Positions 1-62,233 of a DNA stretch of 62,233 nucleotides are shown in pieces. This DNA comes from Methylovulum psychrotolerans. Lineage in GTDB: Bacteria > Pseudomonadota > Gammaproteobacteria > Methylococcales > Methylomonadaceae. A model generated the notes under the pieces. That model searched no databases, was not told the origin of the DNA, and saw only the letters and a list, made by a program, of their open reading frames with translations. The position numbers and the translations under genes are program-made. Every line of letters begins with the position of its first letter. Within the stretch, counting starts at the first letter, position 1. Location: positions 266,373 through 328,605 of the forward strand of contig NZ_PGFZ01000004.1 in the NCBI RefSeq assembly GCF_002923755.1. Reading direction: 5' to 3'.

Positions 1-439
1 GGGGAGGGGGACGGATTCCATTGCAACTTGTTGTTTGTACTTAATTAAGATACTAATCCAATATCTAATGGCTAAGTTGCTTATTCTAATATTAAAAACT
101 TGATGATCGAGTATTAAGGTTTACCCGCCTTGCCTCACGGACTTTAAGTTAATGATTTTTCAATAACGTAATGAACACTATTAATTTAAAGCTGCGGTAA
201 GGTTAAGCCGTTCGCATGTCCTCAGCCTCTCTTGTGGTGGAGCTTGTCAAATTATGAACGGATTCCCCTTCGATAATCTCAGGGGATCAATCTGAGTCAC
301 AGGCTTTTTCCTATCCTCCCGAAATCAGTTGGGGATTCTCGCCCTTATAGGAATACAGAATCAAGATATAGGCGAACGGTTAATTCAGAGACACAGTAGT
401 AGCCCACATGGGCCAAAAAACATGGTGGTGTTGTCGTCT
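1..439. other. Intergenic region, no convincing gene
   Basis: This AT-rich stretch lies beyond the 3' end of the receiver gene at the window edge. Short open frames exist on the plus strand but they run antisense into the receiver gene and lack ribosome sites. A weak inverted repeat (CCCCT near 265, AGGGG near 281) could fold as a small hairpin about 160 nt after the receiver stop codon. No tRNA-like or CRISPR-like structure is visible. Confidence 0.5.
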
Positions 440-826
440 TCAATCCATATCAATACCCAACACCCTAACCGCATGGGCCATAATCTCATCAGGGTTGAAA
501 GGTTTGGTAATGTACATATCAGCACCGACTTCTTTGCCTTTTTCCTTATCGTATTCCTGGCCTTTGGCGGTCAGCATAATAATAAACACGTCATCTAATG
601 CCCAGTCTTGCTTGACGATCCGGCAGACTTCAAAGCCGTTCATCTTCGGCATCATCACGTCTAACAGAACCAGGGCAGGACGTTCCTCTTCGATAATCGC
701 CAACGCTTCCTCACCATTTTCGGCAAGGAAAAACTCCACATCGTAATCTTCCAAGTCTTCTAGGGTTTGTTCCAGCAACATGCGGATATGGGGTTCGTCG
801 TCGGTAATCAGGATTTTTTTGTTCAT
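440..826 (-). CDS. Single-domain CheY-like response regulator
   Basis: A 128-residue stand-alone receiver domain without an output domain. The acidic pocket D9-D10, the phospho-acceptor D56 (LLDVMMPKMNG), the switch threonine T86 (MLTAKGQ) and the conserved lysine K108 (ITKPFNPDE) are all present, so it should be phosphorylatable. It acts in the cytoplasm by protein-protein contact. It is the last gene of a minus-strand operon, 23 bp after an ABC ATPase gene and after a STAS-domain gene, so it may relay a signal to or from the transporter. No histidine kinase is encoded in the operon. The family assignment is firm; the partner is inferred. Confidence 0.93.
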   Translation of the reverse strand: MNKKILITDDEPHIRMLLEQTLEDLEDYDVEFFLAENGEEALAIIEEERPALVLLDVMMPKMNGFEVCRIVKQDWALDDVFIIMLTAKGQEYDKEKGKEVGADMYITKPFNPDEIMAHAVRVLGIDMD

Positions 827-849
827 AATCGTATCGGGTTAGGTAAAGG

Positions 850-1695
850 TCAAAGATAACGTGAGCGTAGCATATCCGCCGCGCTTTCATCCAGCAATTC
901 GCGGCGGCGTACGTTTTCAAAATGCGCCAGCAGATCATCAACGCGCAGTCGTTGTTTTTGCGCGTCCCTAAAGTCATGCAAGACATTGCCACGGTGCATC
1001 ATGATAATACGGTCGCCGAGATTGACGGCTTGCTGCATGGAATGCGTCACCATCAGGGTGGTCAGGCCTTCGCGTTGGATGACTCTATCGGTCAGGGCAA
1101 TCACTTGGTCGGCGCTTTTGGGATCTAATGCGGCGGTGTGTTCGTCCAGCAGTAACAATCTGGGTTTAAGCCAAGTCGCCATCAATAAGGTCAAAGCTTG
1201 GCGTTGGCCACCCGACAAGGAGCCGATGGCGCTGTCCAAACGGTCTTCCATGCCCATTTTCAGTTCGCGGACGCGGTCGCTTAATTCGTCACGCAACTGC
1301 CGCGAATGCGCCCAACTTAAACCGCGGAATTTGCCGCGTTTAGCCGCCAATGAGAAGTTATCTAAGATCGACATGTTCGGGGCAGTGCCGGAAAACGGGT
1401 TTTGGAATACCCGACCAATCAAGGCGGCACGGCGGTGTTCCGGCCAAGTGCTGACATCTTGCCCATCCAGTTCTATACGTCCGGCATCAATGGCAAAGCT
1501 GCCGGCAATGGCATTCAGTAGGGTGGACTTGCCGGAGCCGTTGCCGCCTAAGACGATGACAAAAGCCCCTTCGGCAATGTCAAGGTTGATGCCGCGCATG
1601 GGCCGGACTTCATTAACCGTACCCGCATGAAAAGTTTTATAGACTTGGCTTAAGCGTACCAAAGGGGCGGCGGCCAAGGTGGTGCTAGTGTTCAT
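850..1695 (-). CDS. ABC transporter ATP-binding protein (ABC_sub_bind-linked type)
   Basis: A 281-residue ABC ATPase. It has Walker A (GGNGSGKST, about residue 50), a Q-loop region (VFQNPFSGTAPNMSILDN), the signature LSGGQRQALTLL, Walker B (LLLLDEHTAALDP) and the H-switch (MVTHSM). It resembles the ATPases that pair with TrpX/ABC_sub_bind-type binding proteins. Together with the permease encoded immediately upstream (4-bp overlap of start and stop) it should form an inner-membrane importer. The substrate cannot be read from the sequence; relatives are annotated for aromatic amino acids or are uncharacterised. The start is set by the ATGA overlap with the permease gene. Confidence 0.92.
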   Translation of the reverse strand: MNTSTTLAAAPLVRLSQVYKTFHAGTVNEVRPMRGINLDIAEGAFVIVLGGNGSGKSTLLNAIAGSFAIDAGRIELDGQDVSTWPEHRRAALIGRVFQNPFSGTAPNMSILDNFSLAAKRGKFRGLSWAHSRQLRDELSDRVRELKMGMEDRLDSAIGSLSGGQRQALTLLMATWLKPRLLLLDEHTAALDPKSADQVIALTDRVIQREGLTTLMVTHSMQQAVNLGDRIIMMHRGNVLHDFRDAQKQRLRVDDLLAHFENVRRRELLDESAADMLRSRYL

Positions 1696-2627
1696 GCGGC
1701 CCCCGGCTGTTTGCGGGCGCTCAGCTTGCCCATCATATCAGGTAAGATCAAGGCAGCGAATACAAACACCGCCGTCACCAGTTTCAGATCGTTGGGGTTG
1801 AGGCCGAACGACAAGGCAATCGCCACCAATTGCCGGAACAGGATAGAACCGACAATCGTGCCGACAATGGCGACCCCGACACTGCTTGCCCCCGTTAAGG
1901 CTTCGCCGATAATGACGCTCGCCAAGCCCCAGACCACCATACCGATGCCCATTTGTACGTCGGCAAAGTTTTGGTATTGCGCCCATAAGGCGCCTGCCAA
2001 GCCGACCAGGCCATTCGCCACCGCCAGCCCAAAGATACGGTAGTTTTCGACATTGCCGCCTAAGGCGCGGATCATTTGCGGGTTATCACCGGAGGCGCGC
2101 ATGGCGGTGCCGATGTCGGTGCGCAGAAACGCCCACAAGGCCAAGGCCACACAACTGACCAAGGCAAACATCAGCAACAGCATGGTCAGGTCGGCACTGG
2201 ACACTGTCCAACCCCATAAATCCGTTTCGGCTGCGCCAAACCAGGCAACGCCTAATTGTTCGCAGTAAGTGGCGACAGTAACAGTGCCTAAAAAAGGGAT
2301 GTTACTGCGCCCCATGACATGCAGGTTGACCGAGTACAGGGCTGTCATCACCAAGATGCCCGCCAGTAAGGAATTGATGCGGAAACGGGTTTGTAAGATG
2401 CCGCTGACCAAGCCCGCTGTTGCCCCGGCCGCAAATCCGGCACAACACGCCCAGAGCGGGTGGATACCATGCCTGACCAGTAAGACACTGGCGACCGCCG
2501 CGCCAAAGGTCAGCGAGCCGTCAACGGTAATGTCGGCAATGTCAAAAATGCGGTAAGAGACATACACGCCCAGAGCCAGTAGGGCAAGGATAATGCCTAG
2601 CGTTAACGCGCCTATTAATAATGTCAT
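1692..2627 (-). CDS. ABC transporter permease, branched-chain/ribose type
   Basis: A 311-residue integral membrane protein with about eight to ten hydrophobic segments, beginning with a strong one at the N terminus (LIGALTLGIILALLALGVYV). The motif DITVDGSLTFGAAV is typical of the permeases that work with ABC_sub_bind proteins. Only one permease gene is present, so a homodimer is expected. It overlaps by 4 bp both the STAS gene upstream and the ATPase gene downstream, which indicates translational coupling. Substrate unknown. Confidence 0.9.
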   Translation of the reverse strand: MTLLIGALTLGIILALLALGVYVSYRIFDIADITVDGSLTFGAAVASVLLVRHGIHPLWACCAGFAAGATAGLVSGILQTRFRINSLLAGILVMTALYSVNLHVMGRSNIPFLGTVTVATYCEQLGVAWFGAAETDLWGWTVSSADLTMLLLMFALVSCVALALWAFLRTDIGTAMRASGDNPQMIRALGGNVENYRIFGLAVANGLVGLAGALWAQYQNFADVQMGIGMVVWGLASVIIGEALTGASSVGVAIVGTIVGSILFRQLVAIALSFGLNPNDLKLVTAVFVFAALILPDMMGKLSARKQPGAA

Positions 2628-3859
2628 AAGGAATCCTCAGCGTTGAAATGGACGGGGGCACACCATAACGCCCCCCGCCGCAAATAGCTTTCGCCCGCCC
2701 CGATGCCTTCACGGTCATCATTGAGCAAATGCAATACCCCGCGTAGGGTCTGTGCGTCCATCAACCGCTCCAAGCTTTCGGACAGTTCAACAAAACCTTT
2801 GCGCACTGGCGTGAAGGGGACGACACTGGCATGGACGTGCATAAACAGATCGCTGTCTTCGGCGCTGGGGTGCAGTTGGGCGGCTAATGGTAAGGCGGGG
2901 TTACGCGCGACCACCCCAACAATTAAGCAGGTCTCTTCAGCATACGCCGGTTCGGCGGTAAATAACAAACGGTCGCGGATACCCGGAAAGCTAAAAAAGT
3001 CCGCATCTAAAGGTGTTGGCGGCAGTTGTAAGGCCGCGCCGATCAGATGGGCCGTTTCAGCGACCAAAACCCATGAGACAATGGGGCTAGCACAGACCTC
3101 TAATGCCGCTTGCGCCAAGTCGCTCAGGCATATCGGCGGCGTTGCCGGGGTTTCGCCAAACCGTAACAGATAACGGAACGGGCCGCTGGCTTGCAGGCCG
3201 TGCCAGACACTGACTTCAGGCTGTAGCCCGCCCTCTTGCTGTAGCCAGTCGGGATGTTCGGGATCATTGCCGGGTAAGCTGATGGCTAATCCCGCCACGG
3301 CGAGCAATTCCCCGGCATGGTCGGCATTATGGGCGGCCCCTAAGTTCCCTAAGCCGATTACCCAATGGTCTGCACTGACGGCGATAGTCTGCGGCTGTTG
3401 GGCTAAAGCCTGCGCGGAGCCTATCACTGTGCCGTGCTGCTGGGCGGCGGCATCTAGGGTATAGACGGAAAAGTCTTGTCCTGCCAAGTGGCTTTGTCGG
3501 CAGGAGCGGGTAGGGATGGCGGAGGGCGTATGAGGTGTGGGGCTACCTACTGTTACGGGTGTACTATCCAACAGTTGGTTAAAACCGACCAGTTTCAGCA
3601 CCTCACTGACCGTAGGGGAGGGGTTAATAAGCCGTAAGCCCCCGCCGATAGTTTTCAGGTTTTTGACCAATAGCACCAGCACCCGGATGCCGGCTGAACT
3701 CAGATAACTGACTTGCGCCAAGTCCAAAGCAATACGGTGGGCACCATCGTGGATAATATCCTGCAAAGTTTTGCTGACCGACTGGCTCCAAGCGGCATCA
3801 AGCCGTCCTTGCAAGGTGATGTGCATTTCGTCACCTTCCAGTTGGGTAATAATTTCCAT
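2624..3859 (-). CDS. STAS-domain protein with a large unrecognised C-terminal region
   Basis: This 411-residue protein starts with a STAS (anti-sigma antagonist-like) domain at about residues 1-100. The serine motif SYLSSAGIRVLVLL matches the site that SpoIIAA-type proteins have phosphorylated. A proline/threonine-rich linker follows, then about 290 residues I do not recognise, including DHWVIGLGNLGAAHNADHAG. The C-terminal part ends with a helix-rich segment. No membrane segment is visible, so it is probably cytosolic. The ribosome site AAAGGAG sits just before the chosen ATG. It is encoded between the binding protein (27-bp gap) and the permease (4-bp overlap), so it probably controls the transporter. 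STAS domains also regulate SLC26 transporters, but linkage to an ABC importer is unusual. Confidence 0.8.
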   Translation of the reverse strand: MEIITQLEGDEMHITLQGRLDAAWSQSVSKTLQDIIHDGAHRIALDLAQVSYLSSAGIRVLVLLVKNLKTIGGGLRLINPSPTVSEVLKLVGFNQLLDSTPVTVGSPTPHTPSAIPTRSCRQSHLAGQDFSVYTLDAAAQQHGTVIGSAQALAQQPQTIAVSADHWVIGLGNLGAAHNADHAGELLAVAGLAISLPGNDPEHPDWLQQEGGLQPEVSVWHGLQASGPFRYLLRFGETPATPPICLSDLAQAALEVCASPIVSWVLVAETAHLIGAALQLPPTPLDADFFSFPGIRDRLLFTAEPAYAEETCLIVGVVARNPALPLAAQLHPSAEDSDLFMHVHASVVPFTPVRKGFVELSESLERLMDAQTLRGVLHLLNDDREGIGAGESYLRRGALWCAPVHFNAEDSL

Positions 3860-3886
3860 GGGCTTGCTCCTTTAGGATGGTGGGGG

Positions 3887-6838
3887 CTAGGGGAGGCGTA
3901 GGTCGGCTTTATTGACCAGCCCGACGGGTAGCGGCAGTTGTAAGGCCTTGGCATGTGCTTCGCTAATAATCAGGCGGATTTTGCTGGGCTTGGAAAAGGC
4001 GATGGCCGCTGGCGGCGTACCGCGCATGATGTCGGCGGCTTTGAGGGCGGCATCAAAACCGGCTTGATAATAATCCATAGAATAGGCGACGGCGGCCCCT
4101 TGCTTGACTCCCGACTCGGTAAAGGTAAACAAGGGCTTTTTGGCGCGGGTCGCGGCTTGGGTAATGGCGGTGAAGCCGGAAACTATCTGATTGTCCAATA
4201 TTTGCACCCAAGCGTCAATCGGTTGGCTAGCCATTGCCAAGGCGGCGTTAGGCAGTTCGCTGGCGGAATTGACCGGCATTTTGTTTACCGACAGCCCTTG
4301 TGCCGTCGCGGCTTTTTCAAAAGCTTCCATATTGTAAACGGAATTGTCTTCCCCAGGGGTAAACAAAGTGCCGACCCGCCGTAGCTGTGGAAAATACTGT
4401 TTCAATAATGCCACCATTTCTTGGAAAGGGGCGAGAGTATAAACGCCCGTGACATTCGGCAGATGGTGGGTATCGTCCGTACCCGCCCCGGCAATGATTG
4501 GGTTGGCCACAAAGGTGAAGACAATGGGGATTTTTTTGACCTTGTGCAATACCGTCTGCAAGGTGGGGGTGGACAAGGTCATTAACAGCTCAGTACCGTC
4601 ACTGCCCGCCGCATCGGCAAGGCCGGACAAGACGGTCATATCGCCTTGTGCTGACGCGTCGCTTAAGACAAAATCGCGTCCCGCCTGCAAGCCAGCCGCC
4701 TTAAAGCCTTCGTCAATACCGTGCAAGGCCTCTTCGGCAGGGGGCGTTTCCACATACAGTATCCGCTTGATTTTCCAAAGATGGTCTAAAGGTTTGGCGG
4801 GCGGTGTCGGGGCAGTGTCAGTAGCTGCAACCGCCAAGGCGCGTAGTTCGTCAGGGAAGGTGATATGTAAGCGTTGGGCACTGGCTTCGTTAAGCACAAT
4901 GGATTTTTTGCTGACATTGCGGAAGGGAATCCCCGCAGGTTTGATACCTGCCAGTAACTGTACCAGCGGTTCGGCAACGGCACGGCCACTTTCTTTGTAA
5001 TCGACACCGACAACCATTAAGGCATCGTGACCGATAAAGTCCGGTTGGTCGAGGATTAGTGGGATATTGGCATCTTTGGCGATTTTGGCAATCGCATCCA
5101 CACCTTGATACATGGTGTTGTCACCTACTGCGACTATCGCCCCGACCTTACGCGCCACGGCGGCTTGTGCCGCTTGCACTACGTCGGCAGTGGTGTTGAT
5201 AGGGATTTCTTCTAAGGTGATGCTCGCTTTTTGGCACAGCTCCCGCAATACGGCGGCGACTTTCACAGAATTGGCTTCGCTAGGGTTATACAATGTACCC
5301 AACGAACGGACACCCGGCAAAACCTTGCGCGTCAATTCCAACATATCGGCGACGGGCGGGAAAGAGCCGATACCAGTAAGATTGGGCAAATGCTCGGTAA
5401 AACTTTTCCCCGCCCCCGCCGCCAGCGGGTCGGTGACATAGGTGAAGGCTACGGGCTTATGTTTGGCCATCATGCCCACGCCTTGCAGCACGGGTGTGGT
5501 CAGGGTCACAATGGCATCGACATCGCTGTTGTCCAGCACTTGCCCGATAGTCGGAATTTGGGCAATTTCCGCTTGTGCGTGCATAGTCTGGAAGCTAAGA
5601 TTGCGGCCTTCTTCCAAGCCTAGCGCCTTCAGGCCTTCACGCAATCCTGCCATGACCGAATCAATGCCCGGTTCAGGGGCAAAATATGCCACGCCGATTT
5701 TATATGTCCGCCCTGCTGGTAAAGCCATGGCCATTGGTGCAACTGCTGGTAAAGGCAAGGCGGCATTAGCAGGTTTAAGCGGGGTTTCCACGCCATTTTT
5801 ATCAATAACAAGGCTGGCTTGGGCATACAGGGCAGGGTTGAATTGCCAAGCATCACGCAAGCTGCTGAGGGTTTTTTCGTTGAGCAATAAACGCTTAGGC
5901 ACATAATCTTTGACCGGCAAAGTGGCTGGATTAGCCCCGTTCAAGACATCGGCGGCAATACGGCCTATTTGCTCACCGACTTCGTGATAATCGGCACCTA
6001 AATCAAATAAGCCGCCATGTTTGGCATGGCCTGAAATATTGGAAAAAACGGGGATATGCGCATTATGGGCCACTTCTATCAGGCTATCCACGGTGGCGTT
6101 TACAGTGGCATCACCGCCTGTCCAAAAGGCTTCCACGCCCCGCGCCACCAAAGATTCGGCCGCCTCACGCACATCTTTGGCTTGCTCGACCGGGGCTTCC
6201 AAGAGGGTTAGCCCCAGCTCTCCGGCCACTGCCCGCGCTTGTTTGGTACAAAATTCCGAATTCACTTCGGCGGGGTTCCAGACCACACCGACCGTTTTTA
6301 AGGCCGGGTTAAGTTGTTTCGCCAACCGGAAAATGTCCGCAACCGGTTGCGGGGTGCCTATGCCTGTTAAATGAGGCGGCTTATCCAAGCTATCCAAGGC
6401 TTTGATGCCGACCCCCGCCGCCACGGGCGAAGTCACCGCCCCAAATACATGCCCGACCCGCCCGTTGCGGTTAGCATTGGCCAAGGCCTGTAACATCACG
6501 GTAGAAATGGACACGGCCAGGCGATAATCGCCACCCGTGATTTTTTGCGCCATCAGATTACCCGTGGGCAAATCGCCTTCAGGGTTATAAGTCGTGATTG
6601 CCAGATTTTTCCCGTCATCCAGACCTTTGCTATGCAGGCCAGCCAAAATCCCGGCGTGGATTTCTTCCATCATCGGGTTGGAGCTATGCTGCAAAATGGC
6701 GATGGGGATGATGGTCACGGGCGTGTTTGTACGCGCTTGGCCTTGGTGGCGGTTATGCCGATCAGACCATAGTTGCAGGGCAGCGGCAAGAACAATCAGC
6801 AAGATGGAAAAGGCAAGGCGCTTAGTGGCTTCGGTCAT
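3887..6838 (-). CDS. Membrane-tethered substrate-binding protein with three tandem ABC_sub_bind domains
   Basis: A 983-residue protein, about three times the usual size for its family. A single hydrophobic segment at residues 8-24 (LAFSILLIVLAAALQLW) looks like an uncleaved anchor. Three copies of the ABC_sub_bind (TrpX-like) fold follow at about residues 40-335, 375-675 and 690-975. Repeated marks include GLDDGKN, GLEEGRN and GLQAGRD near each domain start, and LTGIGTPQPVAD, LTGIGSFPPVAD and VTGVYTLAPFQE in the middle. The copies have diverged well, so the triplication is old. As first gene of the operon it would present ligand to the permease/ATPase encoded downstream. Three domains could bind several ligands or raise local capacity. 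The domain count is direct; the function is inferred. Confidence 0.9.
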   Translation of the reverse strand: MTEATKRLAFSILLIVLAAALQLWSDRHNRHQGQARTNTPVTIIPIAILQHSSNPMMEEIHAGILAGLHSKGLDDGKNLAITTYNPEGDLPTGNLMAQKITGGDYRLAVSISTVMLQALANANRNGRVGHVFGAVTSPVAAGVGIKALDSLDKPPHLTGIGTPQPVADIFRLAKQLNPALKTVGVVWNPAEVNSEFCTKQARAVAGELGLTLLEAPVEQAKDVREAAESLVARGVEAFWTGGDATVNATVDSLIEVAHNAHIPVFSNISGHAKHGGLFDLGADYHEVGEQIGRIAADVLNGANPATLPVKDYVPKRLLLNEKTLSSLRDAWQFNPALYAQASLVIDKNGVETPLKPANAALPLPAVAPMAMALPAGRTYKIGVAYFAPEPGIDSVMAGLREGLKALGLEEGRNLSFQTMHAQAEIAQIPTIGQVLDNSDVDAIVTLTTPVLQGVGMMAKHKPVAFTYVTDPLAAGAGKSFTEHLPNLTGIGSFPPVADMLELTRKVLPGVRSLGTLYNPSEANSVKVAAVLRELCQKASITLEEIPINTTADVVQAAQAAVARKVGAIVAVGDNTMYQGVDAIAKIAKDANIPLILDQPDFIGHDALMVVGVDYKESGRAVAEPLVQLLAGIKPAGIPFRNVSKKSIVLNEASAQRLHITFPDELRALAVAATDTAPTPPAKPLDHLWKIKRILYVETPPAEEALHGIDEGFKAAGLQAGRDFVLSDASAQGDMTVLSGLADAAGSDGTELLMTLSTPTLQTVLHKVKKIPIVFTFVANPIIAGAGTDDTHHLPNVTGVYTLAPFQEMVALLKQYFPQLRRVGTLFTPGEDNSVYNMEAFEKAATAQGLSVNKMPVNSASELPNAALAMASQPIDAWVQILDNQIVSGFTAITQAATRAKKPLFTFTESGVKQGAAVAYSMDYYQAGFDAALKAADIMRGTPPAAIAFSKPSKIRLIISEAHAKALQLPLPVGLVNKADLRLP

Positions 6839-7499
6839 AATCAGTCGCTAGGTCGAAATACTCTGTTATAGGGCAAAGGAGCCGCCGCCCATTTGCCGGA
6901 TGGTTTGCAAAGGCGACACCTTTTTTTCAAGGTCATTAGCCTTAGCGATAACTATGGGGTTAACAATCATTTTTGCGGGTGGACATGCAGTTATATAGTA
7001 TCGCATATCACAAGAAAATGACCGATAGATGAATTAATCAGCGTCTCCAAAAATATCCGGCAATTTTTCATTGCTGCTGTTGCACACCCAATCCTTAAGC
7101 ACACTTATTGTTTTAGGGTAAGCGTATATAAAGTTAAAGACATTTTAATCAATGGGATATAAGAATAAGTAGCCCCAATCAATGCCGATTTCCATGCGGC
7201 ATATTGATTGTGCGGCAGTTTAAAAAGCCGCTGTGTTTTACTCTACACAACATTTTTTGAGCTGACCGAATGCCCTTTGACTAAAATGTCCATCGATTCA
7301 GATAAGGAGGCTTTGCCATTGTCAAACAGACGGCTATCGCTTGCTGAACAAAAGCTACACGGCTTTTAAAAGGTTAAAGTTCAGCGCATTTCTTTGCCAA
7401 TGTCTCTGCGCTTGCCCTGCTTATTGCCACTTTCGGTTTTTCACCCCGTCAGCTAGTGATACAATGGGCTTTGTCAATTATCCGTAACACAGAATAGTA
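6839..7499. other. Divergent intergenic region, 661 bp
   Basis: This region separates the ABC operon (minus) from the large oxidoreductase gene (plus) and must hold both promoters. It is AT-rich. A 27-codon frame at 7286-7369 has no ribosome site at its ATG and is not called as a gene. No structured RNA family was recognised. Confidence 0.5.
7457..7465 (+). promoter_or_regulatory. Possible extended -10 promoter
   Basis: TGATACAAT matches an extended -10 element (TGn followed by TACAAT) about 35 bp before the GTG start of the oxidoreductase gene. No good -35 lies 17 bp upstream, which is tolerable for an extended -10 promoter. Visual match only. Confidence 0.4.
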
Positions 7500-10400
7500 G
7501 TGGACTCAAAACTGCCCTCCCTTTTTTCCGAAGCGTCACCGACACGGTTGCGCGAAATCCCTTATAACTATACCTCTTTTTCCGACCGCGAAATTGTCAT
7601 CCGCCTATTAGGTGCCGAGAGCTGGCAAATTTTGGAATCCTTGCGTGGCGAGCGGGTGACAGGCCGCTCCGCCCGGATGCTGTTTGAAGTGCTCGGCGAT
7701 ATATGGGCGGTACAGCGTAACCCCTACCTTGAAGACGATTTACTGGATAACCGCAAGCGCCGTCAGGCCTTGCTGGATGCTTTGCGCCATCGTCTGGGGC
7801 AAATGGAAAAACGCCATGCCGACCATGAAGGCGAAAATGCCGAGCGGGCGAAGCGGGTGGCAGTGTTGCTCACTGCCGCGCATAAGGCCGTGGATGATTT
7901 TGCCGCCCATTTTGAACGTACCCACGCCATGCGCCGTAAGGCCTTGGCCTTGTTAGCCAAACACACGCGCAAAGATAATATTTGTTTTGACGGCTTTGCC
8001 CGCGTCTCCCATGTCACCGATGCCACCGATTGGCGGGTTGAATACCCGTTTGTGGTGCTGTATCCCTGTAGCGAAGACGAAGTGGGGCATTTGGTGCGCG
8101 ACTGCATCAAGCTCGGCCTGACCATTATCCCACGCGGCGGCGGTACAGGTTATACGGGGGGCGCCGTACCGTTGACCCCCTATGCCGCCGTCATCAATAC
8201 CGAAAAATTGGTGGAGATAGGCCGGGTTGATCCGGCCAGCCAATTGCCGGGAGCCGGGCAGCCTTACGCGACCATTTATACTGGGGCTGGCGTGGTGACA
8301 CGCCGGGTCATGGAAACGGCGGAACGGGCAGGGCTGGTGTTTGCTTGCGACCCCACTTCCGCCGATGCTTCGTGCGTGGGCGGTAATGTCGCGATGAACG
8401 CAGGCGGCAAAAAAGCCGTGCTGTGGGGTACGGCGTTGGATAACCTGTGGTCTTGGCGGATGGTGACACCGGATGGTAACTGGCTGGAAGTTGAACGCCT
8501 CAACCACAACCTCGGCAAAATCCATGAACAGGAACAAGTCACCTTTCTGTTAAAACGCTATGATGCCACCCGCCAACAGTTACTGGCCGAAGAGTCGCTG
8601 GTCATCCCTGGGGCGGCGTTCCGCAAAGGGACGCTAGGCAAAGACGTAACCGACAAATTTCTCGGCGGTTTGCCGGGTATCCAAAAAGAAGGCTGTGACG
8701 GCATCATTACCTCGGCGCAGTGGATTTTACACAAAATGCCCGCGCATACCCGGACGTTTTGCTTGGAATTCTTCGGGCAAGTGCGCGAGGCCGTGCCTGC
8801 CATTCTGGAAATCCGCGATTATCTGGCGGCTTTGCCGAAAGAAGGCCCGTTACGCGTGATGCTGGCGGGGCTAGAGCATCTGGACGAGCGCTATGTCAAA
8901 GCGGTCGGTTATGCCAGTAAAGCCAAGCATCATGGGCGGCCAAAAATGGTGCTGATCGGCGATATTGTCGGCGATGACGAAAAGCAAGTCGCCCTCGCGG
9001 CTTCCGAAGTCGTGCGCTTATGCAATGCCCGCAATGCCGAAGGCTTTATCGCCATCAGCCCCGAATCCCGCAAAACCTTCTGGTTGGATAGGGCGCGTAC
9101 CGCCGCTATCGCCAAGCATACCAACGCCTTTAAAATCAACGAAGACGTGGTGATTCCGCTGCCGCGCATGGGCGATTATTGCGACGGTATCGAACGCCTG
9201 AATATCGAACTGTCGCTACGCAATAAATTGCGCTTGTGCGCCGCTTTGCAAACGCTATTGTCCGGCGATTTGCCGCTGCGCTCTTATGAAGACAGCGTCG
9301 ACAAAACCGAGCTGATCGGCGACCGCCGTAACCTAGCCCTATCAGCCTTAGCCACCGTACAAACCCGCTGGCAGTGGCTGTACACACATCTGGACTTACC
9401 GTTAAGCGCGGCGGAAGCCCTGTTCGCCGACTACGGTATCGAAGCCGACGCGCTGACTAACCGCACCGAACAGCCGACCCTGTTCCATCGCCTGCAAGAC
9501 CGCTCAGTGCGCGTGTCGTGGAAGCAGGAATTGCTGCCCAGATTGAAAGAAATTTTTGAAGGCGACAATTTCCGCCCTGTCATCGAACGTATTGAGGCGG
9601 TGCATAAGGACATCTTGCGCGGGCGGGTGTTTATTGCCTTGCACATGCACGCGGGCGACGGTAACGTCCACACCAATTTACCCGTTAACTCCGACCATTA
9701 CGAGATGTTACAGGAAGCCAACGGGGCGGTGGTCGCCATTATGGCCTTGGCGCGTTCTTTGGATGGGGTCATTTCCGGCGAGCATGGCATCGGTATCACT
9801 AAGTACGAATTCCTCAGCGAAGCCGAACTGGCCGATTTCCACGCCTATAAACAGCAAGTGGACCCCGAAGGCCGTTTCAACCGTGGCAAACTGATGCCGG
9901 GCGGCAATCTTAGCACAGCGTATACTACCTCATTCAGCCTGATGGGCTATGAATCGCTGATTATGCAACAAAGCGACATCGGGGCGATTTCCGATTCCAT
10001 CAAGGATTGTCTACGCTGCGGCAAATGCAAACCCGTGTGCGCCACCCATGTGCCGCAAGCGAATTTGCTCTATTCGCCGCGCAATAAAATCCTCGCCACC
10101 TCGTTGTTGATCGAAGCCTTTTTGTATGAAGAGCAGACCCGGCGCGGCATTTCCATCACCCATTGGAAAGAGTTTGAAGATGTTGCCGACCATTGCACCG
10201 TCTGCCATAAATGCTTTAACCCCTGTCCGGTCGATATTGATTTCGGCGAAGTGTCGATGAACATGCGCAACCTGTTGCGCAAAATGGGCAAGCAAAGCTT
10301 CAACCCCGTAAAAACAGCGGCTATCGCTTTTCTCTCCACCGGACATCCCAACAGCATTAAAGTCATGCGTAAATTGCTGATTGAATGGGCCTATAAAGCC

Positions 10401-11411
10401 CAGCGCTGGGGCAATGTCCTGCTCAAACCGTGGACGCGTAAACAATTGGTGCAGCCGCCGTCTTCGACCGGACAACCGCAGTTACGCGAATATGTCTTGC
10501 ACTTCACCAACCGGAAAATGCCCGATAAAGTCCCGTCAAAAACCGCGCGGGCCTTATTAGGCATAGAAAGCGACCAGATTGTGCCGATTATCCGCGACCC
10601 CGCCAAAACCCGCGCCGACTCCGAAGCGGTGTTTTACTTCCCTGGTTGCGGTTCCGAGCGCCTGTTCTCGCAAGTCGGTCTGGCGACCCAAGCCATGTTG
10701 TACGAGATTGGCGTACAAACGGTATTGCCGCCGGGTTATTTATGTTGCGGCTACCCGCAACGCGCCGCCGGACAATACGACAAGGCACAGAAAATCACCA
10801 CCGATAACCGGGTGCTGTTCCATCGGGTAGCCAATACCTTAAACTATCTGGACATCAAGACCGTCGTGGTCAGTTGCGGCACTTGCTTGGACCAATTGCT
10901 CGATTACGAATTTGAGAAGATTTTTCCGGGTTGCCGCTTAATCGACATCCACGAATATCTGTTGGAGAAAGGCGTACAACTGGACGGCATTAACGGCAAC
11001 CGTTATTTATACCACGACCCTTGCCACAGCCCGATGAAGCAACAAGACCCGATGAAAACCGTCAACGCCCTGATCGGCACAACCGTCGGCAAATCCGAAC
11101 GCTGTTGCGGCGAATCGGGTACATTAGCGGTGGCACGGCCTGATGTGTCAACCCAAGTGCGCTTTAGGAAAAATGCCGAACTACAAGAAAACGCCGCCGC
11201 CATCCGCGCCGACGGTTTCAGCGGGCCGATTAAAATGCTCACCTCCTGCCCCTCCTGCGTCCAAGGTTTACAGCGCTTTACCGATGATGTGGAACAGTTG
11301 GAAGTGGATTATATCGTCGTAGAAATCGCTCGCCACAAACTGGGTGCGGATTGGTTGAAAAACTATATCGGCCAAGCGGGTAATGGCGGGATTGAGCGGG
11401 TTTTGTTGTAA
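7500..11411 (+). CDS. Large FAD/[4Fe-4S] oxidoreductase (DUF3683 / GlcD-GlpC fusion)
   Basis: This 1303-residue protein joins a flavin dehydrogenase to an iron-sulfur module. Residues 1-110 match the DUF3683-type N terminus ([20 protein letters not shown]). An FAD_binding_4 domain starts near residue 180 ([15 protein letters not shown]) and the FAD-oxidase C domain ends near 770 ([23 protein letters not shown]). Two ferredoxin-like clusters follow at about 838 ([11 protein letters not shown]) and 900 ([12 protein letters not shown]). Two CCG domains come last (CCGYPQR near 1082, CCGESG near 1202). Relatives such as GlcDF and YdiJ oxidise 2-hydroxy acids and pass electrons to the quinone pool; the exact substrate is unknown. 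The start is GTG, with an in-frame stop 15 bp upstream. It is probably monocistronic, ending before a palindromic hairpin. Confidence 0.9.
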
Positions 11412-11438
11412 AAAACCAAAAGTTGAAGCGTCGCTTAA

Positions 11439-11468
11439 GGCCTTTCAGGCTTGCAAGCCTGAAAGGCC
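11439..11468 (+). repeat. 30-nt perfect palindrome, possible terminator hairpin
   Basis: The arms GGCCTTTCAGGCTTG and CAAGCCTGAAAGGCC are exact reverse complements with no spacer. It lies 28 bp after the stop codon of the oxidoreductase gene. The flanking A-run is on the upstream side and no U-tract follows on the plus strand, so it is not a classical intrinsic terminator. It may be an mRNA-stabilising hairpin or a protein-binding palindrome. Confidence 0.6.
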
Positions 11469-11695
11469 AATGTTATTGCTAATTCCCCATCGGCTTTAAT
11501 TACTATTCGAGTGTTGTTACACCCAAGGATTGATATGGAGCATACGCGAAAAAGGTATTGTCGGAGACATTAATAGACCTAAACTGTTACCAGACAGATT
11601 CTTAGCTGCTTAACCGTACGCCAAGCTTGCAATCTCCCCGTTCTTCTTCGGATAATAAGCCTGCCCACTCTCACTTAAACTTCTGGAATCCCCCT

Positions 11696-12535
11696 ATGCG
11701 TCGATTAGCTATTTTACTGTGCCTTGGTCTGGCCTCATTCAAGCAAGCGGCAGTTGCCGCTACGCCACCGTCGATATTCGAATTGCAAACTAATGTCGGG
11801 ACTATAACCTTCAAGGTTGATTACACAAAAGCCCCTATCAGCGCCAATAATTTCTACAAGTATATTCAAAGCGGTTTTTATAAAAACACACTCTTTCATC
11901 GCAGCATTAAGGGCTTTGTGGTGCAAGGAGGCGGTTACAGCCGATTTGATGGTAAGCTGAAAACAACCTTGGCCACTATTGTTAACGAATCAAACAATGG
12001 TTTGAGCAATAAAACCGGCACCATCGCTATGGCACGGACTTCCGACCCTAATTCCGCCACTTCGCAGTTTTTTGTTAACCTCACCGATAACCTATTTTTA
12101 GATTATGCCAGTGCCAGTAGTCCGGGTTACGCGGTTTTCGGCAGTGTGATTGACGGGATGGATGTAGTGGGAAAAATAGCCAATTCAGCGACTTATAATG
12201 ACCTGCCTTTTACGGGTTTCCCCAGTCTCGTGTATATCCAAAATGTGTTCAGTTCCTACGCGCTTAACAGCAATGTCTCGCTTACCCGCATTACCTTAAA
12301 CGGTTCGGGTACGGTCACCAGTTCGCCAGCCGGTCTCAATTGCGGCACGGCTTGTGTGTTATCCCAACCTGTATTAGGTAAGGTGATTTTAACGGCGACT
12401 CCCATCAGCGGCTTTTCTTTTACGGGTTGGACAGGCGATTGCCAAGGCTTTAACCGGACGATTACCTTAGATACCTTAAAAGGCAACCATAATTGTATGG
12501 CAACATTTACCAAAGATTCGACAGTTGCCCAATAG
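11696..12535 (+). CDS. Exported cyclophilin-type peptidyl-prolyl isomerase with C-terminal InlB-like repeat
   Basis: A 279-residue protein using the ATG at 11696, because a signal peptide follows directly (RLAILLCLGLASFKQAAVAA). The frame is open upstream to a TTG at 11627, but that extension has no family features. A cyclophilin domain spans about residues 25-200, with FELQTNVGTITFKVD, NTLFHRSIKGFVVQGG, SATSQFFVNLTDN and GYAVFGSVIDGMDVV all recognisable, so isomerase activity is likely. About 75 C-terminal residues form a beta-rich repeat (GTVTSSPAGLNCGTACVL, FTGWTGDCQG) like divergent InlB B-repeats found on secreted proteins. Probable role: folding of periplasmic or surface proteins. Confidence 0.88.
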   Translation: MRRLAILLCLGLASFKQAAVAATPPSIFELQTNVGTITFKVDYTKAPISANNFYKYIQSGFYKNTLFHRSIKGFVVQGGGYSRFDGKLKTTLATIVNESNNGLSNKTGTIAMARTSDPNSATSQFFVNLTDNLFLDYASASSPGYAVFGSVIDGMDVVGKIANSATYNDLPFTGFPSLVYIQNVFSSYALNSNVSLTRITLNGSGTVTSSPAGLNCGTACVLSQPVLGKVILTATPISGFSFTGWTGDCQGFNRTITLDTLKGNHNCMATFTKDSTVAQ

Positions 12536-12555
12536 CGGCTGCAAAGGGGAGGGGG

Positions 12556-13437
12556 TTATTCCCAAGACAAGGTTTGGACTAATTCTCCTAAGCGTTTAAG
12601 CAAGTCGCCCCGGTGACTGGTTTTGCGCCATACCAAGCCGATGGTGCGACTGGGGGCGGGCGGGGCGAACGGCAGGTAACAAATACCTTCATCGTAGGTA
12701 CGGATGGCGACGCGCGGCATAAAAGTGATGCCCGTACCCGCGCAGACCATTTGCCGCAACGTCTCCAGCCCGGTGGCGCGGACATCTTGTTGCTCCTGTA
12801 AGCCGTTGAGCTGGCATATTTGTAAGGCATGGCCGCGCAGGCAGTGGCCTTCATCCAGCAATAACAAAGCTTGCCCGGACAAATCGGCGGGGTTAACCGT
12901 GGCTTTACTTGCCAACGGATGGTCGGCGGCAACAGCCAAAAAAAACTCGTCGGCAAACAATTCTGCCGTCGCCAGATAATCATCAATAATCGGCAACGCC
13001 AATAAAGCCGCGTCTATTTGCCCCTGTTTCAGTTGCTGGAGCAATTGCTCGGTTTTTTCTTCTACCAAAATCAGCCGTACTTTGGGTAAAGCCTGTTTAA
13101 TCAGCGGCACTAATTGGGGGAAGATATAAGTGGCTAGGGTCGGAAATGCCCCCAAGCGCAAATTACCTGCCAAAGGGTCTTGGGCGATCCGCGCCAATTC
13201 GTTGATATGCCCGACTTCCTGTAAAATCCGCCGCGCCGAAGCGATAATCTGCTCGCCCAACTCAGTCGGCAAGACTTTTTTATTGGTGCGCTCAAAAATC
13301 TGCACACCCAAACTGTCTTCAACTTTTTTGATCTGGGTGCTTAAGGTCGGTTGGCTGATATGGCAACGCTCCGCCGCCTGCACAAAACTGCGCAAATCGG
13401 CAACCGCGATCAAATAATGCAAATCCCTTAGGTTCAT
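12556..13437 (-). CDS. oxyR: OxyR, hydrogen-peroxide-sensing LysR-type regulator
   Basis: A 293-residue LysR-family regulator. The N-terminal winged helix-turn-helix is clear (FVQAAERCHISQPTLSTQIKKVE written as two parts: FVQAAERCHIS and QPTLSTQIKKVE). The redox cysteines fall at exactly C199 (DEGHCLRGHA) and C208 (LQICQLNG), as in E. coli OxyR, so peroxide sensing by a C199-C208 disulfide is expected. The protein activates catalase and peroxidase genes in relatives; none of those lie in this window. The gene follows nrtR in the same direction after a 65-bp gap that contains a 7-bp dyad. It is convergent with the cyclophilin gene. Confidence 0.93.
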   Translation of the reverse strand: MNLRDLHYLIAVADLRSFVQAAERCHISQPTLSTQIKKVEDSLGVQIFERTNKKVLPTELGEQIIASARRILQEVGHINELARIAQDPLAGNLRLGAFPTLATYIFPQLVPLIKQALPKVRLILVEEKTEQLLQQLKQGQIDAALLALPIIDDYLATAELFADEFFLAVAADHPLASKATVNPADLSGQALLLLDEGHCLRGHALQICQLNGLQEQQDVRATGLETLRQMVCAGTGITFMPRVAIRTYDEGICYLPFAPPAPSRTIGLVWRKTSHRGDLLKRLGELVQTLSWE

Positions 13438-13456
13438 AGGTTATCGTCCGGCAAAT

Positions 13457-13479
13457 TTATCTTGTCGCCATAAAGATAA
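13457..13479. promoter_or_regulatory. Dyad upstream of oxyR, possible autoregulatory site
   Basis: TTATCTT, nine bases, then AAGATAA forms a perfect 7-bp dyad ending 20 bp before the oxyR start codon. LysR-family regulators often bind such a dyad near their own promoter. The sequence does not closely match the E. coli OxyR box, so binding by OxyR is only a guess; a small hairpin is the alternative. Confidence 0.35.
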
Positions 13480-13502
13480 GCCATTATGCCGCAGCTAGCC
13501 AA

Positions 13503-14171
13503 CTATAATCCCCTCGCCAATGATTTTAAGCCGTTTTTAAATTCCGCTTTCAACCGATACAACTGGGCGGGCCTATGGGCACCCTCCGTTTCCATTTGTC
13601 CGGGTACAGCTTCCAATACGGCTAATTCCTGCATTTTTCTGCGGAAACTGACCTTGTTTAAGGCTTCCCCCAAACAGGCTTCATAGACTTTTTGCAGTTT
13701 GGGCAAGGTAAACGTTTCCCCTGCCAAATGGCACGGCAATGAGGAATACTGCGCCTTATTGCGTATCCTATCGACGGCTGTGGCGATAATGTCGTTATGG
13801 TCGAACGGTAGGCGGCGTAAGGCATCAACCGGGAAAATCGCTACATCGGGATGGTGTGCGGATTCGATGACGCGGTAATGCACCAAAGCAAAATAGGCCA
13901 CCGATACAGACCAGCCACGCGGATCTCTGGCCGCGCCCGCGAAAGTTTGCAATTGTTCCAGATAAGGCGGCAAAATCCCGGTTTTCTCATGTAGTATCCG
14001 CACGGCGGCATCTAAGCAATCACGGTCTTCTTGGGCATGGATATAACCGCCTGGTAAGGCATCACCACCTTGAAAAGGTTCTTTATCACGTTTGGATAAG
14101 GCGACACCTAAGCGCCCGTTATGGATGGTCAAAAAAACAATATCGACAGTGGCAATGACAGCTTGATGCAT
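13503..14171 (-). CDS. nrtR: NrtR, Nudix-related regulator of NAD metabolism
   Basis: A 222-residue protein with an N-terminal Nudix-like domain (about residues 1-140) and a C-terminal winged-helix region (about 150-215, FTLPKLQKVYEACLGEALN and FRRKMQELAVLE). This two-domain form and the divergent pncA-pncB pair identify NrtR, which represses NAD salvage genes and is released by ADP-ribose or related NAD metabolites. The Nudix box region (GGYIHAQEDRDCLDAAVRIL) lacks the usual catalytic glutamates, as expected for a regulator rather than a hydrolase. A matching palindrome sits in the shared intergenic region. It is followed by oxyR on the same strand. Confidence 0.87.
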   Translation of the reverse strand: MHQAVIATVDIVFLTIHNGRLGVALSKRDKEPFQGGDALPGGYIHAQEDRDCLDAAVRILHEKTGILPPYLEQLQTFAGAARDPRGWSVSVAYFALVHYRVIESAHHPDVAIFPVDALRRLPFDHNDIIATAVDRIRNKAQYSSLPCHLAGETFTLPKLQKVYEACLGEALNKVSFRRKMQELAVLEAVPGQMETEGAHRPAQLYRLKAEFKNGLKSLARGL

Positions 14172-14267
14172 GGGCTTTAAAAGTTGGTTTTCGGGTGTTT
14201 GACTTAGTTTACCGAAGATATTCCCTACACAACACCATTAAATCTTATTGGCTTATCAGCAATATAC

Positions 14268-14288
14268 TTAGTTGCATTTTGTAACTAA
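14268..14288. promoter_or_regulatory. Candidate NrtR operator
   Basis: A 21-bp imperfect palindrome, TTAGTT, nine bases, AACTAA; 8 of 10 opposing pairs match. It lies in the nrtR-pncA intergenic region and overlaps the putative -35 of the pncA promoter, which is where a repressor site is expected. The sequence is direct evidence; the identity of the bound protein is inferred from context. Confidence 0.55.
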
Positions 14289-14300
14289 TAGGCTTACACT
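14272..14300 (+). promoter_or_regulatory. Candidate pncAB promoter
   Basis: TTGCAT and TACACT are separated by exactly 17 bp, a reasonable sigma-70 match. Transcription would begin near 14307, about 20 to 30 nt before the pncA start codons. The -35 lies inside the palindrome. Confidence 0.45.
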
Positions 14301-14325
14301 AACTGCACATTACTTATTTTTACCA

Positions 14326-15168
14326 ATGGCTTCCCTAATGCCTGACAGACAACTGCTGATTATTGATGCCCAAAACGATTTCTGCGCTTTGCCTACCTAT
14401 AGCTATTCGCCAGCTTTGGCGGTTAAGGGGGCGCATGACGATTGCCTCAGATTGGCGCGGCTGATCCAACAAGGCGGCTTAGCCATTTCCGGCATCATCG
14501 CCACGCTCGATTCGCATCAGCCATTAGACTTGGCTAACGCGGTCTGTTGGCGGGATAGGTACGGCGGCAATGTGCCGACCTTCACAGCAATCACTGCCGC
14601 TGAGGTGCGTAACGGCGACTATCGGCCTATCATTGGGGTATCCGCCCAAGACGGTGGCCAATTTCTGGGGGCGTATTTTGACGCGTTGGAACAAGCCGGG
14701 CGAACATTGACCCTTTGGCCTGAGCATTGCCAGATCGGTACGCCCGGACATAATCTGCACCCTGAAATTGCCAGCGCATTGCGGCAGTGGTCATTACAGC
14801 GCTTAAAACCCATCACATTTATCCAGAAAGGCGAAAATATCTGGACGGAGAGCTTTTCCGCCCTAAAGGCCGTGTTTCCGTACCCTGACGACGAATCCAC
14901 CCAATTAAACCAAGATTTATTGGCTTTATTGGCACGCCAAACGGAGATTTTGGTGGCGGGCCAGGCAAGCAGCCATTGTGTGAAAGAAACGGTGGAAGAC
15001 CTATTGCGTTATGCCCCTGCCTTGCGCGACAAATTGGTTTTGTTGACCGATTGCATGAGCCCGGTGCCGGGTTTTGAAAACATTGCTCAGCAATTTTTCG
15101 CCGATATGCAGGCACACGGCGTACGCTTAGCCAGCAGTGCCGATCTGCTTGCCGAACTTACCGATTAA
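14326..15168 (+). CDS. pncA: Nicotinamidase-like cysteine hydrolase
   Basis: A 280-residue isochorismatase-fold hydrolase expected to convert nicotinamide to nicotinate. The catalytic aspartate lies in LLIIDAQNDFC, metal-ligand candidates in TLDSHQPLD and WPEHCQIGTPGHNL, and the nucleophile is C218 in AGQASSHCVKETVEDLL. It is longer than the usual bacterial PncA (about 180-215 residues). The start is the ATG at 14326 or the ATG at 14338; an upstream TTG at 14272 would fall inside the operator and is unlikely. It is 3 bp upstream of pncB and almost certainly co-transcribed, so the two enzymes make nicotinate mononucleotide from nicotinamide. Confidence 0.87.
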   Translation: MASLMPDRQLLIIDAQNDFCALPTYSYSPALAVKGAHDDCLRLARLIQQGGLAISGIIATLDSHQPLDLANAVCWRDRYGGNVPTFTAITAAEVRNGDYRPIIGVSAQDGGQFLGAYFDALEQAGRTLTLWPEHCQIGTPGHNLHPEIASALRQWSLQRLKPITFIQKGENIWTESFSALKAVFPYPDDESTQLNQDLLALLARQTEILVAGQASSHCVKETVEDLLRYAPALRDKLVLLTDCMSPVPGFENIAQQFFADMQAHGVRLASSADLLAELTD

Positions 15169-15171
15169 GGA

Positions 15172-16359
15172 ATGACTATGCCTATCGTTAAAAGCTTATT
15201 GGAAAATGACCTGTATAAGTTCCCAATGTGGCAAACTATGCTGCACAAACGGCCTGAAACCTTGGCCGAGTATGAATTTGTCTGCCGCAACACCCCCGCT
15301 TATCCGCTGGCCGATTTGGTTAAGGATGTCCGGGCGGAGTTGGCGCATCTGTATAGCCTGCGCTTTACCGATGATGAGTTAAATTATCTGGCGGGCTTGC
15401 CTTTTCTCAAAGCGGATTTTATCGGTTTTTTGGCGGGATTCTGTTTCCAGGCAAACTATCTGCAAGTATCAGCCGAGAGTGGACAACTCAGAATCCGCGC
15501 CGTCGGCCCGCAAATACAAATCATGAATTTCGAAATATTCTGCTTGTATATCGTTTCGGAACTGTATTTCCGGCGTTTCGACCCCGCCGTTTTGTTAGCG
15601 GAAGGCCGCCGTCGGCTCCATGAGAAAATCGCCGTACTGAAAACCTTTGCCGCCGAACCCGCCTTACGGCATCCGTTCGAGTTTTTTGATTTCGGCTTAC
15701 GCCGCCGGGCTTGGGGAGCATGGCAAGAGGAAGTGGTCACCACCCTACAGCAAACAGTGCCGACTCTACTGAAAGGCACTTCCAACGTTTATTTGGCCAA
15801 GCAACTGGGCTTAACGCCCATCGGCACAATGGCGCACGAATATGTGCAATCTTACCAAGCCCATGTGCGTTTGCGGGATTTCCAGCGAGTCGCCCTAGAA
15901 GATTGGGCGCAAGAGTTTCGCGGCGATTTGGGTATTGCCCTGACCGACACTATCGGCATGGAGGCATTTCTGCGTGATTTTGATTTGTATTTTGCCAAGC
16001 TGTTTGACGGTTTGCGCCATGATTCCGGCGACCCGTTCGCTTGGGGGGAAAAGGCAATCCGCCATTATCAGCAACTTAACATTGACCCGAACAGCAAACG
16101 CTTGGTGTTTTCCGATAGTCTGGACATAAGCAAAGCCATCGCCCTGTATCGGCAGTTTGGCGGACGTATCCAACTGGGTTTTGGTATCGGCACCCACTTA
16201 ACGAATGATTTGGGGGTGCAGCCTTTGAATATTGTCATGAAGCTGATGCGTTGTAATGGCGAACCAGTCGCTAAACTGTCAGACTCGCCCGGTAAAACCT
16301 TATGCCAAGACGCGGCCTTTATTGCTTATTTACGCCATGTTTTTAACCATTTTGTTTGA
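15172..16359 (+). CDS. pncB: Nicotinate phosphoribosyltransferase
   Basis: A 395-residue enzyme of full PncB length. It joins nicotinate and phosphoribosyl pyrophosphate to give nicotinate mononucleotide in the Preiss-Handler NAD pathway. Recognisable features are the N terminus ([17 protein letters not shown]), the region containing the phospho-histidine ([13 protein letters not shown]), [17 protein letters not shown] and the late [10 protein letters not shown] loop. It is the second gene of the pncAB unit and convergent with rtcR. Confidence 0.95.
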
Positions 16360-16474
16360 AATGATCCCATGTTGGCTCTGTCCGCTGTGCTTTTGGTGCA
16401 GGCAAGCAAATGCCAGTTTTAGTATTTTATTTCAATAACATAGAAACCGCCCTCAATTTAAGGCAGAGAGGTGT

Positions 16475-18076
16475 TTATAGCTCAGCCGAATTTTTTGTAT
16501 AGTGCTTAACCGTCTTAAAATCCAAACCAAATTTACTAAGAAATTGGATTAGCCTATGGCTATCGTTACCCGATGCCTTCTGTTGACGGCTGACGTTAAA
16601 TAGTTTGCGGCCTGCTTCAGCGGCGCTGTGCGAAGTTTGGCAAATGCGGATGACATACGCCAATTGCGCTTGGTCAAACAAATCCACGGGCGCATCCAAT
16701 AACCCTGCCAAATCCGTTGCGGCGTTATCGCCTTGGTTTTGCCGCCAAGCATGGCGCAGACGGTCTATTTCCTCGGCCACCACTTCTAAAGTGATGCGCC
16801 CGCCATCCGCCAAGGTTGCCATGCGGGTAATGCTGGCGTTAAGGTCGCGGAAATTGCTGTTCCACGTCGCTTCCGGGGCTTTCGCAAATTGTAGGTAACA
16901 TTCCCTGGCCTGTTTGTTAAAGCCTATCAAGGTGCGGGTCTTCTGGCTGTACTTTTCCAGCTCATAGTCTATATTGGCATCCAAGTCTTCCAAACGCTGT
17001 TTTAAGGACGGCAATTGGTAAGACCACAAATTAATCCGCGCGAGCAAGTCTTCCCGAAACCGCCCTTGTTCCACTTGCGCAAATAAATTGCGGTTAGTAC
17101 CTGCTATCAATTGGAAGCGGCTGCTGGTCTCCTTATCCGAGCCTAAGGGCATAAAGCGTTTATCTTCAATAGCGCGTAACAGCATGGCCTGTTCATCCAA
17201 ACCCAGTTCGCCAATTTCATCCAAAAACAACAGCCCGTTATCGGCTTCGGCCAGTAAGCCCTTGCGTACCATAACCGCTCCGGTAAACGCCCCTTTAACA
17301 TGGCCGAATAGAGCCGACATGGCATTATCGCCGCGCAAAGTCGCACAATTGACTTCCACCAATGCCCCAGGAAATTGCCCGCGTTTTTTCTTCAATTGAT
17401 AAATGCGCTTGGCTAATTGCGATTTGCCGGAACCGGACGGGCCGGTCAGCAAAATAGGCTCTTGCGAGCGGATGGCGACTTTTTCGACTTGCTCGATCAT
17501 TTTATTAAAAGCCGGGTTACGGGTTTCGATACCGCCTTTCAGGTAATGTGCACCTTCCTGATGCTCTTTGGCAAAACGCGATGCCAACTGATCGTATTTG
17601 GATAAATCCAAATCAATGATTTGATAATGTCCCGGCACAGTCTCCCTTTTATAGGGTGGCGACGTTTGCACCAAACGCCCCGGCAAGTAGCGGGCTTCAG
17701 TCAGCAAATACAGGCAAATTTGCGCGACATGTGTACCCGTGGTGATATGTACGAGATACTGTTCCTGCTCGCTATTAAACGCGTAGCCTTGGGCAAAATC
17801 CAATAACTCGGCATAGACGCTTTGAAAATCCCAAGGGTCGTCCAGATTTATAAGATGCCGCCTGACTTCGGTTTCTGGGGAAATGGTGCGGATGTCTTCG
17901 GTGAGGTTTTCGGCAATCTTTTGGTATTGGCTTTGGAACAGTAACTCCAGCCTATCAACCAGCAAATCGTCATGCTGGCATAAGGACAAAGTAGGCCGCC
18001 AGCGTTCCCAGCGTTTGTAATTAAAGCCGCGATTGTCTAAAGACGTGCCGAGCAGGCTGATGACAACGGTTTTCAT
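16475..18076 (-). CDS. rtcR: RtcR, sigma-54-dependent activator of RNA repair
   Basis: A 533-residue regulator. Residues 1-180 form the RtcR-type CARF domain (VVISLLGTSLDNRGFNYKRW), thought to sense RNA ends or related nucleotides. An AAA+ domain follows with Walker A near 212 (TGPSGSGKSQLAKR), the sigma-54 contact loop GAFTGA near 262 and Walker B near 285 (LLFLDEIGELG). A helix-turn-helix is expected at the C terminus (AAEAGRKLFNVSRQQ). The gene diverges from rtcBA across a 263-bp region with a -24/-12 promoter, the standard arrangement. Confidence 0.95.
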   Translation of the reverse strand: MKTVVISLLGTSLDNRGFNYKRWERWRPTLSLCQHDDLLVDRLELLFQSQYQKIAENLTEDIRTISPETEVRRHLINLDDPWDFQSVYAELLDFAQGYAFNSEQEQYLVHITTGTHVAQICLYLLTEARYLPGRLVQTSPPYKRETVPGHYQIIDLDLSKYDQLASRFAKEHQEGAHYLKGGIETRNPAFNKMIEQVEKVAIRSQEPILLTGPSGSGKSQLAKRIYQLKKKRGQFPGALVEVNCATLRGDNAMSALFGHVKGAFTGAVMVRKGLLAEADNGLLFLDEIGELGLDEQAMLLRAIEDKRFMPLGSDKETSSRFQLIAGTNRNLFAQVEQGRFREDLLARINLWSYQLPSLKQRLEDLDANIDYELEKYSQKTRTLIGFNKQARECYLQFAKAPEATWNSNFRDLNASITRMATLADGGRITLEVVAEEIDRLRHAWRQNQGDNAATDLAGLLDAPVDLFDQAQLAYVIRICQTSHSAAEAGRKLFNVSRQQKASGNDSHRLIQFLSKFGLDFKTVKHYTKNSAEL

Positions 18077-18121
18077 AATATCTATTTTGATAGGCTGTTA
18101 TTTATTTAGATAGTTTTTACT

Positions 18122-18150
18122 ATAGTGACTTTTTGGCAAAAAGCCACTAT
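18122..18150. promoter_or_regulatory. Candidate RtcR upstream activating sequence
   Basis: A 29-bp near-perfect palindrome with arms ATAGTG(A)CTTTTT and AAAAAG(C)CACTAT around a GGC centre; one opposing pair mismatches. It lies about 50 bp upstream of the -24 element of rtcB, a normal place for an enhancer-binding-protein site. The flanks carry a direct repeat TTTACTATA, so a second half site is possible. Confidence 0.5.
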
Positions 18151-18198
18151 TTACTATAAGTGCTTGATAAATTTATCATTATATTATAGTTGGACACT

Positions 18199-18214
18199 TG
18201 GCGCGGCCTTTGCA
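18199..18214 (+). promoter_or_regulatory. Sigma-54 (-24/-12) promoter of rtcBA
   Basis: TGGCGCG, four bases, TTGCA. The invariant GG (18200-18201) and GC (18212-18213) are exactly ten bases apart. The expected start point is near 18225, giving a leader of about 115 nt before rtcB. The adjacent rtcR gene supports the call. Confidence 0.8.
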
Positions 18215-18339
18215 ATGGTGTAAGTAAAGCTTTTATAAACTATTGTATATAAAGGCTTGGGGATAAGCTTCTCCTAAACGTAAGCGAAGACGCTACATTG
18301 CCGGCATTTTGCCAAAGCCAAACCTAAGGATGATAAACC

Positions 18340-19569
18340 ATGAGCCAACCTAACTATGAAGTGACCCACGTCAGCGGCGGTGTGCCGATCAAAACTTGGA
18401 CACGCGGCGTACCTTTTGAAGAACAGGCCCGTGAGCAATTGATTAACATCTCGCGCCTGCCGTTTATTCATAAATGGATAGCCGCGATGCCTGACGTGCA
18501 TTTAGGTAAGGGGGCGACGGTCGGCAGTGTCGTGCCGACCTTAAACGCGATTATTCCGGCGGCAGTGGGGGTGGATATAGGTTGCGGCATGATGGCGGTA
18601 AAAACCGAAATCCGCGCCGAGCAATTGCCGGATTCGTTACGCGATGTCCGCCATGCCATTGAACGCGCCGTACCGCACGGGCGGGATATGCATCCGGGTC
18701 GCCGTGATAAGGGGTCTTGGCATGACTTGCCCGAAGAGATTGCCCAGGTGTGGAATTTACAACTAGCGGAGCCGTTTAGCCAGTTGTGCGAAAAACATAA
18801 GGTGCTAAAAAACACCAATAATGCCAAACATCTGGGCACTTTAGGCACAGGTAACCATTTTATCGAAGTGTGCTTGGATGAAAGCGATGCGGTCTGGGTG
18901 ATGCTGCACAGCGGCTCACGCGGGGTCGGCAACCGTATCGGTACGCATTTTATCGAACTGGCACAAAAAGAAATGCAGCGCTGGTTTATCCAATTGCCTG
19001 ACCGTGATCTGGCCTATTTGCCGGAAGGCTCCGAGTATTTTGCCGATTATGTCCAAGCGGTGGAATGGGCGCAACGCTATGCCCAACTGAACCGCGATAT
19101 GATGATGCAACGGGTCTTAAGCACTTTGTCACTGAGCTTGGGGCTGAATTTCAATGCCCAAGTGGCGGCGGTCAACTGTCACCATAATTATGTCAGCCGT
19201 GAGCACCACTACGGCAAAGACGTGCTGCTGACCCGCAAAGGCGCGGTGCGGGCCGGGCTGGGGGAATGGGGGATTATCCCCGGCAGTATGGGGGCGAAAT
19301 CATTCATCGTCCGTGGTTTGGGTAACGAAGAAAGTTTTTGCAGTTGCAGCCACGGTGCCGGGCGGGTGATGTCCAGAACCGCCGCCATAAAAAATGTCTC
19401 GGTGGCAGAACATGTCGCCGCCACGGAAGGCGTGGAATGCCGTAAGGACAAATCAGTCATCGACGAAACCCCGTCCGCTTATAAACCTATAGAGCAAGTG
19501 ATGGCGGCGCAAAGCGATTTGGTGGAAATTATGCACACATTAAAACAGGTGGTTTGTGTCAAAGGTTAG
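18340..19569 (+). CDS. rtcB: RtcB, tRNA/RNA splicing ligase
   Basis: A 409-residue GTP- and manganese-dependent ligase that joins 2',3'-cyclic-phosphate (or 3'-phosphate) ends to 5'-hydroxyl ends. Visible motifs are MPDVHLGKGATVGSV, GVDIGCGM (metal-binding cysteine), GTGNHFIEV, HSGSRGVGN, NCHHNYVSRE and CSHGAGR, which holds the histidine that takes the guanylate. It is preceded by AAGGATG-like spacing and a sigma-54 promoter, and overlaps rtcA by 14 bp. Confidence 0.96.
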   Translation: MSQPNYEVTHVSGGVPIKTWTRGVPFEEQAREQLINISRLPFIHKWIAAMPDVHLGKGATVGSVVPTLNAIIPAAVGVDIGCGMMAVKTEIRAEQLPDSLRDVRHAIERAVPHGRDMHPGRRDKGSWHDLPEEIAQVWNLQLAEPFSQLCEKHKVLKNTNNAKHLGTLGTGNHFIEVCLDESDAVWVMLHSGSRGVGNRIGTHFIELAQKEMQRWFIQLPDRDLAYLPEGSEYFADYVQAVEWAQRYAQLNRDMMMQRVLSTLSLSLGLNFNAQVAAVNCHHNYVSREHHYGKDVLLTRKGAVRAGLGEWGIIPGSMGAKSFIVRGLGNEESFCSCSHGAGRVMSRTAAIKNVSVAEHVAATEGVECRKDKSVIDETPSAYKPIEQVMAAQSDLVEIMHTLKQVVCVKG

Positions 19570-20605
19570 CGAGGGTATTGAAATTGACGGTAGCCAAGGT
19601 GAAGGCGGCGGGCAAATTTTGCGCACCGCCTTAACCTTATCGGCATGTCGCGGTGTGCCTGTGCATATCCGTAACATCCGTCAAGGCCGCCAAAACCCTG
19701 GTCTGATGCGCCAGCATCTGGCTTGCGTCAAGGCCATTGCCGATGTTTGCGGAGCCGAGGTAAAAGGGGCTTTTATCGGCGCGACGGCGCTAGCGTTTAC
19801 CCCCGGCCCTATCAGGGCGGGGGATTACCGCTTCGCGGTGGGCACGGCGGGTAGCAGCACCTTGGTGTTCCAAACCGTCTTGCCTGCTTTGCTGATGGCG
19901 GGGCAACCCTCACGTCTGACTTTGGTCGGCGGTACACATAACCCGATGGCTCCCAGTTTTGATTTTATCGAGCAGGCGTTTTTGCCGGTCTTGCGCCAAC
20001 AGGGCGGCGAATTTACCTGCCAATTGCACCGCTACGGTTTTTATCCGGTCGGGGCGGGGGAATGGACGGTAACGGTTAAGCCCGCCGCCGCTTACCGCCG
20101 CTTATGTTTGGAAACGCGCGGCGAGTTGGTGACGGCCCACGCCCGTTGTCTGAGCGCGAAAATTCCCGGACATATTGTAGTCAGGGAAAAAGACCGTTTA
20201 TTGCGCCGCCTGAAATGGCCGGAAGAGAGCATCAGCACCGCGCAAATCGACTCCTTGGGGCCGGGCAATAGTGTCATTGTGCAAATGGATTATGCGCATA
20301 TTACTGAGTTGGTGGCAAGTCACGGGGCGTTGAATATCAGTGCCGAAAAAGTCGCCGATAGTGCCGTTGATGCCTTACGCCGCTACCAAAGCAGTTCCGC
20401 CCCGGTCGGGCATTATCTGGCCGACCAATTGTTGTTGCCTTTGGCTTTAGGGGCAGGTGGTTCGTTTATTACCGGAAAATTGACCGAGCATTGCCGGACG
20501 AATATGAATGTTATCCGGCAACTGTTGGCGGTGTCAATTGATGCGGAAGAAGTGGCGCAAGGCTGGAGGGTTACGGTGGACGTAAACTCACAAACACGCC
20601 GTTAA
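19556..20605 (+). CDS. rtcA: RtcA, RNA 3'-terminal phosphate cyclase
   Basis: A 349-residue cyclase that converts RNA 3'-phosphate ends to 2',3'-cyclic phosphates through an AMP-histidine intermediate. The N terminus (IDGSQGEGGGQILRTALTLS) and the catalytic histidine region (GKLTEHCRTNMNVI) are clear. It starts with GTG at 19556 inside the end of rtcB, so the two are translationally coupled. Its end overlaps the convergent gene at 20588 by 18 bp. Confidence 0.95.
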   Translation: MSKVSEGIEIDGSQGEGGGQILRTALTLSACRGVPVHIRNIRQGRQNPGLMRQHLACVKAIADVCGAEVKGAFIGATALAFTPGPIRAGDYRFAVGTAGSSTLVFQTVLPALLMAGQPSRLTLVGGTHNPMAPSFDFIEQAFLPVLRQQGGEFTCQLHRYGFYPVGAGEWTVTVKPAAAYRRLCLETRGELVTAHARCLSAKIPGHIVVREKDRLLRRLKWPEESISTAQIDSLGPGNSVIVQMDYAHITELVASHGALNISAEKVADSAVDALRRYQSSSAPVGHYLADQLLLPLALGAGGSFITGKLTEHCRTNMNVIRQLLAVSIDAEEVAQGWRVTVDVNSQTRR

Positions 20606-21841
20606 AAAGTCCTGATAAGCCGCCAGCACCTGTTCATGGCTAATTTGCCGGGTGCTTCTGGCCAGAATCTCGACGATACCCAACACGCTGGGCAACAAGG
20701 TGGCGTTGAGTTCTATCATACCTTCAAAGTCGGTGCTGTCGGTGATTTTATAGGCTTGCCCCGGCGGGCAAGTCACCGCCTCTAATTGGGCAGTCAAACC
20801 GCTGTCATATCGGGAGACAAATTTGTTCTGGTAGCCGGAGCGTTTGGATATGGCTTCATAAGCCCAGTTATCATAATACAAAACAGACACTTGCTTGTGG
20901 GTGGCGGTCAGGCGGGCGGATATTCTCTTAACTTTGCCGATGCCTTCGGCGATACCTGCCTCATCCAGCTCAAAGGTGCAAAGCCCCGGAAAATATAAGC
21001 AACGGTCAAAGCCTTGGGCTTCATAGGCTTTTGATAACGGCAGTATTTGCCAGTTATCCGGTAGAAGGAATTGTCGGTTACTGACAAATAACGCCAATAA
21101 ACGGGTAAATTTCGAATCGCCAGTAATCAGCACTGCCTCTTTTGTCAGCACCGCCGCCAGTAACTGCGTTAAAGCCTGGTCAAATGCTTGTAGTACGGCG
21201 GATAAATCCACAGTGGTAGCACCGCGCAAATAGCGGTTGATATAAAGCCAGCCGATCAGGCTGGGATGGGCGCTGGAGTCGATAAATAGCTGTTCGCCGT
21301 GGCTAAGCATGACGCGGCTATCAATGGCTATATCGGAAAATTGCGCCAACACCGCGTCCAGATTCCAAACCGGATGCCGATAATCTCCGCTCTCTTGATA
21401 GTAACGTCCGGTGCTGCGGTTTTGGTATTCGCGTATCGACAAATCCCAAAATAACAGGCGCAAACGGCCATTAAGCTGTTGCTTCAGCGCGTCCAGAGCC
21501 GTTAACGACAACGCGAACAAACGTTGGTCATTGGTTTCGTTAATCAAATCTTTCTCAATGGAGAGATACTCTTTCGGTTGCGGATAGTCCGGCGTAAACG
21601 TCGGATCATTCAAGACCGGATTGCCGAACCTGAAATCGCCGACGATCACAAAAACTTCTGACTCCGGTGTGGCGGTGGCCAGTTCTTTCGTGATGCGCGG
21701 ACTCCAAATCGGTAAGCCACCGACCCCAATCAGGCGGCTAGGTAGCGTCAGTTCCGGCAGTTGCCGGGTTGCCAGCGCGTGCCGGAGCCTGACCACATGC
21801 GACGGGCCAATGATAAGACGTTCAGGCGTTGTTTTGGACAT
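20588..21841 (-). CDS. Unrecognised protein, possibly SGNH-fold
   Basis: A 417-residue cytosolic-looking protein without a signal peptide. The ATG at 21841 is chosen because everything upstream in frame merely overlaps the previous gene. The opening (RLIIGPSHVVRLRHAL) has a serine in the place where SGNH hydrolases and their relatives carry Block I, and DSSAHPSLIGWLY has the aspartate-histidine layout of Block V. Between them lie VFVIVGDFRFGNPV and LRLLFWDLSIRE, which look like Rossmann-type strands. This similarity is suggestive only. It is the last gene of the exoprotein/Ton-like cluster, 19 bp after the coiled-coil gene, so it may modify or monitor the surface structure. Confidence 0.6.
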   Translation of the reverse strand: MSKTTPERLIIGPSHVVRLRHALATRQLPELTLPSRLIGVGGLPIWSPRITKELATATPESEVFVIVGDFRFGNPVLNDPTFTPDYPQPKEYLSIEKDLINETNDQRLFALSLTALDALKQQLNGRLRLLFWDLSIREYQNRSTGRYYQESGDYRHPVWNLDAVLAQFSDIAIDSRVMLSHGEQLFIDSSAHPSLIGWLYINRYLRGATTVDLSAVLQAFDQALTQLLAAVLTKEAVLITGDSKFTRLLALFVSNRQFLLPDNWQILPLSKAYEAQGFDRCLYFPGLCTFELDEAGIAEGIGKVKRISARLTATHKQVSVLYYDNWAYEAISKRSGYQNKFVSRYDSGLTAQLEAVTCPPGQAYKITDSTDFEGMIELNATLLPSVLGIVEILARSTRQISHEQVLAAYQDFLTACL

Positions 21842-21860
21842 GATGGGCCTCGTAATTAGC

Positions 21861-22535
21861 TTATGGGTTTGGCGCGGCGGCATCCGCTTCGGCTGACTGT
21901 GCATGGCTCGCCTCAGCAAATTCGGTGACTTTAAGGTCCGCCAATTTAAACTGATAGCTTTCCACGGTGTTTTGGGTTTCGACTTTACCGATACCGGTAA
22001 ATGGCTCCAATTCCGCCGCTTTACTCCAAAAACCTTTGTCTTGGTATTTGCCGACCAACGCTTGGTTGACCTCCAGCAATTGGTGGTTCTTATCACGGCA
22101 TTGGCCTATCCACTGCTCACGTTCCTTGACAGCGGCGACCAGCAATTGGTTATCGTTTTGGATTAATTTCGCCTGCGCAACAATATCTTTCAGTTTATTG
22201 TGCAAGTTTTGCAGTTTGTCACGTTCGCCTTGCAGTTGTACCGCCAAGGTGCTGTTGCTGGTGTGCAAAGCCTCTTCTTGGCTTTTATGCAGCACCAATT
22301 CGGCTTGTAAAGGCCCTAACTGTTGGGCAGTGCCTTCTAGTTTTTTAACTTGGTCGATTAAAGCGGTTTTTTCCGCTTCTAAGGCTTGCTTTTCTTCCGT
22401 CAACTGCCGGACGGCACCTTGGGCTTTTTTTAAAGCCAGTTGTCCGGCGGATTCCTGCTTAGGTGCGGCCAAGGCGGGTACACTTAACAGGCAAGCTAAC
22501 AGCAAACCGCTATAAAGAGTGGATTTTGGGTTCAT
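21861..22535 (-). CDS. Exported coiled-coil protein of unknown function
   Basis: A 224-residue protein with a signal peptide (TLYSGLLLACLLSVPALAA) and a long heptad-rich coiled coil at about residues 35-160 (QLTEEKQALEAEKTALIDQV). A shorter C-terminal part (GIGKVETQNTVESYQFKLAD) is conserved-looking and ends in an alanine/proline-rich tail. It is probably a periplasmic spacer or scaffold. The gene sits 12 bp after the porin gene and 19 bp before the last gene of the cluster, so it likely works with the porin or the TonB-like protein. Confidence 0.75.
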   Translation of the reverse strand: MNPKSTLYSGLLLACLLSVPALAAPKQESAGQLALKKAQGAVRQLTEEKQALEAEKTALIDQVKKLEGTAQQLGPLQAELVLHKSQEEALHTSNSTLAVQLQGERDKLQNLHNKLKDIVAQAKLIQNDNQLLVAAVKEREQWIGQCRDKNHQLLEVNQALVGKYQDKGFWSKAAELEPFTGIGKVETQNTVESYQFKLADLKVTEFAEASHAQSAEADAAAPNP

Positions 22536-22547
22536 TTTTGTCTCCGC

Positions 22548-24344
22548 CTATATACGCATGTTCAAATCCAATACCGCCGAGTCAATATCTAATGGCGGGC
22601 CGTCAATGGCCTCGGTGCTGAACCAACGGAACATCAGCCAAGTATTTTTGGCCACACCGTAACTGCCGCCTAGCATCCAACCTTTGGCATCCGTACCGCC
22701 TTGATGGAAAACATTGTCGGTAAACGCGTCTAAAATAGCGTCACGTTGGATGTAACGGTAAGCGATAATGGTACTCCAATCTTTAAAGTATTTAATTTCC
22801 GGTTTACCGACATCCAAGCGGATTTGGAAGGCATCCGTCCTTGCCCGGTTGTTGCTGCCCAAATAGCCAGGAAATTCGCGCTCGATGCGGGCGGCATCAT
22901 AGCCTAAGTTTTTCGCATAATCGAATGACACTAAGGCATGGGTCGGGGCAAAGTCGGCAAAATCGTACATCACCGTCGCGTTGAATATTTTAAAGTCTGA
23001 GGCCAAGCCAAACAAACAGCCTTGGCCTTGTAGGCTTTGGCTATCGGTACAGCGGCTATTGCTGCCGTTATTGACGTTAATCGGCACTAAGGTATTGCCC
23101 TTTTGGATAAACTGCGGGGCTGTCCAATCATAAGTAAAGCTGTCGCTGGCATTGCTGCGGGCGCGGAGATTTTCATAATCGTAGTATGCGGCGGCGACTT
23201 TCAGGCGCGAATCGTTATGCACCAGCCAATCGGCACCGATTTGCCCGCCGAACAGCCATTTGTCGACAGTGGAAAAGTTGACTTCCTGAATCGGAAACGC
23301 GCCTAAAGTGACAAATAATGAATCGGGGGTCTGTGGCCCCATTTGCAAGCCGAAGCGGCTATTAGCTTGGGCGGGCTGATAGTATTTGACACGGTCTTGC
23401 TCTTGGTTGGTATGCCAACGGAACGTACCCGCAAAACCTTCAAAACTCAAATCCGGGCTGTAGACCATTTCGGTGGATACCCAAGGGTTGGCAATCCGCC
23501 CGCCGGAAAGGGTAAACCAGTCATTATGTTGGCTGTCGACAAAATCGTATTGCGCAAAGGCACGGTCAATGGCAAGTTGGAACGATTGCCCGGTATTGCC
23601 GAGCGTCTGGTTGCTGGAGACCGGACTGTACTGGTTAGTGGTAGACAAGCGCAAACCCGCCTTTAAGCCGTCGGTGATTTTCGCATCAATGGCTAGGCGA
23701 AAGCGTTCGCGTAGGCGTAAACGGTCTTCGGTGGTGTTGAGATATTGCTGGTTTCTGCTTTGCGCCGCCAATTGGCCGCCATCTTGATTGATATTCAGAT
23801 AATCCAGATAGGAGCTTGAGCTATTGGCCGAGCCGAAAATGTCATCTTGGGCGCGCAAGCGCATGTCACCGGAAATTTTGATGTTATTTAACCATTCCGG
23901 CAACGCGGCGGGTATGCCCCATTGTTCTTTTTTGGCATCCGCTTTCACTTCGCTCACTACTTTACCCGTCATATTGGCAATCACATCTTGGCGGATCTCT
24001 TCTTTGACAAATTCAGGCACATAAGCAAAACGGATACTTTTGGCATCTTTTGGTTTGCCAGCGTCTTGGCTTGCGGTGCTGTCCGGCACAGCAGGGGGCT
24101 GTTTGGCCTCCAGCGCCGCTTTCGCTTTGGCGGCTTTCATCAGGCTTTCTGCCTTCTCTTTATTTAATAAGCCTTGTTGGACAAAAATATCAATCAGATT
24201 GACGGCAGTGTTTTTTAAGTTAAGCAGTTCCTCACGCTCACCCGCAATTTCTTGCTTGAGCTTAAGCAAATCCTCTTTTTCATCCGCCATAATCGGCGTT
24301 ACCAGCGAGCTTGCCAGTAGGGCCGCCAAGGTTTTTTTGGTCAT
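22548..24344 (-). CDS. Putative outer-membrane porin (Porin_5-like) with N-terminal coiled coil
   Basis: A 598-residue protein using the ATG at 24344, followed by a signal peptide (KKTLAALLASSLVTPIMA). A coiled coil comes next (EDLLKLKQEIAGEREELLNL), then a region with many short amphipathic strands typical of a beta-barrel (ISGDMRLRAQDDIFG, ERFRLAIDAKITDGLKAGLR) that ends in L-N-M-R-I. This layout matches the putative porins annotated as Porin_5. The coiled coil could tether the pore to the periplasm or to the neighbouring coiled-coil protein. The gene lies 95 bp after the TonB-like gene. Confidence 0.82.
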   Translation of the reverse strand: MTKKTLAALLASSLVTPIMADEKEDLLKLKQEIAGEREELLNLKNTAVNLIDIFVQQGLLNKEKAESLMKAAKAKAALEAKQPPAVPDSTASQDAGKPKDAKSIRFAYVPEFVKEEIRQDVIANMTGKVVSEVKADAKKEQWGIPAALPEWLNNIKISGDMRLRAQDDIFGSANSSSSYLDYLNINQDGGQLAAQSRNQQYLNTTEDRLRLRERFRLAIDAKITDGLKAGLRLSTTNQYSPVSSNQTLGNTGQSFQLAIDRAFAQYDFVDSQHNDWFTLSGGRIANPWVSTEMVYSPDLSFEGFAGTFRWHTNQEQDRVKYYQPAQANSRFGLQMGPQTPDSLFVTLGAFPIQEVNFSTVDKWLFGGQIGADWLVHNDSRLKVAAAYYDYENLRARSNASDSFTYDWTAPQFIQKGNTLVPINVNNGSNSRCTDSQSLQGQGCLFGLASDFKIFNATVMYDFADFAPTHALVSFDYAKNLGYDAARIEREFPGYLGSNNRARTDAFQIRLDVGKPEIKYFKDWSTIIAYRYIQRDAILDAFTDNVFHQGGTDAKGWMLGGSYGVAKNTWLMFRWFSTEAIDGPPLDIDSAVLDLNMRI

Positions 24345-24439
24345 TATCGTTACTCTCATTACGGTATTTTGAATTCTATTGGCATTGCCCTTTAGGGCAA
24401 ACAACATTGCCGATCCGCCCAAAAGCTTGCGGACACGCC

Positions 24440-25114
24440 CTAAATCCTTGAGGTGACGCGCAGCTTAATCGGTTGCGGCATCGTTTCGGGCGGCGGTTTG
24501 GCTAAGCTGAAACGTAAGGTCGGCAGGGCGGCGCGGATGGCTTGATCGACTTCCGGCTTACCGCTGGGGCTGGCTAATTCAACGCGGTTGACGCTGCCGT
24601 CGGCATTGACCCAGACATTCATTTGCACGCTATAAGCCGCCTTACGCGCCGGGCTGTCCGTCAGTAGGCGTTGCAATTCCTCCTCCAGACCGCGTTTTAC
24701 TTGCCCGCCATACCAAATCGCGGCACTGCCTGCCGTGCCGCCTAACAAGCCGCGCCCACCTTTTTTACCGATTAGGCCAAAGCCATCAGAACCTGCACCG
24801 CCATCGGCATCTACGCCCAGTTCTTCACCAGCGGGTTCAGCCGCCGCTTCGGGGGCGGGTTCAGGTTCTTTTTCCGGTTCCGGTTCAGGCATTTTTTCCG
24901 GCTCAGGCTCCGGTTCCGGCGGTTTTTGCTCAGGCGGCGGCGGGGGTGGCGGAGGCGGCGGTTGGATCATGGTAATTTGCTGCATCTGTTTTTTCGCCTG
25001 CGCCGGTTTTTGAAACATGCCTTGTAGAAAATACACCGCGACGGCGATCAGCAGGGCTAAAACAATACCGATAATCAGCGGCAAGTTGCGTAACCAACGT
25101 TGGTATTTCTCCAT
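24440..25114 (-). CDS. TonB-like energy transducer
   Basis: A 224-residue protein with the classic TonB plan. One membrane segment occupies residues 13-31 (LIIGIVLALLIAVAVYFLQ). A Pro/Glu-rich periplasmic spacer follows (ten consecutive prolines, then PEPEPEPEKMPEPEPEKEP), then a glycine-rich stretch. The TonB C-terminal domain comes last (about 145-224, YSVQMNVWVNADGSVNRVEL, FSLAKPPPETMPQPIKLRV). It is encoded 6 bp after exbD, so ExbB-like, ExbD and this protein form one motor coupling proton-motive force to an outer-membrane partner. The partner is not identified, though a porin is encoded next. Confidence 0.9.
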   Translation of the reverse strand: MEKYQRWLRNLPLIIGIVLALLIAVAVYFLQGMFQKPAQAKKQMQQITMIQPPPPPPPPPPEQKPPEPEPEPEKMPEPEPEKEPEPAPEAAAEPAGEELGVDADGGAGSDGFGLIGKKGGRGLLGGTAGSAAIWYGGQVKRGLEEELQRLLTDSPARKAAYSVQMNVWVNADGSVNRVELASPSGKPEVDQAIRAALPTLRFSLAKPPPETMPQPIKLRVTSRI

Positions 25115-25120
25115 AACCGC

Positions 25121-25525
25121 CTACTTGACCAGTTTTTGGGTCACCAGACCCAGTTGGCTAATTTCCAGCCGGGTGACAATATCTAACACTTCAATGACTT
25201 TTTCATACTGTACGGCGGCATCAGCCTTCACTACCACGGGCAAATCCGGTGTCGCCGCTTTATATTGCCCTAAGCGTGTTTCCAAATCGGCCAGAGAAAT
25301 CGGGTAAGTATCCAAATACACCGTACCGTCTTTGGTGATGGAAATGGCTTTAGTTTTTGGTTTCGACAACGACGGCGTACTGCTGGCTTTGGGCAGGTTG
25401 ACGGTGATGCCCTGTACAGTCGCCGTGGTCATAATGATGAAGATCAACAACAATACATAAGCCACATCGAGCATGGGGGTGATATTGATGTCATCGTAGA
25501 CTTTGCCTTCTTCCCCGACTTTCAT
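25121..25525 (-). CDS. exbD: ExbD/TolR-family proton-channel subunit
   Basis: A 134-residue protein with one membrane segment containing the essential aspartate (NITPMLDVAYVLLLIFIIMT, D20) and a periplasmic domain (AISITKDGTVYLDTYPISLA). It couples proton flow through the ExbB-like channel to TonB. The start overlaps the stop of the upstream ExbB fusion gene (ATGA), and the TonB-like gene follows after 6 bp. Confidence 0.94.
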   Translation of the reverse strand: MKVGEEGKVYDDINITPMLDVAYVLLLIFIIMTTATVQGITVNLPKASSTPSLSKPKTKAISITKDGTVYLDTYPISLADLETRLGQYKAATPDLPVVVKADAAVQYEKVIEVLDIVTRLEISQLGLVTQKLVK

Positions 25526-27417
25526 GAGCTTAACCTCTCTTGTTTGGCGGCGATGCGCCCGGCAATAATGTTGATGAACTCTTCAGTGAACACAACTTTT
25601 AAATCCGGTTCGCCGCGTTGGCGGTCGGCGATACGTTTGGCGATCATCGCTAAAAACTCATCAGTAAAAACGTGCATGTCGGCGGTGATGTCCTTAATTT
25701 GCGTGAGCAAATAGTTGTAAGCGAACAAGGCGGGGATAGCCACCGCCAACCCGGCAACTGTAGCCGCCAAAGCACCGGAGATACCTGGGGCAATCGAGTT
25801 GATATTGACATCTCCTGTCGCGGCGATTACCGCAAAGGTGATCATTACCCCCATAACCGTACCTAGCAGACCTAAGAACGGCCCGCCGGAAATGGCTATG
25901 GTCAGCAACACCATATTTTTGTTGAGTTTTTGGCTCTCCCGCACAACAGCGGCATCCAAGCGGGTACGCACCAAGTTTAAGGCTTCGGCGGTCAGCGGGG
26001 TAACGCCCATGCCATCACCAAAATTCACTTTCAACTCATGCACGCCAGCATGGTAAATGTGATAAATCGGCGAGCTTTGGAAATGGTCATGCTTGCCGAC
26101 GATGGCGGCGAGAAAATCAGAGTCGTTGACTTCTTGCTCGTCTTCGTTTTCTTCCCGATCCAACGCATCCAAATGTGCCGCATCGACATTACGGTATTGC
26201 TTGAGGAAAGCGGCGTTATCCTTACCTGCCCGCCGTAAAGCCAAGCCCTTACCGATCATCACTAACAGGCTGATGACTAACATCACGCCGCACAAGGCGA
26301 TGACCACCCAGCCGTCTACCGTCAAACTTTGCAGGATAATGACGAAATAATTGGGGCCTTCGGCGGAACCTCCGGTTTCGTCCTGACCCAAATTCAGGAC
26401 GCTAAAATCGGGGCTTTGGCTACGGAATTGCAGTTTAAGCCAATCGGGGCTACGCGCCTGTTTGGCGATCTGCACTTCATCAAGCAAGCCAGTTAAACCT
26501 TGCCCGATACTGACCGACGGATTCATGGCCGCGAGTTTGATGGCGGTGTTGCCGACGGCCTGGCCGTTCAGGTATAAGGTCAAACGGTCCGCTTGCGCCA
26601 CTAAGGCAATTTGTTGCCATTGGCCTAATTGCAGGTTGGCGGGTAACGTTTGGCTAACGCCGCCGCCTACGCCCTGATAGCTGGCGGTGATAGCCGAGCC
26701 TTGTAGCGTTAAGGTGATTTCAGCCGCACCTTCTTTGGCCTGTACCAATACAGCGTTGGTTTGGGCTTGGTCAATCTTCGCCCAAGTAGTGAATGTCCAG
26801 CCGCTGTCTGGCGTAATGGCAAGTGCCGGGGCGGCGTTAACGCTAATACCGCCTTGCCCGTCAAATTTAGCCGCCGACCCTATCCAGCCCGCAGGGTCGA
26901 TAGTGGCTTTGGAAGCCGAGGCATGGAGGCTATAGGCCGTGGCATCTTGCGGCAAGGTTTCGCCATCATTGAAATGGTAGACTAAGGCTTGGTTGACATC
27001 GTAAATGCCTTGCGGGTCTGAAGCATCGGCAACTTTGGGGTTGCCATAATACAGAGTGAACACATCGGTACTGACACCGCCGCGTACTGTCGGCAGTTTT
27101 ACCCAAACCAAACCGACTTCGGCCAGCGGATCGACTTTTTCGATGGCATATTTCAGTGCCGTTTTGTCATCCAACATAAAACGCAAGTCTTTGCCATTTT
27201 CGGCCAGCTCGGCAAAATAACCGAAATTGCCGGTATGCAGGCGTAACAAAACCGGCACGTCGCTCAGCGTCTCTTGGATGTCCGCCCCTGTTGCGCCGGC
27301 ATCTACCGTTAAAGGTTTGCGTGAAGACCAATCGTTATTCCACCAAGCCAAGGCCACGGTAGGTAACAAAGACAGCAGCAAGGCCAGTTTAAGAGAATTA
27401 CGGGTAGTTTTTTTCAT
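25522..27417 (-). CDS. DUF2341/LamG-ExbB fusion: extracytoplasmic sensor joined to a proton channel
   Basis: A 631-residue protein, far larger than ExbB (about 240). A signal peptide (LKLALLLSLLPTVALA) leads into a DUF2341-type domain at about 25-150 (WWNNDWSSRKPLTVDAGAT, FTLYYGNPKVADASDPQGIY). A LamG/concanavalin-like domain follows at about 165-345 (SAAKFDGQGGISV, GLTGLLDEVQIAKQARSPDW). The C-terminal half is MotA/TolQ/ExbB, with membrane segments near 365, 505 (GGPFLGLLGTVMGVMITFAV) and 555 (ALAATVAGLAVAIPALFAYN). The lectin-like parts would face the periplasm and could bind glycan or the exoprotein. It lies 56 bp after tpsA and overlaps exbD by 4 bp. Confidence 0.9.
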   Translation of the reverse strand: MKKTTRNSLKLALLLSLLPTVALAWWNNDWSSRKPLTVDAGATGADIQETLSDVPVLLRLHTGNFGYFAELAENGKDLRFMLDDKTALKYAIEKVDPLAEVGLVWVKLPTVRGGVSTDVFTLYYGNPKVADASDPQGIYDVNQALVYHFNDGETLPQDATAYSLHASASKATIDPAGWIGSAAKFDGQGGISVNAAPALAITPDSGWTFTTWAKIDQAQTNAVLVQAKEGAAEITLTLQGSAITASYQGVGGGVSQTLPANLQLGQWQQIALVAQADRLTLYLNGQAVGNTAIKLAAMNPSVSIGQGLTGLLDEVQIAKQARSPDWLKLQFRSQSPDFSVLNLGQDETGGSAEGPNYFVIILQSLTVDGWVVIALCGVMLVISLLVMIGKGLALRRAGKDNAAFLKQYRNVDAAHLDALDREENEDEQEVNDSDFLAAIVGKHDHFQSSPIYHIYHAGVHELKVNFGDGMGVTPLTAEALNLVRTRLDAAVVRESQKLNKNMVLLTIAISGGPFLGLLGTVMGVMITFAVIAATGDVNINSIAPGISGALAATVAGLAVAIPALFAYNYLLTQIKDITADMHVFTDEFLAMIAKRIADRQRGEPDLKVVFTEEFINIIAGRIAAKQERLSS

Positions 27418-27473
27418 GGTTTAGCTTGGGTTGATTAAAAATAATTTAGCTGTTGCCCAAAATAATGGGTCAC

Positions 27474-30400
27474 TTAACCGCCGCAGCCTTTTTTACCGTC
27501 ACGGACATCAGCCACGCTACAATCACCATAACCGACGACATCGGCACTCAGTAGGCTGACGGTAGTTTTTTTCTTGTCGCCATCGCCGTTGGCGGCGTTG
27601 TTATCTTCTTCATTCGTAGTGGTGGCCTGTTTGGCGGCACTGGCGGCGGCACTGGAAGCCCCTGAAGGAACAACCGGAGTTGCTACGGCGGTAGGGACAC
27701 CGGATGTACTGCCGGAAGCGGAAATGTTCGCCGCACCGACTACCGCTGTGGCAGCGATAATGATTTGTCCGCCACTGATTCCGGCTTCGCCCGCATCAAT
27801 CACCCCGACTGGGGCGGCAAGGTAGACATTGCCTTGTTTTTTGGTTTTGTCTTGCGGATTGATGGTTTGGATACCGCTACCCGATACGATAGGCGGGAAG
27901 GTGGTGACGATATTGCCTTTGGCATCGACAGTAGTAATCGGTGCCGGGGCAGAAATCGCCGACTTCGCACCTTTACCCGCATCAATATTGCCCGTCGATG
28001 ACCAGATGGCGATGTCGCCGCCGCCCATGGTGAAGACCCGCGATTGATTGACGTTAAAGTCACCGTTACTGACGGCGTTAATATCACCCGTTTGTTGGGC
28101 GACGATACCCAACTGGTCAGCACCTTTGGAAATGCCGCCCACTGTACCCGCCAAACCGACGTTGACCGCCCCGCCTGGTACCGCCAAATCAATACTGCCG
28201 CCCGCTAAGGTTTTAATTTGGCTGAATACTAAAGACAGGTCACCTTGGTATTTGCTACCCGGAAATAATGCCGCAATGGCATCAAAACCTTGTTGGTAGA
28301 GGGCTTTGCGCTGTGATTCAGGCGCCACCGCCGCTGCGGCGGCGGACAATTTGATTTCATTAAACAGCACATCCAGTAACAACTTTTGCTTGCGGGCATC
28401 AGGCAGTTGTTCAAGCACCACCAATTTTTGCGCGGGTGATAAACCAGCCAGTTGGTCGTTGCCATTGTCATCAAGCAGTTTTGCGTTACTGAGGTAACTG
28501 CTGCCCACCGCGAAATATTTGTTGATAAAGCCGGCATAATCGACCTTGTCGGAAATGCCCGCCAAGACATTAATGTCCGCGCCGTTAGTCGCCGATAGGC
28601 TAGTGTTCTTTGTATTGCCTATGGTATTAATGCCTGTCGAGCCACCTAGGCTAATATCGCGCCCGGCTTGGATTTGCAATTGCCCTGGGCCGCCCAATTC
28701 AATACCTTTATCATTCGCTTGGACGATACCATCGGTACTGATAAGCGCGTCAAAAGTAATGTCCCGACCCGCGACAACCCGTGTCACATCGTTGACGGAA
28801 AGGTTTTGGCCGAACAGGCTAAGGTTAGAGATGTCGCGCCCGGCAATAAAATCGGCGGCTTGCGGGAGGAAAAACGTCACTTCCGAGTTGGAAGAAAATC
28901 CAATATCCCCCGTTTGGGCGATAATTTTCGGTTTAGCGCTAGCTCCGCTATGTACTGGTGTGGCGGCATGGATTAACGTGGCATCTGGCGTGGATGGGTC
29001 TAAACGTTCGCGTGCCCGGATCAGGCCATCGCTCAGGCTACCTTCAAGTTGTTGGGCAGGACTGTTTACGCCGGGTAAAAAGCTGAGGTCGGCATCGGAC
29101 ATATTGACATTAATCAGCTGCGCGGCATCGCTATCTGTGCCGATGTTGCGGTAAGCCAATAATGCTAAGGTACCTTGTGCCGAAGGCATTAAGGTCATGG
29201 AGTTATCGATGCGGATATCACCTGAAAAGGCAACCGCACTTAAACTGCCCGGATAGACGGCGTATTCAAAGCCTGAGGAGGTGCTGGTATCGACATTTTT
29301 CGAGTTTCTGATGCCGTCCACATCGTTTTCTAAAACGATATTGCCCGCTGTCGCCAACAGATTAACTGCGCTGGTGTCGCTATAAGTGAAAAACAGCGAG
29401 TCGCCGCCTGCCGCTAATGGCAAAGGATTATTTTGCTTGATAACAGTGGGGTTCAGCACTGAGGCGATCACGACATCTTGGCGGGCTTGCACAGTAAAAC
29501 TGCCGTCACCCTCTTCTAAAATCGCCCCCAAGCCGTTGGCTGCTTTACTGACGCTGCCGCCAGCATCCAATTCTGCCGCACCACGGCCTATATAGTATTC
29601 GCCGCCGACAATGTCATTGCCCGCTTTGAGTTGCAAATTACCGCCGCCGTTGACTACCGTGCCGGTTTGCGTCCATTGGTTAGTCGCCTCACTGAGTTGG
29701 CCAAACGGCTTGCCTGTGGTCGGCAGCATCACGGACAAATTGTTGACGGAACCGCCCGCTTCGATGTTGACATCGCCACCCGCTAAAGAGCCGATGTTTT
29801 GGTTGAAGTAATGCTTGCCTTTTGAGGAAATGCCGTTAACCGGGTTGGTGCGGTCGCCGCTGATATTAATCCCCCAAGCGGTAGGACGGCTGTTATCACT
29901 GATAGAGCCGCTACGCACCAGCCAATCGCTGGTTTGTTGTCCGGTATAGATGCCGTTGATATTGCCGCCCGCATGTAAGCCGATAGCACCGCCTTGCGTG
30001 GGATACTCTGCGACCATGAACACCAGACCTAAGCGGCTTTCGTCAAAATAACCGTAGCGCAATAAGGTGTTCATTTGCACGGGGTCTAGCCGATTCAGAT
30101 ACTCGGCATCGGTTTCTCCCGTCAGTTTTGCCGGAACCCCCGGTACCGACCCGCTTAACAGTTGCCCACGCGTATATTCGGCGGTTGTCCCCATGGTGTA
30201 CACGGCTGCTGATGCAGTGCTGTCATTCGGGTCAGCGACAAATTGGATATTCCCGCCCGCATTAATATCAATACTGCCCGTGCCAGTCCTGACCATCACT
30301 TGCGTACTGACTTGCGTGCCTGTGCCGTAAGGGTCAGCCGCCAGATAGCTGTTCGCCAGATTGACATTGCCGTCAGCAGACAAATCATAGCTCCAAGACC

Positions 30401-33400
30401 GTCCTGTTTGCAGCACATCTTGCAGCTTCATTGACGATTGTCCGGGTAAATAGGCTGTGGCAAACGCATCAGTGATGCTGGCCTTAACATTAAGGTTGCC
30501 GCCTGCGTGTAAGGTCAAAAAGCCCGGCAGGGTCTTGTTGCCTTGGCTGTCGGCATAACGCCAGTTGAGAAAATCCCAAGTAGTGTTCAGGCTCAAATTA
30601 CCCGTACTGCGGATTTCAAGGCCGGGCAACAAGTCAATCGCCGTGCCGGAATCATTCACCAAACTCGGCGCGGAGGCCATGAAACTGCTGGTGTCATGTT
30701 GCCAAGCGGTAATATTGCTGGCTTTGATCGTGCTTTGCCCATCATAAACACGGGTCGCTTCCAGCGCGGTGCGGGTCGCATCAGCACCGATAATATGGCT
30801 ATGGATCGCCGTCGCGTTTACGGTATGTAAAGTATCGTCGCGGCCTGTGCGCAAATGCACCGAACCGCCCGTACCACCAGAGCCTGCGGATACGTCAATT
30901 GTCCCGCCCGTTTGCGATAAGTCCAGCAAACCGCTGCCCGTGTCATCACGATGGACAGTATCCAGTATGACACTGCCGCCAGCCGCTCCGGCAGTGGTTG
31001 TTGAAGCGATGATATGGCCTGTTGACCCCAAGATAATGCCGTTGTGACCATAAACCGATACGCTGCCCGCTTGCTTGCCGCTGGCATTAAGTGTGCCGTT
31101 GATGGCAACATTGCCTTGATCGGCCAGCAAGGCCAATTGCTGGGCGGTGACGGTATCGGTGGCGGCGACTGTCAAGTCGCCCGTATGTTGCTCAACCGTC
31201 AAGGCTTGGGTGAATCCGGCGGCTGCCAATTGGCTGTTCAGCGCCGAAAAGCCGCCCTCCCCCAAGGTATTGGCATTCAGATGGAAAGAGCCTTGTTTGA
31301 CCGCGCTATTGGCTTGGGCACCATTCAATGCCGTTATATTACCTTGCCAGTTGAATTGGCCTTGAGTAACGGCGATGTCTAAAGTTCCGGCATCGCTGGC
31401 CTGTTGTGTGCCATTGGCCGCTCCGGCCAAATTGATGCCGGCACCGTTTGCCAAGGTGATGTTACCTTGGTTGGCCGTCAGCGACACATTGCCTGCGGCG
31501 GAATATTTGACCACGTCGGCAAAGTTGAGCGTCCGGCCTGAGACGTCAAGACGCGCCCCGTTATTAAGGGCAATATCGCCTTTTAAGGCGGTGAGTTTGA
31601 CAATGCCGGACGGCAAGTCAAAACGTCCGTTACTGGTGATGGCATCGCCCGTGATTGACCAACTGACACCCAGCCCGCTAGTCCACGTCGGGTCAACCGC
31701 CCCCAACGCCGTAATATTGACTTGGTGGCCACTGGCATCAATGGCTGTCGTCGCTCCTGCGTCACCGATAAAATGTCCGGCATTGAGGTTTAAGTCACCC
31801 GCCACGCTCAGATTGCCCGCAGCAAGCAACGAACTTTGCCCGGTACCGCTGGCTAAGACTTGCCCTAAACCTTTAATAGCGGTGCTGGCATTCAAATTGA
31901 CCGTAGCAAACCCCGTCAGCGCATAACTGCCGCTACCCAACTCGATTTGCCTAGCATTCAGTGCCAATATGCCCGTACCCGTACCACTGCTGTCCGCAGT
32001 CGCCTGGGTATTGCTTAGCTTAATGGTGTCCCCGCTTAAGTTGGCGGTAGCCCCATTATTATTAAAGCCATTGATGTGTGCAGCATTAATGTTGATCAGC
32101 CCGGCATTGACGTTGATGCCGCCGTAGATATTAAAATCACTGGCACTGGTCAGCGTCAATTCATCCAAACTAAACTGCGTGGAGGCCAACACCAAACCCG
32201 ATGTACCTGTAGGTGCCGGGCCAAAACTGATTTTGCTGGAAGCCAAGGCCAGAGAACCGCCCTGCATATCAATTGAGCCTGCAAATACTGTGTCCTTGGT
32301 CGAATCCAGCAACATTGAATGGCCGGACTTAAGATGCGCACCGCTTTCCACCACCAATGTACCGATTGCGCCAGATACTGCCTTATCGCGGGTCACTTCC
32401 GCCTGTGCCGACGAAGACAACCGCACCAATGCCCCATCACTGTTATCCTTACCTTTTTCGGTTACGGTCAGTGCTACGCCTGTCGCATTAGTTTTGCCCG
32501 TACTTTCGACGACGGCACCGGATTTTATGCGCACTTCTTGGTTGGCTGCCAACAACAGTTCTTGGCCTTGCAGATCGGCATCACCGGCAATGCTCAGGGT
32601 TTTTGACGACACACTGACGCGCTGCCCAGTGGCGGTTTTACTGCGGATACCGCCCAACAGTAAACTGGGGGCATTCAGATTATTCAAATCCTCGGCTAAC
32701 AGGCTGACCGTACCTGAACCTGCCGCCGCCAATTCTTCGCGCCGCCCGACAATCGCCAAATGGTCGGCGCTGATGTCAACTTGTCCGCCCCGGCCATTAT
32801 TGGCCGGCGCCGCCGCCAGTTCCGCTCCCAGTGACAACCCGGTTTGGGCGCTGATAGCCAAGCTTCCGGCATCTTGTGGTAAAGCGGCCACGACTGTGCC
32901 GTCAGTTGCGGCTTTGGCGGTGAAAAAACTGTTGGCAAAATAATCGGTGTATTGCGAATAAGTCCGCGCGATGCTGCCCGATTCCACGGTAAAACCTTGC
33001 CAACGGCTGTTAGCGGTATCGGCGCTGGCCACTCCGTAACGGCCGGCAACAATGGTGGTTCCGGCCAAATCAGTCACCGTCACTCCGGGCTGCATGTCTT
33101 GCGTACCCGTTTGTGGTGTGACCAAATAGGCCCCAGGCAACAGTGCGTAATGGGCGGGCAATAAGGTATACCAGCCAGCGGCCAAACCGGAACCGGCACT
33201 GAGATAAACGCTGTCACCGACGCTTAAACCCGAAGCGGCAAATTCTTGTGGATCATAAGGTGTGAGGGAGTTGCCCAAGCTGGGAATGACCGCAAATTTT
33301 TGCGTAAAGCCATTGGTATTGGCATCCAGCACATCAGTGGAACCGCCGGGGCCAGTGATAAATTCATAGGCGTAGAGGTCGCCGCCGCCCGATAAATCGA

Positions 33401-36400
33401 CCTTGGCGCCGCTGTTTAAGGCGATATTCTTACCGTTCAGGGTCAGGCGTTTTTCAGGCGGATTGCTGATGACAATATTGGTATTCCCTGTGCTGTCTAA
33501 CGGGTACAGCCAATTTAAGCCACCGGAACCTTGGCCGAATAATACCGTCAGACCATCGCCCGATACCGAAGTCAGGCTACCTGCGGCTAAGGTCAATTGT
33601 TGGCTGGCATTCAAGGCCAAAGTGCCAAACGGCACTTTCACTACCCCCTGTTGGTTGATGTTCGGGGCATTGATGGTCAAACTGCCATCGGCGGAATAAA
33701 CCGCACCCGGCGTGTTGCCGCTGTTTTTAATGGTAACGGTATGGTCGCCGCCACTGACAGAAATCTTATAATTGCTTAAAGTCGCCGGATAGACTTGGCT
33801 GGCGGTAATGTTTAAATCCCCCGCCAATTTTAATTCGCCCAGATAATCTTTAGTATCGCTACGGACACGGATGCCAATAGCACGGACATCACCTTGGCTG
33901 TCCAAATTGACTTTGTTAAAGCCATTAAAACTTAGGCCTCCAACCAAATCAATGCCTTTGGCGGCGACTGTCAATTGCCCAACCCCGGTTTTAGCGGCGG
34001 GTGCTAAGGTACTGGAAAAGGTGCCGTCACCCAAATCCGTATCGACCCGGCTTTGGCTGGAACCCAACTTGGCGTAAGCGGTGTTCAACGTCACTTGCCC
34101 GTCAGTGGTTTTCAGGGTCGGCGTATCCAAGACGATTTGCTGGCGGGCGGTTAAGCTGACATTGCCTTGAAATTCGATAGCGCCGGCATATTTGCCGTTT
34201 GCCCCCAAGACATCGGTTGTCAACAGCAAACTATCAAAACCGCCATTATTAAGCGGCTTTTCATTAAATAAAGCCCGGCCACTGTAGGTGTTAGAAGCGA
34301 TAGAGCCACCTTCGGCCAAATCCTTAGGGATAAATTGAGTATCGGTTTCGGCAATGACAATCGTACGCGGTAGGGCAGGGTTTATATCATCAGGAAATAG
34401 ACCGCCGCTGATCGGCAACACCGGCTTATTGCGTAAGCCCCGGTTAAGTTCAACGCTAAGCGTACCGCCAGCGGCAGTGCCGCCGCCGCTATGGGCGCGT
34501 AATATGCCATCCGCTAAAATACCTTCACCTGCTTTAAAATTAATGCTGCCGCCTGCGGAAGTAATGGTTTTGGAGACGGTTTCCGGCTTACCTGTGCTGA
34601 GGTTGGTCTGTTGAAAATCCAGTTGTTCTGAGGTGCCTGACACGTTAATGACCGAGCCGGCTCGGCTGACGATATAGCCGCGATTGGCGGTCAAACTGAC
34701 GCTGCCACCCGCCAACACCTCACCTGTTTTCAGGCCATAGTTGCTCACTTCGGGCTTAAACACGCCTTTCGCCAATAAGCGGCTGTCTGCCCCCAACCAA
34801 ATGCCTTGCGAGGCATAAAAACCTTTGTCGCCACTGGTCGGTGTGTTGATGTTCAGGGCAATCGCCCCGCCGGGTGTGCTGATTGTGCCGTCCACAAAAA
34901 TGGAAGTGTCGGAAGACAGTGTTACCGAGCCTGCCGCATCCGTTTGGATTAACGCCCCTGTACCGATACTGAGGGCTTCGGCGCGGTTTTGCGTCAACAA
35001 CTCGCTAAAGGTCAAGCTCAGATTCGCGGCATTCCTTTCGCTGTCAGGTAAGGTGGTGATGGCCGTAAAATCTTGCAGCTGGCTACCTGAGGCTTGGGTG
35101 ATGGCAGTAGTATCCACTAGCCAATTGTTTTGCCGGACAGTCAGGTGGACGTTATCGGCGACTTTTAGGCCATGCTGGTTAGCGGTGAGGTTGTAATTGG
35201 CAAAGCCGCCTTGTTGGAAGAAATCCGGAGCTAAAACCAGCGGTGTGGTGGTCGCGCCTGTATGGGTAGGCACATCACTGGCGGTGCCGATGACGATTTC
35301 ATTTGTGTTCAGGCTTAGGCTACCGCCTTCGTTAATGCCAAACGCGGTCACGCTACCGTCCATCAGCAGGCTGGAAGACACGCCGCCGCCGTCATGGGTG
35401 GCGGCGGTCAGGCTGATTGAGCCGCCTTTGCCCGCCGTAATTTTGCCTTGGCTATTGAGCCATGCGCCGCCGTTGGCATTAATTTGGCTGCCCTGTGCCA
35501 AGGACAAATCACCTTGTTCGGAAACCAAGGTGACGGAACCGCCTTCACTGGCAATCAAGCCCAAGGTATGACCAGGCTTACCGTCAATGACATCGTTTAC
35601 CCATAGCCCCGATACATCAATCAGTGCCGAACTGCCGAGGTTTACCGTACTGGGCTGCAAGGCATCGTTAATGCTGATCGGGTTGAGCTTAACCGTACCT
35701 GCATGGGCGGTAATTGTCCCTTGGATGTCAAAACCGCTCGCGGCTAAATTAAGGTTACCATAGACAGGCAAATCCAAATTGGCCCCTTTTTGTAAGCTGA
35801 CCGAGCCGTTGGTTTTGATGCTGACGTTAGTGATGCCGGAGCCTTTAAATAGTTGGGCATCCAATTGTAACGCCGCCGCGTCGGTAGAACTGTCCGCTGT
35901 TCTGGGCAAGGCATCAGTAAAGCCCACATCGGCTAAATGTTCGCTTTTATTGAACACCACATCTTGTTTGCCCAATAAATTATTATTGCTTAAATTAATA
36001 TTTAAGGTGCTGCCAGTGGCTTGGCTATCTGCTGTGCGCTGCAAAGTACCCGCCACAGTGGAGCCGTCCAACGTGCCGTTCAATAAGGTTTCATAAGCGC
36101 TGATATTTAAAGTCCCGCCCGCTTTGCCGTCGGTATAACCAGCTTCAAAATACTTAACCGCCAAGCCCGGAATCGACCACGTTTCCGTTACGCCCCATTT
36201 CGGATGGCTGTCGCTGATCTGGCCTAATATCGTGTCGTAATGGCGGTTGGCATCCGCTTGGGCAATATCGTAAATTTGCCCATCCGCCACCAGTTTAGTG
36301 GTGCTGATATAACCGTCTTGATACACTACCGAACCGCCGGAAAAATCAATGGTGCTGCCGGTCTGGGTAATGACATCGCCGCTGGATTGTAGGTTGACCG

Positions 36401-37994
36401 TACCGCCGGAAGTGCTGCGCTCATCAATATTGCGGGCGATGCGGTCGACCGCACCTTTAATGTCGGCGACCGGAATAGTGGCGGTGTTGACTGTGCCGTC
36501 GCTGTTATAGCTTATTGCCGCGTCGCGCAAATCCACCGAAACAGTTTGCCCGTACAAGACACCGTTACGCTGTAACGGCGCATCACGCAATTCGTTTTTA
36601 CGCAATTCGACTTTAACGACATTACGCTCCATCGCCACGTTGACGTTTTTCATCCCTGAAGCATCGACGACGCTACCCGTTTCCAAGAAAATCCGCGCAT
36701 TGCCTTTCACTGTGCTGTCGGTAGGGTCATCAACGGCCTTTATGCTAATATCGCCGGATTTCGCCTGTACTGTAGAGCCTTTATGCAAATACACATCGTG
36801 GCCGCTGATTTCTATTTGTGAGCGGCTTTGGGCTTGGGCATCTATCGCCGTGGTGGTTTTGTCGCTATCTAAGCCGACACTGGTGATACTGCCTGCCGCC
36901 AAATGTACGGTGGCTTTAGTGCCTAAGCCGTCATCCAAATCAGTCGTCCTAACCGTGGCTTTAGGCAAAAGCTTACCGCCTGTGCCGGACGGATCTTGAA
37001 TGCCTTCATGCGCTAGTAGCCTGACCGAACCGTTGAGACTAACCGAAGTCGTCGCCGAGGCTGTGCCTTCTTGGTTGACAGCGAAGCCCATTAAGCTGAC
37101 GTTACCGCGTTCCGCCAACACTTTGCCCATATTATTGACTTCACCACCCGTACCCACTTCAACCAACAAGCCACGGATATCCGAATCGCTGCCCGCTTCC
37201 TGCAAATAGACCTTATCTGTAGACGCGGCGAGGATAGTTTGCCCGTCCGGCGTTTCTATAGTCCCGGCATTATTAATGACCGGGGCGGCAATAATGACGC
37301 GGCCTCCCGGAGCATTAGCCTTAATATGCGCCCCTTGCTCGATAAAAATCTGGATTTTGATTTTATCGCCATTCTGATCATGGATAATATGGCCTTGGCT
37401 ATCTTTAAGATACACCTCACCATTACCTTGTAAGGCTGCCGAGCCATCAGTATTGAAGGCTTTAGTCAGACCATTTTGGAAGGTGGTTTCGCTTACGCCC
37501 AGCGTGCTGGCAACCAAGGTATTGACATTAACTTGTGAATTAGCCCCAAAGACAAAGCCGTTTTGGTTGACCAGATAAACTTGGCCATTAGCAGTTAAAG
37601 ACCCCATGATGCGGCTGGCATCAGCTTGGTGGATATTATTTAAGGCCACGGAAGTGGTGGCGGGCTGGTCGAAATGCACACTATTGTCAACGCCGATATT
37701 AAAGCTTTGCCAATCAATACTGGCCTTATCGGTGCTTTGGTTAATCGTCATGGCTGTACCCGACACCGAAGCCGCTGCGTGGCCTTGGCTGGCAATATCC
37801 ACTGGGGTATCGGATAAGGTGACGGGATTAACCGGCACAGGCAGTTCCGCGTAAGCCGCCGATATACCCGCGCCCATCGCCAAGCCCCCGGCGATTAAGG
37901 CGCGGATCGCCACAACCAAAGGCTTAGGGCTAAGCGGATGGCTAGGCCTTAACACTAGCGGGGAAGGTGTAGTTAAATGCGTTTGCGTCATCAT
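27474..37994 (-). CDS. Giant filamentous-hemagglutinin-like exoprotein (TpsA), 3506 residues
   Basis: A two-partner secretion exoprotein. An extended signal peptide (residues 1-48, cleaved near ISAAYAELPV) is followed by the TPS secretion domain at about 50-330 with INQSTDKASIDWQSFNIG and the NQNGFVFG motif. The body is a long right-handed beta-helix of degenerate repeats rich in Asn, Gly, Ser and Thr (for example GGSVTLVSEQGDLSLAQGS). The end resembles the DUF3739-type C terminus of FHA-family proteins. The only cysteines I noticed are C3492 and C3504, close to the C terminus. The protein should be exported by the TpsB encoded 9 bp upstream and stay on or leave the surface as an adhesin. The frame is intact over 10.5 kb. 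Confidence 0.93.
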   Translation of the reverse strand: MMTQTHLTTPSPLVLRPSHPLSPKPLVVAIRALIAGGLAMGAGISAAYAELPVPVNPVTLSDTPVDIASQGHAAASVSGTAMTINQSTDKASIDWQSFNIGVDNSVHFDQPATTSVALNNIHQADASRIMGSLTANGQVYLVNQNGFVFGANSQVNVNTLVASTLGVSETTFQNGLTKAFNTDGSAALQGNGEVYLKDSQGHIIHDQNGDKIKIQIFIEQGAHIKANAPGGRVIIAAPVINNAGTIETPDGQTILAASTDKVYLQEAGSDSDIRGLLVEVGTGGEVNNMGKVLAERGNVSLMGFAVNQEGTASATTSVSLNGSVRLLAHEGIQDPSGTGGKLLPKATVRTTDLDDGLGTKATVHLAAGSITSVGLDSDKTTTAIDAQAQSRSQIEISGHDVYLHKGSTVQAKSGDISIKAVDDPTDSTVKGNARIFLETGSVVDASGMKNVNVAMERNVVKVELRKNELRDAPLQRNGVLYGQTVSVDLRDAAISYNSDGTVNTATIPVADIKGAVDRIARNIDERSTSGGTVNLQSSGDVITQTGSTIDFSGGSVVYQDGYISTTKLVADGQIYDIAQADANRHYDTILGQISDSHPKWGVTETWSIPGLAVKYFEAGYTDGKAGGTLNISAYETLLNGTLDGSTVAGTLQRTADSQATGSTLNINLSNNNLLGKQDVVFNKSEHLADVGFTDALPRTADSSTDAAALQLDAQLFKGSGITNVSIKTNGSVSLQKGANLDLPVYGNLNLAASGFDIQGTITAHAGTVKLNPISINDALQPSTVNLGSSALIDVSGLWVNDVIDGKPGHTLGLIASEGGSVTLVSEQGDLSLAQGSQINANGGAWLNSQGKITAGKGGSISLTAATHDGGGVSSSLLMDGSVTAFGINEGGSLSLNTNEIVIGTASDVPTHTGATTTPLVLAPDFFQQGGFANYNLTANQHGLKVADNVHLTVRQNNWLVDTTAITQASGSQLQDFTAITTLPDSERNAANLSLTFSELLTQNRAEALSIGTGALIQTDAAGSVTLSSDTSIFVDGTISTPGGAIALNINTPTSGDKGFYASQGIWLGADSRLLAKGVFKPEVSNYGLKTGEVLAGGSVSLTANRGYIVSRAGSVINVSGTSEQLDFQQTNLSTGKPETVSKTITSAGGSINFKAGEGILADGILRAHSGGGTAAGGTLSVELNRGLRNKPVLPISGGLFPDDINPALPRTIVIAETDTQFIPKDLAEGGSIASNTYSGRALFNEKPLNNGGFDSLLLTTDVLGANGKYAGAIEFQGNVSLTARQQIVLDTPTLKTTDGQVTLNTAYAKLGSSQSRVDTDLGDGTFSSTLAPAAKTGVGQLTVAAKGIDLVGGLSFNGFNKVNLDSQGDVRAIGIRVRSDTKDYLGELKLAGDLNITASQVYPATLSNYKISVSGGDHTVTIKNSGNTPGAVYSADGSLTINAPNINQQGVVKVPFGTLALNASQQLTLAAGSLTSVSGDGLTVLFGQGSGGLNWLYPLDSTGNTNIVISNPPEKRLTLNGKNIALNSGAKVDLSGGGDLYAYEFITGPGGSTDVLDANTNGFTQKFAVIPSLGNSLTPYDPQEFAASGLSVGDSVYLSAGSGLAAGWYTLLPAHYALLPGAYLVTPQTGTQDMQPGVTVTDLAGTTIVAGRYGVASADTANSRWQGFTVESGSIARTYSQYTDYFANSFFTAKAATDGTVVAALPQDAGSLAISAQTGLSLGAELAAAPANNGRGGQVDISADHLAIVGRREELAAAGSGTVSLLAEDLNNLNAPSLLLGGIRSKTATGQRVSVSSKTLSIAGDADLQGQELLLAANQEVRIKSGAVVESTGKTNATGVALTVTEKGKDNSDGALVRLSSSAQAEVTRDKAVSGAIGTLVVESGAHLKSGHSMLLDSTKDTVFAGSIDMQGGSLALASSKISFGPAPTGTSGLVLASTQFSLDELTLTSASDFNIYGGINVNAGLININAAHINGFNNNGATANLSGDTIKLSNTQATADSSGTGTGILALNARQIELGSGSYALTGFATVNLNASTAIKGLGQVLASGTGQSSLLAAGNLSVAGDLNLNAGHFIGDAGATTAIDASGHQVNITALGAVDPTWTSGLGVSWSITGDAITSNGRFDLPSGIVKLTALKGDIALNNGARLDVSGRTLNFADVVKYSAAGNVSLTANQGNITLANGAGINLAGAANGTQQASDAGTLDIAVTQGQFNWQGNITALNGAQANSAVKQGSFHLNANTLGEGGFSALNSQLAAAGFTQALTVEQHTGDLTVAATDTVTAQQLALLADQGNVAINGTLNASGKQAGSVSVYGHNGIILGSTGHIIASTTTAGAAGGSVILDTVHRDDTGSGLLDLSQTGGTIDVSAGSGGTGGSVHLRTGRDDTLHTVNATAIHSHIIGADATRTALEATRVYDGQSTIKASNITAWQHDTSSFMASAPSLVNDSGTAIDLLPGLEIRSTGNLSLNTTWDFLNWRYADSQGNKTLPGFLTLHAGGNLNVKASITDAFATAYLPGQSSMKLQDVLQTGRSWSYDLSADGNVNLANSYLAADPYGTGTQVSTQVMVRTGTGSIDINAGGNIQFVADPNDSTASAAVYTMGTTAEYTRGQLLSGSVPGVPAKLTGETDAEYLNRLDPVQMNTLLRYGYFDESRLGLVFMVAEYPTQGGAIGLHAGGNINGIYTGQQTSDWLVRSGSISDNSRPTAWGINISGDRTNPVNGISSKGKHYFNQNIGSLAGGDVNIEAGGSVNNLSVMLPTTGKPFGQLSEATNQWTQTGTVVNGGGNLQLKAGNDIVGGEYYIGRGAAELDAGGSVSKAANGLGAILEEGDGSFTVQARQDVVIASVLNPTVIKQNNPLPLAAGGDSLFFTYSDTSAVNLLATAGNIVLENDVDGIRNSKNVDTSTSSGFEYAVYPGSLSAVAFSGDIRIDNSMTLMPSAQGTLALLAYRNIGTDSDAAQLINVNMSDADLSFLPGVNSPAQQLEGSLSDGLIRARERLDPSTPDATLIHAATPVHSGASAKPKIIAQTGDIGFSSNSEVTFFLPQAADFIAGRDISNLSLFGQNLSVNDVTRVVAGRDITFDALISTDGIVQANDKGIELGGPGQLQIQAGRDISLGGSTGINTIGNTKNTSLSATNGADINVLAGISDKVDYAGFINKYFAVGSSYLSNAKLLDDNGNDQLAGLSPAQKLVVLEQLPDARKQKLLLDVLFNEIKLSAAAAAVAPESQRKALYQQGFDAIAALFPGSKYQGDLSLVFSQIKTLAGGSIDLAVPGGAVNVGLAGTVGGISKGADQLGIVAQQTGDINAVSNGDFNVNQSRVFTMGGGDIAIWSSTGNIDAGKGAKSAISAPAPITTVDAKGNIVTTFPPIVSGSGIQTINPQDKTKKQGNVYLAAPVGVIDAGEAGISGGQIIIAATAVVGAANISASGSTSGVPTAVATPVVPSGASSAAASAAKQATTTNEEDNNAANGDGDKKKTTVSLLSADVVGYGDCSVADVRDGKKGCGG

Positions 37995-38003
37995 ATTGCC
38001 GCC

Positions 38004-39614
38004 CTAAAATTCGTAAGCCATGCGAAAGTCAACGCGTTGGGTGCCGACATTGACCGTACCTTGCCTTTCCAGCGGATAAGCCCAATCCAATTCGCCCAGC
38101 CAGTGCTTAAAAAACTGTAGGCGCACCCCCGCCCCTGTGCCGGCAAGGCGATAATACTGGGGGTTCGGTGCTATGGCATGGTCAATCCACAAATAAGCAT
38201 AATCAAAAAATGCGTGCAGGCGCAGGTTTTGGGCAAACTCCCAATCGCGCCGTTTCAGTTGCGGACTTTGCAATTCCACCGACAAATTGGCCCCGTCATC
38301 ACCCAATTGTTGGGTCTGATGGTAACCGCGCACACTTTGCGGGCCGCCGACGGCAAATTGCTCGTTACTGATAAGAGGCATATTGGTAATCTGTCCTGAC
38401 GCGCGGGCCGCCAAACGCATATCCCACGGCAATTCGCGCAGATGTTTAAGTTCTGTGGTGAAATAGGCGTAGCTGGCTTTCGCCTTATAGCGGCGGTTTT
38501 CAAATTCCTGATCGTCGCTACCGAATCCACGCAACGAAAAGTGCAGGGCGGAATTGAGCGTTGTCAGTACGCCTGAAGAACGCCAATTGGCATCATAACC
38601 GATTAAAAAAGGCACATAGCTGATCGGCGAGGTTTGTAGGTCTTGACCCTGCTGGCTAATGCCCTGATTAAAACTTTTATAATCAACCCCTAAATTTAAG
38701 GTATGGCCATAGTTGTTAATGCCAGGCAAGGGCGTGACCAAACGCGCCCCATAAATTGCCCCGCTACCGACTACTGATAAGCCGCCGACACTCGCCCCCA
38801 ATTGGGTATTGGAACTGATGCCGATACCGTAAAGCGCCAAACGGCTATCCGCCCAATGGGTAGGTAAGACATAAGTGCCCGACCAGACATCCACTTCATC
38901 TGAATTTTCCGGCGACACCTGATACTGTAATGATGCGCTGTGGAAACGTTGCCATAGGTTGTCATAACGTAGTGAACCGATCAGGCGTGAACGGGAGGTG
39001 TGTTCGGAATTGCGCCCGTTCATTTCGAGGCTGCCATGTAAGGGTAATTGGTCTTTCACACGCAATTCCACTTCAGTGGTGCCGGGTGTAGATCCGGCTC
39101 GGAAAATCGGCGTGATTTGGCGGTCTGCCGACTCTTTGCCCAAATCGGCTACCTGTTCTTGTACTTTGGGCATATACGGTACTTGTCCAGTCGCTAAAGC
39201 AGGTACTTTGTCCCGAATTTTGCCTAAGAAAAAATACCGCGACCCTGTTACTTTCAGCCGCTCCACCGCCCCTTCAACGACTTTCAGCCGCACTAAGCCA
39301 TTCACCACATCCTGTTCGGGAATATCCACCAATACAGTCGGATAGCCATTATCTTTGTACAAGGCTTCTAAGGCTTGGCGGGCTTTTTCGACATCATCAA
39401 CGGTTTTGGCAGGCCCTAAAAAAGGATAGAGTTTTTTTTCAACCAGGGTTTGTGCTAATACGGTATTGCCGTCAACCTGCATTTCCAACATATCAAACGT
39501 AGGTAAAGCTTCGGTAGGGGCAGCAGGCGTGGCGGTAACTTGCTGCGCCGCTGCACCTGATGAAAAAAACCACACGCTAGTGCTTATTAAGGCGTATTGG
39601 GCTAACTGCTTCAT
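38004..39614 (-). CDS. TpsB two-partner secretion transporter (ShlB/FhaC family)
   Basis: A 536-residue outer-membrane Omp85-family transporter. The ATG at 39614 is preferred because a signal peptide follows (KQLAQYALISTSVWFFSSGA); a longer frame reaches 39671. Two POTRA domains lie at about 45-205 (VEKKLYPFLGPAKTVDDVEK, VNGLVRLKVVEGAVERLKV). The barrel follows, with the conserved loop-6 motif VRGY in FAVGGPQSVRGYHQTQQLG. It ends in phenylalanine (FRMAYEF), the usual signal for barrel insertion. It is the first gene of the exoprotein operon, 9 bp before tpsA. Confidence 0.94.
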   Translation of the reverse strand: MKQLAQYALISTSVWFFSSGAAAQQVTATPAAPTEALPTFDMLEMQVDGNTVLAQTLVEKKLYPFLGPAKTVDDVEKARQALEALYKDNGYPTVLVDIPEQDVVNGLVRLKVVEGAVERLKVTGSRYFFLGKIRDKVPALATGQVPYMPKVQEQVADLGKESADRQITPIFRAGSTPGTTEVELRVKDQLPLHGSLEMNGRNSEHTSRSRLIGSLRYDNLWQRFHSASLQYQVSPENSDEVDVWSGTYVLPTHWADSRLALYGIGISSNTQLGASVGGLSVVGSGAIYGARLVTPLPGINNYGHTLNLGVDYKSFNQGISQQGQDLQTSPISYVPFLIGYDANWRSSGVLTTLNSALHFSLRGFGSDDQEFENRRYKAKASYAYFTTELKHLRELPWDMRLAARASGQITNMPLISNEQFAVGGPQSVRGYHQTQQLGDDGANLSVELQSPQLKRRDWEFAQNLRLHAFFDYAYLWIDHAIAPNPQYYRLAGTGAGVRLQFFKHWLGELDWAYPLERQGTVNVGTQRVDFRMAYEF

Positions 39615-39768
39615 AAAAAATAAGATAATCGGCAACGCTGCATTAGAAAAACCCAATGCTTTCCGCGCCAAGAGAAGGGTTTATAAGTACATGAGTTATG
39701 CTTAATGCAGATAGCATGCCAATATTTACGCTATTGATTCATAATAGAAAATAATGGCTTTGCTAGTG

Positions 39769-39823
39769 AATGGCTGTTGAATTATCAACAGCCATTGCTG
39801 ATTTGCTGTTGATAATTCAACAG
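39769..39823. repeat. Pair of inverted palindromes upstream of tpsB
   Basis: CTGTTGAATTATCAACAG (39774-39791) recurs as its reverse complement at 39806-39823, 14 bp away. Each copy is itself a hairpin, and the first extends to 12-bp arms (39769-39796). The element lies in the 380-bp gap between the upstream binding-protein-like gene and tpsB. It could be an operator for the exoprotein operon or a terminator for the upstream gene; the U-tract is poor, so the former seems as likely. Two smaller hairpins (near 39893 and 39917) are also in this gap; nothing else was found there. Confidence 0.55.
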
Positions 39824-39994
39824 ATAGACAATAACTTCTCCCCAGGCAACCAGAAATTGATAGTGCCGAAAGCAATTCGCCACAAATGGCGTGACCTTGT
39901 TAGCCATAAATCTGGCCACACCCTTTGTGGCATATAGCTTGCTAAACAGCAAACGCCGCTTGCAGCTTAGCTGAGAATATCCGTATTTCCTGAG

Positions 39995-41674
39995 TTATTT
40001 CATTTGTACCGCTAAGCCACCTGCGGCATTGGCATCTGCCACGGGCACCAGTTCCGTATGTACCGTGCCGTTGTTTTTATGCGAAAACGGTACGACCGGA
40101 CTGCTGGAAGCAAACGGGATGCTGGCAGTAAAGCCGCGCGGGTCGGCGGTGGTGGCAAATGCCCCGGTTTTACCCCATGGCTGGGTGGTAGTAACCGCAC
40201 CTATAATGGTTGGGCTGCCCAAATTGTCGGCCAGGGTTTTCATGAGTTTGGTTTTTAACGCCCAATTTGCATCCCAAGATTTGCTGGTACGGTACAGTAC
40301 AACACCCTCGCCCCAGTACGGATAGCCTCCCGCAGCAATGTTTTCTAGCGTCGGCGCGTAGCCGTCAATCCGAATGTAACGCCAAGGGTCGCCGCCCGTA
40401 CCTGTAACCGTAACGGTGTTATTGCGGTCGGCCGAATTGACGGCGATACCCCAACGTTTGGCATAGGCGCTGCCATCGGCCACGTTGTTAAAACCCAGGA
40501 CATTAGTACCGTTTTGCCAGTCCTTCAGCAAGGTACCGGTATCGGCAACAATAATTGGCTCCTTAACGATAGGCAAAGAGGCATCTTCATCGACGGCACT
40601 ATCAGGCGTTTTAGTAGCCGGACTAAAGGCATTTTTGGTCGCCGGATAATTCAGGAATACCGAATAGGCAATGACACTGGTGGCGGCACCGTTATTTCTT
40701 AAACCCAAAGCCACTGGGGTTAAGTTATTACCTGTTGTCGATTCCTTGTAAGGGGCGGTGACACCTGCATCAGCCAAGATGCTGCTGTCCAACAAACTTT
40801 TGACTTTGTTACTGTCCGTTTTATCAACAATTTTTATCTGATCCCATGAACCTATTTTGCCTGCAATCAGCGAAGCCAACAGGTTATGGTTAAGGCTGGG
40901 CATATCGTTTTCGTTATAATTGCCGACCACCACGCTACTGGACAAGGTGCCTGCGCGTTTTTGCGCCGCTTGCAGTACCTTATATAAATCTAGCGTCACC
41001 GCCACTCCGTACGCCAAGCCGCCTGTAGGCACTATGGTAAACGCGCTCGTACCTGTGGTCGGAATTTGTATGGTCGTCAATGGCCAACCAGGTTCAGGCA
41101 AGCCCGTCATCAGTTCGTTTTGTTGGTCGGGATAATTGGCTGTGCCGGGTTTTAACAAAATTGCCGGATCAACCGCAATAGAGCCACAATCAGAAATGTG
41201 TTTGATCAGGTAGGTGCTGGCATTGGTTGCGCTGATTGTCTGTTTCCAAGCCTGCGTGCCGTCCGCTATCCAAGCGGATGCCGGCTTGCCGACAATATTG
41301 AGATGCTCAAGAGGAATATTGCTGTTTAAAGGGATGACCCCATAGCCAGACCCACCTGCGGTACGTCTGACCAAAAGGATTTTTTTACCCGCCAAACCAG
41401 AGCCTAAATTGGCGTTACCCGTGAAATAATGCGCTGTCCACCGCGAGCCTTTAGAACCCGTGACCGGATCGACATCATTAAAGGTATCGACGGTGCCAGA
41501 TGCAGCCAAAGTGGTGGTGACCACTTGGGTGTATGCATTGGTTAGGGCTACTGCCCCCGAAATAAAGACAGTAAGGTTAGGTGTGCCGTTTGTCCAAGGT
41601 GTCAGTGCCTGTGCCGTGTGCGGGCCAGCGAATAATGACACGGCGATAGCGAGGGAGGTAGAGAGTTTTTTCAT
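39995..41674 (-). CDS. Exported PstS-like protein, paralog 1
   Basis: A 559-residue exported protein with a signal peptide ending in AQA before LTPWTNGTPNLTVFISGA; the ATG at 41674 directly precedes it. Several segments recall periplasmic phosphate-binding proteins: LLASLIAGKIGSWDQIKIVD resembles the PstS IYLGKIxxW segment, and DGYAPTLENIAAGGYPYWGE resembles the PstS DGVxPTxENI segment. I therefore infer a PBP-like fold, although the protein is about 1.6 times longer than PstS and no ABC transporter is nearby. It is closely similar in sequence to the next upstream gene (42234-43922), which shows a tandem duplication. The ligand is unknown. Confidence 0.72.
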   Translation of the reverse strand: MKKLSTSLAIAVSLFAGPHTAQALTPWTNGTPNLTVFISGAVALTNAYTQVVTTTLAASGTVDTFNDVDPVTGSKGSRWTAHYFTGNANLGSGLAGKKILLVRRTAGGSGYGVIPLNSNIPLEHLNIVGKPASAWIADGTQAWKQTISATNASTYLIKHISDCGSIAVDPAILLKPGTANYPDQQNELMTGLPEPGWPLTTIQIPTTGTSAFTIVPTGGLAYGVAVTLDLYKVLQAAQKRAGTLSSSVVVGNYNENDMPSLNHNLLASLIAGKIGSWDQIKIVDKTDSNKVKSLLDSSILADAGVTAPYKESTTGNNLTPVALGLRNNGAATSVIAYSVFLNYPATKNAFSPATKTPDSAVDEDASLPIVKEPIIVADTGTLLKDWQNGTNVLGFNNVADGSAYAKRWGIAVNSADRNNTVTVTGTGGDPWRYIRIDGYAPTLENIAAGGYPYWGEGVVLYRTSKSWDANWALKTKLMKTLADNLGSPTIIGAVTTTQPWGKTGAFATTADPRGFTASIPFASSSPVVPFSHKNNGTVHTELVPVADANAAGGLAVQMK

Positions 41675-42012
41675 AGCCGCTTTCCTAATAAGGGTAAATG
41701 AACGCTTGTGTATAATGTTACAAATAAGTAAGGTAACGTATTGGTTGAGGCAGTTATCATGCCACTTCAATACGATATATACTTAACTATATAACGATAA
41801 ATAAAGCAAGCATTAACGGGTTATGAGGATTATTTTTGTAGCCTGTGCAGAACGCTTTAATGTCATAAAGCCGACAAAATACGTTAAGGCCAGTTGGATT
41901 ATTGGCGTAAAACCGACAAGATAGCCGCACCAATACAGAGTCGCTGATGCCTGCGAAAGCTCTGAAAATAGCGTAACGTAGTGATAGGTAACATGATGGA
42001 GTGGGCAGAATC

Positions 42013-42050
42013 CTCAGTCGCTTGCAACAAGTAGCTTACAAGCGACTGGG
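42013..42050. repeat. Hairpin in the gap between the paralogs
   Basis: CAGTCGCTTG (from 42015) and CAAGCGACTG (to 42048) form a 10-bp stem with a 14-nt loop in the 559-bp gap between the two paralogs. It may be a terminator without a U-tract or a regulatory hairpin for the downstream paralog. Apart from this and the terminator near 42200, nothing else was recognised in the gap. Confidence 0.45.
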
Positions 42051-42186
42051 TTTAGGGAGGGCAGATGCTGAGCCAAAGATAGGGGCAATCTGTATAGGCT
42101 GTAGGGTCTTTTGTGAATCTCTGTAAAATCCGTGGTCTTATCTGTCGCCCAGTGCTTTTTAGGGCTTGCCGTTATTGCAACGGCGC

Positions 42187-42219
42187 AAAAGACGAGCCGG
42201 GCAGCAGTGTGTCCGGCCC
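42187..42219 (-). terminator. Probable intrinsic terminator of paralog 2
   Basis: Read on the minus strand, GGGCCGG, a 12-nt loop, CCGGCTC and then GTCTTTT give a 7-bp stem (one G-U pair) and a short U-tract, starting 14 nt after the stop codon of the gene at 42234. Confidence 0.55.
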
Positions 42220-42233
42220 GTTAAGGCAAAAGC

Positions 42234-43922
42234 TTATTTCAATTGGATGGCAAAACCGCCAGCGGCATTCGTGTCGCCAACAGGCACAATGTCAGCATGT
42301 GGGTAAACGCCGTTTTTATGCGTCAATGCCACAACAGGGTTGCTGGTATTGAAAGGAATGCTTGCGGTAAAGCCGCGCGGATCGGCAGTTGTGGCGAAAA
42401 TGCCAGTTTTGCCCCACGCTTGGGTGGTGTTAACTGAACTGGCAACGGTCGGACTGCCCAAGTCATCCGCTAAAGCCTTCAACAGTTTGACCTTAGTCGC
42501 CCATAAAGCATCGGTGCTTTTCGCTGTACGGTACAATACTGCACCCTCCGCCCAATGCGGATAATCGCCTGCTGCGACGTTTTCTAAGGTCGGGGCGTAG
42601 CCATCGATTTTGATATAACGCCAAGGGTCGCCGCCTGTTCCGGTGGCTGTCACCGCATTATTGCGGTCGGCACTGTTGATGGCAACACCCCAACGCTTGG
42701 CGTAGGCAGAACCGTCAGGAACATTGTTAAAGCCCGTCGCGTTAGTGCCATTTTGCCAATCTTTTAACAAATTGCCGGTATCAGCCGCCCCGCCAGGGGA
42801 TTTAACGATAGGCAAGCTGGCATCTTCATCGACTGCCGTATTAGCCACGGTACTGGCAGGTGGGAAAGAATTGGCGGTGCTAGGATAGTTAAGGAATTTC
42901 GCATAAGCCACCGCGCCGATAGCCGCGCCGTTGTTGCGTCTGCCTACCGCTACCGGAGTCAGGTTATTGCCCGTAGTGGTTTCTTTATAAGGTGCGGTGA
43001 CACCGGCATCGGCCAGAATACTGCTGTCCAGCAAAGTTTTGACCGTGTTGCTATCGGTTTTATCAACAATTTTGACTTCTTCCCAGTTTTGGATTTTACC
43101 CGCCAGTATAGAAGCCAGAACATTACGGTTCAGGTTAGGCAGGCTGGCTTCGTCATAGTTGCCGATAACCACAGAGCTGGGCAATGATCCGGCACGTTTT
43201 TGCGCAGCTTGTAAGACTTTATACAAATCCAAAGTGACCGCCACACCATAAACCAAACCGCCAGTCGGTACGACAGTAAAGGCATTAGTTCCTGTTTTCG
43301 GTACTGACGTTAATGCTAAAGACCAATTGCCTTCAGGTAGGCCAGTAATCAGTTGGTTGACGGGCAACGGATAGTTTTGGGTATTGGGTTTTAGCAATAT
43401 ATCGGGGTCAACACCCAAGAAACCACCATCAGAAATTGCTTTAATCAAGTATTTGGTCGCGTTGGTAGAACTAATTGTTTGTTTCCATTGCTTAGCGCCG
43501 TTAGCAACCCAAGCGGTAGAGCCTAGCCCTATCACTTTTAATTGCTCAAGGGCAATACCATTGCCTGAGTTGGCGATTAAAGGCACAACCCCATAACCGG
43601 CCGCCCCATAGATACGTTTTTCTAACAAAATTTTCTTGCCCGCTAAACCTGCACCTAAATTCGCGTTGCCGGTAAAGTAATACGCCGTCCAACGGCCACC
43701 AATAGTGCCAGTAGCCGGATCGACATCAGCGAAGGTGTCAACTGTGCCTGATGCAGCCAGTGTGTTGGCGACCACTAAGCCATAGGCCTTATCCTGCGCC
43801 GCCCCGCCTGAAGTGTAAACGGTAAGGTCGGGTGTGCCGTTTGTCCAAGGGGTAAGGGCGTAAGCTGCCTGTGTACCCGCCAGTAAAGAGACCGCCAGTG
43901 CCAATGTGTTTAGTTTATTCAT
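42234..43922 (-). CDS. Exported PstS-like protein, paralog 2
   Basis: A 562-residue protein with a signal peptide (NKLNTLALAVSLLAGTQAA) that starts at the ATG at 43922, which has an AAGGTGA ribosome site. It is colinear with the gene at 39995: both share ALTPWTNGTP, GLAYGVAVTLDLYKVLQAAQ-like and ILADAGVTAPYKE segments. The PstS-like marks are VLASILAGKIQNWEEVKIVD and DGYAPTLENVAAGDYPHWAE. It ends before a hairpin and U-tract, so the two paralogs are probably transcribed separately. No membrane anchor or surface-sorting signal is visible at the C terminus. A periplasmic or secreted ligand-binding role is the likely reading. Confidence 0.72.
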   Translation of the reverse strand: MNKLNTLALAVSLLAGTQAAYALTPWTNGTPDLTVYTSGGAAQDKAYGLVVANTLAASGTVDTFADVDPATGTIGGRWTAYYFTGNANLGAGLAGKKILLEKRIYGAAGYGVVPLIANSGNGIALEQLKVIGLGSTAWVANGAKQWKQTISSTNATKYLIKAISDGGFLGVDPDILLKPNTQNYPLPVNQLITGLPEGNWSLALTSVPKTGTNAFTVVPTGGLVYGVAVTLDLYKVLQAAQKRAGSLPSSVVIGNYDEASLPNLNRNVLASILAGKIQNWEEVKIVDKTDSNTVKTLLDSSILADAGVTAPYKETTTGNNLTPVAVGRRNNGAAIGAVAYAKFLNYPSTANSFPPASTVANTAVDEDASLPIVKSPGGAADTGNLLKDWQNGTNATGFNNVPDGSAYAKRWGVAINSADRNNAVTATGTGGDPWRYIKIDGYAPTLENVAAGDYPHWAEGAVLYRTAKSTDALWATKVKLLKALADDLGSPTVASSVNTTQAWGKTGIFATTADPRGFTASIPFNTSNPVVALTHKNGVYPHADIVPVGDTNAAGGFAIQLK

Positions 43923-44712
43923 AAAAATCACCTTTTTTAGTTTTAAAAGCCAAGCGTTATGCAGATAGCTTGCAGGGAAGGATTCTGCTGAATAAGCTAT
44001 TGCACTCATTGTGCCAATATTTAATCTATTGATTTTAAATGATTTTTATTTTTAAAGTTTCAAAGAGGTGTTGGCAGACAAACAGGGTGCTGTTGGTGTG
44101 GTGTATTTTTAAAAACAGTTGCGCTATCCAGCCGCATCATTTGCCTTCATAAACCATGATGCTTTGGATGTGTTCTGATAGCCGGCCAAAAATTGATGGT
44201 AGTCCGCTGTTGCAGAAGACAAAACAGCCTGATCGTCTTTTTGCTACACACCCTGTCCAATCTTATGGTTTTTCTTCCCACATCGTGCTGGCTTCTCATT
44301 TCAAACTGCACCAAAAATAAAATATATTTTTCACTTTAAAGGTGTAAAAATTATTTTTATTTCAAAACTGATATAGATAATCACCATAATCTATACCAAT
44401 GACTGCGTCTATGAGATTTAAAGGGTTGGCAACTATTGCACCCAGACGGGCATCCCATAAGATGCTTACAAAGGATTGCCCAAGCCGTTATCATGTCAGT
44501 AAATCCAGATGCCACGGATGCCATCTGTCAATTTCGTACCGTTGAAAATGATCGGATTTTATTCAATTTCCGCCAGTTTTCTTGTGAGATTAATGCGCTC
44601 ATTCCTGCGAATTGGATTCTCTTGCTTGGCCTACGAGTACGCGATAATAGCGAATCTCTGCCCCTAAGGGTATGCCGGAATGACAGGTATATTGCTGATT
44701 GTGGCTTATAGC
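43923..44712. other. Intergenic region, about 790 bp, no convincing gene
   Basis: It holds the promoter region of the paralog at 43922 and the 3' side of the subtilase gene. It is AT-rich between 44000 and 44400. A 91-codon frame at 44436-44711 on the plus strand lacks a ribosome site and has the composition of non-coding sequence, so it is not called. I see no RNA gene or mobile element. Confidence 0.5.
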
Positions 44713-45948
44713 CTATCGGCTACTCTCTAACCTAAGGGCGGCGGTGATGGCAGGTAGTTGGGCGGCTAAGTTGTGGGAACTGCTACGCAATAGGTGCAGG
44801 ATGTCGGCACTGCGCCAGTCGGGGTGCAGTTGCATCGCTAATGCCGCGACCCCGGCGACGTGGGGGGCGGCGAAGGAACTGCCGTTCATGAAGTTATAGC
44901 TTTGTTGGGGTACGGTCGTCAGGATGTCTTTGCCGGGGGCGACAATGGCGGGATGGTTACTGTCATCTTCGCCGACGGCTATCACACCCTTAACATTGGC
45001 CGGAAAACCGCCGATTTGGCCTAGTTTCGGCATGGCGGCGACCACCAACGTGCCTTGCGCTAAAGCTTTGTCCACTAATTGCCGTAATAACGGATCATCC
45101 GGGCCGCTTAGGCTAAGATTAATGATACCGCAACCCATGCGCAAAGCTTGGTTGAGCGCGAACGCCAACGTAAAACTATTGCAGCTCGCCGCCAAGGCCT
45201 GAGGCTTGCTAGGCCAGCAAGCCCGAAAAGCAAACAGCTTAGCATCAGGGGCGATACCAGCTATGCCGATGCCATTGTCAGGACGTGCCACCAGCACCCC
45301 CGCTACCGCCGTACCGTGGAGATCGGCCATATTATGGTCGGCAGGTTCTGGCGCCATATTTTCCGAATAATTGATTTGTCCTTGTAAATCAGGATGGCTG
45401 CTGTCAACACCCGTGTCGATCAAGGCGATACGCACACCCCGTCCGGTGGTGGTGCGGTGTAACTCGGCGATGCCTAAGGCTTGGAAACCAGTCTGCAAAT
45501 GCACATAAGGGTCGGAAGCCATTGGCACAGGGTCGCCGCCCAGTACCCGAAAATGCTGTAGGGCTTGTACTGCGGCTACTTGGCGGTCTTTATTCAGGGC
45601 GCTCATGACGGCAGATAATGGCAAACCTTCGGGGACTTCGTAAAGTACGCAACTAACCCCTAATTCCGTAACCGGCCATTGGGCGACAACCTGTAAATGG
45701 TGGCGTTCCGCCAACGCCCGCGCCACCCGCCCGCTCCAACCTGAGTTTTGGTATTGGCCGCCGGTAGGGTAATTGTCAAGCGCGTTGCCGGACACAGTAC
45801 GCCCGATGGTCTGGTCTACAAACGTCACCAGCAAACGGCGTTGATCGGCGGCATTGTCGCCGACCCGGCTAAAGTCGGTAATATGGGAACAAGCCGCCAA
45901 ACTCAGCCATAAGCTCAGCAAAACAAGGCGGCTAAGAAATAATGACAT
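44713..45948 (-). CDS. Lipoprotein subtilase (S8 serine protease)
   Basis: A 411-residue protease. The ATG at 45948 gives a lipoprotein signal (LVLLSLWLSLAAC), so the protein is probably attached to a membrane on the periplasmic side. A prodomain-like region covers about 25-140 (RRLLVTFVDQTIGR, GVSCVLYEVPEGLPLSAV). The S8 domain carries the triad aspartate near 178 (ALIDTGVDSSHPD), histidine near 211 (DLHGTAVAGV) and serine near 356 (NGSSFAAPHVAGVAAL). It lies 7 bp after an anti-sigma gene and is co-transcribed with an ECF sigma factor, so it is probably a regulated stress or maturation protease. A longer frame upstream overlaps the anti-sigma gene and is not coding. Confidence 0.92.
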   Translation of the reverse strand: MSLFLSRLVLLSLWLSLAACSHITDFSRVGDNAADQRRLLVTFVDQTIGRTVSGNALDNYPTGGQYQNSGWSGRVARALAERHHLQVVAQWPVTELGVSCVLYEVPEGLPLSAVMSALNKDRQVAAVQALQHFRVLGGDPVPMASDPYVHLQTGFQALGIAELHRTTTGRGVRIALIDTGVDSSHPDLQGQINYSENMAPEPADHNMADLHGTAVAGVLVARPDNGIGIAGIAPDAKLFAFRACWPSKPQALAASCNSFTLAFALNQALRMGCGIINLSLSGPDDPLLRQLVDKALAQGTLVVAAMPKLGQIGGFPANVKGVIAVGEDDSNHPAIVAPGKDILTTVPQQSYNFMNGSSFAAPHVAGVAALAMQLHPDWRSADILHLLRSSSHNLAAQLPAITAALRLESSR

Positions 45949-45955
45949 GGCGGTA

Positions 45956-46636
45956 TCAGGGGGTGATAATGGGTTCGGCGAACAACACATCAGGCTGGGC
46001 GCGTAACATTGCCAAAGCAGCCGCCATATCGGGGCTGTCCGGTACGACTTCCAGAAGGACGGTATAAGCGCCGACACTATTCGGCTCACCGATCCGTTGC
46101 CCGTGGATTTGCGCCAACAAAGCGTTAATACGCAGATCGGCTTGCTTATCCGCAAACACGACATGCAGCTTGGTGCCGCCAATAGACACAGGGGGGGCGG
46201 CAGATAAAGTGTAATAATCGGCAGGTGCCAACCGCCACGTCTGTGTCCCTTGCGGTATGAGCACTAACAGGAGCAGCAGAGCGGCGGACAACGGCACGCT
46301 GACCCACCGCCACCGCCTGCGCCGTCCACGGTTAGCCGATAACACCACCAAGCCGGGTTGTTGCGGACAGGCCTGTGCGGCTACTGGGCCAGTTTGCAAT
46401 TTTGTCCGTAAACTGGCAAAAGAGCCTTCGGCGGCAATATCCAGTACCTTGGTTTGCTGTACGGTATCTGCCAATTTATGTAAAAACTGCAATTCCTGTT
46501 TGCATACCAAACAAGTGCGCAGATGCCGTTCGACTTGTTGCCGCTCGTCTGCCGCCAATGTGCCGTTGACATACCAAGGCAACAGCTCCGCTAAGGCTTG
46601 GTGTGGTTCTTTTGCCAATAAGTCGGCTGTATTCAT
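45956..46636 (-). CDS. Zinc-finger anti-sigma factor with subtilase-propeptide-like outer domain
   Basis: A 226-residue inner-membrane protein. The cytosolic zinc motif H-x3-C-x2-C (RHLRTCLVC, H38, C42, C45) is typical of anti-sigma factors that hold ECF sigma factors. One membrane segment follows (VPLSAALLLLLVLI). The outer domain (KLHVVFADKQADLRI, GAYTVLLEVVPDSP, QPDVLFAEP) resembles subtilase propeptides and aligns by eye with the N-terminal region of the neighbouring protease. The ATG at 46636 is favoured by GGAG nine bases upstream; an ATG at 46651 overlaps the sigma gene stop (TAATG). The two genes are translationally coupled. Confidence 0.88.
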   Translation of the reverse strand: MNTADLLAKEPHQALAELLPWYVNGTLAADERQQVERHLRTCLVCKQELQFLHKLADTVQQTKVLDIAAEGSFASLRTKLQTGPVAAQACPQQPGLVVLSANRGRRRRWRWVSVPLSAALLLLLVLIPQGTQTWRLAPADYYTLSAAPPVSIGGTKLHVVFADKQADLRINALLAQIHGQRIGEPNSVGAYTVLLEVVPDSPDMAAALAMLRAQPDVLFAEPIITP

Positions 46637-46650
46637 GTCATTACGCTCCA

Positions 46651-47232
46651 TTAGTTGTTTGAAAATGACTGAAGCCTTTTACGCGCATGGAACATACGGG
46701 TCTTCACGGTATTTTCAGGGCAGTTGAGGATATGGGCGATGTCTTGGTAAGGCAAGCCATGGTAAAAAGCCAGTTCGATAACCGCCCGTTGGTCTGGCGG
46801 TAACGAGGCAAGGGCGCAATTGAGCCAATCTTCGTTTTCATGGCGTTGCGCCAAATTAGCGGCCGGATCGGCCACTTCCGCCAGCCAATCGTCACTGTCG
46901 GCATGGGCGTTACGCGCATTATGGTCTAGGGCTTTCAAGGTCTTATTGTAAGCAATGCCAAAGACCCAAGTGGACAGTTTACTGGTATAGTTAAACCCCT
47001 CCGGTTTTTGCCAAACCACTAATAACGTTTCTTGGATAATTTCCTCAACGGTTTCGGGTTGGCGGCTAATGCGTTGGATAAAACGGAACAACCGGGGGTA
47101 ATAGAGCTTATAAAAGGCCTCAAAGGCCGCCATATCGCCCGCCTTAAGGCGTTGGAACAGCGTGTTTTCATCTTCGGCCGGGCTGGGTTCCGGTATCGGC
47201 GGTTTTTCGCGGGTTCGCACTAAACGCAACAT
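46651..47232 (-). CDS. ECF-family RNA polymerase sigma factor
   Basis: A 193-residue sigma factor with region 2 at about 25-90 (FEAFYKLYYPRLFRFIQR, ETVEEIIQETLLVVWQKP) and region 4 at about 130-185 (SLPPDQRAVIELAFYHGLPY, EIAHILNCPENTVKTRM-like, here DIAHILNCPENTVKTRMFHA). The ATG at 47232 is preferred over a GTG six bases upstream because AAAGGA sits at better spacing. It is first in an operon with its anti-sigma factor and a lipoprotein subtilase. Its regulon is unknown. Confidence 0.93.
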   Translation of the reverse strand: MLRLVRTREKPPIPEPSPAEDENTLFQRLKAGDMAAFEAFYKLYYPRLFRFIQRISRQPETVEEIIQETLLVVWQKPEGFNYTSKLSTWVFGIAYNKTLKALDHNARNAHADSDDWLAEVADPAANLAQRHENEDWLNCALASLPPDQRAVIELAFYHGLPYQDIAHILNCPENTVKTRMFHARKRLQSFSNN

Positions 47233-47318
47233 TGCCACTTTTCCTTTGCTAATCTGGGTTTGCTTCTCTCCTATATCCTGATAAATCGGCTAAAGGTTCA
47301 ATCGCCGCTAATAATTTC

Positions 47319-48065
47319 TTAAAACCCCAGACTCATTGACAGCAAATACTGGTTCGCCATAGGCGAGGGCTGGAACCAGCCATAGTGGTAATTTGCCCAA
47401 TAGTTACCGCCTAACTGGGTATCGACATAGCGCAAATCGAGGCTCAAAGAGCTGGTCACAAACCAAGATAGGCCTGCATTCCAATAAAAATAGTCCTGCC
47501 CCAGCAATTGCCCCATTTGGGCATAAGCCAGACCCGCCGACACCTGCACAGTATCGGCAATATCCCGGCGGTAGTCCAATTCATAATTGACCGTTGTGGC
47601 ATGACGTTGGTAAGCATTTGGCGCCACGGAAATTTTCGCACTGATGCTGTCCTGATAATGCAGGGCGGCGGAATATTCCGCATAGTCAGCGGTTTGGGCA
47701 AATACTGTCCCGTCGTATATATAACCTGTCGCCGCTACCGCCATTTGCCAATCTGTAGTAATTGGCAACCGCCAACCCGTATAAGGCCTCGCTTCAAACT
47801 CGGCAGTCCCTTTATAATAAATGCTACTCAAGGCGACTGGCGATACCCCCAAACCCGCAAACCATCCGCTCTGGTTTTGGTAATCGAATTGGCCTTGGCC
47901 AACCGGATCCCCTCGGCTTTTAGAATACCCCCGATACACATAGTCGCTCAACAGGCGCACTTTACCGTGCCACTCCGCCCCAACAGGCGGCAGGTAAAGC
48001 GACAAGCCTAAGTACCACAAAAACAGATGTTGTGGCGGTTTTCCCAACGTAGCCGTCAGTTTCAT
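47319..48065 (-). CDS. TorF-family outer-membrane protein
   Basis: A 248-residue protein whose mature part opens with WHGKVRLLSDYVYRGYSKS, the mark of the TorF/Gcw_chp family of putative porins. Alternating hydrophobic strands and a C-terminal phenylalanine (YLLSMSLGF) fit a small beta-barrel. The N-terminal leader is hydrophobic (HLFLWYLGLSLYLPPVGA) and should act as a signal peptide. It lies 38 bp after a retropepsin-like gene on the same strand. Function in this organism is unknown. Confidence 0.82.
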   Translation of the reverse strand: MKLTATLGKPPQHLFLWYLGLSLYLPPVGAEWHGKVRLLSDYVYRGYSKSRGDPVGQGQFDYQNQSGWFAGLGVSPVALSSIYYKGTAEFEARPYTGWRLPITTDWQMAVAATGYIYDGTVFAQTADYAEYSAALHYQDSISAKISVAPNAYQRHATTVNYELDYRRDIADTVQVSAGLAYAQMGQLLGQDYFYWNAGLSWFVTSSLSLDLRYVDTQLGGNYWANYHYGWFQPSPMANQYLLSMSLGF

Positions 48066-48103
48066 GGAGGTCTGGCCTTACTTAAAAACCAGAACAGCCG
48101 CGC

Positions 48104-48835
48104 TCACCGCGCCGCCTTTTTTATTAGCGTAATCGCCTGTAAATTATCATCAATCGCCATTTGGTAACGGCCTAACACGCTCATGCCCAACAGGCGGGTA
48201 TTGCCTAACAGCCGATCAGCGACAAAGGCCACTTCCACATTAAACACGGTCTCCCCGGCAATTTTCAATTCCTGCAACACCCCTATCTTGGCATCGCTCA
48301 GGCCATTGGCGGTTTGCATTTTTTGTAGCGTAAATTGGTTCTCACTCAGGCCTAAAGGGGCGATCATGGATTCGGGTAAGACCACCAAATCGGCTCCGGT
48401 ATCGATCAGCATATCCACCGTTTGCCATAGCCTGCCATCACCGGAAAGGGCGACGGAAACCATCAGATGCTTGCCTTCCTGACGGGTCGGCAAGACAATG
48501 CCCCGATTTTCGCGGGCGGTTTTTTTGTTGATAATAGCAATGTGCGCCAATTTACCTTGCTTGTTGCGGCTGGTGATATAGTTAAACCCCACCAGCAATT
48601 GGGTCAGTTGCTGGTCTAAATTGCCATAAGCACGCACTTTCGCTTCATTCTGGATGCGTTCCAAGCCGCTGACTTCGATGTGCATCTGTTCTTGTAGCGA
48701 CTGGATTTGCCCAAACAGATCGTCACCTTCCAGCGTGGCTTGCGCCCGTGCCGTTAAAACTACCCCCATTAAGCTGATAACGGCCAGCAAACGCAACGTG
48801 TTATGGGGGCGGTTAAGCCCGCTAAACAGGGTCAT
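48104..48835 (-). CDS. Retropepsin-like aspartic protease
   Basis: A 243-residue protein with an N-terminal hydrophobic leader (TLRLLAVISLMGVVLTARAQ) and a C-terminal clan AA retropepsin-like domain. The catalytic motif is DMLIDTGADLVVLPESMI, with partners KIGVLQELKIAGETVFNVEV and LLGMSVLGRYQMAIDDN, the second conserved block of the fold. Such proteins work as dimers, so this one is likely a periplasmic homodimer. Its start overlaps the stop of the aldo/keto reductase gene (ATGA). Substrate unknown. Confidence 0.85.
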   Translation of the reverse strand: MTLFSGLNRPHNTLRLLAVISLMGVVLTARAQATLEGDDLFGQIQSLQEQMHIEVSGLERIQNEAKVRAYGNLDQQLTQLLVGFNYITSRNKQGKLAHIAIINKKTARENRGIVLPTRQEGKHLMVSVALSGDGRLWQTVDMLIDTGADLVVLPESMIAPLGLSENQFTLQKMQTANGLSDAKIGVLQELKIAGETVFNVEVAFVADRLLGNTRLLGMSVLGRYQMAIDDNLQAITLIKKAAR

Positions 48836-49707
48836 GGCTGCACGCCTATCTGTTCGATAGTTGCCCTATCCGCCGGATTCAATTCGGGCAGACGGTAACT
48901 GGCCAAATCATCGTGCAAATGTTGCGCGTTGCTGCTGCCGGTCAGCGGTATCATGCCGATTTGCAAGGCGAAGCGGAACACCAGTTGCGCTACCGTACAG
49001 CCTAAGCGTTGCGCCATCTTAAGTATCGGGGCTTGCTGTAGTTCGGTCGAGTTGGCCGTTAATAACGAGAAGCCTTGGTAACATATTCCATTAGCCTCGC
49101 ATAAAGCGCGTATTTCCGCATCCCATTGGCTACGCGCATAACAGCGGTTTTGGACAAAAGCCGGTTTAATCTCGGCTTCCGCCAACAGGCTATGCAATTG
49201 CCCGAAACTGACATTAGAAATGCCCAATAATTTCACAACGCCTGTGTGGCATAAATTTTCCATCGTCCGCCACACTTGCCAATCCGCATCCACCAAACCC
49301 TGCCGCGCCGCCGGGCCATGCAGGATGAAAGCGTCCAGATAATCGGTCTGTAAATGCTCTAAAGAACTGGCCAGCGATTGCCGGACTTGGGTGCTGTAAT
49401 CCGCCTTAGGGTCGTAAGGCAAACGGTGGTCTTGGCTGGAGACAAACGTGAATTTACTTTGTAAAAACAGCCCGCTGCGTTGGCACAACCCATCCACCAC
49501 CGCCTGTTGGACGGCCTTGCCAACCGCCGCTTCATAATAATGGCGGCGTTGGTTGGCGGTGTCGATACCTAAAAATCCTGCCTTAAGCGCTTGGTATGTC
49601 AACGCTTCGGTGCGCTCCTCTTTCCAGGCCGTACCGTACAGGAAGGTTGGAACGCTTACGCCTCTATGGTCGATAAGCGGGCTGATGGATAATTGTGGTT
49701 GGCTCAT
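48832..49707 (-). CDS. Aldo/keto reductase
   Basis: A 291-residue NAD(P)H-dependent oxidoreductase of the aldo/keto reductase fold. Visible marks are VPTFLYGTAWKEE, GFLGIDTANQRRHYYEAAVG (the catalytic aspartate region), LQSKFTFVSS, TDYLDAFILHG and GISNVSFGQLHSLL. The ATG at 49707 is taken as start; an upstream TTG at 49740 is possible. It overlaps the next gene by 4 bp. The substrate cannot be read from the sequence. Confidence 0.88.
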   Translation of the reverse strand: MSQPQLSISPLIDHRGVSVPTFLYGTAWKEERTEALTYQALKAGFLGIDTANQRRHYYEAAVGKAVQQAVVDGLCQRSGLFLQSKFTFVSSQDHRLPYDPKADYSTQVRQSLASSLEHLQTDYLDAFILHGPAARQGLVDADWQVWRTMENLCHTGVVKLLGISNVSFGQLHSLLAEAEIKPAFVQNRCYARSQWDAEIRALCEANGICYQGFSLLTANSTELQQAPILKMAQRLGCTVAQLVFRFALQIGMIPLTGSSNAQHLHDDLASYRLPELNPADRATIEQIGVQP

Positions 49708-49775
49708 GACAGTTTTCGCTGAGGTCTGAAAGATAGACAACAGTTTCTATGATTAAAGGCCAATTGGCAATAGCC

Positions 49776-51302
49776 TTAAAGCCTATCCAACACCAGCCGC
49801 CCCGCTTGTATGGCCTGCTTGCGCCAGTGTTGCCAATAGCTTTGGCTTTGTTGGTGGCGTAAGCAACGTAAATACCGCACCCGCTGGGCTTGGTCGAGAT
49901 GCTCATGCAGCAAGGGTATTAGGCCGTCTTCAATATTGTAAACGGCTTTGTCCGGCGCCAAACACACAGGCACGACAGACGCTAACGGCAATTGCAAATC
50001 CTCGGCAATGGCTTCGCAAGCTTGACGGATGTGCTGAGCTTTGGGGGTATCCGGCTGCTGGATATTGTACGGCGGTTGCCAATCCCGGATAGGCCGGAGG
50101 CGGTCGATTTGGGTCACTACGGCGAGGATCACAGGCAAGGCTTGGTGTGGGCGTTGCTCCTGAAAGTAACGGCGTATCTTAGCCAATTGCCCGGCATCGG
50201 CGGCGCGGGCCGCTTGGGTGGCAGAGCAGACCAACAGAATCACATCGACTTTCGCCCATTCGTGCAGTAACGCCATCGGGGCTTCGGGGTGCGCCAATCC
50301 GGCATACCCGGCACTGTCGAGAATAATGGCTTGTTGCAAACCATCGCGTTCCAACGCATAAGGCGTGATTTCGCTGGTGCTGGGCAATAAGCTGGCGGCA
50401 GTTTTTATTTCCCCAAACAAGGCGTTAATCAGGCTGGACTTGCCGCTGCTGACTTGCCCTAACACCAAAAACCGCAACGGCTCCAGCGCTTGCACCTGGG
50501 CGGCGGTTTCGGCAAGGTCTGCCCTGGAATCGGGCGTTAACTGCCCAACCGTCACCATATCATCCAAGCTGATCTGGCCGCTGTACAGTTGGATGGCGTA
50601 ATAGCCCAGTTTATTAATATACGCCGTGATGAGGCGTTGCGATAATTCTTTGGTGACGGTACTTACACCCTTGCTGACTAATACCCCCCGCGCCGCCGCC
50701 AGAGCCGCCCCCGACCAATTGAACAACCAGTTACCGATATTAAAAACCGCTTTGAATTTATTCAGGTTAACCGCCGCCTGTTGCAGGCGGAGCAGATCGC
50801 CGACCCGCACGGCATGGCTACCCGGAATTTTATCCAACACCTCACGCTGAAGGTCTTCGCAAACCAACACAATCAGCTTGAGCAAGTACGGCAAGGGAAA
50901 CTCTAACACGGGATACTTAGAATCGGCGTGAAAGTGTCTGGCAACCACGGCCAACACTTCATTGCTTAGCTTTAGGGCTTGGCGGGGATCGGTCAGCACA
51001 TCGGTTTGGCTTTGCCAGCGTTGCGTCAAGGGTTCCAAGGCTTGCCAAGCCGATTGCGCGGTATCTGACCAATTAGGATTGGCGGGGTTGCTGAACGCGT
51101 CGACAATAATCGGCTGGGCGGCATGGCTACGCCAGTACAACAGCGCATAAATCAAAGCGAAGTTAGCCGATAACGCTACCATGCCTTGATAAAGCCAGCC
51201 CTGTTGCCATAACCAATAGCCCCCCAAACCGACCAAGCCCAACACGGGCAGTAACGCCAAAACGGCGACAAAAATGCCAAAACGGGTGATGGAGACCGGC
51301 AT
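49776..51302 (-). CDS. Membrane-anchored dynamin/Era-like GTPase
   Basis: A 508-residue protein with two N-terminal membrane segments (FGIFVAVLALLPVLGLVGLG and WLYQGMVALSANFALIYALL). A central helical region leads to a GTPase domain: G1 near 277 (VLGQVSSGKSSLINALFG), G3 near 330 (ILDSAGYAG) and G4 near 397 (VTQIDRL, with T-Q-x-D in place of N-K-x-D). The gene lies 1 bp after a second GTPase gene. The pair may act on the inner membrane, as related YcjX/DUF697-linked GTPases are thought to do. Function unknown. Confidence 0.85.
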   Translation of the reverse strand: MPVSITRFGIFVAVLALLPVLGLVGLGGYWLWQQGWLYQGMVALSANFALIYALLYWRSHAAQPIIVDAFSNPANPNWSDTAQSAWQALEPLTQRWQSQTDVLTDPRQALKLSNEVLAVVARHFHADSKYPVLEFPLPYLLKLIVLVCEDLQREVLDKIPGSHAVRVGDLLRLQQAAVNLNKFKAVFNIGNWLFNWSGAALAAARGVLVSKGVSTVTKELSQRLITAYINKLGYYAIQLYSGQISLDDMVTVGQLTPDSRADLAETAAQVQALEPLRFLVLGQVSSGKSSLINALFGEIKTAASLLPSTSEITPYALERDGLQQAIILDSAGYAGLAHPEAPMALLHEWAKVDVILLVCSATQAARAADAGQLAKIRRYFQEQRPHQALPVILAVVTQIDRLRPIRDWQPPYNIQQPDTPKAQHIRQACEAIAEDLQLPLASVVPVCLAPDKAVYNIEDGLIPLLHEHLDQAQRVRYLRCLRHQQSQSYWQHWRKQAIQAGRLVLDRL

Positions 51303-51303
51303 A

Positions 51304-52479
51304 TCAGCTATCCTTCTGCTTAAGAAAGTGCCGGGCTTGGCTAAACGCCTCGTTATAAGTGGCTTTTATGGTTTCGGCAGTCGGTAAGGCACCGCGCTCG
51401 ACACCGTATAAATACACACAAAAAGCTTTGCCTAAGGCATAGGTCATCGCCCCTGAATACACACCCGCCACCGCCGAGCCGTACACCGGGACTAATTTCA
51501 GCAACTCGCGCCCTAATAACCCCAGACCGACACTCACGCCTATCAGGCTAGTAAATTCGGCATACAGCCTACGGGTCAGCTCCAAGCCATAAATCGAGGC
51601 GATGCTATGGAACAGCTTGGCCTGTACCGCCAGCACCAAAGGCAAACCCGCCAACGGCACTGCGCCCATGCCGACATTTAACAGTGCGTAACCGATCAGA
51701 TGCGGGTGGGCTTGTTGGGCATGAAAATCCAGTAATGCCTTATGGTGTTCCGTGCCGCGTAACAAGCCCAACACCCCCTTGGGTAAGACCGTTTCAATCG
51801 TATCCCACAATGCCTCCCCGCCATAATCGGCAGGTTCGAAACCGTCTTCCGGCAAGGTGAAATCCACAGCGACAAAATGCGCGGGCAAGCCGTTAAACCA
51901 ACTCCGCTGATATAGCAAGACTTGCGCTAAAGCGTGCGGCACTTGCGGCGGGAAAGGGCTTTGCAGGTAAGGGTAAGGTTGCAAATGCCCGGCATCACCT
52001 TGATAGGCTTCATGCAAAGTGGTTTGCACGACAATGATCGGCCAATCAGGGTGTTGCTTATGAATGGCTTGCACCGTGGCGACCACTTCCGCTTGGTTCA
52101 TATCCAAAGCGCGGAGGACGACAATCAGCAAATGCGCCTGATTAGCGCACCACGCTAAATCCTCTTCGGGATTATAAGCCGTTTCGCCCAAGCCGCGCGT
52201 ATCCAAAAATCTGAGCAACGGATGGCTGGCGGACGGGAAATCATAAAACTGCGAACGTGGGGTACAGGCTTGGAAACCATTGCCGATAGCCGCCTTATCG
52301 CTACCCGTCAAGGCTCGGATCAGCGAGCTTTTCCCCGCTTGGGTTTTACCCAATAGCCAAAATACCGGAATCGGCAAACTCTGCCTGACCGCGTTGATTT
52401 TCACCTCCACACCGTCGGCCTTAGGGCTAAACAGCGCGTCGCCCAAGCCTTGCCACGTCCACTTACCGAGTATTGTCAT
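51304..52479 (-). CDS. GTPase with DUF697-like C-terminal membrane region
   Basis: A 391-residue protein with G1 at residues 44-52 (LLGKTQAGKSSLIRALTGS) and G3 near 95 (FLDTRGLGETAYNPEEDL); G4 is not clear. The last third is hydrophobic (LLNVGMGAVPLAGLPLVLAV, VGLGLLGRELLKLVPVYGSA, GVYSGAMTYALGKAFCVYLY) and resembles DUF697. The gene is 1 bp upstream of the other GTPase gene. It is 34 bp after hoxW, so read-through from the hydrogenase operon is possible. Confidence 0.85.
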   Translation of the reverse strand: MTILGKWTWQGLGDALFSPKADGVEVKINAVRQSLPIPVFWLLGKTQAGKSSLIRALTGSDKAAIGNGFQACTPRSQFYDFPSASHPLLRFLDTRGLGETAYNPEEDLAWCANQAHLLIVVLRALDMNQAEVVATVQAIHKQHPDWPIIVVQTTLHEAYQGDAGHLQPYPYLQSPFPPQVPHALAQVLLYQRSWFNGLPAHFVAVDFTLPEDGFEPADYGGEALWDTIETVLPKGVLGLLRGTEHHKALLDFHAQQAHPHLIGYALLNVGMGAVPLAGLPLVLAVQAKLFHSIASIYGLELTRRLYAEFTSLIGVSVGLGLLGRELLKLVPVYGSAVAGVYSGAMTYALGKAFCVYLYGVERGALPTAETIKATYNEAFSQARHFLKQKDS

Positions 52480-52512
52480 GGGAATTGATTGAATGGAAAA
52501 GTTATTACCGAG

Positions 52513-52992
52513 TTAAGGGCTTAACAAGCATCGCCAAGCCGCCACGTCTAAATCCGCCAATAAGCGTTGCAAAAACTGGCAGGCCTCCGCCAGATGCCCG
52601 TCCGCTTCCGCGCTTAAGCCCTCGCCCAGTTCAAAATGCTCGCCTTTGATGCTGAGCAAAAAACACGGCGGGGGCGGTTGGTGTTTAATGGTTTGGTACA
52701 CCGCTAATACCGCCGCCGGGCTCATAGCGTGGGTCGTATAACTGTCATCCTTAGCGGCGGTGAGTTCGGCAAACGCGAAAGCGCCGTTACAGTTGACCGA
52801 AGCGTCGACAAATAACACTAAAGCCCGCTGTTCCAAATCCAGCGCGTGTTCAATCTGGAGTTGGAAATCATCGAGCAAGTCCACTGAAGCCAAATCGGCA
52901 TGACCTTCAATATACGCCAACGCCAAAGGCCCTAAGGCATCATCACCACGGCTAAGATTGCCATAGCCGAATATTAATACGGGTTTGGGCAT
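52513..52992 (-). CDS. hoxW: HoxW, hydrogenase maturation endopeptidase
   Basis: A 159-residue peptidase of the HyaD/HycI/HoxW family that removes the C-terminal tail of the hydrogenase large subunit after nickel insertion. The N-terminal motif LIFGYGNLSRGDDALGPLAL is diagnostic, and nickel-ligand candidates include an early glutamate or aspartate, D41 region (LLDDFQLQIEHAL) and the later histidine (TTHAMSPAAVL). It is the last gene of the hox cluster, 41 bp after the cupin gene. Confidence 0.93.
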   Translation of the reverse strand: MPKPVLIFGYGNLSRGDDALGPLALAYIEGHADLASVDLLDDFQLQIEHALDLEQRALVLFVDASVNCNGAFAFAELTAAKDDSYTTHAMSPAAVLAVYQTIKHQPPPPCFLLSIKGEHFELGEGLSAEADGHLAEACQFLQRLLADLDVAAWRCLLSP

Positions 52993-53033
52993 AAAGGTTT
53001 ATTCCTGTCAGGGCTTTAGCTAAAGTAAGCCGA

Positions 53034-53474
53034 TTATTTACTCGCCGGAGCCGCTAGCGGTACTTTGACGGAAACGGGCATATTAACCGTACCCGCATAA
53101 AACGCCAAGATTTTTGCCGGAACAGTACCGATGTTTTTGCCGTTATGCGCGGTGTTAACCACTTCAAAAAAGGTTTCGCCCGCTTCGATGCGTTTTTTCG
53201 TGCCGTCTGTTAAGGTCACTTCCAAGGTGCCTTCAATCAGCAGTTCAAAAGACGGCATCGGATGATAATGCCAGCCCGTTTCGGCATCGGGGGCAATTTC
53301 TATTAATAGCCCGGTCACTTCGGCAGTGCCGTTAGGATAGGCAATGGCCTTGCCGTCCCAAGTGTGGCTGCTTTTAATCATCGGGGTGACTTTTATCGGC
53401 GGGTTGGTTGGGGTAGTAGTCGCGCAAGCGCTCAATACAAAAGCGGCGACTAATGGGAAAAAAGGCTTGGACAT
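53034..53474 (-). CDS. Cupin-domain lipoprotein
   Basis: A 146-residue protein using the ATG at 53474, which gives a lipoprotein signal (FFPLVAAFVLSAC). A single cupin fold follows with the metal motif ETGWHYHPMPSFELLIEG and the second motif EAGETFFEVVNTAHNG. It is encoded between hoxH and hoxW on the same strand, although such a periplasmic cupin is not a known hydrogenase factor. It may be a passenger. The ligand or reaction is unknown. Confidence 0.8.
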   Translation of the reverse strand: MSKPFFPLVAAFVLSACATTTPTNPPIKVTPMIKSSHTWDGKAIAYPNGTAEVTGLLIEIAPDAETGWHYHPMPSFELLIEGTLEVTLTDGTKKRIEAGETFFEVVNTAHNGKNIGTVPAKILAFYAGTVNMPVSVKVPLAAPASK

Positions 53475-53601
53475 GAAAAGGGTAGGGTAGGTTAATAAGG
53501 ATAAGGCGCATTGAAACACGCTTTTTACATCATGGCGAGCAGTGTTTTGAGCCAGACGTGCAGCGCATATAGAACCCAGCATTAAGCAAATGGCAGGTTA
53601 C

Positions 53602-53638
53602 TAGGGCATCGTGCAATGGCTAAAGACCATTGCACTCC
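53602..53638 (-). repeat. 37-nt hairpin repeat, copy 1 (after hoxH)
   Basis: A 37-nt element with stem GTGCAATGG / CCATTGCAC and a 7-nt loop. It lies 33 bp beyond the hoxH stop codon. The reverse complement matches 61014-61050 at 35 of 37 positions. Read relative to the upstream gene, both copies have the same orientation. Confidence 0.7.
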
Positions 53639-53671
53639 ACGCTGAGCGCTTAATAATGCCTGAACAACCCA

Positions 53672-55165
53672 CTAAACCCGTTCGATACCGCCGTCGCTAT
53701 GCTTCACTAGCTTATCCAGCAACCGCCCTTCGGCATCCAGCAATTCCAATTGCAGGGGCATTTTGCCGACCGCATGAGTGGCGCAGGACAAGCAGGGGTC
53801 GTAAGCACGGATAGCCACTTCCAGATTGTTCAATAAGGGTTCGGTCAATTCCCGCCCAGACAAATACTCCGCCGCCACTTGCCGCACCGATTCGTTCATC
53901 GCCTGGTTATTGCTGGTGGTGGAGACGATTAAATTGGCTTTGGTGACAATATCATTTTCATCGACTTGATAATGGTGGAATAAGGTGCCGCGTGGGGCTT
54001 CGATAACGCCTATGCCTTCGTAACGTTTTTCGCCCTGCGCCACCAATTCGCCGCCCAACAAGTCAGCATCGTGCAACAACTCTTTAATGCTTTCCGCACA
54101 ATGCAGCGCTTCAATCAGCCGCGCCCAATGGAAAGCCAAAGTGCTATGCACCATGGCTTCGGGGCTGTGCGCCTTAAAGTCCAGCCGAGCCGCTTCGGCT
54201 AAGGGCGTGTTGATAAAATCGCAATTATTGACCCGCGCCAAGGGCCCGACGCGATACCAACCCGCCTCCTTACCCAACGCCAACAGATACGGAAATTTCA
54301 TATACGTCCATGAGCGGACTTCTTCATGGATAAATTCGTTATAGCGGCAATAATCGACATGATCCATAATGGCTTCGCCCGCCGCGTTATTGGCGCGGAT
54401 ACCGCCGTGATACAGTTCCAAAGCCCCGTCCGGTTTAATCAGGCCTAAATAATTGCTGCGGATGGTGGCAAATTCATCATAATACGGCAAATTGGCGCAA
54501 TGGACTTTTTTGACTAAGGCCACAGCTTGGACAGACCAACTGATAATTTGGTCTATATCCGCCAATAAATAATCCCGCTCGGCTTTGTTCAAGGCCTTGT
54601 TCATGCCGCCCGGAATCGCCCCCGTGCCATGTATGCGTTTACCCGATACCATGCGGATCACTTCTTGCCCGTATTTGCGCAGCTTAACGCCTTGCACGGC
54701 AATATCGGGATAATCCGCCAACACGCCGATAATATTACGTTTGCCGATGTCGCTTTCAAAGCCGAACAATAAGTCGGGGCTGGACAAATGGAAAAAATGC
54801 AGCGCGTGTGATTGCAGCACCTGCCCGAAATGCAGCAAACGGCGCAACTTATCGGCGGACACGGGTAGGTTTTCAGGGTCAATGCCGACCAATTGGTCTA
54901 TCGCCTTCGCCGCCGCCAAATGATGGCTGACCGGGCAAATGCCGCACAGGCGTTGCACTAAGACGGGCAATTCCCAATAAGGGCGGCCTTGGATAAAGCG
55001 TTCAAAGCCACGAAATTCGACAATGTGCAGCCGTGCTTGCTGGACTTTATTGTCGGCATCGAGCAATAAAGTGACCTTACCATGCCCTTCGACACGGGAC
55101 ACGGGGTCAACAACGACACGTTTCAGACTGTCACGGTTTTCGGCGGTTTCTAAATGTTCGTACAT
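53672..55165 (-). CDS. hoxH: HoxH, large catalytic subunit of NAD-linked [NiFe] hydrogenase
   Basis: A 497-residue large subunit. The nickel-iron ligands are in the N-terminal RLCGICPVSHH and in the C-terminal DPCLSCATH. A tail of about 33 residues follows that histidine and should be removed by HoxW. With HoxY it forms the hydrogenase half of a cytosolic enzyme that couples H2 oxidation to NAD+ reduction or the reverse. It is separated from hoxY by a PIN toxin-antitoxin pair (62-bp gap after the toxin gene). A 37-nt hairpin lies just beyond its stop. Confidence 0.96.
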   Translation of the reverse strand: MYEHLETAENRDSLKRVVVDPVSRVEGHGKVTLLLDADNKVQQARLHIVEFRGFERFIQGRPYWELPVLVQRLCGICPVSHHLAAAKAIDQLVGIDPENLPVSADKLRRLLHFGQVLQSHALHFFHLSSPDLLFGFESDIGKRNIIGVLADYPDIAVQGVKLRKYGQEVIRMVSGKRIHGTGAIPGGMNKALNKAERDYLLADIDQIISWSVQAVALVKKVHCANLPYYDEFATIRSNYLGLIKPDGALELYHGGIRANNAAGEAIMDHVDYCRYNEFIHEEVRSWTYMKFPYLLALGKEAGWYRVGPLARVNNCDFINTPLAEAARLDFKAHSPEAMVHSTLAFHWARLIEALHCAESIKELLHDADLLGGELVAQGEKRYEGIGVIEAPRGTLFHHYQVDENDIVTKANLIVSTTSNNQAMNESVRQVAAEYLSGRELTEPLLNNLEVAIRAYDPCLSCATHAVGKMPLQLELLDAEGRLLDKLVKHSDGGIERV

Positions 55166-55227
55166 GGTTTATCCCGATGGTATATCTCGAAAAATGGCTC
55201 AGTTCGGCAAAACCCAGCCTATTATCA

Positions 55228-55653
55228 TTACATTTTCAAAAGCCGTATAAATCCGGCCTGTTCAAAATGATGGTCAGATGTTATTGCAGCCGTAATCCGT
55301 TCGTCTTGCATTAGGACAAAGCTACTGCAATCAACCAGACTCCATTTTTTATCAGGCCGCGATTTCCACAATTGATAAGCCTGCTGTTCCTTCACTTGAT
55401 CGATATGGATAACCTTTACCCAAAATGCGGCCTTAATCGTTTCCATGATTTTTATCTGCTGCGGTTTAGTTATCCGTAATGGGCTATAAAGCAAAGCGAT
55501 AAGCTCTGCAAGGACATAATTACTGGTTACTAATCCGGCTTTATTCATAAAACATTGCTGTAGCAATTGGCTAGTCTGAACATGAAAGGGTTCTGTTTTT
55601 ATCAGGTAATTAGCCCAACCTGAAGTATCCATAAACAATGCTTGTCTAGTCAT
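55228..55653 (-). CDS. PIN-domain toxin (VapC-like)
   Basis: A 141-residue PIN-domain protein with the acidic residues expected of a nuclease: D9 (FMDTSGWANYL), a glutamate in VLAELIALLY, an aspartate in SLVDCSSFVLM and one in AITSDHHFEQ. Such toxins cleave RNA, often tRNA or rRNA. The gene overlaps its antitoxin by 8 bp. Both lie inside the hox operon between hoxY and hoxH and are richer in A+T than the hox genes, which suggests insertion by transfer. Confidence 0.85.
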   Translation of the reverse strand: MTRQALFMDTSGWANYLIKTEPFHVQTSQLLQQCFMNKAGLVTSNYVLAELIALLYSPLRITKPQQIKIMETIKAAFWVKVIHIDQVKEQQAYQLWKSRPDKKWSLVDCSSFVLMQDERITAAITSDHHFEQAGFIRLLKM

Positions 55654-55870
55654 TTCTTATAGATTGCCCAATATAATCGTCATGATTTTCACCAATATCA
55701 CCCGGCCCAAACGTTAACATACCGCTAAGCTGTAACAACGGGTCATCAGTAGCCGTCTGTGCTTGCATTGTCAAAGCCATTTCTAAGGCACTGACGACAA
55801 AGGCATTTATATTATTCATTTCTGATAACTGCCGATTAATTTCGTCGGGTATGTCAATGGTAATATTCAT
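55646..55870 (-). CDS. Antitoxin partner of the PIN toxin
   Basis: A 74-residue protein encoded directly upstream of and overlapping the PIN toxin gene. The first half (NITIDIPDEINRQL) resembles the N terminus of small ribbon-helix-helix type antitoxins. The C-terminal half (LQLSGMLTFGPGDIGENHDD) is likely to be the toxin-binding tail. It lies 31 bp after hoxY. The pair may autoregulate from its own promoter, but none is clear. Confidence 0.72.
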   Translation of the reverse strand: MNITIDIPDEINRQLSEMNNINAFVVSALEMALTMQAQTATDDPLLQLSGMLTFGPGDIGENHDDYIGQSIRND

Positions 55871-55901
55871 ATTTTCACCTGATTATTAAAAACAATGTGG
55901 C

Positions 55902-56441
55902 TTAATCATAATGCACCAACCCATAATCCAATTTCGGCTCCCTGCCCGCCAACAAATCGGTCAAAAACGCCCAAAACACATCCGCTGAGGGAGGGCAACC
56001 GGGTAGGTAGTAATCTATCTTCACCACCTCGTGTATCGGGCGTACCTTATCCAATAATAGCGGCAGTTCAACATCGTTGGGGATTTGTGGGTTTTCTACA
56101 CCGATGCCGTCCAGATAGGCTTCGGCCAAACATTCTTCTAACGGGATGAAGTTACGCATGGCGGGTAAGCCACCGTTGATAGCACAAGCGCCGACCGCAA
56201 CCAGGATTTTGCATTGTTTGCGGAATTCGCGCAGGGTATGGACGTTTTCGGAATTGCACACGCCGCCTTCTATCAGGCCGACATCACAAGGGCCACAATG
56301 CTCTATGTCAGTTAGGGGCGAGCGGTCGAACTCAACCAATTCGGCGAGTTGGATAATGCGCTCGTCAATATCCAAAAACGACATGTGGCAACCGAAGCAG
56401 CCCGCCAGTGAAGTGGTGGCTATTTTAATTTTATTCGCCAT
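55902..56441 (-). CDS. hoxY: HoxY, small subunit of the hydrogenase
   Basis: A 179-residue small subunit using the ATG at 56441 (ANKIKIATTSLAGCFGCHMS); a longer frame to 56495 is less likely because it overlaps hoxU heavily. The proximal [4Fe-4S] ligands are in LAGCFGCHMSFLD, HCGPCDVGLIEGGVCN-like and YLPGCPPSADVFW. It passes electrons between the HoxH site and HoxU. It overlaps hoxU by 11 bp, so the two are translationally coupled. Confidence 0.93.
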   Translation of the reverse strand: MANKIKIATTSLAGCFGCHMSFLDIDERIIQLAELVEFDRSPLTDIEHCGPCDVGLIEGGVCNSENVHTLREFRKQCKILVAVGACAINGGLPAMRNFIPLEECLAEAYLDGIGVENPQIPNDVELPLLLDKVRPIHEVVKIDYYLPGCPPSADVFWAFLTDLLAGREPKLDYGLVHYD

Positions 56442-57147
56442 GCGCTTGCTCCGTTGCCAAACTGACGGCATCAATGTCCTGATGGTCATAAACACGTTGC
56501 CCTATCGGCACTTGATAGGCGGTGCGCTTGCTGATAATCGCCCCGGTCGGGCAGATATGCGTGGCCTTGTCGGTGACGGCCAAATCGGTATCTTTCAGCA
56601 AGCCGCTTTCGGCATTGACGATCAGATGCTTGTTAATGCCGCGCCCGCTGATGGCGAAGACATTTTTGCCGTCGTGCTGTTGGCTGGCCCGCACGCACAG
56701 GGTACAAAAAATGCAGCGGTTATGGTCAATCAGGACATCGGGGTGCGATGCGTCCATCTGGCGGTGGGGATAAAATAGCGGAAAATGGTCGTCGAGCATA
56801 TTCAGATGGTAAGCCACGGCCTGTAATTGGCAGTTGCCGGTCTTTTCGCAAGACGGGCAAAAATGGTTGCCTTCGACAAAGAGCATTTGGGTGATTTTTT
56901 GCCTATCGGCATTCAGCTCTTGGGTGTTGTTCAACACATCCTGGCCTTCAGCGGCGGGGAAAGTGCAGGCAGAACAGTTACGCCCATTGACATTGACGGT
57001 ACAAAGCTTGCAACTGCCGTGCGGGGTAAATTCAGGATGATGGCATAAATGCGGGATATAAACCCCGGCGGCGGTGGCCGCCTGCATAATGGTCTGCCCG
57101 TCTGCAAACGGAATGGCTTTTCCGTCCAAAGTGATAGTCTTAGTCAT
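56431..57147 (-). CDS. hoxU: HoxU, iron-sulfur diaphorase subunit
   Basis: A 238-residue subunit related to the N-terminal part of NuoG. A [2Fe-2S] domain comes first (LCHHPEFTPHGSCKLCTVNV, RNCSACTFPA). A His-Cys3 [4Fe-4S] site follows (HFCPSCEKTGNCQLQ) and a further [4Fe-4S] site after that (NRCIFCTLCVRAS, with CPTGAI). It carries electrons between HoxF and HoxY. It overlaps hoxF by 8 bp and hoxY by 11 bp. Confidence 0.95.
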   Translation of the reverse strand: MTKTITLDGKAIPFADGQTIMQAATAAGVYIPHLCHHPEFTPHGSCKLCTVNVNGRNCSACTFPAAEGQDVLNNTQELNADRQKITQMLFVEGNHFCPSCEKTGNCQLQAVAYHLNMLDDHFPLFYPHRQMDASHPDVLIDHNRCIFCTLCVRASQQHDGKNVFAISGRGINKHLIVNAESGLLKDTDLAVTDKATHICPTGAIISKRTAYQVPIGQRVYDHQDIDAVSLATEQAHGE

Positions 57148-58927
57148 GTTCTGCCTCTATTTGTGCCAGATGCGCAGCGGGGTCGTTGCGGTTCGCCATG
57201 CGCCGGGCGGTCTCTAAGGCCGCATCCAGATCAAAGCCCGGTTCATAACTGATTTTTTTCAATTGGCTTTGGTAGACTTCGGGGAAGCGTTCCAAGGTCG
57301 TTAAAATGGGGTTGGCGGCGGTTTGTCCTAGCCCACAATGGCTCTGGTTTTTGACCAATTGGCAAAGCTCTTCTAAAGCCACCACATCACCCGCCGAGCC
57401 ATGGCCGCTAACAATTTTATCCAGTTGTTTTTTCAGCAAAGACGTGCCGACCCGGCAGGGCGTACAAAAGCCGCAGCTTTCGTGGGCGAAAAAGTGGGTG
57501 AAATTATTGACAATATCAAGCAGGTTACGGCGGGTGTTAAAGATAATAAACGAGCCGCCCGTCGCCAAATCTTCAAACGCCAACAGACGGTGCAGCTCTT
57601 GGGCGGAAATGAACGTCCCCGACGGCCCGCCGACTTGTACGCCCAACACGTCGTCCGCGCCGCAGTCGTTAAGGATGGTTTGGACGCTAGTGCCGAAAGG
57701 GTATTCATAAATGCCGGGGCGGCGGCAATCGCCGCTGATGCTAAGGATTTTTGTCCCCTTAGATTTGTCCGTGCCGATGCTGGCGAAACCTTCGCCGCCG
57801 TTTAGGGCAATATGTGCGGCCGCCAAAAAAGTCTCGACATTATTAACGACCGTAGGCTTACCCAGATAGCCGTGCGTGACCGGATAAGGCGGGCGGTTAC
57901 GCGGCACACCCATTTTACCTTCCAGCGATTCGATCAAAGCCGATTCTTCGCCGCAGATATACGCCCCCGCCCCCAAACAAATGCTAATGTCGAAACTAAA
58001 GTCTTGGCCTAAAATCGCATTGCCCAATAAGCCCGCTACCCGCCGCCGAGCCAGAACGGCTTGTAACGGTTCATACAGGAACAAGTATTCGCCGCGCAAA
58101 TATAAAAAGCCTTGGCTAGCCCCGATCAGTGCCGCGCACACAGTCATACCTTCAAACACTTGCTCGGCATAGCGGTTCAGCAACACCCGGTCTTTAAACG
58201 TGCCGGGTTCGCCTTCGTCGGCGTTACAGACCACATAACGCACCGCGTCCGCCTCTTCGGCACAAAACCGCCACTTCATCGCCGTTTTAAAGCCCGCCCC
58301 GCCGCGCCCACGCAAACCGGATTGCTCAAGTGCCGCCAGCGTCGCCGCCTTGCCTCGGCTAAACACCACCTGTAAAGCGGCTCCTGGTGCTACGGTTTGG
58401 CTTAACAGGAGGGCGGTTTTTTGGATATTGTCACTGACTACAAATAATTCGGCAGGCCATTCTGCCACGGGCTTGCGCTGGCTAATCAAATCAGCTATCT
58501 GGTCAATTTTGGCCTTATCCAACCGCGTCAAAGCCCTGCCGTTTACCAAACCCGCCGGCCCTTGGTCGCATAAGCCCGTACAGGACGTGTTATCCAAACT
58601 GACTACGCCATCCGCGTGTACCCCACCCACCGGCACCTGTAAACGTTCGGACAAATACGCCATTAACTCCGCTTTGCCGAGCATTTGGTCAGTAATCGAG
58701 TCGCTGATCAGCAGCTCATACTCGCCCTGGGGCTGTAAATGGAAAAAACTGTAAAACTCCACCACCCCGATGATATGGGTGCGGGGAATGTTTAACAATT
58801 CGGCCAACTGTTCTATCGCCGCTGCGGGTATATAATGGTAACGGCCCTGCACCGCCCTTAAGATGGCGAGCAACTGCGTGGCTTGGTAGCTGTGTTGTGC
58901 TGCGAGTTCCTGAATAACGTGTCTCAT
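57140..58927 (-). CDS. hoxF: HoxF, NAD(H)/FMN diaphorase subunit with NuoE-like N terminus
   Basis: A 595-residue subunit with the same plan as Ralstonia HoxF (about 600 residues). A NuoE-like region at about 1-150 leads into NuoF: FMN site (LRGRGGAGFKTAMKWRFC), NAD site (NADEGEPGTFKDR, GAGAYICGEESALIESLEG) and the [4Fe-4S] ligands (ESCGFCTPCRVGTS, with SHCGLGQTA). In the NuoE-like region only CTGLC is present of the usual four cysteines; the first pair is replaced by SDSITDQ. No separate hoxE exists here. It is the first gene of the operon. Confidence 0.95.
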   Translation of the reverse strand: MRHVIQELAAQHSYQATQLLAILRAVQGRYHYIPAAAIEQLAELLNIPRTHIIGVVEFYSFFHLQPQGEYELLISDSITDQMLGKAELMAYLSERLQVPVGGVHADGVVSLDNTSCTGLCDQGPAGLVNGRALTRLDKAKIDQIADLISQRKPVAEWPAELFVVSDNIQKTALLLSQTVAPGAALQVVFSRGKAATLAALEQSGLRGRGGAGFKTAMKWRFCAEEADAVRYVVCNADEGEPGTFKDRVLLNRYAEQVFEGMTVCAALIGASQGFLYLRGEYLFLYEPLQAVLARRRVAGLLGNAILGQDFSFDISICLGAGAYICGEESALIESLEGKMGVPRNRPPYPVTHGYLGKPTVVNNVETFLAAAHIALNGGEGFASIGTDKSKGTKILSISGDCRRPGIYEYPFGTSVQTILNDCGADDVLGVQVGGPSGTFISAQELHRLLAFEDLATGGSFIIFNTRRNLLDIVNNFTHFFAHESCGFCTPCRVGTSLLKKQLDKIVSGHGSAGDVVALEELCQLVKNQSHCGLGQTAANPILTTLERFPEVYQSQLKKISYEPGFDLDAALETARRMANRNDPAAHLAQIEAEHD

Positions 58928-59052
58928 GATTGCCGCTGCCTATATTGGAAAAGTACCTCGGATGATCTCTAGTGATACCCCGCTCACCGGACTGGCCTAA
59001 GACCTTAAGCCTTTGGCTGGCTGGCGGGTAAAATAAAAACACTACATTTTAT

Positions 59053-59061
59053 ATTGTATCA
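59053..59061 (-). promoter_or_regulatory. Possible extended -10 promoter of the hox operon
   Basis: On the minus strand TGATACAAT forms an extended -10 about 125 bp before the hoxF start, matching the element before the gene at 7500. No good -35 was found, and no -24/-12 element was seen. Visual match only. Confidence 0.35.
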
Positions 59062-59137
59062 TGGATGACCGTTAGCGCTCATTACACAGCAGATGGTCAG
59101 TCAGGGCAATTGCATTAAAACCTAGCTGACACGCGGA

Positions 59138-59233
59138 TATACTGTGAACGGCCAAGTTTTCGGCTTTTACAATTTACCGTAGGGTACGCTGTACCCTACC
59201 AAAAAAACCGAAAACTTGGCCGTTTGAAGTATA
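59138..59233. repeat. Nested inverted repeat (MITE- or REP-like), about 96 bp
   Basis: The outer arms AACGGCCAAGTTTTCGG (59147-59163) and CCGAAAACTTGGCCGTT (59208-59224) are perfect inverted repeats. They extend after three mismatches to TATACT / AGTATA. Inside, GTAGGGTAC (59179-59187) and GTACCCTAC (59191-59199) form a second perfect hairpin. It lies in the 422-bp divergent region between the hox operon and the gene at 59350. No transposase is present. Nothing else was recognised in the region apart from the possible hox promoter. Confidence 0.7.
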
Positions 59234-59349
59234 GAATGGGGAATTTAAAGCCTGTTATCCATGCCTTTTATTTTCCAGCAAAGTCGTCTATACTTGGGTA
59301 ATTGAAGCTATTCGCATCCGTAGGCAATCCCATCATAAGGAAAGGCAAT

Positions 59350-61011
59350 ATGCTAGGCAAAATATCATGCATCACCATAGGCTTATGTCTGGCTTTAGCC
59401 GCCCATTCCCCCAACGCCGCCACCAATGTCGTGCTGGCCCGTTATACGTTTGACGATAGCCTGATCGAAACCGGCCCCGATACTTTTTTCGTTGTCGAAA
59501 AAGCGCGGGGCAGGGTTGCCCTCAGCAACCAATTCGCCTACAGCGGCGACCGTTCGGTACACCTGCAAGATTTCGCCAACGACCACGACTTTCCTGAGCT
59601 GCAAGGCGCTTTGCCCGTGCAAAAAAGCGGCAAGCTGCATTTTCATTTTGCCTTCATGATTGCCGACCCCAGCCAAGCTTTAAACATAGCCCTAGCCGGC
59701 CCGCAACATTTTGGCCTCAGACGTGATGGCATCAGTTTTTGGCTCCTGACAGAAAACGGTCACTTAGCGCATATCAGCGCCAACACCACCCAGCCCCTCT
59801 TTGCACCCCAGCCCTTTGTTTGGTATGTCACCGACATGATTTATGACATTCCGCGCGGGCGTTACAACTTGCGCATCACCGACGGCACTAAGGTGCTGAC
59901 CGACTTGAAAGAGGTCGCCAATGCCGCCGATATACCCGGCTCGGCAGTCAGTAAATACTCCTTTATCGGCGATCTCTGGGAAGACGTTTCCAATGTCAAC
60001 TATTTTATCGACGATGTTACCCTAATCTCCAGCGTTAGCGACACCCCATCGCCGTTTGTCGCCCCAGGCCGCCGGAAACTATTTATTGACCGCTGGCAAG
60101 AACAGCAACGCCACTTGCAGCGCAAACCCGCTTGCCTGCCCGTCGCCGCCCCCGAAGACTTTGGCCTATCCTTAAGCTGGCTGAAAAGCAACCTCAGTGC
60201 TGACGAACTGCGGGCATTCAAACAGGTATTATCCGGGCAACAGCCCCCCGTCAGCTTACCCGCTTCGGTTGAGGCGTGGCGTAGCGGTATCGGGGCATGG
60301 TATCAAGGCTGCCATGCCCTAGACGATGGCCAAGCCCAGCAAGCTGAGGCGGCGTTTGCCACGGCGCGGCAACAATTACCCGGCGGGGTGTTGGTCGATT
60401 TGGCGCATATCCAAACCTTAGCCGCGCTGCGCCAGTGGAAGGACTTGGACGGCGAACTGGCCAAAGCATCAGGTTTATGGGGTGAGGATGTCAGATACAG
60501 CGTGGTGGTCGGGCAAATCGGTTTTTTGCGCGGCGACCTGCAAGTGTTTGACCAATGGTCTGGAGTGGATGCGCAAACCCTACCCGAAGCAGATTTTATC
60601 GCCTGGGCAAACGCTTATTTCGGTGCGCCGTTAAGCACCGAAAGGCTTGGCGTAATGCTAGCCGACCCGCGCCAAAGCCCCTGCCTGCAACGCTATGTCA
60701 TCGCCGAACAGTATTTTTTTAGCCTATTATGGCGTAATTTAAACGACCAAGCCCTAGCCTACGCACAACGCCTAGCCACGCACCTTGCCGCCGTACCGAA
60801 AGCCCGCGCCTTATGGCTAGAACGTAGCGGCGATGCCGCCTTTTTAGACGGACACAGAAAAGCCGCCGCCAACGCCTATCTGGCGGCAGTCGCTTTGGTT
60901 AGTTATAGCCCTGGGGCTTTAGGTAAACTATCGGACTTAGCGCACCTGTCCGGCGATGCCACACAGGAGCGCAACTACCGCGAAGCGGTTTATGGATCTT
61001 TACGGCAGTAA
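59350..61011 (+). CDS. Exported protein of unknown function with C-terminal repeat helices
   Basis: A 553-residue protein. The ATG at 59350 is chosen because AAGGAAAGG sits just upstream and a signal peptide follows (CITIGLCLALAAHSPNAA); the frame extends to a TTG at 59302 without features. The N-terminal half resembles a jelly-roll or concanavalin-like domain (ARYTFDDSLIETGP, GKLHFHFAFMIADPSQ, NVNYFIDDVTLIS). The C-terminal half is helical with TPR-like spacing (GQAQQAEAAFATARQQL, WLERSGDAAFLDGHRKAAAN). I do not recognise the family. It diverges from the hox operon and is followed by a 37-nt hairpin. Confidence 0.78.
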   Translation: MLGKISCITIGLCLALAAHSPNAATNVVLARYTFDDSLIETGPDTFFVVEKARGRVALSNQFAYSGDRSVHLQDFANDHDFPELQGALPVQKSGKLHFHFAFMIADPSQALNIALAGPQHFGLRRDGISFWLLTENGHLAHISANTTQPLFAPQPFVWYVTDMIYDIPRGRYNLRITDGTKVLTDLKEVANAADIPGSAVSKYSFIGDLWEDVSNVNYFIDDVTLISSVSDTPSPFVAPGRRKLFIDRWQEQQRHLQRKPACLPVAAPEDFGLSLSWLKSNLSADELRAFKQVLSGQQPPVSLPASVEAWRSGIGAWYQGCHALDDGQAQQAEAAFATARQQLPGGVLVDLAHIQTLAALRQWKDLDGELAKASGLWGEDVRYSVVVGQIGFLRGDLQVFDQWSGVDAQTLPEADFIAWANAYFGAPLSTERLGVMLADPRQSPCLQRYVIAEQYFFSLLWRNLNDQALAYAQRLATHLAAVPKARALWLERSGDAAFLDGHRKAAANAYLAAVALVSYSPGALGKLSDLAHLSGDATQERNYREAVYGSLRQ

Positions 61012-61013
61012 AC

Positions 61014-61050
61014 GGAGTGCAATGGCCTTTAGCCATTGCACGATGGCCTA
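61014..61050 (+). repeat. 37-nt hairpin repeat, copy 2 (after the gene at 59350)
   Basis: Stem GTGCAATGG / CCATTGCAC with a 7-nt loop, beginning 3 nt after the stop codon. It matches the reverse complement of 53602-53638 at 35 of 37 positions and has the same orientation relative to its upstream gene as that copy. Confidence 0.7.
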
Positions 61051-61172
61051 ACCGTGCGTACTAACGTTTAGCCTGTCGTTTGCTTAACGCCGGACTCTAT
61101 AATCCGTTCAATTCCATACAAGGAAGGTCTGGAGACAGACGACACCATTAAGCAGTCTATTATCCCACGCTA

Positions 61173-61307
61173 TCAACCAGCTAAAGCCGGCCTGATAAGC
61201 CGTCTCAATCGGTACATAAACCCAGTCACAGGTTTTCTCTTGTAATGGTTCATAATACCGTCAATCTTATTATGCACTTGATCGTGCATGTGGACTTTAC
61301 GCGGCAT
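61173..61307 (-). CDS. Small ORF, 44 residues, uncertain
   Basis: A 45-codon frame opening with MPRKVHMHDQVHNKID and ending RLRRLIRPALAG. AGGAG sits seven bases before the ATG, which is good spacing. The peptide is basic and has no recognised motif. It may be a real small protein or the remnant of a longer gene. It lies within a 750-bp region between the gene ending at 61011 and the AbrB-like gene; apart from a hairpin repeat and a promoter nothing else was found there. Confidence 0.35.
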   Translation of the reverse strand: MPRKVHMHDQVHNKIDGIMNHYKRKPVTGFMYRLRRLIRPALAG

Positions 61308-61593
61308 GGCGACTCTCCTTAAGTGTATAGGCTTAGGCCGTGAAACGGTTACAGCCCGATACCCTTATCGGCCCCCACCTGCTGATACTGCCTAAATGAC
61401 GGGTAAATAATACCACGGCAGCATAAGTTTAAGCTGTAACTTTTTCACTTGAGGTGTTGTGATATATTACCCAAGCCTCTGCACCTAAAAGGAGCGGTGT
61501 GCTTCAATAGAGTAATCCTGTCATTTCGCCCATCCAACGGCGGGCTGGCAAATGGTGTGTTGGCAATAAATAACTTGTTGTCAACAAATAGCC

Positions 61594-61622
61594 TTGACAC
61601 ATTAGTGTTATAGACCTATCTT
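61594..61622 (+). promoter_or_regulatory. Sigma-70 promoter of the AbrB-like gene
   Basis: A perfect -35 TTGACA, a 17-bp spacer and TATCTT give a strong match. The expected start is near 61629, about 135 nt before the ATG. A small dyad TTGTTGTCAACAA just upstream (61577-61589 region) may be an operator. Confidence 0.55.
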
Positions 61623-61763
61623 AGAACAGCGTTTTTGGCAAAACGCCGCCACAGCCCGATTCAATAAAACACCGCTTAACATAATTCTCATACTATGGGG
61701 TTACCTTGGCAACGGAATAAAGGCGTTAAACAGGCACATTTTTCGGTAATTTTGAGGGGCAAC

Positions 61764-62000
61764 ATGCAAACAGTCACTGTTTCTGAGCAAGATCAAGTTA
61801 TTATCCCTTTAGAGATACGCAAACGACTGGGAATTAACTCTGGCAACCAGCTTAATTTTATTCTGGAAGGTTCAGATTTAAGGGTTGAAGTTATGCCCCA
61901 TATTCAGCCAACACATCCTGATGATGGCTACGGACTCCTTGTCTGCAAGCAACCGGGCGAAAGGCATTTGGCGGATTTTGATGTTACACAAGCTATGTAA
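61764..62000 (+). CDS. AbrB/MazE-type DNA-binding protein, probable antitoxin
   Basis: A 78-residue protein starting at the ATG at 61764, with GAGGGG seven bases upstream. The swapped-hairpin fold is clear in VTVSEQDQVIIPLEIRKRLG and GNQLNFILEGSDLRVEV. The C-terminal tail (GLLVCKQPGERHLADFDVTQ) is typical of antitoxins paired with PIN toxins. No complete toxin gene follows before the window edge; a 30-codon frame at 62003 and a cut gene at 62109 are next. So it is either an orphan or a partner of a decayed gene. Confidence 0.82.
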   Translation: MQTVTVSEQDQVIIPLEIRKRLGINSGNQLNFILEGSDLRVEVMPHIQPTHPDDGYGLLVCKQPGERHLADFDVTQAM

Positions 62001-62108
62001 AATGCTAACGATATGCGAAAACGACCATTTAGCCAAAAAAACACGGTCAATAACAGATGAAATTGAGATAAATTTAAAAGATGTTGAAAGATAATTGGAA
62101 TACAGCCT

Positions 62109-62233
62109 ATGTCTTATAAAATTCTTGCTTCTGTTTATGGAAAGGGACTACAAAAACTCTTTATGATGATAGTTTCCGAATTTAACAAGCAGCAATTGAA
62201 ACAAAAACAGCCTACATTCGAAATTGAATGGAC
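62109..62233 (+). CDS. Start of an unidentified gene cut by the window edge
   Basis: An ATG at 62109 opens a frame that stays open to the end of the window (41 complete codons, MSYKILASVYGKGLQKLF onward). GGAAT lies upstream. The fragment is lysine-rich and AT-rich and has no recognised motif. Confidence 0.4.
   Translation, partial: MSYKILASVYGKGLQKLFMMIVSEFNKQQLKQKQPTFEIEW

Follow-up and report, generated by a model that had tools for sequence, protein, structure and literature searches.

According to the literature, type V secretion depends on neither an energy source nor a gradient (PMC5422565), and the question raised by the locus studied here is why, in a methane-eating bacterium, the genes for a giant two-partner secretion (TPS) exoprotein should be followed directly by those for a Ton/Tol-type motor. 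The locus lies in a 62,233-nt stretch of Methylovulum psychrotolerans contig NZ_PGFZ01000004.1 (the whole stretch analysed, hereafter the window), and comprises the following features:

42234-44009, minus strand: u2, exported PstS-like protein, second tandem copy, 591 aa (same family as u1)
39995-41770, minus strand: u1, exported PstS-like protein (AlphaFold model and Foldseek)
38004-39671, minus strand: tpsB, outer-membrane TPS transporter, ATG start possible at 39614 (Pfam POTRA_2, ShlB, Omp85)
27474-37994, minus strand: tpsA, 3506-aa exoprotein (Pfam TPS domain 74-324, DUF3739 3325-3435)
27474-27557, minus strand: TpsA C-terminal tail, box SLLSADVVGYG and two cysteines (sequence, model of the C-terminal end)
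25522-27417, minus strand: exbB, DUF2341-LamG-MotA/TolQ/ExbB fusion, 631 aa (Pfam DUF2341, Laminin_G_3, MotA_ExbB)
25121-25525, minus strand: exbD (PF02472, E 7e-29)
24440-25114, minus strand: TonB-like protein, with a hydrophobic N-terminal segment, a proline-rich part and a C-terminal TonB_2 domain (Pfam)
22548-24422, minus strand: Porin_5 outer-membrane barrel, ATG start possible at 24344 (Pfam E 1.2e-180)
21861-22535, minus strand: predicted periplasmic coiled-coil protein (judged by eye from sequence)
20588-21841, minus strand: last ORF, a "possible SGNH" protein in a preliminary description of this DNA

Gene content of the locus

The ORF list and coordinates bore out the eight minus-strand ORFs of the preliminary description, from tpsB to the last ORF, in the same order and with the same spacing. 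That is, the gaps between ORF coordinates are 9 bp (tpsB-tpsA), 56 bp (tpsA-exbB), -4 bp (exbB-exbD), 6 bp (exbD-tonB) and 12 bp (porin-coil), while taking the inner ATG starts gives 95 bp before the porin gene and 19 bp for the final gap, in agreement with the preliminary description. The terminator-like sites listed for the minus strand include none within the 56-bp tpsA-exbB gap. What did not hold was the extent of the set. At its downstream end, the SGNH-like ORF had a blastp relative in only one of the loci compared (L052) and was therefore rejected as a core part; it is apparently lineage-specific, as judged from sequence comparison, and outside the conserved set. Neither this ORF nor the coiled-coil protein matched a Pfam family. 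At the other end, the conserved PstS-like partner encoded before tpsB had been omitted: the conserved set starts further upstream with the two PstS-like genes, u1 lying 323 bp upstream of the tpsB ORF.

Pfam matches identify the components of two-partner secretion (type Vb), namely an exoprotein with a TPS domain and a TpsB partner of the POTRA/Omp85 type. Pfam and profile comparisons likewise revealed those of a Ton/Tol-type motor, i.e. an ExbB/TolQ core, ExbD and a TonB C-terminal domain, TolQ being the closest by profile to the motor part of the ExbB fusion. ExbD carries the motif NITPMLD, with an aspartate whose role is assumed here. The DUF2341-LamG part of the fusion is lectin-like by profile only, so that the "sensor" label previously given to the motor has to be counted as a guess. 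DUF2341 is named as a domain of unknown function in a paper on stators (PMC12505986), and literature searches returned nothing on DUF3739 and nothing on DUF2341 together with ExbB and filamentous. The motor genes are followed by Porin_5 in 68 of 70 named loci, and homologues of the coiled-coil protein, on the same strand and at most 6.5 kb from the motor, in 61 of the 70 named loci with at least 4.5 kb downstream. A conserved N-terminal part precedes the Porin_5 barrel (alignment of 33). No Plug domain was matched by Pfam in TpsB or Porin_5, and no N-terminal TonB box could be seen by eye on Porin_5 in the alignment of 33, such that neither protein has the features of a plugged TonB-dependent transporter, as far as the TonB box can be judged by eye.

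Co-occurrence of TpsA and the motor

In the sample of the class, 23 of the 370 genomes had DUF3739 over the cut-off, each of them together with a DUF2341 match; 22 of these matches were shown to be ExbB fusions, and the 23rd (G146) is a motor fragment at a contig start. In the phylum sample, DUF3739 was present in 19 and DUF2341 in 18 of 397 genomes, all 18 being within the 19. ExbB fusions were shown for 15 of the 18, three others (G553, G625 and G711) being judged by frame length only, and in the 19th DUF3739 genome (G635) the motor is cut by the contig start. Six DUF3739 genomes are common to the two samples, leaving 36 distinct ones. Fisher tests gave p values of about 2e-31 (class) and 3e-30 (phylum), relatedness being ignored, and chance clustering of the TPS and motor genes is ruled out by the co-occurrence in the two samples. 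The co-occurrence holds even without linkage, since the second TpsA (C1:577136) and the second motor (C1:465704) of the window's genome are about 110 kb apart. Furthermore, a TPS domain was found in 27 of 84 class genomes but DUF3739 in only 5 of the same 84, suggesting that the coupling to the motor is specific to the DUF3739 class of TPS.

In 61 of the 73 testable named loci, the gene immediately before the motor is a TPS gene, and a DUF2341-ExbB set without a TPS neighbour in the stretch examined was found in seven of the 73. Motor sets without a porin or an adjacent TPS gene also occur (L070, L071, L207 and L208). Motor sets thus do not usually lack a tpsBA pair, as tested in the two genome samples and the 73 named loci, and the earlier proposal that the motor set is tied to the TPS system is upheld by the co-occurrence in both samples and by the upstream TPS genes. 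At the level of gene content, both samples show that DUF3739-type TpsA and the motor go together, and this near-obligate coupling is new here.

A conserved C-terminal tail on TpsA

The TpsA tail consists of the box SLLSADVVGYG followed by the only two cysteines of the protein, at positions -15 and -3. When the C-terminal 420 aa were modelled (mean pLDDT 85.5), the box was preceded by a linker of low model confidence, and the C-terminal domain gave no PDB fold match at E<=1e-3. A relaxed tail motif was present in the last 110 residues of 96 of the 106 DUF3739 TpsA ends, versus 4.6 of 106 shuffled ends, 75 of 2305 windows taken from the body of the proteins and none of the 17 other TpsA ends; this motif was widened after inspecting the misses of a strict one, which matched 68 of the 106. 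At least two cysteines occur within the last 60 residues in 36 of the 106 ends, and a mean of 0.75 cysteines was counted in the rest of 51 frames (mean length 3270). No description of a conserved C-terminal TpsA tail was found in the literature consulted, and the conserved tail, often followed by a cysteine pair, is new here. A matrix derived from the TpsA tails recovered the TonB box among its top three matches in 2 of 10 TonB-dependent receptors of the same genome (top match in L294, second in L295), the boxes of the 10 receptors having been placed by eye. The resemblance between tail and TonB box is therefore partial only, and the tail was rejected as a general TonB box.

PstS-like proteins and the phosphate question

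The u1 and u2 genes are tandem duplicates (39995-44009) whose products are 69% identical. No Pfam family was matched by u1 (one chance-level match, E 0.3). Its AlphaFold model (pLDDT 72, pTM 0.78) gave 27 PDB matches at E<=1e-3 with Foldseek, by title all phosphate-binding proteins, with TM-scores of 0.40-0.70 by target and 0.22-0.35 by query, which points with medium confidence to a PstS-type binding-protein fold. A weak NCBIfam PstS-family match was obtained for u2 (E 0.0047), and the u1-family profile had only a weak match among PDB sequences, the phosphate receptor 1twy (E 0.18). The loop motif R..[GS]SGT is present in 24 of 34 proteins of the PstS-like family. We take R..GSGT to be the phosphate loop of PstS; it is degenerate in both window copies (RNNGAAT and RNNGAAI).

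A PstS-like gene was found upstream of the TPS genes in 20 of 20 further loci. No such gene adjoins the other TPS pair in the window's genome (L214), the profile found none in the 19 named loci in which TpsB, not TpsA, precedes the motor, and of 12 further DUF3739 genomes tested 11 yielded none; a DING-type protein is instead near TpsA in G535 and G675 (both among the 11), and also in G635. A 439-aa minus-strand ORF in L296 was rejected as a PstS relative, the gene there being an overlapping plus-strand ORF (16392-17564). A search for Pho boxes gave 6 loose matches in the window versus 2.8 expected, a number reached in 11 of 100 shuffles. That is, the window matches are not clearly above chance, and no clear Pho box precedes the window's genes.

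Comparison with known systems

A system of this kind is already in print in outline, namely the Pdt locus of Pseudomonas aeruginosa (PMC2729926, PMC4971064, PMC7035377), which we compared by its published description. Its gene order is lapA-lapB-pdtA-phdA-pdtB-exbB2-exbD2-tonB4-PA0696-PA0697-PA0698-PA0699, and it is driven by phosphate starvation, PhoB and sigmaVreI (PMC4971064, PMC7035377), as one phosphate-starvation regulon that includes a type II secretion system (PMC2729926, PMC7035377). Like the window, it encodes TpsA, TpsB, ExbB, ExbD, TonB, a putative outer-membrane porin and a further small exported protein, with DING-like phosphatases beside tpsA (PMC7035377, PMC9769906, PMC2225411). 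The window thus has the Pdt-type combination of a TPS pair, exbB-exbD-tonB and an outer-membrane porin and, by fold, a PstS/DING-type exported protein of a different sequence subfamily adjoining the TPS genes. It differs in the continuous tpsB-tpsA-exbB-exbD-tonB-porin-coil series, in having two PstS-like genes of another subfamily, and in the C-terminal cysteine pair of TpsA, whereas YbjN and PpiC, both present in other lineages, were not found among the window genes scanned with Pfam. A Pdt-like cluster in G535, on two contigs (L296 and L297), has a DUF2341-type ExbB, Porin_5, coiled coil, YbjN, PpiC, LysR and PBP_like_2.

In the psp-Hxc-PFLU2428 region of Pseudomonas fluorescens SBW25, the gene for a secreted DING phosphate-binding protein precedes a gene for a 4083-aa haemagglutinin-like protein (PMC2225411), both proteins being extracellular under phosphate depletion (PMC2225411, PMC5082522). 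Type II secretion genes adjoin this region, whereas none were recognised among the window genes scanned; a GspD-type secretin is found divergently upstream in one relative, L312. In HxuCBA of Haemophilus influenzae, HxuC is an outer-membrane haem receptor, plugged and TonB-dependent, that works on the cell's general Ton motor, whereas the window has a Porin_5 barrel and a dedicated motor. The expected likeness to HxuCBA is a TpsA for nutrient capture whose C-terminal anchor, which carries a disulfide, retains it at the surface (PMC5422565, PMC4873976).

Possible role of the motor

The gene set is almost certainly a conserved functional unit, and the motor quite probably serves the TPS system. 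As a whole, the explanation we favour, with even chances of being right, is that of a Pdt-type system in which a giant TPS fibre is inherited along with a dedicated ExbB-ExbD-TonB motor, Porin_5, a periplasmic coiled coil and exported PstS-like proteins. TpsB would export TpsA N-end first and leave the tail on the periplasmic side, in many cases locked by a disulfide loop of the kind described for HxuA and HMW1. The motor would act from inside, most likely through a TonB that binds the tail and exerts a pull on it; the TpsB-fibre complex would thereby be opened, held or released. The whole would serve to capture a nutrient in short supply, phosphate or a phosphate ester being the likeliest, with the fibre and the PstS-like proteins placed outside and Porin_5 providing the entry route; for a phosphate-type nutrient role the balance is about level. 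Action through the TpsA tail is possible, although we would lean against it. More tentatively still, TpsA itself may be the client, the box at its extreme C-terminus staying in the periplasm, where the TonB of the operon would grip it, and proton-motive force would then pull on the secreted fibre by way of its own transporter. If true, type V secretion would have an energised member and TonB a client other than a plugged receptor; to our knowledge neither is known, and literature searches found none.

It could instead be the porin that is energised, TonB opening Porin_5 for a large or scarce solute and TpsA acting as a co-regulated surface receptor or adhesin, in the manner of HxuA towards HxuC. 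The nearly constant Porin_5 downstream of the motor, the phosphate-type partner indicated by Foldseek on u1 and the conserved N-terminal part before the barrel would fit such a role, but Porin_5 has no Plug domain by Pfam and no N-terminal TonB box by eye, and motor sets without Porin_5 occur (the four loci named above), making this a doubtful though credible reading. That the motor drives an unusually long TpsA through TpsB, i.e. an energised export, seems unlikely. DUF3739 TpsA proteins are long (open frames of 3295-5122 aa among the over-cut-off matches), PpiC-type isomerase genes lie in the locus in other lineages, and Oar/PopC of Myxococcus provides a precedent for protein secretion that depends on TonB (PMC11658791, PMC6434023); however, genomes without a DUF2341 match can also have long TPS frames that are not of the DUF3739 type (for example 4185 to 29206 aa in G109), and PdtA/PdtB are called a functional TPS system in passages that mention no motor requirement (PMC7035377).

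A shared regulon only, in which the TPS and Ton sets would answer the same starvation signal with no physical coupling, finds a model in the single Pdt regulon with its type II secretion system, but is rendered quite improbable by a co-occurrence that is near one-to-one even when unlinked, the few of the 36 DUF3739 genomes in which one occurs without the other being fragmentary cases. Movement, also raised in the preliminary description, would have the motor move the fibre over the surface, or push it out and draw it back, as a gliding or retraction device. Gliding adhesins of Flavobacterium are indeed powered by proton-driven motors (PMC8986121), but the scanned neighbours that could be assigned to families are those of export, channel, chaperone, regulator, repeat and solute-binding proteins. 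Nothing among the features examined points to movement, and we consider it highly improbable.

A subclass of very large exoproteins is inherited with its own proton motor, in a type of secretion that has been described as free of any energy requirement. With the motor working from inside on such a system, the ExbB2-ExbD2-TonB4 motor of the Pdt locus, called uncharacterised (PMC7035377), would gain a concrete, testable client, and surface fibres would be tied to the capture of a solute, perhaps phosphate.

Organization of the gene set

All eight ORFs named in the preliminary description were found on the minus strand, in the claimed order and with the claimed spacing, as judged from the ORF map and the start positions. 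Pfam upheld the earlier family assignments for TpsB, TpsA, the DUF2341 fusion, ExbD, the TonB-like protein and the porin; neither the coiled-coil protein nor the last ORF of the set matched a Pfam family. The eight-gene unit was incomplete at its upstream end, where two PstS-like genes preceding tpsB had been overlooked. The components, together with a second set in the same genome, are:

39995-41770, minus strand: u1, PstS-like protein of 591 aa, preceding tpsB (structure model and fold matches)
42234-44009, minus strand: u2, PstS-like protein of 591 aa, in tandem with u1 and preceding tpsB
window, minus strand: TpsB (Pfam POTRA_2, ShlB, Omp85)
window, minus strand: TpsA (Pfam TPS domain, DUF3739)
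window, minus strand: ExbB fusion (Pfam DUF2341-Laminin_G_3-MotA_ExbB)
window, minus strand: ExbD (Pfam)
window, minus strand: TonB-like protein (Pfam TonB_2)
window, minus strand: porin (Pfam Porin_5)
G000:C1:465704-467464: second, diverged motor set of the window's genome (L033)
G000:C1:577136: second TpsB-TpsA pair of the window's genome (L214)

Window positions 44713-47238, further upstream than the PstS-like genes, encode an ECF sigma factor, a zf-HC2 anti-sigma-like protein and a subtilase, a group that is a possible candidate regulator. An RNA repair cluster (RtcR, RtcB and RNA 3'-phosphate cyclase genes) occupies 16475-20605, and its RtcB and cyclase genes are oriented towards the point where the TPS-motor set ends.

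Association of DUF3739 exoproteins with DUF2341-ExbB motors

The co-occurrence of DUF3739-ended TPS proteins with DUF2341-ExbB, which the preliminary description had proposed to search for, was recovered in two evenly drawn genome samples. In the class sample (370 genomes), DUF3739 exceeded the cut-off in 23 genomes and DUF2341 was found in 29, with all 23 inside the 29; in the phylum sample (397 genomes), DUF3739 was found in 19 and DUF2341 in 18, all 18 inside the 19. Six DUF3739 genomes are common to both samples, which therefore hold 36 distinct ones, and these counts ignore kinship among genomes. The DUF2341 protein was an ExbB fusion in 22 of the 23 class genomes; in G146, the lone DUF2341 match sits in a 1632-aa non-ExbB ORF, one contig opens with a motor fragment, and another breaks off 45 bases from DUF3739. 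The fusion was shown for 15 of the 18 phylum genomes, G553, G625 and G711 being judged by frame length only, and in the 19th DUF3739 genome (G635) the motor is interrupted by a contig start. No ExbB fusion was found in the stretches analysed from the six class genomes carrying DUF2341 without DUF3739 (G119, G171, G185, G205, G246 and G364), the DUF2341 ORF extending to the contig end in G205 and G364. G256, with a DUF3739 match below the cut-off, had ExbB-like matches only and no DUF2341-type motor. TPS domains occurred in 27 of 84 class genomes and DUF3739 in five of the same 84; the motor link is specific to the DUF3739 class of TPS proteins.

Gene order was scored by hand count in 40 related stretches, including one taken from the genome of the window itself. 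Going upstream from the fusion on its strand, the first labelled gene was a TpsA ORF in 24 of the 40; three ORFs intervened in L039, L051 and L052 were incomplete, and the remaining 13 had no TpsA directly upstream. The fusions split into two groups, one with about 49-82% identity to that of the window and a second with about 39-47%, and TpsA neighbours are present in both. Named genomes were surveyed through the best 80 of at least 569 confirmed matches, annotated with profiles derived from the relatives' genes; these are the closest matches, so the sample is not even. Seven of the 80 loci were too short upstream for scoring. The other 73 have 1 kb or more of upstream sequence; in 61 of them a TPS gene lies on the same strand within 900 bp upstream of the motor (TpsA in 42, TpsB in 19), in five the TPS genes are at other places in the stretch, and seven have none within it. 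Downstream, in the 70 of these best 80 loci with at least 4.5 kb, ExbD and TonB each followed in 69, a Porin_5 gene in 68 and a coiled-coil gene in 61. By record title most of the 80 loci come from Pseudomonadota; a motor with a TPS gene beside it also occurs in single MAGs of Anaeromyxobacter (L131) and Verrucomicrobiota (L144). Adjacency is not needed for the link between DUF3739 and DUF2341, which holds without it: the second TpsA and second motor of the window's genome lie about 110 kb apart, and G730 and G581 each have three DUF3739 matches versus one DUF2341 match.

Several variants of the neighbourhood were seen. DUF2341-ExbB-ExbD-TonB sets lacking both Porin_5 and an adjacent TPS gene occur in L070, L071, L207 and L208; L072 is incomplete after TonB. 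Genes of the PpiC-type isomerase and/or YbjN families lie near the coiled-coil gene in L129, L128, L114 and L151 (by record title Bradyrhizobium, Burkholderia, Methylosinus and Magnetospirillum) and in L297, from the Pdt-like G535. Ankyrin-repeat proteins are encoded between porin and coiled coil at L099:14493-15248 and L130:14276-15205. Next after the coiled coil, L096:15488-17926 encodes a TPR-repeat protein of 812 aa; ORFs of about 780-890 aa occupy the corresponding position elsewhere in the second motor group.

PstS-like proteins upstream of the TPS genes

Apart from one chance-level hit, u1 and u2 match no Pfam family. The u1 model (pLDDT 72, pTM 0.78, 14-row alignment) gave 27 PDB matches at E<=1e-3, all 27 of them phosphate-binding proteins, with modest TM-scores. 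After relatives had appeared beside TPS genes elsewhere, 20 loci were chosen for a reachable TPS start, and in all 20 a PstS-like gene lies upstream of tpsB/tpsA on the same strand: directly before TpsB in 18, before TpsA in L325, and with an ORF between in L310. No such gene stands next to the other TpsB-TpsA pair in the genome of the window (L214), nor did the profile match in the 19 named loci, among the best 80 of at least 569, where TpsB precedes the motor. The family profile matched one of 12 other DUF3739 genomes (G711), leaving 11 without a match, and none of eight genomes without DUF3739. A third PstS-like gene of the window's genome is on contig C2. Among 34 distinct family proteins at least 450 aa long, 24 retain the loop R..[GS]SGT, which is degenerate in u1 and u2.

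A DING-type PBP_like_2 protein is encoded immediately before tpsA in L296 (G535); it also matches the u1-family protein of L322, and its relatives lie near TpsA in G675 and G635 (L253, L298, L248). In L312, a GspD-type secretin gene (130-2016, minus strand) is divergently oriented on the upstream side of the PstS-like gene and two ORFs away from it, a position reminiscent of the Hxc type II secretion system next to lapA-pdtA; ORFs of 628-630 aa occupy a comparable position, by length and place, in L313, L314 and L320.

A conserved C-terminal tail in TpsA

Of 116 distinct complete C-ends, 113 reached 100 bits or more, and removal of near-copies left 106. Their extreme C-terminus carries the consensus hydrophobic-hydrophobic-[ST]-V-[ED]-V-[LIV]-G-[FY]-G-[DE]. 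A strict pattern matched 68 of the 106; a relaxed one, broadened after its misses had been inspected, matched 96, versus 4.6 of 106 shuffled ends and 75 of 2305 windows drawn from the bodies of TpsA proteins. The relaxed motif was absent from all 17 ends of TPS frames without DUF3739 (20 taken as the longest open frame entering the stretch, three running off the contig end). Modelling of the C-terminal 420 residues of TpsA (mean pLDDT 85.5, 56-row alignment) gave a structure rich in beta-strands with a helical insert, followed by a stretch at pLDDT 44-54 and then the tail.

By eye, the tail resembles TonB boxes of the SusC type, and likewise segments of this kind in two receptors of the window's genome (DTVEVAGQA and EAVEVVGVS). 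A matrix test, however, recovered the box in only two of ten receptors of that genome, so that reading the tail as a TonB box is a hypothesis. The only two cysteines in the 3506 residues of the window's TpsA are at -15 and -3, and at least two occur in the last 60 residues of 36 of the 106 ends. HxuA and HMW1 have a disulfide-bearing C-terminal anchor that is expected to remain in the periplasm (PMC5422565); by analogy, the TpsA tail would stay there too.

Relation to published systems and proposed mechanism

Papers on the P. aeruginosa Pdt locus list lapA, lapB, pdtA, phdA, pdtB, exbB2, exbD2, tonB4, PA0696 (putative outer membrane porin), PA0697, PA0698 (YbjN family) and PA0699 (PpiC type), controlled by PhoB and sigmaVreI (PMC2729926, PMC4971064, PMC7035377, PMC9769906). 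An association of TPS, exbBD and PA0696 homologues in several bacteria was noted in 2009 (PMC2729926), and exbB2-exbD2-tonB4 was described in 2020 as a putative, still uncharacterised TonB system (PMC7035377). In P. fluorescens SBW25, a DING protein gene precedes a 4083-aa haemagglutinin-like gene (PMC2225411). Arrangements of this kind are thus already known in outline; in the open-access papers searched, neither the near-obligate coupling of DUF3739 with DUF2341 nor the C-terminal box was found to be described.

In view of the PstS-type partners, and of the phosphate control published for Pseudomonas, the ligand would perhaps be phosphate-like. No clear Pho box was found in the window, and this, with the degenerate loop of u1 and u2, argues against extending a phosphate role to this organism. 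The part list, its conservation and the TpsA tail are established at the sequence level. The fibre would be tethered by its own C-terminal tail, and the motor would pull on an outer-membrane or tethered partner, the tail itself being the preferred, if unproven, handle.
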